Assembly: GCA_950106755.1 (NCBI GenBank)
Contig: OX467087.1
Location: 17,674,047-17,738,046 of the forward strand
Source: Climacium dendroides
Taxonomy: Eukaryota > Streptophyta > Bryopsida > Hypnales > Climaciaceae
Length of the DNA: 64,000 bases
Direction: 5' to 3'
The notes below the pieces were generated by a model that saw only the letters and a program-made list of their open reading frames with translations, did no database searches and had not been told where the DNA came from. Below are positions 1 through 64,000 of the stretch, one piece after another. How positions within the stretch are numbered: position 1 is the stretch's first letter; each line of letters starts with the position of its first letter. The position numbers were made by a program, and so were the translations under genes.

Positions 1-3000
1 TTTCCAGTTCCAGGTGGTCCATACAATAAAACCCCTGAGCGTTTTCGGAGACCACTTGCAAAGAGCTCACGGTGCATCAATGGTAACTGCGCAATTTAAC
101 ATTTCCAGAAAAAGTACATGCACATTAGCAAAACTAGAATGGAGTAAAAGCAGAACAAACCAACAAAGACTAATGGAAACTTCACATCACAGCAGAAGTG
201 ATGCGACAGCTAGTGTCCATTTGCCAGAACGGTGTAGGAAGCAGCACCTGCACAGTGTCGAGAATGGCCTTTTTCACATCCTCAAGGCCCCCAACATCTT
301 CCCATTTCACATTTGGCACCTGGAAATGCACATGTCAGCATGTTTAAGGGACAAACGAATAGGCTCCCTTTAGCAGTCAAAAGGATGAGTAACCGCTTGT
401 TTGAGAAATTAAATGTCATTACTGTTATCTCGATCTAAATTTGATTGTCCACGAAAATTCTCGCAGGGGTCAGTTCAATTAGAAATGTGCACGCAAGCAC
501 CATTAGTAAGCAATTAAACAGGTGCTTGGAATAAAATAATCATAGGGAAGCACGTGCACCTTGGGAGTACCGATGGCAGAAGCAGTTCGTTTCTTCAGTC
601 TGTCAAATGCTTCTTGGACATCCTCAGCTTCAATGGTAGTGATACTCGGATCAATGCAGTGGTTTCCTTTCCAACGGTAATTGCATTCTGTTCACGATTG
701 AAATTCATGGAAGCACAGTTTTGAAAATCGTCATGCCCTCCAAAGCCAAGTGAAAAATTAAGTTTAGTGCAACAGCACAAAGTGGCTTATGATCAAGCGC
801 CAAAACAGCTTGCTCAAACACCTTTCTAGACATAACTGTTTAGTAGCTGGATTTAATTCACAATTCAGCACATTAGATGAAAATCGGATAGTCAACAATA
901 CCATCAGCAATAATCTCATCCAATTGAGACTGATCGCCTTCATCGTCACTGGGATTGCCATTCTCTACTGCCAGCTTAGAATGTCTCTTCTCGTTCTCTT
1001 TACTTGTTTTCATAAGCCGATTAACAGCATTCGCTCCCGCATCAGCAGCCAGTGCCCGGAGATCCCGTGGTGTTGATCCTGACGTTTGAGATGCTATAGA
1101 TTTAATGAGAGACCTCAATTTTGCATCCTAGAAACAAAGAGGACAAAAATCCAACAATCAGAATTCACAATTTTAATGCAAGGGAACCAGCTCCATCAAG
1201 TTCAAGTAACTTTGGCCTTCACACACACAAAGAACAGCATAATGATCTTCCACAAGTTCTTTTGTAACACAAGTTACGACTTCTGCCAACAGAGAATGCA
1301 AGTTCAGACCTTCTGTTCAAGAACCAGCTGAAGATCAGTTGACAAAGGAGCAACTTCCTGGGTAATTCCAAGGAAGTGATAGAGCAATGACAAACGTCGG
1401 GATTCATCCGGACCTTCAACTTCAACTGTATGGGTGAAGCACCGGCGAAGAGCAGGTTTCAAATCATCTTTGCTCTCCGCTGCCCCGACAAGCAATACCA
1501 AACCAGGTGTAGGTACACTGTTTTCAATTCTAAACTGCACCTCAGTAACATCCACCCGTTAAAAATCATTCGGAACGTGTTCAAAGTTCAATTACATGCT
1601 ATATGCGAACAGGTCTGGACCTAATAGTCTTGTCAAAAATGATCTGCAAACTCCAAACTTTACACAAGCTTGCTAGATGTTTATAGGATAGGACTTAATG
1701 ACTAGAGCAATTCTATATTCACATTCGAGAAAAAAAATTGTCCGCATAGATCAGCAGCAGCAAGGGACAGATTGCAAGTGAAGCGGTTATATACCTTGAA
1801 ACCTTGACCCAACGTCAGCTGATCTTCACTTTTAGATGATGTATTCGAGAGCACGTCCGAGATCGCTGGCCCATTCTCATAATCGTAACGTGAGACAAGA
1901 TCTTCCTCTTGATCATCTTCTAAGTGAGCATGTATGCCTTCACGCAGTGCAGCCCCTATCAGCGATATAGTCTTCTGCTGATCCTGACCTCCACCAGCTA
2001 AGGACTTCGTCAAAGCCCCAAATCGCCTCAACAGAAGGACAGATGGAGCATATCTAGGAGCATACGAATATCACCAGCCAGGAACAATTAGAAACATTCA
2101 GATGAATCTTGAATAGACTCATGTAGTAATGAATAACCATCCATGAAAAGTACAAACGAGTGCATCTTACCTGCGAGCAGTCTCAAAAGCATCAGCTATG
2201 GCAGTGGCCGTTTTGTGTTCGGTAGCACCCAGAAGATCAAAACAATTGACTTCTACTACATGCAGGCCCAACTCTTCAGCCGCCATCTTTACAACCGTTC
2301 GCTTCCCAATTCCTGAAAAAGTTAAATGTGAAGTCCGTGCCGATCACTAACGGAAAACCCTAAAAATATGCTCTCTGAGTTTTACTCCGTGTCATTGAAC
2401 ATGTGCACAGCAATATATGCAGAGATTATTGTTTTCCTCACTTCTTACCAGGAACAAAAGGGATAAGACATGGAAAGAAGTTGAAAACCAATCACGCAGC
2501 ATCACTTCTAGCATTCAAGGAGCTGAAGACCGTCCAAAAGAAGCATCAAATGAACCTTTATTGAAAGCAATACCGTATATATTATAATATCATGCGCCAA
2601 GACTTCGACCAAAAACTTGTCAGAGTCCAACCCATTCACTTTCAGGGAATTTGCAGGCATTCACATGCATAAACAGTTTGGACATTTGGCACCTTAAGAC
2701 AGGTTGGCAACGACAGTGGTGTCCCACAGCATTCAAAATTTTTGGAGGGAGTAAAAGAGGAGGCTGGCACCTGGTGGCCCATGAAATAGTACTGCAGTGC
2801 GAAGGCTTAACCGAGATGCTTGAGGATGTACACAAGGAGCCAACAAAGACGTCAATTTCTGTACCTCGGGTGGTTTAGAAAATCCGGTTAGACCTGAGCA
2901 GAGAGGTTTTCTTGAACCCATCCATTGCGAGAAGCCCAGAATATCAGGTGGCAACCCTGAAGGTTCGGCACCACCTAGTACAAGAGCTGTTTTGTGCCTA

Positions 3001-4887
3001 TTTACAAGTGATGAAAGTGCTGGCGGGGGCTCTAGTCCCAAGACCTATGAAAAAAATTCACGTCAGAATACAACCGAGATTAGTGTGCACCACAAGGAAA
3101 CGAACAAAATAATCGAGATACATACACGCTAAAATGTCGAAGCCTGAGGTTGCTTCATAAATGAACATCCCTTTACCATTTAACAACCAGAAACCAGGTG
3201 CCAATATCATGAGCGCTCGTACTCAGAAATCTCTTGAAAACAAAAGGACTTCCTGGCATACCGGTATTCATTGTCAAACATGTAGCATAGTATAACTATA
3301 GCACAGGGGACTGTGGGAGACACCTTAAAGTGCATCAGCTCCTCTCGCACGGTGTAGACATCTCCAAACGAGGCATGTAAGGATAGATCAGGAGGTGGAA
3401 CCCTTATCGACAAAATATCGCCTTCAGCCAACAACCTGTCACCTTCAAAATAAGTTGCCAGCGCTGTATCAATCCTCGCCTGCCGATCCTTCTTGGAGGC
3501 TGCTCGATAGTCTTTCTGTTTACTAAGATTTGCTGACAATTCAGGAGCCCGAATGTGTGCAATCCGTACATGAGCGGCATACTGCATCAGCCCATGTGAA
3601 ATTTTCTGGACAGCATGATGAGGCAGGCTCTTCGATATGTTTTCTCCACTAGAAACTGGAAGTGGATAAACTTCTAAGATTGGTCTATTACAAAGGAATT
3701 GATCACCGTAATCGGGAGAAGAAATTTCAGCATCAGAAGATCCCTTTCTAATTAGCACGTCTAACCACGCTACATGTAAGCCTATATTGAATGCCAGAGG
3801 TGGAGACAGATATGCAACTTGAGGGTTAACGGCTACTGTCTTCACAGAAATCATGTAAGTGGGGAAATAGGTCACGTCTTTAATCGTTTTGTGCAAATCT
3901 CCAGGACGGCTTCCATCCCAATCACTCTTCGCAGCAGGCTGTATCTCGGGGGGGTCGAGGACGAGGACTCGGGCTGGCCTTCCAACATTGGTTAACAAAT
4001 TCCTGACTAATACCTGTTTGATTAAACCCCACCCAAATACTTATCAAGAACCTGCCAGCACAAAATTGGAAAGAGAACGAAGCACACAAAAAAGCCTTGA
4101 AAACGACAGCTTAACTCAAGGAGCTAATGTGTAAGCTATATGCTACATCCTTCAACGCAAAGGGAGTACACAAAATACGACACATACTGCGGGCGTGCAA
4201 TTGCAGTGAGCGAAAGGCAAATGTGGCCCACAACAATTGTATCCAAGGAGGTTGTACGCCTTCCAAGGTGCTCTACTAAAATTATTACTGAGTCCATTCG
4301 CTAATACCGTGACCCCATGCGCGCAACACTTCCAATACCCTTAACCATCACGATTACTTTCAGAGCGTAACGTTCTGAAACCCTAAACCTTAAACCCTGG
4401 AAACGAGAAGCTAATCTATAGAGAGCAGTAATGGCCAAATTGTAGACACAGAAACCATAATTCATCTAACAACGAACCCGACCCACCATGCACCGATCAA
4501 AACAGTTTCTTCATTACATAAGCAATTATCTCACTGTCAAGACTAGTTCAGAGTGATGCGCACCCAGGATCCTGAGGAAAGAGTGAGGTCGCGCAAAGCC
4601 GACACAGACAAACCTAGCGTACTGGCCTCGTCCCATGCCGGAATTCTCAGCGCATCCACGACCTTAGCGTCTTTCTCCGCGACTTTCTTTTGAATCGTCT
4701 CTCGCATTCCATCGCCAGGGAAAAAAAGCAACCCCGGCCTAAACAGAGTTGACGAAAGCCGTTCATTAAATTGATGCTTGTGCTCAGAGGTTCGACGTTG
4801 CTCTTTCTCCTCAAGCCCGGCCAGGACCGCGTCCGCTGTGCTTTGCAAAACGAGAGGTTTCCGCCCCCGCGCCATAGCCGAATGCAC
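1..4887 (-). CDS. PEX6: PEX6 peroxisomal AAA+ ATPase, copy A (3' end outside window)
   Basis: PEX6 pairs with PEX1 in the AAA+ motor that pulls the PEX5 receptor out of the peroxisome membrane. Exons read by eye on the minus strand: 4564-4887 (start, N-terminal 'KPLVLQST'), 3324-4013 (N-domain, 'RPARVLVLDPPE', 'VAYLSPPLAFNIGLH'), 2771-2997 ('KTALVLGGAEPSGLPPDI'), 2171-2312, 1795-2053 ('YAPSVLLLRRF'), about 1305-1540, about 880-1120 ('TSGSTPRDLRALAADAGAN'), about 549-690, about 208-316 ('VPNVKWEDVGGLEDVK') and 1-52. Joining 2771 to 2312 restores the D1 Walker A GPPGIGKRT. The last exon reaches the D2 Walker A GPPGTGK at the window edge, so the D2 ATPase core is outside. Order and wording match plant PEX6 throughout. 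No frame break was found in this copy, unlike copy B. The acceptor of the exon near 1540 is uncertain. Confidence 0.9.
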
Positions 4888-5071
4888 AACGCTCCTAAGA
4901 AATTCGTTTACATCGCCAAACTCCGTCAGATTCTAACCCTGCTCGGATCAGCATTCCATTCTCAATACTGCTCCAGCTCTTCATCGGACACAACAATTGC
5001 AAAGAAGTGAAACACTTGGCAAAATTGAGCGATTTTTTTTTTCAAATTAAGAAATTCATACGCACGCTATC
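1..5071. repeat. Segmental duplication, arm A
   Basis: Position 1 aligns with 58909, and the match runs in the same orientation through PEX6 exons, introns and 5' region to at least 5071. There copy B runs out at the window end. Only scattered substitutions and small indels separate the arms, so the duplication is fairly recent. The true limits are outside the window on both sides. Confidence 0.93.
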
Positions 5072-6270
5072 AATAGAGCGCAACTGATCGCGGACAATGA
5101 ACCGCCCAAGGCCTAACCATCAAAAAAACAACCTTGCTTTTTGAGTGTTATAAGTCTAAATGTGAGTAAGTTATCAGAATCTCAACTGTACAATCTTGTA
5201 GTGTGCATGTTGTAGATGGTGTAAATCAGATTTGGGGTCATTTGACTGTATACATTAGAAGATTATAATGTTTTAGTGTTGACAAAAGATACTGAAATTT
5301 TCCTAAAAACACATTTGGAGGTGATATTCGATTTCTAAACCTACTCAAATGAAAAAATTTTAAACTACCAAGTGATTCAAATCAAAAGACAAACACTTTG
5401 GTGGGAAAGAAAATCATTTAGTTGACTCATTGCATTTGCAAAATTGTTTTGAAATGTCAAAAAACAATGAAAAAAGTAGCAAAAAAAACACATCTATGGC
5501 TGAACCTACCTCCACTAAAATGGTTCTCAGTGAATCATAACTTCTTGAATTGATATGAAATTTTTTACTACAAAAACTAGACTAGTATGCACAACTTTTC
5601 CAACAAAAAATACTGAAAACAAACCCTGTCTAAAGAAGTTATAAGCCGCTGAAGTTCACTGTAATGCAAAAATGTCTGGATTTTGAACTTCGAATTGCTT
5701 TGATGCATTCAAAACAACTTGGATTGACTTGAAAATTTTATCACAATAAGTAGACTTTATGTGGAACAAAACCCAATAAATTTTTATTGAAAACTAACAT
5801 TTGAAGAAAAAAATACAAGCCCCCAAAGTTGGCAACGATCTCATTCCAGTGTGGTGGATTCAAATTCAACCTGTGAAATTTGAATGACTTTCAAAAACTC
5901 ATTACATCTTGGATAGATCTGAAAATTTACCACAAAAAATAGACTATTATGCACAACTTTTCCAACAAGTTTTATTTAATTTGGACATTGGATGCAAAAG
6001 TTACGGATCTTTGAAGTTCATTGCTATATTGTGTGAGCCTGTGAGGACACTTTTGGTCCCCTTGCGCGGTGAGGGGTTAAGGTAAACCGGCCTCTTGTGG
6101 TCAGAATTAGGAGTTCAACCACATGCTGTTGCTGAAATTTTTAAATTCTTTTCCCACATACAAGCAAGTGTGAGAAATAGTGAGAGCAATTGAAATTGTA
6201 TTCTTTCATCAAAGTATGAATTTGTTATGATTTTTTGAAGTATTCAGCCCAAAAGAGACTGTAGATCACT
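5072..6270. other. AT-rich intergenic repeat-like DNA, no gene
   Basis: There is no coding signal. Phrases recur at loose spacing, such as 'cacaacttttccaacaa' near 5590 and 5955 and 'gaaaattttatcacaa'-like text near 5730 and 5920. This suggests decayed copies of a dispersed repeat. Confidence 0.5.
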
Positions 6271-6271
6271 C

Positions 6272-6356
6272 CATCACCAACAAAATTTGACTCCATGATG
6301 CCCATGTCATTCACCCAAAGCAGTTGGGTGATTGCAAGAAACACTTGTACTATTTG
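6272..6356 (+). repeat. Left copy of an inverted flanking repeat
   Basis: It contains 'ACCAACAAAAT' followed by 'GCAAGAAACACTTGTACT' and ends abruptly at about 6356, where the TAGTAC-rich large element begins. The same two blocks occur in reverse complement at 31386-31540. The left copy looks cut off by the large element. Confidence 0.6.
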
Positions 6357-6499
6357 TTGCATTTTCGGTTTTCGGGGGTCCTGTGCTTTCAATACTACAA
6401 GTACTGTGAGTACTACGAAAGGTGCGCAGGATGAAACGTGGGCCGTTGATTTGAATTCCGATCTACGGCTGCAAGTACACGTGGCAGCAATCATTTGAA

Positions 6500-8360
6500 C
6501 GACTGACATGGTAGGTGGAGGTAGTCAGTTTCCCATTATAATGCCGCCGTCGTGGACTTTACTCCCTGTCCCATCTGATTGTGGTGCCAGCGTGGAGGAC
6601 GGTTGAGTTAGGACTCGTGTTGCGCGTGCCATTGAAGCGACCTCACGGAGCGCTACGAAGGTCTCGTTTTTCCACAACTCTATCGGCGATGGCGTGTTGA
6701 CTCTCTTGCATCGTTGAATTGAGCTCCCATTTGTGACTACTGTTGTTGTTGTCGGTTTTAGGATTGGAGAGAAGATTGACTTGGGCGATTTTGGGCGTAG
6801 TTGGAGTTGCCAACTTCAGTGAAGTGTTTGCTTTGTAGTGCATGACAGCGACGTGGGTTCGAAAGGCGTTGATTGTGTGGATGGGAGTGTCTTCCGCTGC
6901 GTGAGCTTCAATTGTGCCATTGATTTGCCTAGAAGAACGTCTCCGCTTTAGAAGAGGTATGTCATGCCTACCCCCCCTATCCTCTTCAATTTGGTTCGAC
7001 ATTGGTTTAGGTGCGTCTTTATGTGCATAGGTATGACGGATGTCCTAGTGCGCCCTTCTTGGCTTGTCACAAGAAAGTACGAGCGAAGTATATGCTAGTG
7101 TCTTAGGTTTTGGGCTGAATTATAGTATGACTGGTCTTGCCTCCTCTCAATTGGATCACGGTGTTCCTTCTTGTTCGCGATTCACTTCACACGCAGTGAT
7201 ATAGTGTTGTTTTGGTAATTGCTTTCACTGAACGGTGCCTTGCGGTGCTATGATTTAGGGTTAACAGTCTGTATGGTAGATGTGAGTTCCTTCTCGTTGT
7301 CCTGAAGTCTTCCACTGACCATTTCTAAATGTCTGCCAAACACTATGGACCTACTGCAGTATGGGGACACTGAAGTTCAACAATCTAATTTCTTGAAAGC
7401 AGTGCACCTAGTTTTCTGCCCAAATGCATGTTACCGTTCTTTTTTAAATGTCTCCCTCTAGCATTGGTTGTTTTCACTATTAGGGACAAAAAAGGAAATT
7501 AAGAAGGACCTCGACTTCATAGGATTGGAATGCCTACTTTACAAAGGACAGCTTACACTTAGCACTTCCGCTGCTTTTGGTGAATAGGTAGAGGAAGCAA
7601 CATCAGTTGAATGATGTGCTGCTGCATTCAGATAGCCTTTCTTATGACTTACATTCTTTTGGCTGATAAGAATGCCATATGTGGAATTACTTGCCCCAAT
7701 GACATTCACATTTCCTGATTTCTTTCCATGGGCACTACACTAGAGTACCCCGTGTACATTACTTTGGTGCTATACTTTTCACACAGCTCCGATTAGTACG
7801 CATAGTACAGGAATAGTGGCTCATAGTACCACTTGTAGGACCTCAACGGAGCGCTAGTACTTCACTGCTTGTATTCTGTTCTACTCTCTCTGTTTCATCG
7901 TCATTTACGTGTTCAATTTCAATGCTCCCTAAGCACAATACGTCTATGTTGTACTCCTTTTATTAAACTTATGCATATTCTACGTGCTTCTGGCTTTCAA
8001 ATATTCATAGTTTCCGTGGTTGGAATTGGTTCCTGTGCAAATTTCTTGGAGCAGCACATCGTCAAAGGAGAACAACACCTACGCAGACTTCTACTGAACG
8101 GGGTGCGTTGTTCTATAAGAATTCTCTTCTTGTCATGGTACCTTGTATTGCTTTGTATATTTTCTTATATCATCCTTGTTTTTTTTTTTTTTCTTTTTGG
8201 TGGATTCCATGGCTCTGGCCTTGTACTACTCCGCTGTTTCTTACACATATGCCACTAGTTTCACCCTATCTTCATAATTTGCACATACAATGTAGACTTC
8301 GGTTTTTAATGTTTTGTTCTTGATGTTCATGGCTTGTTTACTTTGCGTAGGACTCTGCAA
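6500..8360 (+). other. Leader/promoter region of the large element, no clear gene
   Basis: This 1.8-kb stretch precedes the first recognisable coding exon on the plus strand, whose acceptor is near 8350. It probably holds the promoter and a 5' non-coding exon or intron. ORFs on either strand here have no recognisable content. A T-rich tract lies at 8178-8200. Confidence 0.35.
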
Positions 8361-9958
8361 TGGCGAAGATGAAGACTACTCCCGTTGATGACAATGTAAC
8401 TGTTACCTATGAGAAGAAAGGCAAGAGAAAAGCTTTGTCATAAGCACCGGCGCCCAGTCCAGCAAAGGATAAAGCCACTACGGCAAGTGCATCTCCCAAG
8501 GGTGCTAGTAAAGTGAAGGGCAAGGGGAAAGCACTCCCTCGAAAGCAAAAGGCCCGACAGGTTTCTTCCGACTACGAGTCGGACGGCAATGGAGATGAAG
8601 ACTCAGAACATGAGAGTACGGACAAAGAGCACTGGAGCCCACGCTTTAAGCGGAAGAAGGTCGCTTCCCCTGCACCGGTTTACAATGAAGTTGAATGCCG
8701 GCGACAGCTGAATATGTTGAGCCAGCCCTCACAGCGTCCTTCCACCGCCATGTCCGACGACATATTCCACACTTCTTATAAATTGGCGAGGAATGGGCTG
8801 AACCCTCACAGACTGCGCTTGGAGAAGGACGTCCCCAAGACTAACGTGGAGGCTATGTTTGGTGAAAAGAAAGGGCGAAATGGATTCTTCCTTGTGGAGA
8901 AACTGATGCCAACTCTTCGAACAGAAGTAGAGTCTTTATACTACCAAATCTACCAGAGGACACAATGCCCTACCCACATCAGCAAGGAATTGGCTATGGG
9001 TTGGACTTTGCAGACGAAAGAAAAGAGCATTAATTGGATAGGCTTTGCAGCTAAAACGAATTTGAGGCAGTAGCAGTCGTATGCTAGACGTGTGAAGACT
9101 TGGTTGACATGATTGGCTGAAGCGTAGAATAAGACATTCAAAGAGGTTGCCAAAGCAGAGGTCATCTCCAAATACTTAGATGTTGCTGACGAAAAGAAGC
9201 CGCGCATTTGATTGTTCCAGTCCTCTGAGGAGAAGACCGCAACTGTGACCATAGCCGAGCAATGCACTCTGGTAGTACGTAGCACCTTTTTTACAGATGC
9301 ACATCGGGTGGAAAGATGCGTTTCCTTAGTCTTCCACGACTATCCTACAAATACTCTATGCATGTATTAGGAAGTTTGTGTGTGTGGCTCTTTCATTTCT
9401 TCTTCCGCGTATTGCATAGTGCACTACGTTTGAGTACAGCAATACTATGATCGTTGTACATAGCATTCATTTCCAAGTACGTTCAAGCTAGCACATGTAG
9501 AACCTTTATGCTGCTTTCTGGCACTTGCACCACTGCAACGTTGTCAAAAGTGAGCATTTGTGCCTTCATTCAGTACTACCAACTATGACAACAAATTTGA
9601 TGCAAACGCTGTGTAGTCGGTGGACCTCGAGGACTCTGTATGCATAGCTAGAGTACTACTTACTTATCCACCTTACTCGACGAGCACTGCAATCTGTTTA
9701 GTGGTTTAGCGTAATACTTGCATGAGGGCTAACACGTACTGCTAGCAGCGACTCTAATTCTAATAAGTACTTCCACTATCATGAAGTTCTCGATGACGAT
9801 ATTTCACAGTAGGTATACCACTACCATATACTACTTCACTGACATTAGCATAGTGGTACTAGTACTATGCAATGCAATTCTGTTGTCTGCCACCTTCACC
9901 AGTCCTTGTAGGTGCTTAGCTCAATGGCGTAGGAACGTGACGTTGGACTAGTACCAGG

Positions 9959-12315
9959 TGTCGTAGCACAGGAAAGCAAAAATCCTTCTCTAAGGCTCAA
10001 TATTTCTTAAAAGAGGCCTTAAAGTGACTGGAGTATCGTTCCCACGAAGATCGAATTCCTAGGTTCACAATTACCAAAAAATGATAGAGTGATGGTCACG
10101 AAAACATAAAACCCCAAGCAAAACAATAGACTAGAACTTCGACTTGGTCTCCTTGTTTTCTTGGACAAACACGACCGGATCCCTCTGGTCCAACAATTAC
10201 TAATACACATTAGACCGGATCTTCCCGATCTAACAACACTGATCGGATTAAATCCGGTTTAATACCTACTTGTTTATCACACAGACTCTCTAATTGGTTA
10301 GTTTACTATCCCACAGCTTTACACTACCCTATAACTCTCCCAACACTTCTATTCACATACCTTTAGTAGCTACCTGTATTTACATTTTACAAATCGTAAC
10401 TGGGATCCGCGTTTCCACAGATCTAACCTTAACCTCTAGTATTCACATCCGGTCCAGATCTCTACACGTAACCATATCGAGTTTAACCTCTGAACGAAGA
10501 GGGATCTGCTAATTGGGATTTAGAAAGGAAGCTTAACTCCTACCCTCCGATTTTGAAGTGTCAGAAGTTTCACTATGTGATCAAACTTTCAAAAATAAAC
10601 TTTCAAATCCTACAAATGAGAAATAGACCGTCCTCACAACTGGAAAGGAAACGCAGTCGTGTCCAGCAGGTCACGCAAGCCAGTCTAATTCCTCCTAACC
10701 AATGCTACAACGACAGCCTACTGAGTTAGTCCTCAATCCAGTCTGAACTAGTGGAGACAATAAGGAGAAATGAGCACTGCGGAGGCATGCTAACCCTTAC
10801 TCTTTCCGGAGAGTACCTCTCCTCCGTACTCCTTCCGAGTCCATACCCAGTCCACACTAGAGATCCCTTCTGCCTCCATCCACACACACTAATTCAATAC
10901 TGGACCGGATAAACTCAGCATCCGGGTACACCTTGTACCCACTTACACTCACTTTCCAGCTTGAACTTCCAAAACATGGACAAGTGTCAAGTACACACAA
11001 CTATGATTTGTTTCAATCACGCCAAGAGCGAACTCCCAGGTACTCATGAATATAAGAAAATAAGATAAAGATGCACACCGAGACCAAAGAAGTCCCGGAT
11101 TTAAATACTAAACTACTCCCTCAAAATCCTAACCTAAAAGTAACGCTCCAACCAATCAGGGCCAAACACGTTTCATTCCCTTACTATTTTCTAGCCCTGT
11201 TGACTTTCACTCAAATTCCCACTACTTTCGCTAAAAGTGGATTTCAGATCCTATAATTACGGACTTGGTCACTTTCCAACTGCTAGTGGCCGTGTCACTC
11301 AAAAAGTAAACTTCCTGATTATGTACAACTATTCCAAAACTTCAGATTTTCACCACCCTATCCTCAGAAATTTATCCTACGTAACTTCCTAAGTTCTTAA
11401 CTTCTTCGCGGCCGGCTTCTTTCCGGTTCCAGTTTTCTGTCCCTGGCGTACCTTACCCCGAGCGGCAAGCTTCTTTTTCTTGGATGCTGCAGCCTTAGTT
11501 GCCCGAGTCTCTGCTAGTGCTTGATCCGGATCAGAATACGGCTCTGAGTCTTCCTCAGTACCGGATTCTTCATCCCCGTCCTCTTCTTCTTCTTCCTTCT
11601 CGTCATCGTCCTCTAGAATCGTCCTCTTCTTCTGTGTTGACATAATTGGAGGCTTCTTTTTCTGCGTGGTTGGTGTGGGCGGAACATTGGCCCTAACACT
11701 CTGAGGAGTGGTTTCCTCAATCGTTCTACCCTTTCCGGATCCTTACCCCTGTGATCCGGTCTTCCTTTAGTCTGGACTGTAAACTAAAATATGTGAGCCC
11801 GTAACTCTTCCTTCGGCTGACCTATAAAGACACCGTGGATGTTCCTCACAAACTTCTTCCTAAAGCAACTTCCAAGTAAAAGGAGGTCTCAGCCACCTAC
11901 CCCTCCTATTTCTAGGGCTTCATTTACTAGGGACTGTTACAGGTGACCGTTTCCTAAAAAATAGACCTGCTCTCAAGTGTGGTCTAGAACTAGGTAGGCA
12001 CCCGTTATGCCCAGATTGCTTGCCCTCCGTTTTCCGGTCTCCGGTCTTTTATTTTCTTCCGGTTTCCGATTTCTAATAAAATTCACTCTGACCTACTCTT
12101 GACCTAACTATGCCGTTTTCGGGTTTTCGGTTTTCGGTTTTCGGTTACTTTTGTTAACACTATTATCTATTCTAATGTAACCCTATTCCGGTATCCGGTT
12201 CCTAACTACTTACGGTCTATTTTTCTAAAGAAAAACGAAAAAAAATAGGGAGTAAGGAGCTCTATTCCCCTTATTTCCCTTCTAAACCTAAAGACTGGAT
12301 TCCCGTGCTCCCACA
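9959..12315 (-). mobile_element. 2.36-kb TG...CA insertion with 5-bp target duplication
   Basis: CCAGG at 9954-9958 is repeated at 12316-12320. Between them the insert begins TGTCGTAGCAC and ends GTGCTCCCACA, so both ends share an imperfect inverted repeat of about 14 bp with TG/CA termini. The composition changes sharply at both borders, and the TAGTAC words of the host element are missing inside. A minus-strand ORF at 11389-11643 lies inside. TG...CA plus a 5-bp duplication is the signature of integrase-type insertion (LTR elements), but no pair of LTRs was found. It is best called a non-autonomous or decayed retroelement-like insertion. Runs of 'ttttcggttttcgg' lie at 12115-12150. Confidence 0.7.
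11389..11643 (-). CDS. Acidic/basic low-complexity protein of the 2.36-kb insertion
   Basis: This is an 84-residue ORF starting MSTQKKRTILEDDDEK. An acidic run (EKEEEEEDGDEESGTEEDSE) is followed by a Lys/Ala-rich basic tail (KKKKLAARGKVRQGQK) ending KLRT. It may be one exon of a Gag-like or nuclear protein. It is unrecognised and could be a fragment. Confidence 0.35.
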   Translation of the reverse strand: MSTQKKRTILEDDDEKEEEEEDGDEESGTEEDSEPYSDPDQALAETRATKAAASKKKKLAARGKVRQGQKTGTGKKPAAKKLRT

Positions 12316-13689
12316 CCAGGACTAAGTACTACTCTGCTGGCGGCTTTCTTTGACGTGGACAATGTACTCCATGCATTCACCTACACTCGTACACCGTACT
12401 AGAAGGACTAAGAAAGCAGTGTCGTAGCCTTTGAAGATACTACTGTACAAGTTCAATCCCTTCTGTGAGTACTAGGACTTGCTATGCATTGTTTTCTCTC
12501 TAGTTAGTAGTACGACATAGTCCTCCGCTTCAAAACTACAACTACGGTGAGTGACATAGTACTACTAAGTAGTATTACTATGTACTTCTGGGACCTTCTA
12601 TACTAACATGAACCTCCATTTTTTTAGACTTGTTGAGGTGTAGGAGTTGGTGAATTCGTTGAACGAGTCACTCAATAAGTTCGAGGCCAACGCAAAAGAC
12701 CTCCGAACAAAGGCTGACCTTCCAACTGATCAACTTCGTGCGAGTGTCCTCGGAATTCAGCAAAAGCAGGAGATAATAAAAGAGATGGGAGAAGACAGTG
12801 GATCTGCCATTTTCAAGAGGTTACTAGAAGGGCATTCAAAGAAGTCCGCGGAGTTGACCGCAGTAGAGGCTGACTGCAAGACGGCTCTCGACAACGTCAT
12901 TGGAAAGATTTTGGGTACCCAATCACGGCTGACAACTTTAGAAGAGCATTTGCAGGACTTGGGGCGTGGAGGGGATGGAGTGCTGCTCCACCCACATCCA
13001 TTGGTGAATACCACAGAGGCTCTACCCGATATTGTAATGGAAGACATCATGTTACAATAGCCGCTTTGTGCCGCATGCCAGGAGCCTTTTCCTCATGGAG
13101 ATGTCGTGCTTTGCAGTTGCAGGCACATGTATCACCCATGGTGTGCGGCGCAGTGATTTAAAACATCTTCTATGTGCGCTTACTCTCATTGCGGAGTCAT
13201 GGATCCCAAGTGGCTAAGGAGCTGGGGTTTTCCCGTCAGCTTCAATAATATTGAAGTGCGTGGACATGACGTGAATGGCAACTCCATGAAGAATTTCCCT
13301 GCAACTGGAATAGGTGGTCAACAAATTGGGGGGCCTTCAGCACTTGGTACGTGACATATGTTTTCTTCTCAATGGATACTTCAGCAATGACTTTTAGTGC
13401 TTCAGGGTTTACTGTAGCCTATAGGCCATGATGATGTTCTTCACTTGAAGGCCTTGGACTCGAAATTCAGTACTTAGATAGTGAAAGACGTACTTAATCT
13501 GAAGTTTTTGACATTACTGCTTCTCCAAATTGTGATTCATGCATGTTGTGAACACAAACATAATATGCTGCTCTTTGTAAAGGAATGTCGGGGCAACGTC
13601 TTGTCTATGAGTTTTTAGTATTCTTTGTCATGAAGATGTCCTAGTTTGAGGAAGACACTGAGAACAAGTACTGTAGTGTCAATGGGCAG

Positions 13690-16600
13690 GACTATGCTCC
13701 CTTGCAGTTGGTACACCCAGCATGTCAGCCTCAGATAGTACATTCTCCAAAATCGTCTTCATGGAAACGAACTATGCTGGCCACACAGCGGCGCAAGAGC
13801 AGGAGGAGAAATTGCCTGGTACTCCAACTGCAGTCATTCGTAAAGGCGGCGGTAGTTCCAATTCTTTTGATTCCAAGGGCTCCGTCGTCGAAGCTAACGT
13901 GAAGGTCGTCTGCATAGACACTCCACAATCTGTGCCACTAGTGCGTAAAGCAGCGGCCAAAAAAGTGGATGCCGACTCAACTGACAAGAAGAGAGGAACA
14001 CAGCCAGATCCTCGAAGCATCAAAGAACTCGTTTTGGAAAAAAGAGGGACACCACCTACCCCTGTTGCAAATAATGCATCCGTTGTAAAGAAGAAAGTCA
14101 CACTTGTGGAACCTCACACCAATGAAGTAGACGTTGTGGACGACTTCCTACAAAACTACAAAAAGACTACAACACCACTTTCGGACCTTGACAAGGAGCT
14201 CATGGAGTTGGATGCGAAAGGAGCGGCCTTCGATGACATCCTTCCGCAAGCGAGCCCAAGTTCTGCTACGTGCTTTGTACCAGACAAGCCGCCAGAGGTT
14301 CGTCATTGTGCTGGATTCAATGGACATGGAATTCCTAAATTCCTTCATACGCTACATTACTGGTGTCTCCATTTTTCTATTGAGGTGCTTCCAAGTGTGA
14401 GATTTCAAATGTTCTTTGATGCCGTAAATGCTCGACATTATTGCAAACCGAACGTGCAGATTCTCAACCATCTGCTATAGTTGAGGATCTCTGGGATATT
14501 ACGATTCTAGATGCATCAGAGTTGAAGGAAATTTCCAGCGGGAAGGAAGTCCCTGCTGCGCCTGTATGTAGCAATGCAGGGGTGCTCACAAAAGAAGGGA
14601 CTGAGCTAGCAGACTCCACAGCCAGCCCAGTGAAATGTAGCAGAAGACGACCCGCGTGTGGTGTGTAATAGTACCCATTGTCCGTTGCAGTAGAAGTGTT
14701 CCTCTTTCTAGTATTACAATATGTCCTTGTTTGTCTTACAAGTACTATTTGTGATTCCGCTTAGTACATAGTGTACGCATGAATAGTACTTTAGTCCTCA
14801 ACAGTACGCGACGATGATGGCATTAGTCCTAATCTTTGTACGCTTCACGAATGAAAAATGAAGTCCACATAAGGATGCACGACGGTCTCTTACTTCATAT
14901 GTAACTAATGAATGCATATTGCTCTTCAATGTTTTGTATGATTGTATTAAGTAGAGGAGGCAAGTCTGTGTCAACCAAGACACAGAATCCTCTAGAGCCT
15001 ACCACAAGATAGTTACGTTCGAAGACGCCTATAGTAGTGCCTACGTCATCAGGAAGTCCTCCATTGGCAAGTGCTGCTGGAGCGTGTAGTCCGGATGAGG
15101 TGGGTAACTAGTGAACTTGTTGCGCATGCATCTTCAACTGAGTTCCTACCACATGGACAAGATGTGTAGGGGGAAACCCTTCCCCACTTTTGACAAATGT
15201 ACTTCTACAGAAGTGCTCATTTTTTGGATAGGATTGACTTGTGCTGCCTGTAGTAAATGCCCGCACAAGCCTAGTGCCAGCAATACAGGGGCTGACCACA
15301 AATGTTGAAGAGGGGTGTTGCAATGCCCCGTGGTATGAAGTTTTGAAATTTTCTGTATTTCAGCTCTTTACAATATGCAATATACTATTTATTGGGCCTA
15401 CATGTCTCTTGTATAATATGTTGCTATCCACAGGGGTGCACGGTGAACATTTGTACATGACTTGTCAGGAGGATTGGAAGCACCTCCTATTCTATTTCAC
15501 GATGCTAATGCACACAGTTGCAAGTTACCCATTCATAGTAGTTGCATTTACACAAGCAAACATATTTTGCATGAGTCAATGAATGTAGGTGCTTTAGCAT
15601 TAGCATGCTCTGTTCACATTTGTCCTTTTTTAGCTTCTGAGAGAAAATGCAGTGATATTGAAGGCACTGTCTACTCCAAAGCCATTATAGGGTCAGCTTA
15701 TATTGGAAACGATGCTTTGAGCGACCGATTTTTGGCAGAGGTAAGTAGAATACCACACTATGTACTCTTAGTGCACTTACGCATTTGCCTTATCCACAGC
15801 ACTTCAGAGTTTAGGTGACCAAGGAAGTGCATGTTTGTTTGCAAAACCACATTTGGTTTCTAACGTGGCCAAATGACGTGCATGGAGTGCATTTGCCATG
15901 GCAGTTCAGACAGTCGAGATCACTACGAAACGGAGGGCTCGTTTGCTGTGCAGAGCTTCCCTCTTGTCCAGAATATGAGCAAGACAAATGTGGCGGCCAT
16001 GTTCCCAGACTGTACATCCGGGAGTGCTACAGTGAGTGTGCTTGTAAGCCTCCTTGTCGTAATCGGATTGTGCAAGGAGGCGTGCAAAAGCAACTGGAGG
16101 TCGGTGTAGTTCCGGCAGCCGCGGCTTTTCCTCATATTTTAGCTTTGGATTCATTGCATGAAGCGATTTGTCTCCTGCCGTATTCTTCTCTGAATTAGTT
16201 GACGTGGATGTTGCAATTTCCAGATATTGACAGCTTTGCAAACATTGCAGGTGTTCCATGCAAGCAATACAAAAGGTTGGGGCATTCGAACGTTGGAGAG
16301 ACTTCACCGGGGATGCTTCGTATTTGAATACGGTGGGAAAATTGTAACCAATGCTGAGTTGTTGAGGTGGGGAATAGGGCAGAAGTTTACTTTTGCTTTG
16401 GATGCACATTGGCAGTCGGAGGTCTTTGAAGGAGATGACTCACTACTTTGAATTGACGCATCCAAATATATGAATGTCGCGCGCTGGTTGAACTATAGGT
16501 GATGTCCTCACTCTTTCTACAGTTCTGTAAAAGTTAGCTTTCCATACTTTGAAAATGCCGAGTACATGCCTTGATGAGACGGTTTTAGAATTGATGTCTA

Positions 16601-17003
16601 TGTAAGGGCAGATACGGGGATGCAAATTTGCTGGACATCCCAGTTTTGATTGAACACGATGTTCCGACTTTATACCATGTAAGTAAGCCAAAAGCGTCCT
16701 TGGGAGGAAGAAATAGACATGGGGAGTGAATGACGGCCTCAACCGCATATTGTATGAAGAGGAAGGAAGACGTAGACATGGGGAGTGAATGACGGCTTCA
16801 ACCGCATATTGCATGAAGAGGAAGTGTTTCTCATTACTATTGAGGTCTCGCAGGTGGCTTTCTTTACAAATCGGGAAGTGCAGGTGGGAGAGGAACTCAC
16901 ATGGGATTATGGATGCATGTTTTATACTGAAAATGGTATGAGGATGCCATTTCCATGCTCCTGTGGCAAGAGGCACTGTAGAGTGGAAAGTGAACAACGT
17001 TGA
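13690..17003 (+). pseudogene. SUVR1/2/4-like SET-domain histone methyltransferase, degenerate
   Basis: SUVR proteins methylate histone H3, mainly K9, in plant nuclei. The N-terminal part (about 13722-14650) is low complexity with 'VDVVDDFLQNYKK' and 'EDLWDITILDASELKEI'. Pre-SET text starts near 15873 ('MTCMECICHG') and changes frame near 15945 to 'DKCGGHVPRLYIRECYSECA', then 'CRNRIVQGGVQKQLEV'. SET follows at about 16249-16497: 'TKGWGIRTLERLHRGCFVFE' (cofactor loop) and 'SKYMNVARWLNY'. A stop at 16449 separates these, and a donor lies after NY at 16498. The last block, about 16785-17003, has 'VAFFTNREVQVGEELTWDYG' and the post-SET CSCGKRHCR. Order and wording match plant SUVR1/2/4 rather than SUVH or ASHH. 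The NHxC catalytic motif reads NY and is split at the intron. A 59-bp tandem duplication disturbs the block before 16785. It is probably captured from a host gene. Confidence 0.75.
16715..16825 (+). repeat. 59-bp tandem duplication in the SET gene
   Basis: The unit starting 'agacatggggagtgaatgac' at 16715 repeats at 16774. Each copy includes the codons for NDGFNRILHEEE or a variant. A partial third start ('gaggaagaaatagacat') lies just upstream. The unit length is not a multiple of three, so it disrupts the exon if both copies are retained. Confidence 0.8.
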
Positions 17004-17770
17004 TTGCACACATTGAGACTGACTATACATAGCATTCAAGTACATTGTGAAGTGTCAGACATGTACTATAGCTCGTTAATTTTGTAATAGTACTCAGTAG
17101 ATGTACTATCCATAGTACTTTTAGGACTCCTGTGTAGTGCACACTATACTATGACAATACATATGACTACTACGTCAGTACCATTTTAATGTATTAAATG
17201 TATTAAATGTAATACATCTAGGACATTACCATACTACACATTGCTATACTGTAAATTTAATATTTCCTTACAAATACAAGTCAGTACTTCAGAATTTGCG
17301 AGTGTCAGTCTTAGTGAGAGGAACATAGGTTTACTTCCTGTAAATATGTAGAGGTCATCACAGAAGAAGGGCTACGAGTAGGTAGTCTACATGTGAGTGT
17401 GCCAGATATTTCTGTGGACCTACCACTAAGATTTGAGGAAGATATTGCGTTCCCTATGTAGAGAGGACAATACCTCGACGAGAAAGTGTGTTTGCCAATG
17501 TAGTTGGCAAGGAAGAAGACAAGAGAAAGAGAACATTGCTCTCATATAAGGTACTGTGTTGGACCTCATGCCACTTTTGGTAACTCACAAATTCATTTCT
17601 TTCAATGCAGTGTTGATAACGTCTACTGTTTCCTCTAGCATGTTATATACAACTTCTCCACTTTTCACTTTGTATTGTCTAAGGATCATTTGAAACTTGC
17701 AGGCAAGTACAGAATTAGCATAAAAAAAAGCCTCCCTTGAATTACAGAGGAAAAAATAGTTGTTGCTATC
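17004..17770. other. Spacer between convergent SET and transposase-like genes
   Basis: TAGTAC/AGTACT-rich DNA lies between the 3' ends of the two convergent genes. No ORF has recognisable content. A repeated 'tgtattaaatg' occurs near 17190-17210. Confidence 0.45.
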
Positions 17771-19950
17771 TTGGTGTCCCTATTTCTGATAGTACTTTCC
17801 AGAAATGACAAAGTCGCCTGCTTGGAATTGCCCTCCCTAGACGCATTGAAAGTCCCCTTTGACAATGTGCTTTGGCTGCTGACATTGTAAAACGTAGAAG
17901 GAGACACCTTCGTCATTGTCTTCCTCGGCTGGCACAACAAAATTATCTACAGGTTGCACTAGGTCCCCCATGCATTCACCATCTTTCTCGTAATCCCAGG
18001 TGTCCTCTTCATCCTCCTCAGCAAGCTGGGCAGCAACGAAGGAGACATTTCGTGGTTGAATCTTCGTGACAGTCCACGGATCAACATATTTTTTCTTCTC
18101 ACAGTCAATGAAGTTTCCCTCCACGCATGGGCCACAGAAGCACGAAAGATGTTTGAGGAACATTTTGGTTGGGGCATGCTTATCAAGGGCATAAATGGAG
18201 TGTAGTTTTGAAGAACCTAGAATACAATCACAACTTTGAGTGTTCACGCGGTCAACATCTTGCGCTCCGATGTGATGGAAATACCTGTATGACCTGCATC
18301 CACTTCTTCAGATCTATGTTGTTAGCGCGTACACCAACAGTATACAAAACGGATTCTATCCCTTTGCGGTTTATGGAAATGAGACATGATGCAGTACTAT
18401 GAGTACTATGACAGACGTGGGACACTATATAGTACCTCAAGAGTGATGTAGTACCAAGAAAAGGTACTAATTGCTGCTTTGACGAACCCGAGCATTGTCC
18501 GTGAAACTCATTTCATTACAATACCCAAGTCCAGTGGTACATTCTAGAGAACCATGCGTGGAATTTGACAAGACGACAAATTACACATATGGTGTAGAAG
18601 GAACCTTGTGTCACCACGTTGATTAGGAACTTGTCCTGCCATAGTAGCATCCAGGAAGAGAACACAGTCTGCTACATTTTGGAGTCGTCGGTGAGGATTC
18701 AGGAGCTGCTCATTCCGAAAAGCCCTTTTCACAACTGCTCCAACTCCGTCCCATTCACCCTTTCCATAGCCTGTGCCATAGTAGTTCCAATGCATTGTGC
18801 ATCTGCCAGTGAGGGCCGGGTATCTGTGGCATTGTGTGACGACTCCGTCATGTTCATGAAAAAGTCGTCCACTTAAACAGAAAGCCATGCATTTCAAATG
18901 AGTGGCCGTTGCCATACCTGACGACCGTCTACAGTGAAACAGTCGAAGCACAGTACTAGCTAGTACAATGTATAATACAATATGGTACACAATAGTACGG
19001 CTGCAAGTATAATGGATGACGTTGACCAAAGTGTAGAAGACAGTGACCTGGCAACGAAGTACATGTCCTTTGCACTTTTGAATTGCATAGCACATCCGTT
19101 GTTGAATACATAATGAGTGTCTGGAGAAGATCCCTTCGATTGCATCCACCTCCAGTGCAAGAGTAGGCAATGTTGGGCGAAAGCACTATCATGCATCTTA
19201 TCATCGGAGATGTAGTAGTGCGTCTCCCTGACCAACTGCATTTCCTCCTCCAAAGCATCCTCCAAAACCATAGCGGAGTACGTCACCTGAACCAAGATTG
19301 ACACTTGGTCAGAATGGTAATACATTGACTGGATCTCATTTTGGACTTCGAATGTGTAGTTCTCAACAAAATCAATGTGCGTCAGAATTGCCCTGGGCTG
19401 CAACAAAGCCTTCAGTATTTTTGCCTCGTTATTTTGCCACCTTGCAATGAAATTGTGCCGTATAAAGTGTTGTATAGTCGGCATAAAGAATTCAAGGAAC
19501 TCACGGAATGAAGATGACATGTGAACCTCCTTAATGCACTTCTTTGGTTGTCCATCCGCAGATCGGCCGACCACTTCGTACTGGAATTGCTTCCAGTGAA
19601 TTATCCGAGTAGCATCTACCACCCTTTCTCGAGGACAAATGTCGAAGAGTTTAGTACCACAACGACTACAAGATCCAAGCAAGCACTTCTTGTCATAGAA
19701 TTCCTCATCCTCTGCCTTCGGACATAATAGACTTTCCCAGAGGACCGTCACACCAGTGTATCGACTTCTGCCAACACTACAGACGCCTTCATCATCTCTG
19801 TCGCACACAATGCAAGTGCAATTGCAAAGGAAAATTACATGTGCCCCTTTCCGGAGGTCTCGGAAGGCATTCAGAGCCTCCAACAAGTACAACACTTAGA
19901 TGTGGTACCAGCAACAACAGACGTTCCGGTCCTTGCACTTGATAACAAAG
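17771..19950 (-). pseudogene. Transposase-like gene of the large element, central and C-terminal exons
   Basis: On the minus strand the piece opens with 'CKDRNVCCCWYHI', a stop, then LLEALNAFRDLRKG. A Cys-rich segment follows (FLCNCTCIVCDRD, CLLGSCSRCGTKLFDIC), then the catalytic-looking core: 'HIDFVENYTFEVQNEIQSMY', 'HDSAFAQHCLLLHWRW' and 'FNNGCAMQFKSAKDMYFVAR' ending at a donor near 19047. The next exon starts at about 18823 with 'CTMHWNYYGTGYGKGEWDGV' and GAVVKRAF. The C-terminal exon (about 17837-18247) has 'KHLSCFCGPCVEGNFIDC'. Related proteins in plants and animals share D-ENY, SDG-QFKS and HGKG-DG-G-KR. Here SDG is NNG and HGKG is YGKG, so catalysis is doubtful. The family resembles DDE-type transposases, but I cannot name the superfamily. 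Confidence 0.6.
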
Positions 19951-20474
19951 AAAGGGCGTAGATAGATGAAGGATCGGTGCTGGATGGAGCACTGTAGATG
20001 TGCTTCTATGAAGCGTGTATACAACTCCATCTACAAGTACTCCAGCAGAGTAGTAAGAAAAAGTTTAGAGAACATGCATATATATTAGAAGGAAAGCATA
20101 GAACAATGTACGTCTGATGTATGTTGACGTACTGCAGAAAATGAGGTGCATGTGAAAAAGTACGTGACGTACAAGTATGTACAAGAATAAGTACAAATTA
20201 GTACTATATAGTATTAGAGTTTAGGATGTTGTGCTATTGTGTATCACTAAATTCTTGAAGTACTCCTAAGTACTGCAAAGAACACCCTGTAGTACCAAAA
20301 GGACTGACCTGAGTATTAGGACTTTGTCTGACTGTGACCATAGCATGCTAGGGACTTCTTCAGAGAGTCCTCGAATATGGGCTTAGTACTGTATTAGACG
20401 TCGCAGTTGTACCATGCAGATTGCAAGGGTGAAGCTGACGACAAAGGAGGACTACAATGTGACATGCTAGTATA
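19951..20474. other. Intron of the transposase-like gene, TAGTAC-rich
   Basis: Non-coding, with many GTAC-centred words ('agtacgtgacgtacaagtat' near 20159). The CACTA element is inserted at its far end. Confidence 0.45.
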
Positions 20475-20502
20475 CACTATAAGAAACCCATGTTTTTTAC
20501 TG
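20475..20502 (+). repeat. CACTA-1 left terminal inverted repeat
   Basis: Starts CACTATAAGAAACC with a T-run at about 20491-20497. It pairs with the reverse complement of 28619-28647. Confidence 0.88.
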
Positions 20503-20509
20503 CGTTACG

Positions 20510-20705
20510 CTGTGACATCACCGTTATTTTTGACGTCACTACGTTTTTAGACAAACGCGCAGATCAGGGACAATTTTTTATGATGTCATCTGAAACGTCA
20601 TAATAGACGTCAGGAAATATAGGGATGTCACTTTGAACGGACGTGTTTTTCACTATGTCCAAAAAAATAAAGGACGTTTCAGATGACGTCCAAAAAAATA
20701 CGAAT
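20510..20705. repeat. CACTA-1 left subterminal GACGT repeats
   Basis: Many short copies of TGACGTC, GACGT and ACGTC occur in both orientations. In En/Spm elements such subterminal words bind the TNPA/TNP1-type protein. The palindromic TGACGTC core appears near 20537 and 20684. Confidence 0.65.
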
Positions 20706-21129
20706 CGGCCACGTCAACCACTAGTGCATCTTTCACTGCGGGCAGGTGCACTGCTGTCACTGAGAGGGCAGGGGGGGTGTTGCCCTACAGGGAAAACACC
20801 TGATCAGTATAGGAAAGAGCTTCAGGCTGTAAAATTCAGGCTTTCTGGGAGGATGTGAAGTCATGGGTACAAGGTAGGATGAAAGTGACATAGACACATG
20901 TAATGACTCAACAAATGTGTTTTGTTGTTACAAGTCTAGGGTATGCCAAAATAAAAAGGATGTACAGAATTAAATATTTTAGGTCCTAAAACATGAAATA
21001 TGGGAAATAAAAATGGAGACTCATTGGGATAACCTTATCATAGAGGTGAAATTACGCAATATTATTTGGAGATGGGTTTTGAGAACAGAAAATGGGGATT
21101 ACTTGGGAGTGTTGGGATCAATGTGACAT

Positions 21130-21645
21130 TATTCCATTGGCTTTGAAATTGTAAATTAGGCCCCATAAAATGGAGAGTGACTTGCAGTCCCCATAGTGAA
21201 TTCCTTCCAATATTTTTTGGATTTACGGAGTTGGGATAAAATTAAATGGGGAGAATATAGGGGTGTCCAGTTCAAATTCATTCCATTGGGATGGGGCTTC
21301 GGGGTCCCCCCCAATATGGGGGTGAATGTTAGTACGGGGAGTGCGAAGAAGTGCTTTCCATTGGAGGTTCATGGATGGCCCAAACAATTTGAGAGTAATT
21401 TGAAGTCCCCACAGTGAATTCTTCCCAGTGCTTTTTGGATTTAGAGAGTTGGGAAAAAATTTAAATGGGGAGAACATGGGGGGGTTATGGCCAAGTTCAT
21501 TCCATTGGGTTGGGGCTCGGGGGTTCACTCCAAAAAATTGGGGTGAATGGTCGTGTAGGGAGTGCCAGGAAGTGCTTTCCCACCTGGGTTTAGGGATGGC
21601 CCAAACAATTTGGGAGTGACTTGCAGTCTCCATAGGGTGAAAGCA
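21130..21645. repeat. Tandem repeat, about 220-bp unit, 2.3 copies
   Basis: The unit from about 21197 to 21418 recurs at 21418-21640, with shared text such as 'ggcccaaacaattt' and 'aaatggggagaa'. A partial copy (ends 'gtccccatagtg') precedes at 21130-21197. ORFs crossing it are by-products of the repeat. Confidence 0.8.
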
Positions 21646-22385
21646 CATTACGCCCCCCTACAAAGTACATCAGAAAAGTACTTTTTGAGGATGTATTTAT
21701 ATAACGTACTTTTTTTTAGATAAAATAAACATTATTTTCACTTTTCAATTGATCCAATTGGTAGGTACTTATGTAGAGAAGGTATTCTACCACATTCTAA
21801 TCCAATTTAGTGTTTCATCCATCCTCTACAAAGTACTTTACCAACAATAAAAGCATGTTAGGTTTGTAAAATAATTACAAATGACTTTGTACAGGCCAAA
21901 TGAATGATCAAAAAAGCACAATAGTTTGTACAAAGATAGAATATATATACTATGCAAGGGCTTCTTGGTCATAGTAGAACTATAATTACAATATCTATTG
22001 GAATGTGGAAGTCAGATGGGCATTATCTTTTGCGGAGGAAAAAAGACACAAAAAATAATATTTACGTTCATTTTTTGATGAGTAAAGCACTACATTCACA
22101 TACTGTAGCATGGCTACTGCTTAAATCTCCAAAATTTTGAATATTTGTTTGACTTTTTCCCTTGCTTCTATTCGTGAAGAATTACTTATGGTTTAGGGTA
22201 GTTTTAAACTTTCAACTTCATCTCCATGAGCTCCTTTATAATCCCGAAAGTCATTCAAAAATTAGCTAAACTCGTTCCTACCTATCAATAGAATAATAGG
22301 AACTATTTTCAATAGAAAAAGTAGTGATTTTCAGTGTCCCTTTATCACAAGGACAAAACTTCTTATAGTATAGATGTTTGTTTAA

Positions 22386-22912
22386 CCCCTAAATGCCCAA
22401 GGCCTTTTTTGAGCTTTGAGGAATTTGTTCTAAATTGAACAAAAAGACATTTTGATAAGTTGTATCATTTTTTTTGGAATTATAATTGTACAAATTCAAA
22501 CTAAACAATTTAGAGATCACATAGGAAAAGAAAACACAACAATATTACTTATGGATTGAAAGATTATAATGTTTCATCATAAGGATGCTAAAATTGTAAA
22601 AGAAATTTGAAGTCTTTCAATCCTCTTTTCACATGCCAAATCTAAAAAGTTGGTCACCAAAAAAATATGAGGATAAGGGCCTAACATGCAAAATCCTAAC
22701 CAATTTATGGCTTCTCAAAATCTACTCTTGTCTATTGTGCAATAGACAGCCTTGTACAAAATCTTGAATAGAAAAATCATAATCGTTCATTTTCAAAATT
22801 GAATTTTTAATGCTAATACTAGACTTCAAAAAAAAATTCAAAAATATAAAATACTAAAAATAGAAACTTAGTTAGGTTTTATTTAACTTCAAAGTATTGT
22901 TCGACATCAAAT
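22386..22912 (+). mobile_element. TTAA-type MITE copy 1, right end missing
   Basis: Begins with the terminal text CCCCTAAATGCCCAAGG just after TTAA and matches the complete copy at 31716-32365 in reverse orientation. Homology ends near 22912 without the second terminal repeat. It is nested inside CACTA-1. Confidence 0.7.
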
Positions 22913-23167
22913 TTATGCTCGTAGGGTCCTCAATTGATCTGATACCTGGGTGATATCCATCTCTATTCCATTTGACAAGCTCAATAAAATTAGGGTTTTA
23001 ATTGCATTGCAGCCAGCGGATTTGTCGCTCTTCTCAATTTCGCGCATTCTCTTGCTCTCATGCCATTGTAATCTGTCAAATTGCAGCTTAGCTTTGCTAC
23101 TTGTTCAATTTCTTGGAAGAAAGAAAAAAAGAAGATGGCAGTTCCGATTCACCCCGAGGATCCTGCA

Positions 23168-23377
23168 CCAGATCAACCCCGGACTCCGCCCTCAGTCGGC
23201 GATTTGCTCCAAGCAAGCCAGATTTGTCGACACTGCACCAAATCAACCCTGGACTCCGCCCCTAGTCGGCGATTTGGTTCAGGCAAGCCAGATTTGTCGA
23301 CATTGTACCAGATCAACTCCGGACTCCGCCTCCAGTCGGCGATTTGCTCCAGGCAAGCCAGATTTGTCGACACTGAA
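23168..23377 (+). repeat. Three tandem 70-bp units
   Basis: Three head-to-tail copies, each with 'ggactccgcc', 'agtcggcgattt' and 'gccagatttgtcgacattg' or a close variant. They sit in gene-like DNA inside CACTA-1, perhaps a captured 5' leader. The ORFs here are repeat by-products. Confidence 0.85.
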
Positions 23378-24139
23378 TTGTTATTTTCTTAGTGTAAATG
23401 TGTGATTGAGGTTCCTTTTGAGAATTTATTCATATTCTTCTTTGTTTTCTTATATTACTCTCTGAATGTACTTTACATTATTGTTATCAACTATGGAGTT
23501 GTGATTACGTTTTAATTCGCAAAATCTGATTTTTCAGATGTGAATCTTTCAATTTTCGTTTTCTCACCTGAGAATCGGTATTCTCCGAGGTTCATTACGT
23601 TGGATTTACCCTATCTCACAAGTTCTTAGTTCTCATCGGATATTGAGATAAACTTTCAATGCAGGGACAAATTAGGGTTTGGGTTTCTAGTTTGAGAATC
23701 ACAATGTGCAGTCTAACCAAGTGCTCAAGAATATAAGATCAATATTTCACTGTTGGTTGTTATGAATGACCGAATTAAGTGATTTGCTCCAGACGAGATT
23801 CACGTTCAATTGCAGTCTTTATAATGCTGCTGATTGAGTTTGGATGTTCAAATGAGCTGCTTCCACAGAATTTTCATGAGCGTTTGTATAGTACTATATG
23901 AATCTCCTTTACATTTTCCATTGACTATGGAGTTTGTGGTTAGGTTTTACTTCACAATCCACTCAAAAGTTGTGAATCTGGAAATGATCATTTCTCACAT
24001 GAGAATCAGTATCCTCCTTATTCCGGTCGTGCCGATATCTAGGTCTAAACATTCTGTTGGATTTACAAGATATTTGTTTGTTTTAGATTTGGGTAAATCT
24101 CCATTACATTCTCGAGGAGTTACCTGAACACCCTTGGAA

Positions 24140-27100
24140 AGTACTTCAGATCGGGACAACAATCTTCCACCGAAGAGGAAGAGGACCCCTCAAGTGCTGT
24201 TGGAGTTGTCGGAGGAGGCAGGGCACGACGCAGAGGAAGAGGAGGAACTCAAAGAGCAGTCTTGGAGGTAAGTTTGGAAGAAGAAATAATTTGAGTATAG
24301 AACCAGTGGTATTCAAGGTTTTGGGGGAGGCGCGCGTTGGTACGGACGTCAAGTGCAACGCACACCCTGTTTCTTATGACGTCGACTCTATCATGTTAAA
24401 CGTCATAGACGTTTAATGTGATGTCTGCATAAATTGTCTGACGTTCATGTCTTCGTCACGGAGGACATGTTCTTTGAGTTGAACTCTATACAAAGAAAAG
24501 TGATTGTTTGTTCCTTAGTCAGAGAGAAATTTGTAAGAATTCAGAAGTGATCAATCAGGACGTACGGGAATCAACCCCCTGTAAGGGTGACAGACCCTAA
24601 ACCACGGCGTCTTTCCAGTTTCTGTGAAGAGAAAGTTCCTGTAATGTTCAAAACAACGTCTAGGCGTGTCTACATCGACGTTAGATTCAACGTAGTGAGC
24701 AACAGAGGAACATGTAGAGTACTTTGAAGCCGCAAATAGCGTATGTGGACATCTCTTTTGTAGGGGTCCAGTTGCGGGAGTGATTTGATTGTACTGACGT
24801 AGCCCCATTTTCTTCCGAAGCTGATAGTGCATTTGACCTTTTACAGTAAGGGCTACAACACAGGGTTTGATGAACCAGCTTCGAATGCTGATATTGAAGA
24901 GATGATCGAGCAGCTGATCCCCGAACAGGCTCGCGAAAAAGGCTTAAGCACTGTAATGAAGAAACCTATGTAAATAGACCGACAGGGGGAACCATTCGGA
25001 CCTATAAAGGTTCCTTTCTCCAACGACATCAAGAAATATGCAAGAGACCTTGACCCCAGGTTTGGATGGGAGGGTCAGCCTAAGAAAGACAGACGGCGCT
25101 TATTTAGGCGCCTATATACAGGTTTGTATTCAGTCCTTCTTTGTGAAATGAAGAGGACTATAGACCTTGTAGTTCATTGTTGCATGTAGTTCAGAAGACT
25201 GTTAATGTTGTAGAAGGTAGCTCATTGGCCATGAGGCGGGGTAGTGGATGTCACCTGTAATGTCCACAGCGACGTCGAATATAATGTCACGACTGATATC
25301 AGTGCAGGATCCTCTACAGTGAGGGGTGGTCCCTATGGTTGTCCGCACCACAGGGACGTGCAGTGTGTATCCCCTAGTGTTTTCTAGAGACATAGGGGTG
25401 TCCATGTAAATTCTCTTGTTATTCTTTGGTACATCAATGTTGTACACAATGCAGAGGTAGCTATACTAAGTCCTCTGGCTTGCAGATTAGTGTATAGAGG
25501 GAGAGTCCGAGCGAGTGTTGGAGAAGTGGATGCAGCCGTTCATCACAAAAGCGCTCATTCATGTTCGTTGGAAGCTCAATCGATTGATTGATGGCAGAAA
25601 ATCCAAACCGATTGGAATGGATGACGATGTGTGGGAGGCATTGAAGGAGGCTCGTGCTACCGATGCTTCCCAAGAGAAGTCAGCCCATATGTCTGCCATT
25701 TCTAAGGGGAAGGCATCCAGCACAACCCAGCATGAGGCCGTAGAGAGAGAAGTCATCTCGAGGCTGGTAAGTATGTAGTAACTGACGTCCACCTACTTGC
25801 CCATGTCGACACCACTTTCATCACACATGTTGCGTTTGTTATTCCAAAAAATGTCAAAAATGATGGTAGATATGGAGGACTGGGCCTTCTTCTTCGCACG
25901 TGGAAGGACCTTTGTGGGGTGGCATTGAAGCATGTAATCATTGCATCTGAACTCTAAGTGCATATTTTTCTTCCCCTTGTCGGGTGGCATTCAAGCATGT
26001 AATCGTTGCATGTGGACTCTAAGTGCATATTCTTCTTCCCCTTGTACGGTGCCATTGAAGCATGTAACCTTTGTATGTGAACTCTAAGTGCATATTCTTC
26101 TTCCCCTTGTAGACTTTGTTGCGGAACAGAGCACCGTTTGAAGCAAAGGTGGACGCAGAAGTGGCCAAGGAGTTGCAGCGTCTGGAAGAAGAGAAGCGCA
26201 GAGGTCGAAGTCCCCATGGCAAAGAGCTGCAAGAGATGCGCAGTCGGCTGGATGAGCTTGAGCTCAATGTAAGTCGCCTTACTGAGACCATGAGCATGTC
26301 CCACAAAAGCATGGAGGAAATGCTACGTAAGATCCTCGCAAGTTAGTGTAAAGCAAGTGGTGGGGGGACCTTGGATGTCACGGAGCCATCCTCGCCAATC
26401 GGGGCAAGGAATCCACCACTTCTCACGTCACCTAGGGCAGAGGCGTTGAAAATGGCACAGAAGGACTGTCTTGTGCCCGTGTTGCAGCCCACAACTCCTG
26501 TAGATGTCGTTGAGCCAGTCCCCATAGCTGGCCAAAGCAATGTCAAAGACGATGTTCTTGTTGACGTTAACTCCGACAAGCGGGCTGTTGAAGACGATGT
26601 TGTTTACGACGTTGTAGCTAACATTGAGGAGGAGCAGGTAGAAGTCGTCGGTGAAGTTGCGATCCCTGAAACTGCTAAAAGTCAGCAAGGAGTGGAAGAT
26701 GTGTACGCCATAGTCAAAGACTCCGGGGTGCAAGCAACATCTGAGAGGAGAGAAAGCACAATGGAGACCTCCACGGAGCAACAGGTGATGCGACGTCTCT
26801 CTTCCCATTTTAAGTGCCAAGTGACCGACGTGAAGCACTCCCTTTGTTAGGCTAGTGACGTTATTTCCATGAATTGCCTTGTATGAGGATGGTGTCGTAG
26901 CGTAGTAGCGTTTGTTTGCAATGCTTCAATTTTTTTTTAGAAGTGCGTGTCAAATTGGACATCGAAGTGAATGTTACTAGTGGCAGACGCTGATGCACTC
27001 TAAGGCTCAGCCTGTTCTTTTCAAAGCGAGTACATCAGAATAGTATGTAAGCAGAAGTCGAAGTTTCCTTTCAGTCCCCCATTCCATTGAATGCGCAGGT

Positions 27101-27590
27101 ATATTTTACAATAACTATGTGCATCTTACAGGAAAGCAAGTGCCTCAATGGTGCTCAGGTAAGGCTAGAAAGTGTAGGTGATTAGAGGATGTCAAAAGTG
27201 AATAATAATTGTGTGATGGTGTTGCAGGAAGACATTGAAGTCCTTGGTGAGTCCTCAAGCCAGCCTCGGCGTGTTGTGAGGACCACGCAAGCTGTGAAGG
27301 GCACAAAGGCTACACCGAAGGCAACAATTTCCAAAGCGGTGGGTCTTCCTAAACCTACCCAACCCACTAAAAAGGTTAGGAAGGCTGCATTCCATTCACC
27401 CATACTTTCAGTTGTTTCTGTATGCAACTTAAAAGAATAATGCAAGTGTAGCATTCCTTGACATTTGTTGTGGCTGTATAAGAGTCCCAGAAATAAACAT
27501 ACACGAGTAGGTACTGCTGGTTTTGACTTGGTGTGGTACGATGTAGGTTGCTGTTGTCAAGAAATCGGATGCACCTCGGAAGAAGTGAGT
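24140..27590 (+). pseudogene. TNP1/Transposase_24-like protein gene of CACTA-1
   Basis: Plus-strand exon-like blocks are: about 24150-24269 ('PPKRKRTPQVLLELSEEAG', donor GGTAAG); 24845-25121 ('YNTGFDEPASNADIEEMIEQ', with a TAA near 24973); about 25495-25767 ('LEKWMQPFITKALIHVRWKL', then 'DVWEALKEARATDASQEKSA' and 'KGKASSTTQHEAVE'); 26113-26346 (coiled coil 'EMRSRLDELELNVSRLTE'); about 26371-26785 (acidic); and 27228-27440 ('KAVGLPKPTQPTKKVRKA'), with a basic KKSDAPRK near 27565. The layout of a Trp-rich block with Lys/Ser linker, coiled coil and basic tail is that of the DNA-binding accessory protein in plant CACTA elements. A stop in the second block and a TAG after the coiled coil suggest decay or more introns. 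Confidence 0.55.
25921..26112 (+). repeat. Tandem triplication of an intron 3' splice region (65-bp unit)
   Basis: Three copies start at 25921, 25986 and 26051. Each has 'actctaagtgcatat' and 'cttccccttgt'. Only the third ends in the functional TAG acceptor before the coiled-coil exon at 26113. The other two read TCG and TAC at the same place. Confidence 0.85.
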
Positions 27591-28084
27591 CCCTGTTTGC
27601 CACAGTGTGTCCAACTTCACATCGCATATCATGGTCAAGCATGTTATTCAGAACATTGAGTAGAACGCACCATGTTTTCATCGAAAGTGTTGTAGTTAAT
27701 GTTGTTGTGGATTTCTTCGTAATACTAGATTGTGGGCATGTGCATAGCTATTTTGTGCAAAAGTTGGCAAGTAGCCTTATAATCCCAATGCCATTGAAAA
27801 CACAGGCTTCTATGCTTGGACATCTCTTACAAAGACACATAATTCATCTTCTAATGGCATATCTCAATCTTCCATTCACTCATGTATATGGGCTGTAGAG
27901 TACATCGTCTTTGATGTTGAGGTTTACGATTCACGTTGTTCATTTCGTTCGAAAAAACATCCTTCCTCTCGCATTGTATGTCTTCTGTAATGCTCAAGAA
28001 AACACTGCAGATGTCACTGTGCGTGTCGAACGGAACATTGAGCACAAAGCAATGCATACCCCAGTACATGGATTGCTCTACTTA

Positions 28085-28585
28085 ATGTCACAATAGACGT
28101 GTATGTGGACGATGTCTGCGATTTCAGCAAAGAATAAATTCCACAATATTGTCCACCCAGCTCATTTCCTAAAGCACATTCTCGTTGACTCTGATGTCAT
28201 TTAAAACATCCTCCTGTCAAATGTGACGTCCCAGAGAACATCACACAGAACACCGGCATGTACCGCAGAAGAGTGCCACGTCAGGTGCCACGTAGGCTGC
28301 GTGCACCGGAAATTATTTTCCACGTCGGATATTTAGGGGTCCACGTCATTGGACACGTCAGAACGCCGTTGGATGAAAAAGTTGTCCAACGTGTCCTTGC
28401 CCATCGTTAAAAATCCTACGTGGATGCCAAAACCCCTCCACATGGCACTCTCAGAAACTCTTGGGTGACCCTGTTGTTTTCAATGTCATAAAAAATTTAA
28501 GCACGTTTTAGCACATAACATGGCCCGTTTTTGGCCCGTTTTTTTAAACGGATTTTTTTAGACGTCACTACAGGCATCGTCCTTG
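28085..28585. repeat. CACTA-1 right subterminal GACGT repeats
   Basis: The same GACGT/CACGTC words are dense here, e.g. near 28095, 28225, 28275-28290, 28320-28365 and 28560. They mirror the left end. Confidence 0.6.
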
Positions 28586-28618
28586 TTAAATTAAACATCA
28601 CAGCACGTTTTTTCCCTT

Positions 28619-28647
28619 GTTAAAAAAAACACTGATTTCTTATAGTG
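28619..28647 (-). repeat. CACTA-1 right terminal inverted repeat
   Basis: Ends GATTTCTTATAGTG; its reverse complement starts CACTATAAGAAATC. It is flanked by ATA. Confidence 0.88.
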
Positions 28648-28650
28648 ATA

Positions 28651-29720
28651 GACTCAGTGCTATAGACAATGTAACTATACTCTACTGAATTCGTATCATA
28701 CAAGGCATTGCTCTCTCAGTGCTCACTAGTATGAAGTCAGTACTGTGAAGTTCTATATTGGTCAAGATAGAACATAGTGGACTACAAGGAAGTTGTAGGG
28801 GACTTAAGCCCATGAGCGCTAGTGACACGCTAGTAATTTCAAAATGAGTCCAAGGTATGATCTTAGTGGAGCAGAGGACTGTACAGGAGGATCTGACAGA
28901 AGTAGGAGCTCGAAGTATTGCATAAGTATCCATGTAGTATTCATTGCTACTACATAGGTCTCATGTTTGCGTCAGGAAGCACTAGCAACGAATACATAGT
29001 ACAATGTGTGAAGCAATAGTGCTCTACCTGTCGGAAGAGAGGATTCTAAATATGTCATCTCGAAAGCGAAGACATACCACAAGTGCAGGGAGGGCCTAGT
29101 AGACGTCCTATTGAGTATTATGGAGGCATATCCGTAAGCGTGGACGATGGGGCAGCAGAGGCCTTATCCATATCCATGTATTGCGCTATATAGATCACTG
29201 CAATGTAGGCACTTCACTACAATGTAAAATACACTTTGAATGTGTGAAGAATGTGGATGTACTACAGCAATACCCAAAGTCCTACAATGTGTCCGAGAAG
29301 GACTAATAGAATGCAATGCATTGTTTTTGGAAATCCTTGTATATAATATGGATCAAATTAGGACTCTTCTAGACATGCAAGAAGTCACTTCTAGTATTAT
29401 CATGACATAAGCACCAGTCATGTGACGCAACAAATATTCTTTCTCAGGAAAGACAATACAAAACCGCTCTATTTTGCAAAGAAAAGACATCATGCACTTG
29501 CTAACAATGAACACGAATGGGCTCTGTTGACTAACAATGTTAGCTGTACATGTTCCTATTCTATTTACTATGTTGTATGAAGTGAAGACCTATAGTGCAG
29601 AGGAATCCTCAAAGCGTGCATGACTTTCCCAAAGAACCCTTTTCCTCAAGCAATCAAGGTTTGAACAAATAAAGATTCTACAATAAAAATCGAAGCCATG
29701 ATTGGAAATTAGGGAGGCCG
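28651..29720. other. Intron of the transposase-like gene right of CACTA-1
   Basis: TAGTAC/AGTAC-rich non-coding DNA of the large element resumes right after the ATA duplication. No recognisable exon was seen, though small ones could be missed. Confidence 0.4.
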
Positions 29721-29723
29721 TAC

Positions 29724-30272
29724 CTGATTCTCCATTAGAAGATGCATTGCATAAGTGTCGTATGCATTCCGACCGAGGCATTTGCGTCGCACATCCCATC
29801 TCCCGGGACTTACTCGCGTCTCCTGTGTCCACCACTACAAGACCAGTTGCTTGACCTCATTGCAGATTCCACCTTCCCTTGTCTTTCGAGCTAGAGCTGC
29901 AAAACGTGATGAAGTTTCTGTTGTAGCTGATCGTAGTCGCTCTACAGCAGCTAGCAAATTCTCCTTTCTTGTACCGAGTATGCTATGGAACTTTGAGATG
30001 TCGGAATCTAATTCGCTCACCACTGCCTCCAAGATCACCCTCTTGCGAGCTAGCATACCCGAAGAATGAGGAATTTTCATGGCCACCAAGTCCGACTTAA
30101 TATTTAGCAGAATCTGTCGTTGGGCCTTCGCTTCTTCAGGAGTAGGGTAATTACTAGGGAGGAGCAGTCGAATGCTACAACTACTAAAAACCTTCTCCAA
30201 AACAGCATCTCTGAAATTGGAATCCCCAATATGTTGTAGCAATCGGAAAAGGGAATTTATGATGTGACTCAT
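29724..30272 (-). pseudogene. Transposase-like gene of the large element, N-terminal exon
   Basis: The exon starts MSHIINSLFRLLQHIG and runs through 'YPTPEEAKAQRQILLNIKSD', 'ARKRVILEAVVSELDSDI' and 'SSRFAALARKTREGGICNEV'. A TAG stop at 29835-29837 interrupts it. The same frame then continues WWTQETRVSPGRWDV and 'LGRNAYDTYAMHLLMENQ' to a strong donor (CAG/GTACGG) at 29723. The TRVSPN-like block followed by a CxC-YH block (found at 19.93 kb) is the order expected in this family. This exon and the block at 17.77-19.95 kb are therefore read as one gene, now split by the CACTA element. Intermediate exons were not found. Confidence 0.5.
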
Positions 30273-31385
30273 ACTCCTCCAAACACTAGTCCGGTGCCTT
30301 CTGCATCCCCATCGTAGATTTGGCGCAGAATTGGCTTCTACACCTGCTGCGAGTGCGTCCTCGGCAATGCTGCGTTGGCTGCAACTACGCCGCTGACGAT
30401 CCCTCCATTCTTGTCGTTGAATGAGTACCGCAGTAGCCTCTGCCCACCGTCACGTTCATGACCCCGGCCGCGTCATCCACTCATCTGGCGGAACACTTCA
30501 AAGGCGACATCCGCAGTAGCCCCCAATGATAAAATTAGTTCTCATCACTCCTGCCCCTATCTCTTCCATGCATGAAGATGCAACATTGGATTTCTGTGTA
30601 CTGGCTTCCAAACCCAACATCGTAGTTCTACTGCTCATTCCGTGCACTAACTGTCACTGTTCTTCTTCGGAACTCTGAAACAAGAGAAGCTGGCGGCGTT
30701 CATCGTTCCCGATGCATAGACGCCACATAAAGCAATTTTAAAGTCTCCATAAAAGCAAACCGCAGGGGCGGATGAAGACGTAGTTGGACAAGCAGTCCAT
30801 GGTGGCAATGGCGTGGGCCCCCCCTAGGACTATGCAGTACTATTTGTCTACGTTGGAATACTACAGGGAGCCAGAACTTCAGAATATTGCTAGAAAATGG
30901 CAGTTTTTTATTTCTATTTTTTATAATTATAGGAGGCCCTTAAAAAATTAATATAAAAAATGGCCATTTTTTCCAACCCCCTAAAATCACTGGAAGTGCA
31001 AAAACCAATTTATAATATTAATTTCCATGAGTGGAAATTACCTACAAATGTAGCTCTATTCTGGCCAATGTAGAAGCCCATGAAATGAGGCAATCACAAA
31101 TCCCTCTCCTAGAAAGTTGTATTTCCATAACTAGAAGGAGCCCACAAAGTCTGACATCCTAACTCTTTAGAAAAGGTACTCAAAAGTACTAAAATCCCCT
31201 AAAACTATTTATGTGACATTTGCTTAAAATTCAAAAAGCCATCTGAAATCATTTTTGAAAATTTTCTAAAAATTCCAGTACATTAGTTGATGATGGAAGA
31301 GCACTCACGCCAAATTTCAAATTGATCCCATTATTTCTCCAATACTTATGGCATCAAACAACTTCTGCACGCAACGTGTGACGGA

Positions 31386-31540
31386 AAATAGTACAAGTGT
31401 TTCTTGCAATCAACCAGTTATGAATATTTTCTAGAAAGGAAGGACTAAAAATTCATTTTTGACATTGAAATCCCTCTGAAAAAGTTGAAGCCTCCCAAAT
31501 CTGACTCCATGATTGTGGAGTCCGATTTTGTTGGTCACAA
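31386..31540 (-). repeat. Right copy of the inverted flanking repeat
   Basis: The reverse complement carries 'ACCAACAAAAT' and then 'GCAAGAAACACTTGTACT', as at 6272-6356. It has about 70 bp more between the blocks. It continues undisturbed toward the large element, unlike the left copy. Confidence 0.6.
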
Positions 31541-31715
31541 CCACTAATCAATCCATGACTGTCATTTCTTACATGCATTAAGGCCAAAATTTCACACAAT
31601 GGAAAAAAAGCACTCCCTAGTTGACCACAATGGGTCATTTGACTACATGGGCTAGTTTACTTTACATGAAATGGGGTGGAAAATCTACAAACAAAACCAT
31701 CTAGAATCAACTTAA

Positions 31716-32365
31716 CCCCTAAATGCCCAAGGCACCAAAATCTGGTGTTAGCAAAATTTTGAAGTTAAATAAAACCTAACCAAGCTGCTATTTTTAGTAC
31801 TTTATATTTTTGAAAAGTTTTTTTTGAAGTCTACTTTTAGGATCAAAAATCCAATCTTGAAAATGAATGATAGTGATTTTTCTATTCAAGAATTTGTACA
31901 AGGATACCCATTGCAATCTTGACTTTCCATAGTGTTGAGAGCTCTTGGAAATGAGCCTCAAATGCACTAAATCTTGGAGAAAAAATCAAATTCAAAATTC
32001 ATTTAAAAAATTATAGAGTAGATTTTAAGAAGCCATAAATTGATTGGAGTTATGCATATTAGGCCCTTTAACATCATATTTTTTTTATCACCAACTTTTG
32101 AAATTTAACTTGCAAAAAGAGGATTGAAAGACTTCACATCACTTTTGTTGTTTGAACACCCTCATGGTCAAACATTATAATCTTTCACTCCATAAGTGAT
32201 ATTGTTGTGTTTTTTTTCTTTTTCTATGCAATCTCTAACACGTCAAGTTTGAATTTGTACGGTTACAATTCAAATAAAATGGATACAACTTATCAAAATG
32301 TTGGCCTTTTGTTCAATTTAGAGCAAATTTCAAGAAGTTCAAAGTCAACCTTGGCCATTTAGAGG
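31716..32365 (-). mobile_element. TTAA-flanked MITE, complete copy (650 bp)
   Basis: The left end is CCCCTAAATGCCCAAGG and the right end CCTTGGCCATTTAGAGG. These pair at 15 of 17 positions. TTAA occurs at 31712-31715 and 32366-32369. TTAA duplication suggests a piggyBac-type mover; a 3-bp TTA/TAA reading is less consistent. Related copies lie at 22386-22912 and about 52640-53036. Confidence 0.75.
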
Positions 32366-33679
32366 TTAAATGGACTAATCTATTGAATGAGGTTTGGAAA
32401 ACACAAGAGCTACGATGAAGATGCCGTACGTATCCGGGTGGTAGATACATACGGTAATACCATATTCAATTCATACATATGATGATGCTATAAGTGGGTG
32501 TTGACTTTTCAACACTAATGTGGCACTGTCTCATTGGAACCCATCACCATTGTCATTATAAGTTGCAACTCATAACCTTTTTTCCTTTCAATTTGCTTTT
32601 TATATCCTTGGATCATGAAGATCAATGGTTTTGATTGAAAAATATACAACCAATTATGTAAGATAAACTATTCCTTGCTAGCACAACTCATTGATTATCT
32701 AAAACATATCCGTTTCTTACTCTACTACATCAATTGTAGGGAAGTAGAGTAGCCTATCTTCAATTGAAAATGCAAGCAATCCCATTGGAATAGAACCTCA
32801 AGAAGTGTACTTTGTTTGTTAGCTTAATCCTAGAAGGGCTTGAAAGCCCTTTGTGGCATTATTGTATATTATGAATATAGTGGTATTTGACTAGAAAAAC
32901 ATTGACCAAATATTGTTCACTTGCAAAATAAATTAATGATCATGGTAGTATATAAATAATAATGTATTAGAATTCATATAGTAAACCATGATTGAAGAAC
33001 TATAAGGCTAAAAACAAGTTGTTTAGAGAGATCCCTAGGACCTTTCAAAGATTATGGTAACTACACCAAAAATCAACTTCTTTCTAAAATAGAATCAAAT
33101 TGTACAGATTCTTATCTAACCTCTAAAGTCCCAAGGTCATTTTTCTATCAAAAAACACTCAAAACTACCACTTCTGCTACATCCACCTACGAGGTTATAT
33201 ATATATGTATGTGTGTAATATAGTAGGATCTTGTTCGAAAAGATTTTTGATTTTTGATTGTATAGATTGAAAGATATTAGCATTTATAGTGAAAGAAAAA
33301 CAAGAAGCTTCACATCATTTATCAAAATGGAATGATAGCTATTTTCACTTTTGTTCTCATACCTTTGTCTCAAATCCTTTCAAATGAGGGTCGTTTGTAT
33401 ATGTTCCGCTCCCAACATTAAAAATAACCAAAATTTCTTGTTTTATATGTTCTTCAAGAGGTAACATTCCACTTCTACTTACATCTACTCCCAACATTAG
33501 TTTTTTTAATATTTTCTTCATATAGAATTTAACAAGCTCCCATTTAGCTACATCTAGTGTAGGACTTTCATTGAACTAATTGTTTACTAAACCTTGTAAT
33601 AAATGGTTGTTTGCTCTAAAATCATTAATTTGTACTGTAGAATGTAGAATTTACCTATTGGAAAAATACCAAAAGAGGT

Positions 33680-34580
33680 AGGGTTTGAACACTAGGGAGG
33701 CAATTTGCTAGGTTTGTTGTATTAGGTTGTCACATATCAATTTTTAATAACCTATTGGCTTCTTTTCACTCATGTAAATCATTATTTCTATGTCACTTTG
33801 ACTTTACAATTACAATTGTCCACTACAATGACATTCTTTTCTTATTTATTTATTTATTTAAATTTTTATATTTGATTTATTTTTTTATTTTTATGAAAAT
33901 ATATGTTTTTTTTGTCTAGATTCAAGTTTAATATTCTTACTTTTTATCTCTAGATTATATCTTTTACAATTGATTATCTCAATTCAAATTAAACACTCCC
34001 AATTAAGTCACACACATACATTTACTCAAAAACTCTAGAACTCCAATCCTATACTAAAATATACTTCCTTCTTCCAAGGAAGGAGCTCCAGCATCACCCG
34101 CATGGAAAAACTAAATTCCAATTAGCTTCTTCCTTGTTCATATAGCTAGACAATTGGTTGAAAGAGTTCAACTATTTGCTTCATACCCTTTGGTACCTCA
34201 ACTACCATTATCTACCAATTAATAATTATAGCCCATTCACACTACTAAATCCAATCCAAATTGGTAATTTAAAACATTTTAGCAAAATTTATCAAATTGG
34301 ACATTTACTATACAATTGTATTGTCTACATAGCCCCACTCTCATTTGTTTGTGTCCCCACAAACACCACTATACTTTTGGTCATTGGATCTTTTGCTATC
34401 CAATTGGCTTTATTTGGCTTATGACGCACTTGTTTCTATTCACCTTGGCCTATTTGTGCTCTGTTCCATACGTTCTATTGGGCTTAATCTTGTATTTAAT
34501 TTTTCAATCTTAATTAATCTAGTTTTTGAAATATTCTTTTCTTTTAAATATGCCTGGATCCCATATAATTGGACTTATTT
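33680..34580 (+). repeat. Diverged direct repeat, left copy (old LTR?)
   Basis: Shares 'ctagggaggc' near 33690 and 'aggaaggagctccagc' near 34078, plus surrounding text, with 37800-38430 in the same order. It is too diverged to set ends. It may be an old LTR pair around the ORF at 34519-35631. Confidence 0.4.
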
Positions 34581-35631
34581 CTAGATTCCAACTCCAACAT
34601 TTTTCATAATAAAAATTTGAAATGATAAATTGGTATGAATAATTATTTTCATTTCCTTTTCCAAGAAAAACTTTAGATAATATATTGTTTAACTTTCCAT
34701 TCATATTAAATTTTCCAAGGTTGACATTCTTTGAATTTACATACTTATTGCTTTTGAAATTATGCAGTTTTATCTTTGAGTTTAAATTCCAATATCCTTC
34801 AAATTTATTTCCTTTATATTCACTAATCTTTGGGTTTTCTTTAGAATAGACATCAACAAAAATATATTTATTAGTATGTTGTGTTTTTCTATTTGTAGAA
34901 TTTATAATACATAGTCCAATTTGATTTTTTAAATTCAAACCCCAATCATTGAATTTGTCTCCATTGTCTCGAATATTTTTTGCATAATTTTTCTTCATGT
35001 TCATATTGAAATTTATTAGTTGTAGATTTTTGTCACATATTTGAATCTTCTTTATTATGGAAATATATGATGTATTATCCAAATTGTTTTCCTTGATTAT
35101 TTTCATACACAACAATGGATTCTTTAATCTAATTATATTTTCAATATTTTCCTTTTCTTTAATATATGTATGTATACTTTGAAGAATTGCAAGGATTATT
35201 AACAAAATCAAATTCTTTGCCTTATATTGTTGTAAATTATTCTGAGTTTTTAATTTCTTTTTAAAAGCTTCAATATTAGATGTTGCATTCCTCAATGTAG
35301 TATTTATAATGTTAAATTTTCCTTTCAAATATTTCAATTCATTGCACATGAAAATTGTCACTTCTTTAATCTCATTCATCTTTTCTTTTTTTAATATTTC
35401 ATAATTTTTTAATTTATCTTCTTCCAATGTAATATCATTTATAAGAGCCTCATTTCTTTTGATGAGATTGTTCTTTTCGCATGTAACAATAGTAAGCTTA
35501 TAATTCAAATCTTCTACCTCCAATGATAATGCATCAAATTGCTTCATTAAATTATTTTCTCTCTCGCAATTCAACTTCCAATCTTCTTTTACAATAATTT
35601 TAAGCTTTCTTACTAAAATCATAACTCCCAC
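34519..35631 (-). CDS. Coiled-coil Asn/Lys-rich ORF, unrecognised
   Basis: This is a 370-residue uninterrupted ORF starting MGVMILVRKLKIIVK, in very AT-rich DNA. Residues 25-130 look coiled coil ('LSLEVEDLNYKLTIVTCEKN'). A hydrophobic stretch follows near residue 140 (LILLIILAILQSIHTYI), then Asn-rich text with 'WGLNLKNQIGLCIINS'. It resembles Gag-region coiled coils of plant Copia elements only loosely. An inverted copy of 'gaatgtgtagcatagcaagc' (35660-35700 versus 37785-37806) lies beside its start. It could be a chance ORF in AT-rich DNA, but its length argues for some coding origin. Confidence 0.35.
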   Translation of the reverse strand: MGVMILVRKLKIIVKEDWKLNCERENNLMKQFDALSLEVEDLNYKLTIVTCEKNNLIKRNEALINDITLEEDKLKNYEILKKEKMNEIKEVTIFMCNELKYLKGKFNIINTTLRNATSNIEAFKKKLKTQNNLQQYKAKNLILLIILAILQSIHTYIKEKENIENIIRLKNPLLCMKIIKENNLDNTSYISIIKKIQICDKNLQLINFNMNMKKNYAKNIRDNGDKFNDWGLNLKNQIGLCIINSTNRKTQHTNKYIFVDVYSKENPKISEYKGNKFEGYWNLNSKIKLHNFKSNKYVNSKNVNLGKFNMNGKLNNILSKVFLGKGNENNYSYQFIISNFYYEKCWSWNLEISPIIWDPGIFKRKEYFKN

Positions 35632-35699
35632 TGTAATATCACAAATGCTACCATTAATACTAGGGGCTTGTGCTTGCTATGCTACACATTCATTGTATC

Positions 35700-37785
35700 A
35701 CATATTAGTAAAAATTAAATATATTTGAATAGAATGAATGATAATGATGTCGATAAGTCTTTAAGATAATTATTTTAAATATTTTATAAAAATATTTTGA
35801 ATTATGCATATATAGAAATCATATTTTCATACAATGTGATATTACAGAAATAGAGTAGCAGTTTGCAATCACTTTTGTAATATCACTTTTTACAAAGAGT
35901 GATATTAAAGAGGATCCATAGAATGATATTATAGAGGTAGCAAATCCATTCTTCTCTTGGCTTTACACTTCTTTGCACTTCTATGATTTTGTGCTTTTGT
36001 GAGCTTTGAGCTTTCATGATTTCAATTTTCTATTGCTACTACCAAATGATTTTGAGAAATTTATTTAATTGAAGCGATTTTGGATTCCACAACAATTAAG
36101 TTGTTCACAAAGTTTTTGAGATTTATAAGTTTTTCTTTTCAATTCTTCAATTTGGGTTGCCATTTTTTGTAACAATGGAGTCAAATTTCTAATGCATTTT
36201 AATGTATGTGTATCTTCTTGTAGAACGTGAGAATTTTGGAAGGATTTTTATTAATAGTGTTGAATCCAATTTTGGTGTCAAACTACAGGTTTTTAGCTTG
36301 TTGGTTAAATGAAGAGTTGCAAAAAGAACATTGTTGAGCTAATCAAGTGTGAATGAGTATGTAGTGCATTGGAAGGTTGCCTAATAGGATCCATAGGGTT
36401 GAGTTCTTGTTGTTGCCCCTTGCTATTTAGGATTTGAAGCGTTGGAGTTGTATGGTATTTGTGCTTTCCAAGTTGGTCATTCTTGGCACCCACTGTTGAG
36501 AGTCCAGTGCGAGTCCAGCCTCCAAGTCGGCTGTATTTGTTATTTCGTTGTGCAATTAATACAAATCGGAGTTGAGTTGCCTATTTTGGAGTATTGTGTG
36601 TGTTAAATTGTTTTGTATGCCGAGTTTGTCGAATTGTTATGTATGAATTTAATTATGTGTAGTACTAATTGGAGTTGAATTTGCATGTATGGAATTTGAC
36701 TGAATTGGAATTGATAGAATTGTTTATGGCTGAATTTGTGTGATGAATTGTGCTTTGACTGTGTTATGATTTAATTAAATCAATTTGGTATTTGTGTTTA
36801 GTGTGAAATTTGTATGCCAATTTGAATTGTTAAGATTGATAGGGTATGAGTACAGTTGGGTGTGTCGTTGTAGTTTTTTTAATTGCCTGAATTGTAATAA
36901 GAATCCACCTAATTGGAATGTGAATGTTGGTAGTGATTATCAATGGGTGAAATGAGTTATTAAGATTTTTGAGAGAACTAAATTAGTGTCTTGCTAAATG
37001 ATTGAGAGTTTGGATTTAATTCCTATTAGAAGTTGATTGATAGTGCCTTACAATGAAAGTGGAACAGTTTATGTGGACTATTGAGTTAGTTGTGAGTAAG
37101 ATATAGTATCAAGGTGAATCTGTCCATTTTGGATAATATAAAATTAGCAAGAAGTGGTGAAGCATTTGCCGAGATGGAATTAGATGATGGTGAATGTAAG
37201 GAATTCCAAGTTGGTAAGGATTGAATGCCAGTTTATTGCTGAGAAGAAATACCAAGTCGGCTGCTATGAAGATTCAAGCCCAGTTGGAAGTCGATAAGTC
37301 CCTGTGTGCTGAAAATTGATTAACCAGTTGGTGAGAAGAATCCAAGTTGGAATCAATAAAAGAAATAAAGAGCCAACTTGAGAGATAACTCCATCCTAAC
37401 CCTTGTAGCCTTTAAGAGTGGAGTGTAGAATGCAATTAGGCTTAGAGTGAGAAAATGTTATTTGAAATATTTAAGTTGTGCCACCGAATAGGATATTGAA
37501 CAACTAATCGTAAATCCTATTTGACATTCTCCCTAGGAACGAATTTAAATACTATTAGATAGTTTTAAGAAATTATAAATTATCTCAACTTACACTTCTA
37601 TAGTATTTACCATTGCATATGTTTCATTCATCATTCAATAAATTTCTATTGTACATTTCAATATATGCTTATTTATAAAAAAAAATTATACAAAGATTTT
37701 AGTCATTTTTATTTGAAGATTTATTGAAATTTTTGTTTTGCATTCTATCTAATACATAATTTTTTTTATAAAATTCTAAGAATGA
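35700..37785. other. AT-rich region without recognisable gene
   Basis: The phrase 'ccaagtcggctg' occurs near 36530 and 37250, and 'ccaagttgg' recurs. Probably the inside of a decayed retroelement. No protein domain was seen. Confidence 0.35.
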
Positions 37786-37799
37786 ATGTGTAGCATAGC

Positions 37800-38430
37800 A
37801 AGCGCCAAACGCTAGGGAGGCCATTGCTAGGTTGTATAATTAGGATTTTACTTATTGCCTTATAATAATTTAATTGATTGATTAAATATATAGAATCCTT
37901 TTTATCTCAAGTAATATGCTACAATTTCTACAACAACATTCTTTTATAAGTTTCCAATTACTCAAAGTCACCAAGTCTTTTCAAATCAATCTCTTTATTT
38001 TCTAATGTCACAATCACATCATAGTTTCCAAAACACATTTCATTATTTCAACAATATCACCACATTATCTTAATTCTCCAATCATTAAACAAACTAATAA
38101 TTTACTTCCTCTCATAGGAAGGAGCTCCAGCCTCTCTCACATGAAAACTAATTCAATTGGCATTTGATCCTACTCTTGTATCTTTTACAATTGGTTGCAA
38201 CGTTTCAACTTTGTCTTTTCTAATCTACCAATTAGTTTATATCCTTACAAAATTCACCAATCAAAAACTAATTGACATTAGGAACATATTTACACTATAT
38301 TCACTTTTCTATTGATAATTATTCTATATTTAACCATCATTCTACCAATTGGACAAATTCTACCACTTTTACATACTACATGTACTTCCAAATTTCTTAT
38401 AATCCGCTTCAAGGTATTTGTCTAACTCTC
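37800..38430 (+). repeat. Diverged direct repeat, right copy (old LTR?)
   Basis: Partner of 33680-34580, with 'gctagggaggcc' near 37813 and 'aggaaggagctccagc' near 38117. Confidence 0.4.
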
Positions 38431-38665
38431 AATTGCCATAGCATGGGGGTGCGGTAGTCATCATTAGCATTTGGATTAAAAGAAGTAGGCATAGAAGGAT
38501 TTTGTGCATTTAGAACAAAAGAACTTGGACTAGAAGGGTTTTGAACCAAAGAACTTGGAACAATTGTTTTAACTCTTGATGACGTTGGCAACCTTGGTGC
38601 ATTAGGAGGTTAATCACTGTGGCGTGTGCTGGGCTCTTCATCTCTTGTCTCAAAATTAGCCATTT
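38420..38665 (-). pseudogene. Short degenerate coding fragment
   Basis: The minus strand reads MANFETRDEEPSTRHSD, a stop, then 'PPNAPRLPTSSRVKTIVPSS' and 'NPSSPSSFVLNAQNPSMPTS'. One stop breaks an otherwise open Pro/Ser-rich start. It may be the first exon of a transposon or host gene. Unrecognised. Confidence 0.3.
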
Positions 38666-39351
38666 CACTGACTCCTTAGCTTTCACCTCGCCAAACCAAC
38701 CACCTCTCCAAGGTCTTTGAAACAAACAAAATCTCAAAATTCCATTCAACTTCTACACTTTCAAGCCAACTCTTGCTTGATCGCCATCAAAATCACTAGC
38801 CTTGGCTCTATTTCACACAAATGTCTATAATAATAATAATCTTAGAGAACTTCTATGAAACCGTAGCTGCACCCATCCAAAGACAACTTTGGCAACGCCC
38901 TTGTATCCTACAAAGAAAAAACCATCACTAATTTAATCCTAATTTTTAGAAAAACCAAACTTATTCTCAATTGAAAGAAAAAACCAAAATGGATTTTTTT
39001 TAACGCACATTGTTCTAAACCGAGCATTGAATAACTAGAACTAGACGGACATTGCAAGAGAGGCACAAAGCATTGGAGAGGGGATGGAAGTTATTTATGG
39101 CGGGTAGAGCTTCAACTTCAGCAGAAACAACTGAAGGGGGGCATTGCATGCGTGCTCGCAAAGAGTAAGGTAACAGGTCCAGAAATCACCCACCTAAGAG
39201 CTGAAACTGAATTTTGGGGATGCAAAGCTTCTTGAAATAATTGGTAAATTTCCTTGAGAGACAAGTGGAATTGGCATCTAATCCAAGTCGTTTCATATTT
39301 TTGGGAGCTTTGTGGAATTAGTTATAAAATTTTGAAGTTGAAATGGCATAG

Positions 39352-39466
39352 GGCTCTAAAATCACCCACCTCCTAAAATGTACACAATTTGTACATTGTT
39401 AAAGGCTATGAGAAAGCAACATGTATGCATAGTGTACATTTTGAGGATGTGGGTGGTTTTAGAGCC
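39352..39466. mobile_element. Small palindromic MITE (about 115 bp)
   Basis: The left end GGCTCTAAAATCACCCACCT and the right end, ending GGTGGTTTTAGAGCC, form inverted repeats of about 34 bp. 'AAAATGTACAC' occurs at the inner border on both sides. A related 'aaatcacccacctaa' lies near 39183. No target duplication could be fixed. Confidence 0.65.
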
Positions 39467-39774
39467 TGTGCAATTTTAGAGCCTATTACATTACTGCAAT
39501 AGGAGCTGCTGCCAAGCTTTTGTAGTATGGTGGTTTGAGGAAATGTGGAAAAAAATTTAGAAATTTTTACTATGTAGATTGCAAGATATTAGCATTTGAT
39601 GTGATAAAAATCCTTTTTTTTTACCTTGCCAAAAATTGGGCAATTGCACTTTACAAGGTCACATTTGTATGCGTACTCGCAAAGAGTGCTGCAATAGGAG
39701 CTGCAAAAGAAGCTGCTTAATGTATAGACAGGATTATGCAACGGCCTAATTTGCTCATGTGTAAGGGTGGGTTT

Positions 39775-39905
39775 ATTTTGTGCCTAAGGCCGGATGGAAG
39801 GCCGGCCAGATTTGCCTTCAATCTGGCCCCAGTTTTTCCATCCGGCCCTAGTTAATGTAAACCCTTTGGGCCAGATTCTAGGGCCGGATTTCCAATTCAT
39901 GTGCT
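39775..39905. repeat. GGCCGG-rich dispersed repeat, copy a
   Basis: GGCCGGAT, GGCCGGCC and CCGGCCC words in GC-rich text within AT-rich DNA. A related copy in reverse orientation lies at 53518-53766. Both share 'tttat' next to the outer GGCCGG. Perhaps a MITE. Confidence 0.45.
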
Positions 39906-39959
39906 CTTGGATTTCCTCAATTCTCAATTAAAAAAATATATCAAAATATGCATGTTTAC

Positions 39960-40750
39960 CTTTTTTTTTTTTTAGATTTTGTATTCCAATACTAGAATTT
40001 CCATTCCAGTACCAAAAACCTATGGTCAATTTTAAAATAGAGGGTATAGCAATTACCTCTATCATTTTGTAAATGTTGTTGAAAATTATATAAACAAAAA
40101 TTCAAATTGATTTTTGTTTGACACATGATCCCTTTGTTTAAATATGTTCAGTATCTTGCATACTGACATACAATCAAGTCTGTTTATGTTTAAACATGAC
40201 ATTTATTTAAATTAATTTATGCCCAAAACTAATCCGTAATTAAGACGTTAACCTGTATTTAGATTGTTAGGTTATCTATTGTTCATATCCTTTTCAAAAT
40301 AGCCCCCATATCCGGGCTATAGGTACTGCATAAGTAGTAAAGCAGTCCTGGCCAATCAATCATTGATTCTCCCTTTAATGACCAAGTATGCGTCATCAAG
40401 TTGTGCGGCTCTGATGACCCACATACTGAAATAATTTCTTGAACATACCCGGTAGTACACTTCATATCCTTGCTCATCAAGGTTAGGTCTATCATGACTG
40501 GACGGGTCTTCGTCCTGTTCCAAATTAAAAGATGTTTGTCCCATTCAACAAAGACAGAGAGAGTTTTTTTACTGCATTTTTTTGTTACACTTTCTCTGGA
40601 CCTACTTGTCCTTGGGCTAATGTGACTGAGATTGACGGAGAGAAGAACACCCGACCACAAGGATTAGTGCTGTCGGAGTAATTTTAGCCAGACTTTAGCA
40701 AAGTTGCTTTGGCCTGTTTCTTTTGTCCCTGAAAGCTAAACCTGAGATAC
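39960..40750 (+). repeat. Left long terminal repeat of the 40-52 kb retroelement
   Basis: About 790 bp, starting with a T-run and ending 'gctaaacctgagatac'. It is nearly identical to 44537-45030 joined to 51484-51794. It keeps the uninterrupted site GAACATACCCGG at 40441 where CACTA-2 sits in the other copy. Confidence 0.85.
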
Positions 40751-40772
40751 CTTCTTGCAAGAACTGTAGGGG

Positions 40773-42137
40773 TTGCTAATGCAAATACTTGTTGATGATG
40801 AAGTCGACCTTAACAAAGCAAAAAAGAACACGACCATTGTGGAAGTGGCCATCTGGCATGTAAACAATCAAACGGAGGATTGTAGTTCCGCCTTGTCTCA
40901 ACTATTGATCCCTAATGAGGGTACGTTTAGCCATCCTTACCTAACCAATCTTGCAATCGACGATGCGTAGAAAGTTGCCTTAGAAGATTTGCAGGAGACT
41001 ATCGTCTCTACTCAGATCGAAAAAGATCAGGAGACTCTGATTGCATCCGAACGCCACCTCGTTGTGCCGTATGTGCCACCTAGAGCTATTGAGGATCAAA
41101 TGAGTTCTAAAGGGCATCGAGTTTGGGCTACTGGCAATGTCAATTCTCTTGCTCTGATTCCTACGTCTACTTGGCGGATCTGGAGTGGTCTGCAAAAATC
41201 AGACCTAGATGAATGCAAAGAGGTCGCCTTGCATGGCAAGTGACTAATAGCCAACGGACATAATTTAGTGAATGCGTTCGCACTATATGGCTATGATCAC
41301 AGCAAGTGCTCAGTCACTTCTGTAAAACTACATATTAAATTGGAAGTACCGACTGCCAATGACCGACGAGATAAACACCCGCAGGAAATGTGGAATGTCC
41401 ACAGGCCCTACTTGAGATGCACATGCCACCCGAAATCCAACAATGGTTGTAACGGGTCATTTATTTGGTGGGATTATGCGGTGTGGTACATGGTAAACCA
41501 CCTAGAAAAATTCTTCCCGGATGACTCCTTCCCTTCTCTCAAGGCAAAATATATTGCGTTTTTAATTTGGATGCAAGGAGCAGGTCGCACGGCAGTTCTA
41601 TGCCAGATTGCATTCTCCCAAATGCGCACATGGATGTACACCGGGGCGATACAATTTGCCAACAATCCTACGGGGAAATTCCTAGCTGAACTCTTTGATC
41701 TCCCTGGTTCGAGACAGATAGAGCATATGCTAAAACTAGAAGCTTTTTCTATTGCTAATCCTAGGACTCCTTCTAACGCACCTCCTTCCAAGAGGCAAAA
41801 AATCAATTTGAATACGCCTCCTAGCAACAACAGACAACCCCATAATGGAGGGTACAGTCGCGGTAGGGGTTCTTATACTCGTGGACGAGGCTCTAGTACT
41901 GGTAGGGGTAACGCCAATCAACATTATAGATATAATGCCCCCACCAATAACTCAGCATTTCAATACTTCCCGGCGACCCCCTGGACGGATCAAACTCCGG
42001 TCTTTCGTAACCCGCTGAGTATCGAGCCAACTGCTATGTCCGGGTCCAGATCAGCACCCCCTACTGCTTCTCTAATAATTCAGGAGATTGGTACTTCTCC
42101 ATTGCGAGGCAAGACATTGAGCTTTGATGACAACTAG
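40773..42137 (+). pseudogene. Gag-like Arg/Gly-rich protein of the retroelement
   Basis: In-frame text from MLMQILVDDEVDLNKAK is broken by TAG at 40969 and a stop near 41241. It then runs open from 41268 to 42137 (289 residues). That part has 'RPYLRCTCHPKSNNGCNGSF', 'KAKYIAFLIWMQGAGRTAVL' and 'FLAELFDLPGSRQIEHMLKL'. Near residues 195-222 comes an RGRG region ('SRGRGSYTRGRGSSTGRGN') of the RNA-binding RGG type, then a Pro/Ser-rich tail. Position before the RT and the RGG box suggest a nucleocapsid-like role, inferred from context only. Confidence 0.5.
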
Positions 42138-42247
42138 GTCCAGTTATTCTTCTTGACTTCTTACAGTTTTGTTGACTGTATGATGAACAAATGTTCGACG
42201 TATATTATGTAAAGACTTGCTAGGCTGAAATATTCTTAGGAAGCATA

Positions 42248-44320
42248 GTGAAAGCAAACCACTCGGATATATTATTGTCACTTATCCATGCCGTGCGCTG
42301 GAATGGATTAATCTACGTTCTATTTTCATTGAATCTCTTGTTAAATTTGATTGTGAGGAACTTGTTCCAGTTGTGGCAGACGTTAGATTTGCCTGGCGTT
42401 ACTATGAAAATTTGTCGACGGTTTTTTATAAACGAGTAGAAGTTTTCAAAAAAAATTCCTTTGCACAGTTACTGGACTCATGTGACGAATGTGCATGCCT
42501 GAAGGTTCATATATTTGCTAAGTTCCTTGACAATAAAACGTTGGAGGAAACTTCGGGTCATACCAAAATCCAAGTACATGTGAGGACGATGGACGTTACA
42601 ATTATACAACATGCAAGTTTACGAGCTGCACTCAATATGGGTTTGAACCACATCCCTTATAAACCGACCAACATCTCTATGAGTATAGCTACGGCTCTAG
42701 ACGCTTACACACAGTTTGCACAAATTTTGAAGTTAGAGAGTATTGGATTCCCAATTGCCGAAACGACCGAATGGGTACGTACAGTCTGTCTTGAACAACT
42801 TAAGACTGCGGCCAAAACTAACAAATACGGTCTTAGGACTTCAAGTCCTGATTTACTATAATTCTGTTGCGTAAAGGATGAGATCAGTTGGATTACTGCT
42901 AGATTTTACTATGCCGGACTTGATAAGGCAGTAAATGATGTTTGCTTTATTTGCATTAGACATATTCGACTGATGGCTCTTGAACGGCTCTCAAGCCCAG
43001 AGTTTACCCCATGCAAAATCGATAATTGTTGGATACCTCAGGCCACGATTCTCGATAACATCGCAAGAGAGATTGTGGACCTAGTTCCTCAATTGAGTAT
43101 CCCTTTTCGAGCCCTACTGTACCTGATGGCCACATACAAAATACATAAAAATAAGTATCGATGGCTTACAAATGCATTCAGAACCGTATTTTCAAATATA
43201 GCCCACTTGCTCACTATCGCAACCATGGAAATTCTTGAACAAGTGAAACAATGGGCACAGATAACAGTCTCTGGTTATGCCAAATTTCTGAGCTACCAAA
43301 CATCAATCTTTTGGCTAGTCAACTCTTCTGTCAAAGTTGCTCTCAACTTTCCAGAAAAAATATATGATGTCTTTATTGCGGATATCCCGCTGCTATGAAT
43401 CTATTCCACTTAAGGGACATGACAACTTAGTGGATGCCATGGTACACATCATCAAAATTGGTTTCCGACAAGTAAAGGTTATACACCCAAGGTCTTCCCT
43501 ACTGATATGGATTCGCACGGATTCAAAAGGACAAGCTGCAAAGGCTGTTTTTTCTACAAGTTGCCCTATTTACGGGACCTGGTTCCCTTTGAATGAAGCA
43601 CAGATCATCAACTTACATAAATGGCTAATGCAAAACTGTTACATCGCCCTTGGTGATCGTGAGTTTGGAAGCAGCTGTTAGGAATCCCTATGGGATTCTC
43701 GTGCTCACCTCTCTGGTGCAATTTATACCTGATGCATTATGAGATTAATTTTATCCAAAGATTGGCACGTCTTGGACAAATTGATATAATGGCAAAGTTC
43801 CATAAAGCTTTTCGATACATAGACGACCTCTACTAGATAAATTCCATCACGCCTATGGAATTCCTATTGCCCACACAAGAACGACTTGCGGATAATCCAT
43901 TTTGGATCTACCCATTGAATGTTCTAGAGATCAAGTCTGAGATCATGAAAACTGCACCTTCTGATTCTTCACAAGGAATACTAGCCAATTTCATGAACAT
44001 CCAAATTGCCATTTCTGAAAACCAAACTGGTTCTTACACCTTGCAGAAATTTGACAAGAGAAGAGCATTACCGTTCCAATACACACAATATATCAAGTTT
44101 AGATCAAATCGACCGATCAAACAAAGCTACAACATTGCGGTTTCTTAAACGGTCCCGATCTTATTTGTTTCAAGCACAGCTGAAGCAGCTACAAACGAGA
44201 TCGCACTCCTCATCAAGACCCTGATGGATAACAAGTTCCTTGGAGATCGTCTAAGACAAACAATTAGACAATTTTTGGCTTTAAACACGTTCCCTGAACT
44301 AAAGTTTGATATCTAGATTC
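42248..44320 (+). pseudogene. Atypical reverse transcriptase (Penelope-like type?), degenerate
   Basis: Coding blocks in shifting frames are 42373-42861, 42973-43398, 43385-43660, then 43666-43835 and 43855-44148. Motifs in order: 'LMATYKIHKNKYRWLTNAFR' (like the KIHK block of Penelope-type RTs), ISRCYESIPLKGHDNL (motif A position), VWKQLLGIPMGFSCSPLWCN (motif B) and AFRYIDDLY (catalytic YxDD motif C), followed by 'NPFWIYPLNVLEIKSE'. Stops occur at 42859, 43396 and right after YIDDLY at 43834, and a frame change near 43665. GIPMG-SP and RYIDDL exclude Copia and Gypsy types. Group or Penelope-like RTs fit better. The exact clade is not established. Confidence 0.6.
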
Positions 44321-44536
44321 TTATCCAATTTCTGGATGCAAATCCAACGTCCAGTTGACTCATCAATATGCTAGACTAGATAGTCCGACTATTGGCTTAC
44401 CATAGCCTAGAAAAAAAGAAACTGCAATAGGTATACTTCTTACCAACAAGATAACAGAGGCCTGGAATGCACCTCAATAAGAAGGTACTTCAGGTACTCT
44501 TATTGAGGCTTTGCACTTCCAAGGGTGGAGGCGGGG

Positions 44537-45030
44537 TTTTTTTTTTTTTTTTTTCTAGATTTTGTATTCCAGTACTAGAATTTCCATTCCAGTACCAAAA
44601 ACCTATGGTCAATTTTAAAATAGAGGGTATAGCAATTACCTCTATCATTTTGTAAATGTTGTTGAAAATTATATAAACAAAAATTCAAATTGATTTTTGT
44701 TTGACACATGATCCCTTTGTTTAAATATGTTCAGTATCTTGCATACTGACATACAATCAAGTCTGTTTATGTTTAAACATGACATTTATTTAAATTAATT
44801 TATGCCCAAAACTAATCCGTAATTAAGACGTTAACCTGTACTTAGATTGTCAGGTTATCTGTTGTTCATATCCTTTTCAAAATAGCCCCCATATCTGGGC
44901 TACAAGTACTGCATAAGTAGTAAAGCAGTCCTAGTCAATCAATCATTGATTCTCCCTTTAATGACCAAGTATGCATCATCAAGTTGTGCGGCTCTGATGA
45001 CCCACATACTGAAATAATTTCTTGAACATA
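44537..45030 (+). repeat. Right terminal repeat of the retroelement, first part
   Basis: Begins with a T-run after a purine tract, then matches 39960-40446. It is interrupted at GAACATA by CACTA-2. Confidence 0.85.
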
Positions 45031-45379
45031 CACTAGAAGAAATCGGGGTTTTTTGCAACTACAGTTAGCAACTGGTTTTAGAGTTGCGAAGGACATTTGC
45101 GACTAGGTGATAATTTGGAGCCTGTAGTCACAGTGGACAAGTTGTACGAGTTGCAGAAGAATTGTAAGTGCACGTCATATCGGACGATTTTCTGTGAAAC
45201 TTCATCCTGCATATCTTTTGACAAGATATGCATTGTCGTGTGAAACTAATGAATTCAAAATTCACTGCTCAACTACTTCTTTATAATTAATGTACTTGGT
45301 TTAAATTTGAACTTTGCGATTCTTTTCAACTGTAATGTGTGATGGTATACAACCTATGTGTGACTAGTATGCCACTGAT

Positions 45380-46075
45380 TTGCAACCTATATATAACTCA
45401 TTTACAACGTATATGCAACTAGTATGCGACTCATTTTGCAACTACTATGCAACTAATTTTGCAATCTACATCCAACTAGTATGCAACTCATTTTCTAGCT
45501 TGAATGTAACTAATATCCAATTGTTTTTACAACTAACATCCAACTCTTTTTACAATTTGCATGCAACTAATATCCAACTCATTGGGCAATCTATATGCAT
45601 TCAATATGCAACTACTGTGCAACTCAATTTGCAACCTACATGCAACTACTATGCAACTCAATTTGCAACCTATATGCAACTACTATGCAACTCATTTTGC
45701 AACCTATATGCAACTACTATGCAACTCATTTTGCAACCTACATGCAACCCCTTTTGCAACCTATATGAAACTAGTATGCAACTTTTTCTAAACCTACTAT
45801 GCAACTCATTTTGCAACTCTTTTGCAACTCAATTTACAACTCATTTGCAACTTATATGCAATTACTTCTCAACATTTATATATTATTATTATTTTGCAAC
45901 ACAAGTGCAACTCATATACAACTACTGTACAACTAACTCTCAATTTTTTATATATTCCACATGCAACTAGTATGCAACTGTTTTTACCATTGATTTAGTA
46001 CATAACTACTATGCAACTACTATATATCTTATATGCAACTAATTTCCACCATTTGCAACCTATATGCAATTAAAG
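45380..46075 (+). repeat. CACTA-2 left subterminal array of (A)TGCAACT words
   Basis: Dozens of copies of TATGCAACTA / TTTGCAACCTA, spaced irregularly at about 10-20 bp. The open frames across it (45380-45970) read CNSF/CNYYAT and are by-products of the repeat. Confidence 0.9.
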
Positions 46076-46659
46076 GAGTGACTAGTTAACTACATAATTA
46101 GTTTGTAACTTAACTATTACAAGCCAACAAAGACAAAGACAATCATTTTTTACACAAAGCAATAGAAAACACAATAGAGATAGAGACAATTATTGTTCAC
46201 ACAAAACAATACAAAATCCATATATATTAGACAAATATGTACATTGCTAGTCCAAAAAACATAGTTACTAATTCACTTATCATTACATGCAATAATGACT
46301 ATGAATCGCTCATCCCATATGGTATTAGCTCCTACAATGTCCTTCAACTTTAATTGGTTTTTTGTTGGATTAAGATACATCAAGTCCATAAAATCACTTG
46401 GCGTATGTGCAATATCGAGCTTATATCACCCTCGTGGTATAGATTTTGTATAATAAAAAACTTCTCATCCGATACCAATGACATATCCAACTGCCACAAC
46501 TTGTCCAGGTGTTGCTAGATTTAGAAGGAAAACATGCTGGCCAATTGAAAACTGTAGTTGTTCACAATACAAAACAAAACATTAATGAGCAAACATAAAT
46601 ATATATAAATAAATATGTATACATCAACAATTTAGCTAACTTTAACATATAATATATAA

Positions 46660-47570
46660 ACAATGAAATGTAGGGACTACCTTTGGAAATGCCACCTTTG
46701 GCCTCTGTTTAGGCTGAGGTTTGGGTTTAGATTGAACCTTGGTCTGAACCCTTTTCCTCCTCAAGATCTCCTTCCTGACCAAAGGTTTCTGCAACATTTA
46801 ACCACAATCATTATAAGTAATTTATTAATATCAAAAGTTATCAAAAAAAATTTAGCTTCAAATTGTTTACTTAGATAATTGTCCTCACCTCTTGCTCCTT
46901 TCTTCTTAACTACATTCTTGTATTAGGATTTTTTAAATTCTTCGATGGTTTAGAAGTAGAGCCATCTAATATTAATACATCACCGTTGACTCTATCTTTT
47001 CCCTCACCTTCATTTTCACCTAATTCTTTGTCCTCAAGACCTTTCTCCACACTCCCATCTTTGTCCTAAGGACCCTTCTCTACACTTCCCATCACCAAAG
47101 TAGGATTGCTGACCTCTTAACACCAAGGTAGAATTTGTAGGATTTACAACAATTTCAGGTGGTTCAATATGGTCAATAGGTTCCACATCAGAGCCCACAA
47201 TGTTTTTATCTAATATAGGGTTACTTGGTATAGGATCTGATGGTATAGTGTTGTTCTTTGATGGAGGATCCAATGGATTTGATGTAGGATCCGATGGATC
47301 AATGACCCCTTTCTCAGTAGACACTGGTTCATTCTCAATGGTCCTAGGCTCATTCTCAGTAGACATTGACTCATGAATTTGGTCACTACTATTCCCTTGC
47401 AAAAACATCATCAACATCTTCTACATTGCTTCAACAGTTTTCGTATTCTGCTCTGTAGTTGTAAGTATTTCGACTTTGAACTTGTCTAATTCATTTTGTT
47501 TACTTTCCAATGCAATCATTTTGGCTTGAAATCCTGAGAACACAACCTTTTAACCACAAACAAACAATGG
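46660..47570 (-). pseudogene. TNP1/Transposase_24-like remnant of CACTA-2
   Basis: Minus-strand text runs 'FQAKMIALESKQNELDKFKV' and 'EILTTTEQNTKTVEAM' (coiled coil, about 47430-47545), a stop, then KMLMMFLQGN. A Pro/Asp/Ser linker follows at 47034-47417 ('DPSDPTSNPLDPPSKNN'), then a Lys-rich end near 46680-46790 ('KPLVRKEILRRKRVQTK'). This is the coiled coil and tail layout of the accessory protein of plant CACTA elements. The upstream DNA-binding block was not found. Confidence 0.45.
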
Positions 47571-47579
47571 TTGTAATGG

Positions 47580-47930
47580 TTAATGTAATATACATAAAAT
47601 TGTGACTACTACTAATCCTACAACTATTTTATAACAATTAAACAACTATTAATGATCCTTGCAACTACTATACAACAAGTATACAACTACTTTTAATCCT
47701 TACAACTAGTTTGCAACTAATATGCAACTACTAGTAATCCTTGCAAATAATATACAATTACTACTAATCTTTTCAACTACTATGCAACTAATATTCAACT
47801 ACTATTAACATTTGCAACTACAAGGCAACAATAACCTTGCAGATAATATACAACTACTACTAATCCTTTCAACTACTATGCAACTAATGTACAACAACTA
47901 CTAATCTTATGCCATCAACCTAATCGCCTT
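47580..47930. repeat. CAACTACTA/AATCCTT simple repeats inside CACTA-2
   Basis: Irregular copies of 'caactactaatccttgcaac'. They resemble the subterminal word and may be an internal binding-site cluster or intron repeat. Confidence 0.6.
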
Positions 47931-47999
47931 CAAATCTAACATTATAACCAGAAACAATGAGAATAGCTAAAATAACTTTTAGGAACTCATGTGCAACTT

Positions 48000-48965
48000 C
48001 ACAACATAATTGATTAAGCAAATTTATATACTTTGAAAGGAAAGAGTGTTGAATATTCAATCTACAATCTCTTGAACTAAAGTGCAAATGATCGGAATCT
48101 CTCGTAAATTGTAAACTACATCCATTAGAACTTACTCAATTAAGAACCAAATCTCTTTCATCATCATGATTGACACAAAACGAGAGGACACTCCCTCTTT
48201 AAATTAATGACCTAGCTAAGATGTCATTCTTTACAAGCAGATCAAGAGATCTGCCAAAATGAAGAATTGAAGTCTAAACAAGAAGAAAAGTAAACACTAG
48301 AGAGTTGGAATTCAAATTAGCACTCAATGTCAATATGCAAAACCATGGGAAGAGAAGTCCAATAAATCCGACTTACTTTTGATTTCTGCATCTAGAATCA
48401 AAATTTGTTGATTCTAAAATCCTCAAACCTAGTTAACCTAGTGTACATGAAATCTTTCTTCTCTCATAAATCATGAATGTATCACACTCAATCGATTGCA
48501 ATATCAATTCCTCAACCAAATTTTAGATCCTTAGTCATCGCACACAATTGCAAAGTTTCTCGCTTCCTCTTTGAATGAATGAGTGACCTTGCTAGTTAGT
48601 TAAGCCATCTTCTTCTTACATAACTAGATAGATCTACATAATAAAATGAATCTAGCTAGAAGAGGGGTAAATAGTGCGTTGCAGCTCAAGCCAAAAGAAA
48701 AATAAACACAAACAAGGCTACTACAACGGCTCTAGTAGTTGCCGCCATCGTCTTCCGTCGCCAGCACGCACAAACTAGGTATTGTCCATCAACCCCACCC
48801 TAACTAAAACAAACTTGACTTTCTACCACGTGAGTGAGAAGAAACAAACCAGAAAGTAATGTATATCACGCTCAGCAAAGGTGCATGTTCAACAAAGGTG
48901 CAGACTGAACACCAAGAATTCCATGACGAGTACTCCTTTGACTCCGTATGCACACGATCACTCAA
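48000..48965. other. CACTA-2 interior, no recognisable gene
   Basis: AT-rich DNA with many short stop-broken frames. No domain was seen. Confidence 0.4.
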
Positions 48966-49200
48966 CCAGCTTTCTCCAAGTTCAACTTCAACCAAATGAG
49001 CTAAAGAACACCCTCTTGCACTCAAAACAACAAAACAGATAGAGAACACCCAAAAAAACAAAATAAATACATGACCTCCAAGTTCAACTTCAATCAAAAA
49101 AACTAGAGAATGCCTTCTCGTACCAAAAACAACAAGACTAATATGTGGCCTCAAGTTTAGCTTCAATTGAAAGAACTAGAAAATGCCCTTTTGAAACAAT
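48966..49200. repeat. Imperfect tandem repeats, about 90-100 bp
   Basis: Three units each start with 'caagttcaacttcaa' or a variant (near 48976, 49079 and 49144) and continue with 'actagagaatgcc'-like text. The 120-residue minus-strand ORF across it is a by-product. Confidence 0.5.
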
Positions 49201-49449
49201 GAAATAAACACTGATTGAAAACAAAGTTCAAAATCAAGAACACAAGGCAATAGAAAAGCATCATCAAAAGACAACAAACTCTCCTCGCAACTTTAGGGTT
49301 TTATGAAGAAGCACCTCAAAAATATAAAACTTGCACCTTCTTTACCTTGCAGCACAATTCTGCAACTACAGTTTTGGCACTAGAGTACCATTAAACTTGT
49401 GTTTACTCCAAAAAGAATCAATACTAATGTAACACTAAACTAATATTCC

Positions 49450-49535
49450 CTTAAGAGTAAACTAACACTAAACTAACACTAAACTAACACTAAACTAACA
49501 CTAAACTAACACTAAACTAACACTAAACTAACATT
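49450..49535. repeat. 11-bp minisatellite (ACTAAACTAAC)n
   Basis: About seven exact or near-exact 11-bp units of 'taacactaaac' in a row. Confidence 0.9.
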
Positions 49536-50174
49536 AACTCACTAGTATGAATCACAGCAAAGAATGATAGACAAAAACAGTAAAGCGGCGGCGGCGAAAT
49601 ACAGCAAAGCGGTAGTGAAGGAGACGGAGAAGATAAACACTAGGTTGCTCTAGTCCACATGTTTCACCTCATCATCTGCACACATGCCATCTCATCATAG
49701 GATGAATGACAAAGTAAACAACTTTCATCGACACATGGCACTATTAGAGTCCACAGGAATGCCACCACATGCGTACCCTAAAAGTTCAATGGAGTTAATC
49801 GAGATTAAAAAGTTTCTAAGAAAATGTTCATTTTAAGAAAATTGAGGATGACACAGTTGTTGTATACAACTTCACAATACTCAAGTGCTACCTCCACTTT
49901 TGCCACTGTGCGTCTGGACTGGATAGGTTTGGAGGTGGGGTTTACAAATGGGCGTGCCGACTGGTGGCTTCTAGTTTAGCTACTCTAGAAGATGTACTTC
50001 CGTTACCTACTATTCCATCTTTAGTTGGAGCCATAGAATTATTTGTGGAAGAGAGTGTCTTAGTAGCTACAAGATATTGAAAGCATTTATGAATTGTAGA
50101 TGTTTTGCATATGAACTGTAATCATTTGGTATTCAAATTTTAATTCGTTTTTTTGGCAACAAAGTCATATTCCA

Positions 50175-51066
50175 GTTCCATCCTCATTGTTGTTTACTTG
50201 AACTGTAATTGTTTCTATAGTTACATCGTAATTGGTTTATAGTTGCATTGTAGTTGGTTTATAGTTGCATCGTAGTTGTTTTCTAGTTGCATTGTAGTTG
50301 GTTTGTAGTTGCATTGTAGTTGTTTCTTAGTTAGTTTGTAGCTACATTGTAGTTGTTTTCTAGTTGCATTGTAGTTGATTTGTAATTGCATTGCAGTTGT
50401 TTTCTAGTTGCATTGTAGTTGATTTGTAATTGCATTGCAGTTGTTTTCTAGTTGCATTGCAGTTGATTTGTAGTTGCACTATAGTGATTTTGAAGTCGCA
50501 TTGCAGTTGTTTTTTAGTTGCATTATAGATGTCTTTTAGTTGCATTGTAATTGTTTTCGAGTTGCACTGTAGTTGAGTTGTCGTTGCATTGTCGTTGCAT
50601 TGTAATTGTTTTGTAATAGTAGTATGGTGAAATTTCATTTAAACTTATAACTCTTTAGGATCTTTAAAATCTAAACTTGTCCTACATATATGAAATCTAC
50701 AACAATTCAATTTTTTTATATGGCATGGTTAGAAATCTATAATAATCTTAGATTCATAACATCTACAAGAATCATAGATGCTTAATATCTATTTATTTTG
50801 TAAATGTTTGTGACAGTGCGAGATCTGGATCGTAATAGTTGCATTGTAGTTGTATAGTTGAAGTATTTTGTAGTTGCACTATAGTTGTCTGCATTGTAGC
50901 TGTATTGTAGTTGTTTTATAGTTGCACTATAGTTGTCTGCATTGTAGCTGTATTGTAGTTGTTTTATAGTTGCACTATAATTAGTTTGCAGTTGCACTAT
51001 AATTGTCGTATAATTGCACTGTAGTTGTTTTATAGTTGTACTATAGTTGTATTGCAATTGAGCTTT
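50175..51066 (-). repeat. CACTA-2 right subterminal array of AGTTGCA words
   Basis: Repeats of TAGTTGCATTGTAGTTG, the reverse complement of the left-end word. The two arrays are inverted relative to each other, as expected for terminal binding sites. A 60-bp duplication ('ctatagttgtctgcattg') lies at 50878-50950. Confidence 0.9.
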
Positions 51067-51483
51067 GGTCATTTTTCAAACTATATCTGACTACAGTTTT
51101 ATACGTTGAAGTCCAAGACCATACATCAACAACGTTGATGAACTTTGGATGTAGAGTGCTTCACATCTACACTTTTGTTACTCTCTCGTAAAGCTTTTTA
51201 GTTGAATTGCAGTCATTTCAAACTACATCTGACTACAATTTGATACATTGAAGTCCAGGACCGTACATCGACGACATTGATGTACTTCGGATGTAAAATG
51301 CTTCACATCTACTCTTCTGTTACTCTCTCGTAAAGTTACACATCATTCTACGACTATTTTGCAACTAGAACAAAGTACACGACCAATTTGGTGCAAATAT
51401 GAAGGGCAACAGTTGTACGATAGTTGTATAGAACACATAATTGCATTCCAGTGGGTTGCAGCGGACACGTTTTTCTTCTAGTG

Positions 51484-51794
51484 ATACCCGGCGGTACAGT
51501 TCATATCCTTGCTTGTCAAGGTTGGGTCTATCATGACTGGACGGGTCTTCGTCCTGTTCCAAATAAAAAGATGTTTGCCCCATTCAATAAAGACAGAGAG
51601 AGAGAGATTTTTTACTGCATTTTTTTTGTTATACTTTCTCTGAACCTACTTGTCCTTGGGCTAATGTGACTGAGATTGACGCAGAGAAGAACACCCAACC
51701 ACAAGGGTTAGTGCTGTCGGAGTAATTTTAGCCAGACTTTAGCAAAATTGCTCTGGCCTGTTTCTTTTGTCCCTGAAAGCTAAACCTGAGATAC
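51484..51794 (+). repeat. Right terminal repeat of the retroelement, second part
   Basis: Starts with the duplicated ATA, continues CCCGGCGGTACA, matches 40444-40750 and ends 'gctaaacctgagatac'. Confidence 0.85.
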
Positions 51795-52640
51795 ATGGCG
51801 TCCTCATAGCGAGCCACTAATGACCAGGTTCTACACGTTATGTTGCATAATGGATTGTGTCACAGTGTTTCATTTTGCTCTTGTATGCTTTTTTTATTCC
51901 TTGTGAAGGCTATAACACGCATTTGTGGGCTGAAGACACCCGTTGCACCTCACTAACAAAACATTGGTTTGTTTTTGTTCTTGGGATGGGCACAGGTGAG
52001 GCCCAGGACCTCTTGGAATTCCTGGAGCTTCTTTTGCAAAATGTCGACTATCCATTACCATGATTCGTATCTCAAAATAGTCTAGAACTTGTTGTGTTTT
52101 CTAGCAAGATATTGATGATGGTTACAAACTATAAGCCTTGTCACTCAAAATAGAAGTGGAAATATAAGCCATATGAGTTTAAGTCATATCTAAAGGATCT
52201 GTAATACATGGATGTGCTTAAAGCAAGTATTGCTGGATCATTTTGACTGGAAATAATTTGAATATTGCCCTAGATGGGATGTACCAGAAACAGAATTTTC
52301 TATATATTTTATTTCTAAAATAAAAAAGAAGTTTATTTATTTATTACTTAAAAATAAAAAAATAAATCTAATGTTTTGATTTTCCTCTTATATAGAATAT
52401 GCATTTGTAATCAACATGTTTAATGCTAAAACATAGGTACTTTATTGTAGTCACTTAGATGATGATTTTCCTTTAAAATTAAAAAAAGTAAATACATAAG
52501 GGAGTTTGCATTAAAAACACCCATGCTCTAAGAGTGATCATGACAGAGAAGTACATTTTGCTTTATTGAATATACTAGCACATTTTAGGACATGGTCACT
52601 TTTAATGACCGTTGCCTTTCAACTTTAAAAAATTCATAAC
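51795..52640. other. Flank of the retroelement, no recognisable gene
   Basis: Contains an unrecognised 68-residue ORF (51857-52063) and AT-rich DNA. Confidence 0.35.
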
Positions 52641-53036
52641 TAATTACACAAAGATCTAAAAAATATGAAACAAATCAAGTCACTAAAAAAATATGAGGAT
52701 AAAGGGCCTAACATGCATTTCAAAATCTACTCTACAATTTCTTAAATGAATCTTTAATGTGATTTTTTCTCCAAGATTTAGTGTATTTGAGGCTCATTTC
52801 CAAAAGCCCTCAACACTATGAAAGTCAAGTTTGTGATGGACACTCTTGTACAAAATCTTGAATAAAAAAATCATAATCAATCATTTTGAAAATTGAATTT
52901 TTGATGCTAAAATTAGACTTAAAATAGACTTTAAAATATATATAAACTACTAAGAATAGCAACTTGGTTAAGTTTTATTAGACTTCAAAGTATTGTTCAC
53001 ACCAAAATTTTGTGCCTTGGATATTTAGAAATTAAG
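52640..53036 (+). mobile_element. TTAA-type MITE copy 3, partial
   Basis: Same orientation and order as 22560-22910 ('tgaggataaagggcctaaca', 'gtacaaaatcttgaata'). Ends with a degraded terminal repeat (GCCTTGGATATTTAGAAATTAA) near 53036. The left part is missing. Confidence 0.6.
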
Positions 53037-53049
53037 AACAAGTTTATGA

Positions 53050-53515
53050 AATAAACATGTACCAAATTCCAAATAAAAATAAATCTTATGTTGAGTCAGT
53101 TAAAAATGATTGAACCAAATAAACTTTAAAATCTCATATTCAGTTAAGAACAATTTTATAGAACATATATTATATTATAATAAGTTTATATATCATATTA
53201 TAATGAGTTTATATATTATATTATAATAAATTTATATAATGTATTATAAACTGTGTACACTCAGTCTGTCCCAAAGCTCCCAAACTCAAACCACTTTTGT
53301 TTCTGTTTCAAAGCTCCCAAACTTGTCAGTCCATTGCTCCCAATTTCAAACTGAAATATTGACAACATTGACAACAGATCAAGCTCCAAAAATTTAGTAA
53401 TGCATATTGGTGGAAGTTTCTTGAGCTCACAATCAACAAGCATGCACCAAAATAGAAAACAAAAGACTTTGCATAGCTAGACGATGGAGATTTGTACAAT
53501 CCAATGGAGGAGCTC
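53050..53515. other. AT-rich DNA without gene
   Basis: A short TATA-type tandem ('tttatatattatattataat') lies at 53160-53245. Nothing else was recognised. Confidence 0.4.
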
Positions 53516-53517
53516 AA

Positions 53518-53768
53518 TCTGGCCCCAATCTAGCCCTAGATAGGAGTTCGGGCCACCCAAAACCTCGTCCCGATTGCTCCCTTGGGGCCGGATGGTTTGG
53601 CGCCAAAACCATGACCTAAGGCGACACGTAGGATGTGTTGTAGTTTCATCCGGCCCCAAATATAAACACCTTGGGCCGGATTTGGAGAAATTGAGCACTC
53701 CTATTGGTTCAAACTTGGAGAGTTCCGGCCGGCCCTCAATCCGGCCCCAAGTATAAACCGGCCCTAAG
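53518..53768. repeat. GGCCGG-rich dispersed repeat, copy b
   Basis: Reverse-oriented relative of 39775-39905, with GGCCGGAT and CCGGCCGGCCC words. Ends 'aaaccggccctaag'. Confidence 0.45.
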
Positions 53769-53769
53769 T

Positions 53770-55060
53770 ATATTGAGTGGTCACTAATTAAATTGGATTA
53801 AATGGTGGGGATAATAAGTTGGATTATGCAGCTATTCATTGCCTAAGTACTTAATATGGTGGATCTAAGTTTAGTTCACTTTTTTCCTCAAAATAATTGA
53901 AAGGTGTAGTATTTAGGTAAAAGAGACCAACCTATTTTGACCCTAATTTGAAATCTGAATATCTTGGGGTCAAAAGTAGGATGGGCGCATGTTTTTTAGA
54001 GTTGTACGCTGGATTTGCAAATCAAATCCAAGTGGAATTATAAATTTTTGATCAAAATTCTAATTTCCATGAATTATTGATGTAGTTTATCATTAATCCA
54101 TAAAGGACAAGCTTGGTCAAGCTTCGTTAGATTTCTATATTAAAACATAGATTTTAAAATTTTGTTATTTTTTACATATAGTAACATACGTCTAAAGCTT
54201 AATTTCTTTTTTTCATACTAACAACATCAAATTGAATTTTACATAATTTTTCAAAAATCCATATAAAAACCATAGTATTAACAAAAAAACTTTAGAATAG
54301 TTTGAATTTTTATAAATGGAAACAATAGTGACAAATATCATGGTATAATTGATGTACTCCTTGAGATTACATCAAAGAAAATTGGATGGAATAATTTTCA
54401 GAAGTGGTGTATTTTGAGCTTTCAAAAACCTATCTTGCTAGTGTTCTAAAAATTACAATATTTACCTAAAGGTTTCTAACTACGTTTTTACCAAAAGCAC
54501 TCCAAAATTTGTAGTACAAGTGCCAAATTTTAGAAAACAAACATTGTTGGACACATACAACCATAGAATCTTCCAATCTTAGTGGTTGAATGTTGTACTC
54601 TACAAAATCTTCCCCCTTGTGCACAAAATTTTGAGGATGAGCACTTCTGTTGTATGTAGAAGGATTCTTTGCCATTCGTTGGCCAAAAAAAAGTTGTGGT
54701 GTCATTTAGAGGTTAAAGGACATTTTGTGTTGGGTCTTAGGCAAACTTCATTACATTTCTATACTCGTTTGTATACCCAAGCATGCATTTTAGAATTCTA
54801 ATATTTTTCACATGTAATAACATATGCCTAAAATGTAATCACATTTTTTCACAATTGAAAAACATCAAATTGAAATTTTCATGATTTTGTAAATCATTTC
54901 AAAAAAATCATAGTAATTAAAGAATTGCTTTAAATAGTATAAAATTATTAAAGAGAATGAAAACAAGAGTGACAAACATCATTGTGTAATTGCTGTACTT
55001 CTTGAACTAACACCAAGAGAAGTTTGATAGAAAAGTTTAGGTTACACTTGCAATTGCAGA
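53770..55060. other. AT-rich DNA without gene
   Basis: Two stretches (about 54100-54400 and 54720-55040) share text such as 'aacatatgcctaaa' / 'aacatacgtctaaa' and 'acatcaaattgaa'. They look like diverged copies of one repeat. 'catttagaggttaaa' near 54704 resembles the end of the TTAA MITE. Confidence 0.4.
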
Positions 55061-55435
55061 TTGCAGAGCTGAAGGGGCCGGACCCTCACCTGGCCCCTCC
55101 AAAAGCAGCAACCTCGAGCGAGTTCACCGCACAGAAGTTACGTTGGTTCCAGGAGTTACAAGTTACGAGTTACGCTGATTTATGCCGGTGATAAGAAACA
55201 GTCAGCTGGACCTCCGGCGCTGATCCAGCCCGGGAACCTGGGCGGACGGGCGGCCGAGGAGCCTAATGAGACAGGCTCTAAAATCCATTCCACTAAAATA
55301 ACTTTGCGGAAGCTGTCTGTTGGTGGGCTCCGAATTCCTCCATCCGACCGTGCCGAGCCTGCGGCGCAGTGAAGGCCACTTATCCGGTGATACACATCGG
55401 GAACTGAATATGAGCTCAATTCATCATATAGTCGA
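55061..55435. other. GC-rich pocket, no gene recognised
   Basis: A local rise in G+C (about 55060-55390) between AT-rich flanks. Short ORFs on both strands have no recognisable content. Perhaps a decayed exon or MITE. Confidence 0.35.
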
Positions 55436-55439
55436 ACTT

Positions 55440-55610
55440 AATTTCAAATTTCTTAGAAGTGGCTTGAATCAGTTAATTTCAAATTTCTTAGAAGTGGCTT
55501 GAATCAGTTGCTGAACATTAGCATGGAATGCAAAATCTCCTTTCAAATTTCTTAGAAGTGGCTTGAATCAGTTGCTGAACATTAGCATGGAATGCAAAAT
55601 CTCCATCATA
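55440..55610 (+). repeat. Short tandem triplication
   Basis: 'tttcttagaagtggcttgaa' occurs at about 55447, 55486 and 55545. The longer unit that includes 'catggaatgcaaaatctcc' occurs twice. Confidence 0.85.
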
Positions 55611-56142
55611 CAGCAAGGAAGTGGTTCAATTCATCATACAGGTGAACTTACAGATTTTGCATGCATACAACACCGTAAAATCTTGTACCTTGTCAAGTTT
55701 GGCACATCTATTTTGTGCAAAGCTAAAATTCAGTTACCCAATACATGTCAACAGAGTTGGTGTTTACTCACAAAGGCTAAACCCCTGAATGCACAATGGA
55801 GCATGTAATGAACTGAATGCTTGAACGAATGTGCCACTACTTTGCACAGAAAACAACGATTTCACAAGCACGGGACTCCCATTCACAACAAGGCTAATGT
55901 ACAAAAATGACATTTATAGAGAGAGCGCTGGCGCTGCAAGAGAGCCGCCAGCAGCTGCGGTTACACCATTGGAAAAACGCATTCGTTTGCTACACACACG
56001 ATTCATCCACACACCGGACAGTGGATGTAGACAAACACCATGACTACACGATACGCCTCGCCTTCACAAAATACGGAACTTCACAGGTACTCCGATCGAT
56101 CCAAACCGAAGTGCCTTGTTCCATCAGGGAGTGGTTGGTTCT

Positions 56143-57271
56143 TTAGCCGAAGAAGCCGTGCTTCTTCTCGCCACCCTCCAGGGGACCGGTGGTGGGACCG
56201 GTGGTGCCTCCAGCGGCGCCAACCTTGCGCTGCGCTCGGACCGTGGATGTACACAAACACCATGACGTCACAATACGCTTTGCCTTCACATAACACGGAA
56301 CTTTGTCGGAGGAGCTGGAGCTCGAGGAGCCTCCGCCCATGCCCATGAAGTAGCCCTTCTTCTTGCCTCCTTCCTGGTCATCCTGCAGACACCATCATGC
56401 ACATGCGCAACCGTGTCAGCAACCAAACTATTCTGGTTCAGTATCAGTGTCAGGAGGCAAGAAGCAACGATTCTTCCTACGTTCTTCGACGTAATGAGTT
56501 CACAGGATTACCCATGTCGACTGTATGTCAAATACATCAGCTTCTGAAGCTAGCTGACGTAAATGATACAGATGACAACAAGGTACATTCAGAAACACCC
56601 AACAGCTTGTGAACAAACGGGTACGTTCACAAATCAACCCCGGCAAGTAAATTCACCGATATCCACCCACAAAAAAACAGAGATTAATTCACACACTACC
56701 CGACTGAAACACACTGATACATGGCACATCCTGGCAAACTGAGACAGAGCTTCAACACAAATCGGTTCACAGATCAAAACCAACGACAAAAGCAACTTCA
56801 TCCATGACCACCGACTAACATCATAATCACAGTTTCACGCTCAGACATCACGGTGCTACACACAACAACAGCAACAACAACAACAAGGTAGGTACATCCA
56901 GCAAACACAGAGTCAGTGCTTTCAACCAAGACCAACACTAGAAATTTGACACTGGAAACAAGCTACCCGTCAGAACTTCACCCTGCAACGAATGAACACA
57001 ATCCAAAACACCGACCATTGACAGCAACAATCGCTTTCATGCAACCCATCGCATATATGCACTGGAACGATAGGAACGAAGCTAGTGCTGGTCGAGATCA
57101 AACCTCGTGGTGTTTGCGACAGAAGTACATGCCCTCCTTCTCTTGTCCGCCCTCTGTAGTAGGCTGATCAACGCCGGGTTGGCCATGTCCTACAGCAGTG
57201 GTCGTCGGCATCGTCGTGTCGGGTTGAACGCCCTCGCCTTCCTTCTTGTAGAACCAGTGCAGCATATCCAT
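56143..57271 (-). CDS. Small Gly/Ser-rich protein gene, two exons
   Basis: Exon 1 (57104-57271) begins MDMLHWFYKKEGEGVQ and has 56 codons, ending CRKHHE at a donor (GAG/GTTTGA). Exon 2 (56143-56382) follows a CTGCAG acceptor: DDQEGGKKKGYFMGMGGG, a Ser run, then 'GAAGGTTGPTTGPLEGGEKK' and HGFFG-stop. Total 135 residues. A motif EGG-x2-K-x-G-(Y/F)F recurs three times (EGGQEKEGMYF, EGGKKKGYF, EGGEKKHGFF). It has no signal peptide. The family is unrecognised; composition resembles small stress-related plant proteins. About 75 bp in exon 2 (56222-56296), between the Ser run and GAAGG, resembles the 3' flank at 56015-56090 and may be a retained intron or an in-frame insertion. The open frame, splice sites and TATA box argue for a live gene. 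Confidence 0.6.
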
Positions 57272-57420
57272 AGCTCGGTAGCTACCGAACTGAAGTGTGT
57301 GCCGAAACTGCAAAGAACGCAAACAGTGTTGTCGAAACAGAAAAGACGATCAACACAGAGAGCTCAATCTCCGAATGGATGGATCGGTGCGAGACTGATG
57401 CAATGGAAAGCGAGAGCGCG

Positions 57421-57437
57421 GGTACTTATACTCGGCC
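57421..57437 (-). promoter_or_regulatory. TATA box of the Gly/Ser-rich gene
   Basis: The minus strand reads CCGAGTATAAGTACC about 155 bp upstream of the ATG at 57271. A pyrimidine-rich leader lies between. Confidence 0.55.
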
Positions 57438-57539
57438 TGGAGAGTGATCGTGTCGACACTACTACTGTAGCAAAGGGGTGAGGTGGAGGATGAAGATCAG
57501 ATGCCAAGTATCCATGGAAAATCAAGATTCAGGACTTGG

Positions 57540-58175
57540 AGTGGGAGGGGAGGAAGTGACTACAGAGGACGCCGTTTCTTGTCCGAGAACTGGATAAGAG
57601 CTGGTTGCGCTTCGCGCCCAGATCTCAGTTACGTCACGGCGTACTGCCAATGTACTGACAGTGGAAGTTTTCCTTCGTAGAAGGAACTCATAAGCTTCTG
57701 TTCTTTTAACTTAATTTGGGTGTGTCCCAAGGGAGGGGGAGGGGATAATTCAAAGCTAAAGGAGATGTCAACCAAGCCCAAGAGCCAAGCAAGACTCGGA
57801 CTGGAGTCAGTGGCTTGACATACCACTGACTGGATGTCATTCTCGCGTCTAATACACAGCACTGCACAAGACGAACACGTGAACATTTGGAGCTTCTAAG
57901 ACAACAATGATGGTCCAAATTGGGAGTGTGTCATATGTCATTGGATAGGATACAAACTTGTTTCACTACTCTAGACCTTGAGTTCATGCACCTACACACA
58001 TTAAAAAAAATCCATCAGGTTGTGTTTAAGACAACAATATTGGTCCGAATTAGGAGTGTTCCACATGTCATTTGACTTGGACGAGGGGAGGGATTGATTT
58101 AGGGAGGACGCGGGAACTGGATGAGAGCTGGTGGGGCTTCGCAGTATCGATATCGTGCCCGGATCTGCGGGACGT
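57540..58175. repeat. Intergenic region with imperfect direct repeats
   Basis: Two blocks repeat at about 530 and 125 bp spacing. 'gagaactggataagagctgg' near 57583 is like 'gggaactggatgagagctgg' near 58110. 'taagacaacaatgatggtcc' near 57897 is like 'taagacaacaatattggtcc' near 58026. Otherwise no gene was recognised between the Gly/Ser-rich gene and PEX6 copy B. Confidence 0.55.
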
Positions 58176-58558
58176 GAAACACCGGGCCTGTCAGGCAGTA
58201 GGGCCCCTGCCCGTGGGGCCTCACGCCTAGATAATTTTAAAGTGATGAAAAGGAATGAGGAACCAATGGTGAATTGGTGGTAATTAAGTTCACGATACGT
58301 ATGAATGAGATTTGAACCGCAGTTGAAATCTTTGTTCGACTCGGGGAAGCTTCCGCTTGCAAAGCTTCATGTACACTCTCAAGCTTCATAAACTGACTCC
58401 GTGCACTTCATGATTCAAGCTTCAGAATCCTTTGCATGAGAGTACAGTTTAGTATAATGAAGATGGAAACCTCTCAACAACAAAGACTACCTTTAACATC
58501 GGACATATTCAGTTTGCCAAGGAACAGAAGCCGACTAAAACCACCTTGTGCCTACTCA

Positions 58559-63787
<5,229 letters not shown>

Positions 63788-64000
63788 AACGCTCCTAAGA
63801 AATTCGTTTACATCGCCAAACTCCGTCAGATTCTAACCCTGCTCGGATCAGCATTCCATTTCGTGCAATGTCGCAAAGATATCCATTCTCAATACTGCTC
63901 CACTCTCCATCGGGCACAACAATTGCAAAGAAGTGAAACACTTGGCAAAATTGAGCGATTTTTTTTTTTTTCAAATTAAGGAATTCATACGCACGCTATC

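Follow-up and report, generated by a model that had tools for sequence, protein, structure and literature searches.

SETMAR, a primate SET-mariner fusion, unites a SET domain and a transposase in one protein. In this association it resembles the element described here, but it is a single host fusion gene and not a mobile family. SET methyltransferases have also been described for two Phytophthora transposon groups, HarbingerS and MuDR (Kojima and Jurka, Repbase Reports 2014, cited in PMC12730594). As in the present element, a SET histone methyltransferase lies beside the transposase; however, compared by description alone, the host belongs to another kingdom and other transposase superfamilies are named. 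The present element differs from them by its 4-bp target site duplications, its GGGTGA ends, a SUVR-type SET gene, a RING gene, and the motif TAGTACT in its non-coding DNA; for Harbinger relatives, the corresponding passage gives duplications of 0, 2 or 3 bp (PMC12730594). In fungi, TET/JBP genes occur in KDZ, hAT7, IS3EU, PHISTA, EnSpm, ESTA, Plavaka, and Helitron transposons (PMC12730594), where an epigenetic enzyme is likewise carried regularly as an additional gene by families that have diverged. However, that enzyme is a DNA dioxygenase instead of a histone methyltransferase, and the duplication lengths found among the passages on TET-carrying families are 2, 3, 6, 7, and 8 bp, compared to 4 bp here. 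The VANDAL elements of Arabidopsis encode the anti-silencing protein VANC, which binds tandem repeats of the motif YAGTATTAY (or AGTTGTMC) (PMC5735166). As described there, they share with the present element an additional element-encoded protein and a short motif that has accumulated in non-coding DNA, but the VANC motif is tandemly repeated and its binding has been demonstrated, whereas TAGTACT is dispersed, is a putative address, and is accompanied by a SET enzyme and a RING protein.

The window, i.e., the whole stretch of 64,000 nucleotides from Climacium dendroides that was analyzed, contains one DNA transposon of the cut-and-paste type, as the comparison of copies shows. It has GGGTGA...TCACCC ends and 4-bp target duplications, and its genes lie on both strands: that of a DDE/D transposase on one, those of a coiled-coil/RING protein and of a SUVR-type SET histone methyltransferase on the other. 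The features are:

6322..6325: left target site duplication AGTT
6326..31415, plus strand: family 1 DNA transposon copy, decayed, 25,090 bp; ends and target site duplication via comparison with 7 other complete copies
6326..6355, plus strand: left terminal inverted repeat GGGTGATTGCAAGAAACACTTGTACTATTT, 30 bp
8351..9099, plus strand: first part of the coiled-coil/RING gene, with a basic N-terminus and a conserved helical region; 44% to family 2
9959..12315: nested solo-LTR-like insertion, foreign to the element; target site duplication CCAGG
12578..13056, plus strand: coiled-coil/RING gene, coiled-coil part
13067..13231, plus strand: RING finger core, interrupted by one stop in the window
13803..14390, plus strand: N-terminal exon region of the SET gene, free of known domains
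15635..15740, plus strand: SET gene, start of the pre-SET region; from a reading of frame and donor site
about 15824..16099, plus strand: pre-SET exon of the SET gene, with an uncertain 5' border
about 16251..16498, plus strand: SET domain exon 1; terminal N-Y-R, in most other copies N-H-R
about 16612..16678, plus strand: SET domain exon 2; YGDANL, other copies begin with Cys
about 16854..17003, plus strand: SET/post-SET exon; ELTWDYG, CSCGxxHC
18293-17585, minus strand: transposase gene, C-terminal exon
18823-18605, minus strand: transposase exon carrying the third Asp, in GKGEWDG
20042-19048, minus strand: catalytic exon of the transposase gene, with the first Asp intact and Asn in place of the second in the window
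20475..28647: nested CACTA-like insertion, foreign to the element; ends CACTATAAGAAA, target site duplication ATA
30497-29712, minus strand: transposase gene, N-terminal exon region
31386..31415, minus strand: right terminal inverted repeat; one mismatch versus left, tip CAACC for CACCC
31416..31419: right target site duplication AGTT

The original prediction had proposed one element at 6357..30860, with a SUVR-type pre-SET/SET/post-SET gene within 13690-17003 (plus strand) between a coiled-coil/RING gene (plus strand) and a transposase-like gene (minus strand). The span was essentially correct, with the true ends lying slightly outside at 6326 and 31415. Mapping of the exons of the SET gene, of the parts of the coiled-coil/RING gene (8351-13231), and of the transposase exons (30497 to 17585) confirmed the genes, their strands and their order. 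That they form one element is supported by repeated loci, by terminal inverted repeats with 4-bp duplications, and by diverged families. A genome search matched the SET region at 17 loci, and the reading of the SET gene as a lone host gene is therefore rejected. Other loci with SET, RING, and transposase-like genes were found as proposed, and their alignment defined the termini and target duplications. At 15 of the 16 family-1 SET loci a transposase gene lies downstream in convergent orientation, so that the objection that transposase-like copies might never adjoin the SET gene did not hold.

Terminal inverted repeats are present at both ends of repeated copies in families 1, 2, and 3. All eight complete family-1 copies contain the SUVR-type SET and DDE/D transposase genes, and seven contain the RING core, which was removed by a deletion from copy c1b. 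Among the eight copies having both ends, seven have 4-bp duplications at different sites; the complete copy c34a has no matching duplication. A 30-bp repeat identical to the left terminal repeat of the window copy also stands at both ends of six short relatives of about 735 bp, with 4-bp duplications in five of them. Duplications of 4 bp are also characteristic of the Sola superfamily, which was considered on this ground. In its ends and duplications the element differs from EnSpm/CACTA, for which 5'-CAC..GTG-3' ends and 3-bp duplications are given, and its duplications also differ from the 7 or 8 bp stated for KDZ (Kyakuja-Dileera-Zisupton) transposons (both in passages of PMC12730594). No relatives of the element were found in viral contigs. 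The view that no named plant element has this gene set stood insofar as searches of open-licence papers gave no printed plant case. SET genes in oomycete transposons had already been reported (cited in PMC12730594); a search of open-licence papers for oomycete SET genes led only to this paper and to a review on stramenopiles.

The SET domain of a spliced family copy was recognized by Pfam (E 6.2e-13), and the same copy matched EHMT2, SUV39H2, and SETMAR chains. Its top protein matches, at 46%, are both from Linum, and one carries the name SUVR4. The catalytic motif N-H-x-C is kept in all ten non-window copies, and one post-SET cysteine is missing in two of them (c1b and L002). The SUVR4 subgroup has an N-terminal ubiquitin-reading domain, WIYLD. 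The element's gene is like SUVR4 and its flowering-plant relatives in the SET domain, but it is transposon-borne, and no Pfam match to WIYLD was found in the parts searched, namely the N-terminal exon of family 1 and a 59-residue piece of family 2. Judged from the family, the substrate of the predicted methyltransferase would be H3K9.

For the transposase, Foldseek alone yielded nothing convincing (best E 2.8e-4, TM 0.11), and a second look revealed a DDE/D type with an RNase H-like fold. Nine homologues matched no transposase family of Pfam, which includes a KDZ model, and the raw open reading frames of the window gave only weak Pfam matches. The nearest named matches are from Klebsormidium, Ceratodon, and Cryptomeria, which together with the SUVR matches of the SET gene point to a plant host; no mention of cc8L18.2 was found in open-licence papers. 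The RING core, with the stop in the window read through, matched zf-RING_2 at E 2.3e-5 and 25.0 bits, which is below the curated 27.3, and the RING protein is a possible ubiquitin ligase. No motif-reading domain was found; the predicted model of the N-terminal half of the RING gene was unusable (pLDDT 42).

The enrichment of TAGTAC in the non-coding DNA around the genes, already predicted, is real. The 13,883 bp of the element itself contain 44 occurrences versus 6.3 expected and a maximum of 14 in 100 simulations, and the other 38.9 kb of the window contain 14. The enrichment lies outside of genes in families 1 and 2; it is less clear in family 3, where the avoidance of genes is weak (3 of 25, P 0.04).

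The element's own length is about 14 kb, and the extra length in the window is accounted for by the nested insertions. A segment of 685 bp at 7336-8020 is missing in copy c37a; it was not called an insertion, because a copy at C35:16.83 Mb also contains it. The window copy is dead: NHxC of the SET domain reads NYRY, and one transposase Asp reads Asn. As had been predicted, all three genes are interrupted, with one stop in four SET exons, four in the three transposase exons scored, and one each in the RING core and the coiled-coil part. Within family 1, the transposase contains stops in all ten copies scored, and the SET exons in 9 of 12. Sampled copies of all three families have a transposase stop (in family 3 one between frames of 421 and 217 codons), and therefore no copy is demonstrably active. 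Among copies there is a strong C-to-T/G-to-A excess, which comprises 77 of 121 singletons in the SET exons.

The transposases of the two further families are about 59% and 43-46% identical to that of family 1. Both share the gene order, the GGGTGA ends, and 4-bp duplications (one copy each). At the sequence level, this shows that the set of transposase, RING, and SET genes is old and common to three diverged families. Comparison of the SET genes of families 1 and 2 gave saturation at synonymous sites and a nonsynonymous divergence of 26%, close to that of the transposase. This indicates long purifying selection, and the estimates show it to be about as strong on the SET gene as on the transposase. 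Therefore, the element seems to have used its own chromatin-modifying enzyme for a long time. Across families, a transposase gene is located downstream and convergent within 30 kb at 30 of 42 SET loci, and 11 of 26 non-family-1 SET loci have no transposase match nearby. Conversely, no SET match lies within 30 kb of about 84 of the 114 transposase loci, and thus related transposases manage without the enzyme.

It is probable that the RING and SET proteins constitute a chromatin module addressed to the element, whichever the direction of its effect. An element protein, either the transposase or the coiled-coil/RING protein, would recognize TAGTACT scattered in the non-coding DNA and bring the SUVR enzyme to the element copies, where it would methylate H3K9. 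Methyltransferases of the SUVR class can be guided by ubiquitin. We judge it slightly more likely that the module would keep copies expressible than that it would silence them. H3K9me2 feeds the DNA-methylation loop of plants, and one example of a route to expressibility would be the production of H3K9me3 in its place. The window copy could neither shield nor silence any more. The broader proposal, an undescribed plant transposon lineage whose kit of TAGTACT, a predicted reader, RING, and SUVR sets the histone state of every copy and has been maintained by selection in highly diverged families, is put forward tentatively. The transposase of this proposed lineage has no Pfam match.

The proposed module overlaps with an alternative in which the enzyme acts as a self-limiting brake, placing silencing H3K9me2/3 on the element's own copies or on competing elements and thereby reducing host damage. 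Silencing is the best-known role of SUVR enzymes and would speak for self-limitation rather than escape. For Arabidopsis, passages of PMC7218100 and a SUVR2 abstract link SUVR2, SUVR4, and SUVR5 to silencing and to methylation of H3K9, and the C-to-T/G-to-A excess is expected of methylated, silent DNA. However, the host's own silencing suffices for such decay, and it can be argued that selection on single elements maintains a brake less easily than an escape function; we regard the brake as possible but doubtful. A role of the enzyme in the transposition reaction or in target choice, by marking or reading chromatin at insertion sites instead of influencing element expression, is unlikely. SETMAR, which also appeared with its SET domain in the structure comparison, is a precedent for joining the two activities, but in the element they are unfused, and many related transposases have no SET match nearby.

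Plant transposons often catch gene fragments, and the SET gene might be a passenger, captured once and carried neutrally. The stops in both genes and the weak selection signal within family 1 alone (P 0.067) fit this idea. However, the pattern of saturated synonymous and limited nonsynonymous change between families 1 and 2, the retention of the gene in three families and in the same arrangement at 30 loci, and the preserved catalytic motif make it very improbable. We give practically no credence to a host gene cluster that was spread through segmental duplication. The large colinear family-1 copies and the unmatched flanks of c34a would agree with it, but the sharp inverted-repeat ends, the duplications at different sites in seven of eight copies and in two further families, the transposase fold, and the short relatives bearing identical ends argue against it.

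Chromatin is contested between transposons and their hosts. With a lineage in which a host-type histone methyltransferase belongs to the transposon and has long been under selection, it can be tested directly whether mobile DNA writes histone marks on itself and whether such marks silence or shield it. The motif, the RING gene, and SET-bearing versus SET-less transposases within one genome provide natural controls. If the proposal is true, address motif, reader, RING, and SUVR would represent a mobile system of epigenetic self-programming. For annotation, the proximity of a transposase at most SET loci is a warning that a SUVR-like gene in such a genome may belong to a transposon. Two candidates for host SET genes, L031 (C3:43.5 Mb) and L032 (C1:10.69 Mb), are doubtful as such, because a transposase lies beside both, at distances of 27 kb and 4.4 kb, respectively. 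Therefore, the SET tree does not establish a single capture of the transposon SET genes. In this unrooted tree, families 1 and 2 cluster with P0049 (100/98), L031 and L032 with P0048 (83/85), and the flowering-plant SUVR proteins with one another (98/97).

A search of the genome with the SET region (13690-17003) revealed 17 matching loci, the window being one and a fragment of just 186 bp another, and two additional weak matches at 68-69% identity. Excluding the window itself, the loci are 86-92% identical to it, and the left part (6325-9700) also matches at many of the same places among the 40 of 278 candidates scored. For the identification of the ends, a sample of ten copies was used, each taken as a 20-kb stretch. 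The termini are a 30-bp inverted repeat, GGGTGATTGCAAGAAACACTTGTACTATTT. Both ends are present in eight copies, the window among them, and seven of these are flanked by 4-bp target site duplications (TSDs; AGTT, ATGT, TATT, AAGT, CACG, ATAT, CCTA), while the flanks of copy c34a (CATA/ATAG) do not match. In the remaining three copies the left end is absent (one) or the 20-kb stretch contains no right end (two). The original prediction that the genes form one mobile unit, to be delimited by comparing copies, is thus supported. The other two-ended copies are 12.3-14.8 kb long, and the gene set of the window copy is colinear with that of c37a, a further copy of this family (family 1). Its extra length is mainly due to two insertions. 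Inverted-repeat ends, TSDs and colinearity define the element and its insertions as follows:

Window and element, with insertions found by comparison of copies
G000:C35:17674047-17738046, window, in a genome of 412.6 Mb and 123 contigs
6326-31415, family-1 element
9959-12315, solo-LTR-like insertion, TSD CCAGG
20475-28647, CACTA-like insertion, ends CACTATAAGAAA, TSD ATA

As sampled, family 1 looks dead or almost dead. The window SET gene reads NYRY at the NHxC motif, and its transposase has Asn in place of the second Asp. N, H and C of the motif are retained in all ten other copies, with the x position altered in two. The four SET exons are free of stops in three of 12 scored copies, two of which have a one-base gap, and the transposase in none of ten. 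C-to-T and G-to-A changes are the majority of the SET-exon singletons (77/121), as in methylated DNA. Six sampled elements of 733-735 bp have exactly the 30-bp ends of family 1 and are about 96-98% identical among themselves. Five have 4-bp duplications, but two of these five share a flank and therefore represent one insertion. They look like non-autonomous relatives mobilised by the same transposase.

Additional SET loci were retrieved by a protein search of the genome. The locus at C3:45.26 Mb lies within a second element (family 2; 15,991 bp, TSD ACTA) with a perfect 20-bp inverted repeat, GGGTGAGTGCAAGAAAGACT, that matches family 1 at 18 of 20 bases. Its gene order is that of family 1, with identities of 44% in the coiled-coil region, 56% in the RING core, 59% over 171 codons of SET, and 44% in the N-terminal part and 53-60% elsewhere in the transposase. 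The compared SET codons contain no stops, the compared transposase codons four, with two further in the N-terminal part. The SET locus L030 (C37:8.13 Mb) is 96-97% identical to the family-2 copy across about 1 kb and adjoins a transposase.

The transposase search yielded 126 matches, merged by hand into 114 loci. A transposase lies within 30 kb of 15 of the 16 family-1 SET loci and of 15 of the 26 others, the latter against a chance of 0.0164 per locus (binomial P about 1e-20), although distances of up to 27 kb make the more distant pairs less certain. In all 30 pairs the transposase is downstream of SET and convergent with it. For twelve SET loci no transposase match lies within 30 kb, and some of the 26 may be ordinary SET genes of the host. 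No SET match was detected near about 84 of the transposase loci, though SETs too diverged for the query would escape detection; these loci represent a natural SET-less comparison group. Many of them are 39-43% relatives of the transposase, and in several a frame stays open over 500-650 codons.

The pair at C1:10.69 Mb belongs to a 16,452-bp element (family 3; TSD TGTA), whose inverted repeat starts GGGTGAAAGTA and is imperfect (86% over 22 bases). The gene order is again coiled-coil, RING, SET, transposase, with identities of 30% (coiled-coil, to a homologue), 40% (RING) and 43% (transposase). The SET exons matched by the query contain no stops; the transposase frames comprise 329, 421 and 217 codons, the latter two separated by one stop. 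The transposase tree places family 1 as sister to family 2 (100/100) and unites family 3 with metagenome proteins (100/100). The transposase homologue P0004 of Klebsormidium nitens is predicted to be fused to leucine-rich repeats, which may be an annotation fusion.

Within family 1, the ratio of synonymous to nonsynonymous changes among those present in at least three copies is 12:11 for SET and 16:14 for the transposase (including one stop), compared to 40:81 and 97:171 for singletons (one-sided Fisher P 0.067 and 0.052; pooled 0.011). If 27.5% of changes are expected to be synonymous under neutrality, the shared SET changes deviate (P 0.011) and the singletons do not (P 0.19). Taken alone, this is modest evidence of selection. 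Between the family-1 majority and the family-2 copy pS is 0.749 and pN 0.264 for SET, and 0.775 and 0.251 over 636 codons for the transposase; synonymous sites are saturated, and the proteins are not. At the sequence level, this comparison demonstrates that long selection on the SET gene took place inside elements of families 1 and 2.

TAGTAC/GTACTA is the top over-represented 6-mer in the single family-1 copy ranked and the sixth in family 2. Three family-1 copies contain it 53, 54 and 53 times (expectation about 6), family 2 contains it 38 times (7-8) and family 3 19 times (4.6); counts for AGTACT are 32, 30 and 25 (4-5). Coding-like stretches, delimited by hand, hold one of 54 motifs in family 1 (40% of the element), one of 38 in family 2 (28%) and three of 25 AGTACT in family 3 (29%; weak bias, P 0.04). 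One copy of the motif lies within the family-1 inverted repeat itself. Because synonymous sites are saturated between families 1 and 2, retention of the motif in both non-coding DNAs points to a function.

With mobility structure, gene set, long SET selection and non-coding motif established, the SET enzyme would presumably methylate H3K9 and might be addressed to the element itself. Passages of one article report that SUVR4 is a ubiquitin-binding enzyme which in vitro converts H3K9me1 to me2 or me3, two of them disagreeing on which product is ubiquitin-dependent, and that SUVR5 zinc fingers bind TACTAGTA (PMC7218100). A RING gene adjoining a SUVR gene is suggestive; the searched part of the SET protein yielded no WIYLD ubiquitin-binding domain. 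VANC proteins of VANDAL elements are described in part of another article as binding a short motif in the non-coding DNA of the element and causing loss of DNA methylation (PMC5735166), and a title terms H3K9me3 permissive in Arabidopsis (PMC13017857). Between shielding and silencing of element copies by their own enzyme, we lean weakly towards shielding.

According to sections of PMC12730594, SET genes have already been reported from oomycete transposons, and TET/JBP-carrying transposons of fungi are well documented. For plants, no printed case with a SET gene was found in the open-licence literature, a scope that leaves Repbase outside. The transposase family, matched to no name, the three-gene set and the motif go beyond one more gene capture. 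The SET and RING genes have relatives among unnamed, chiefly metagenomic proteins (P0049, P0053-P0057) and, by this homology, probably exist in further unsampled organisms.

A directly repeated sequence of about 5.1 kb (96.5% identity) occupies both ends of the window (1-5071 and 58909-64000) and extends past its edges, and thus the transposon has a copy of a longer repeat on either side. The CACTA-like insertion has gene-like frames at about 24.1-27.6 kb; two scanned frames (22938-23405, 26347-26850) matched no Pfam family. An AT-rich repeat family occupies 22381-22917, within this insertion, 31711-32370, inverted relative to the former, and 52679-53036. Short-unit arrays with GCAACTA/TAGTTGC cores lie at 45350-45861, 47605-47904 and 50174-50979. 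Two matches to the left part of the element, C36:41756-46185 and C35:25970334-25974763, have the same scores and spacing, which reflects either a recent duplication event or a duplicate in the assembly.
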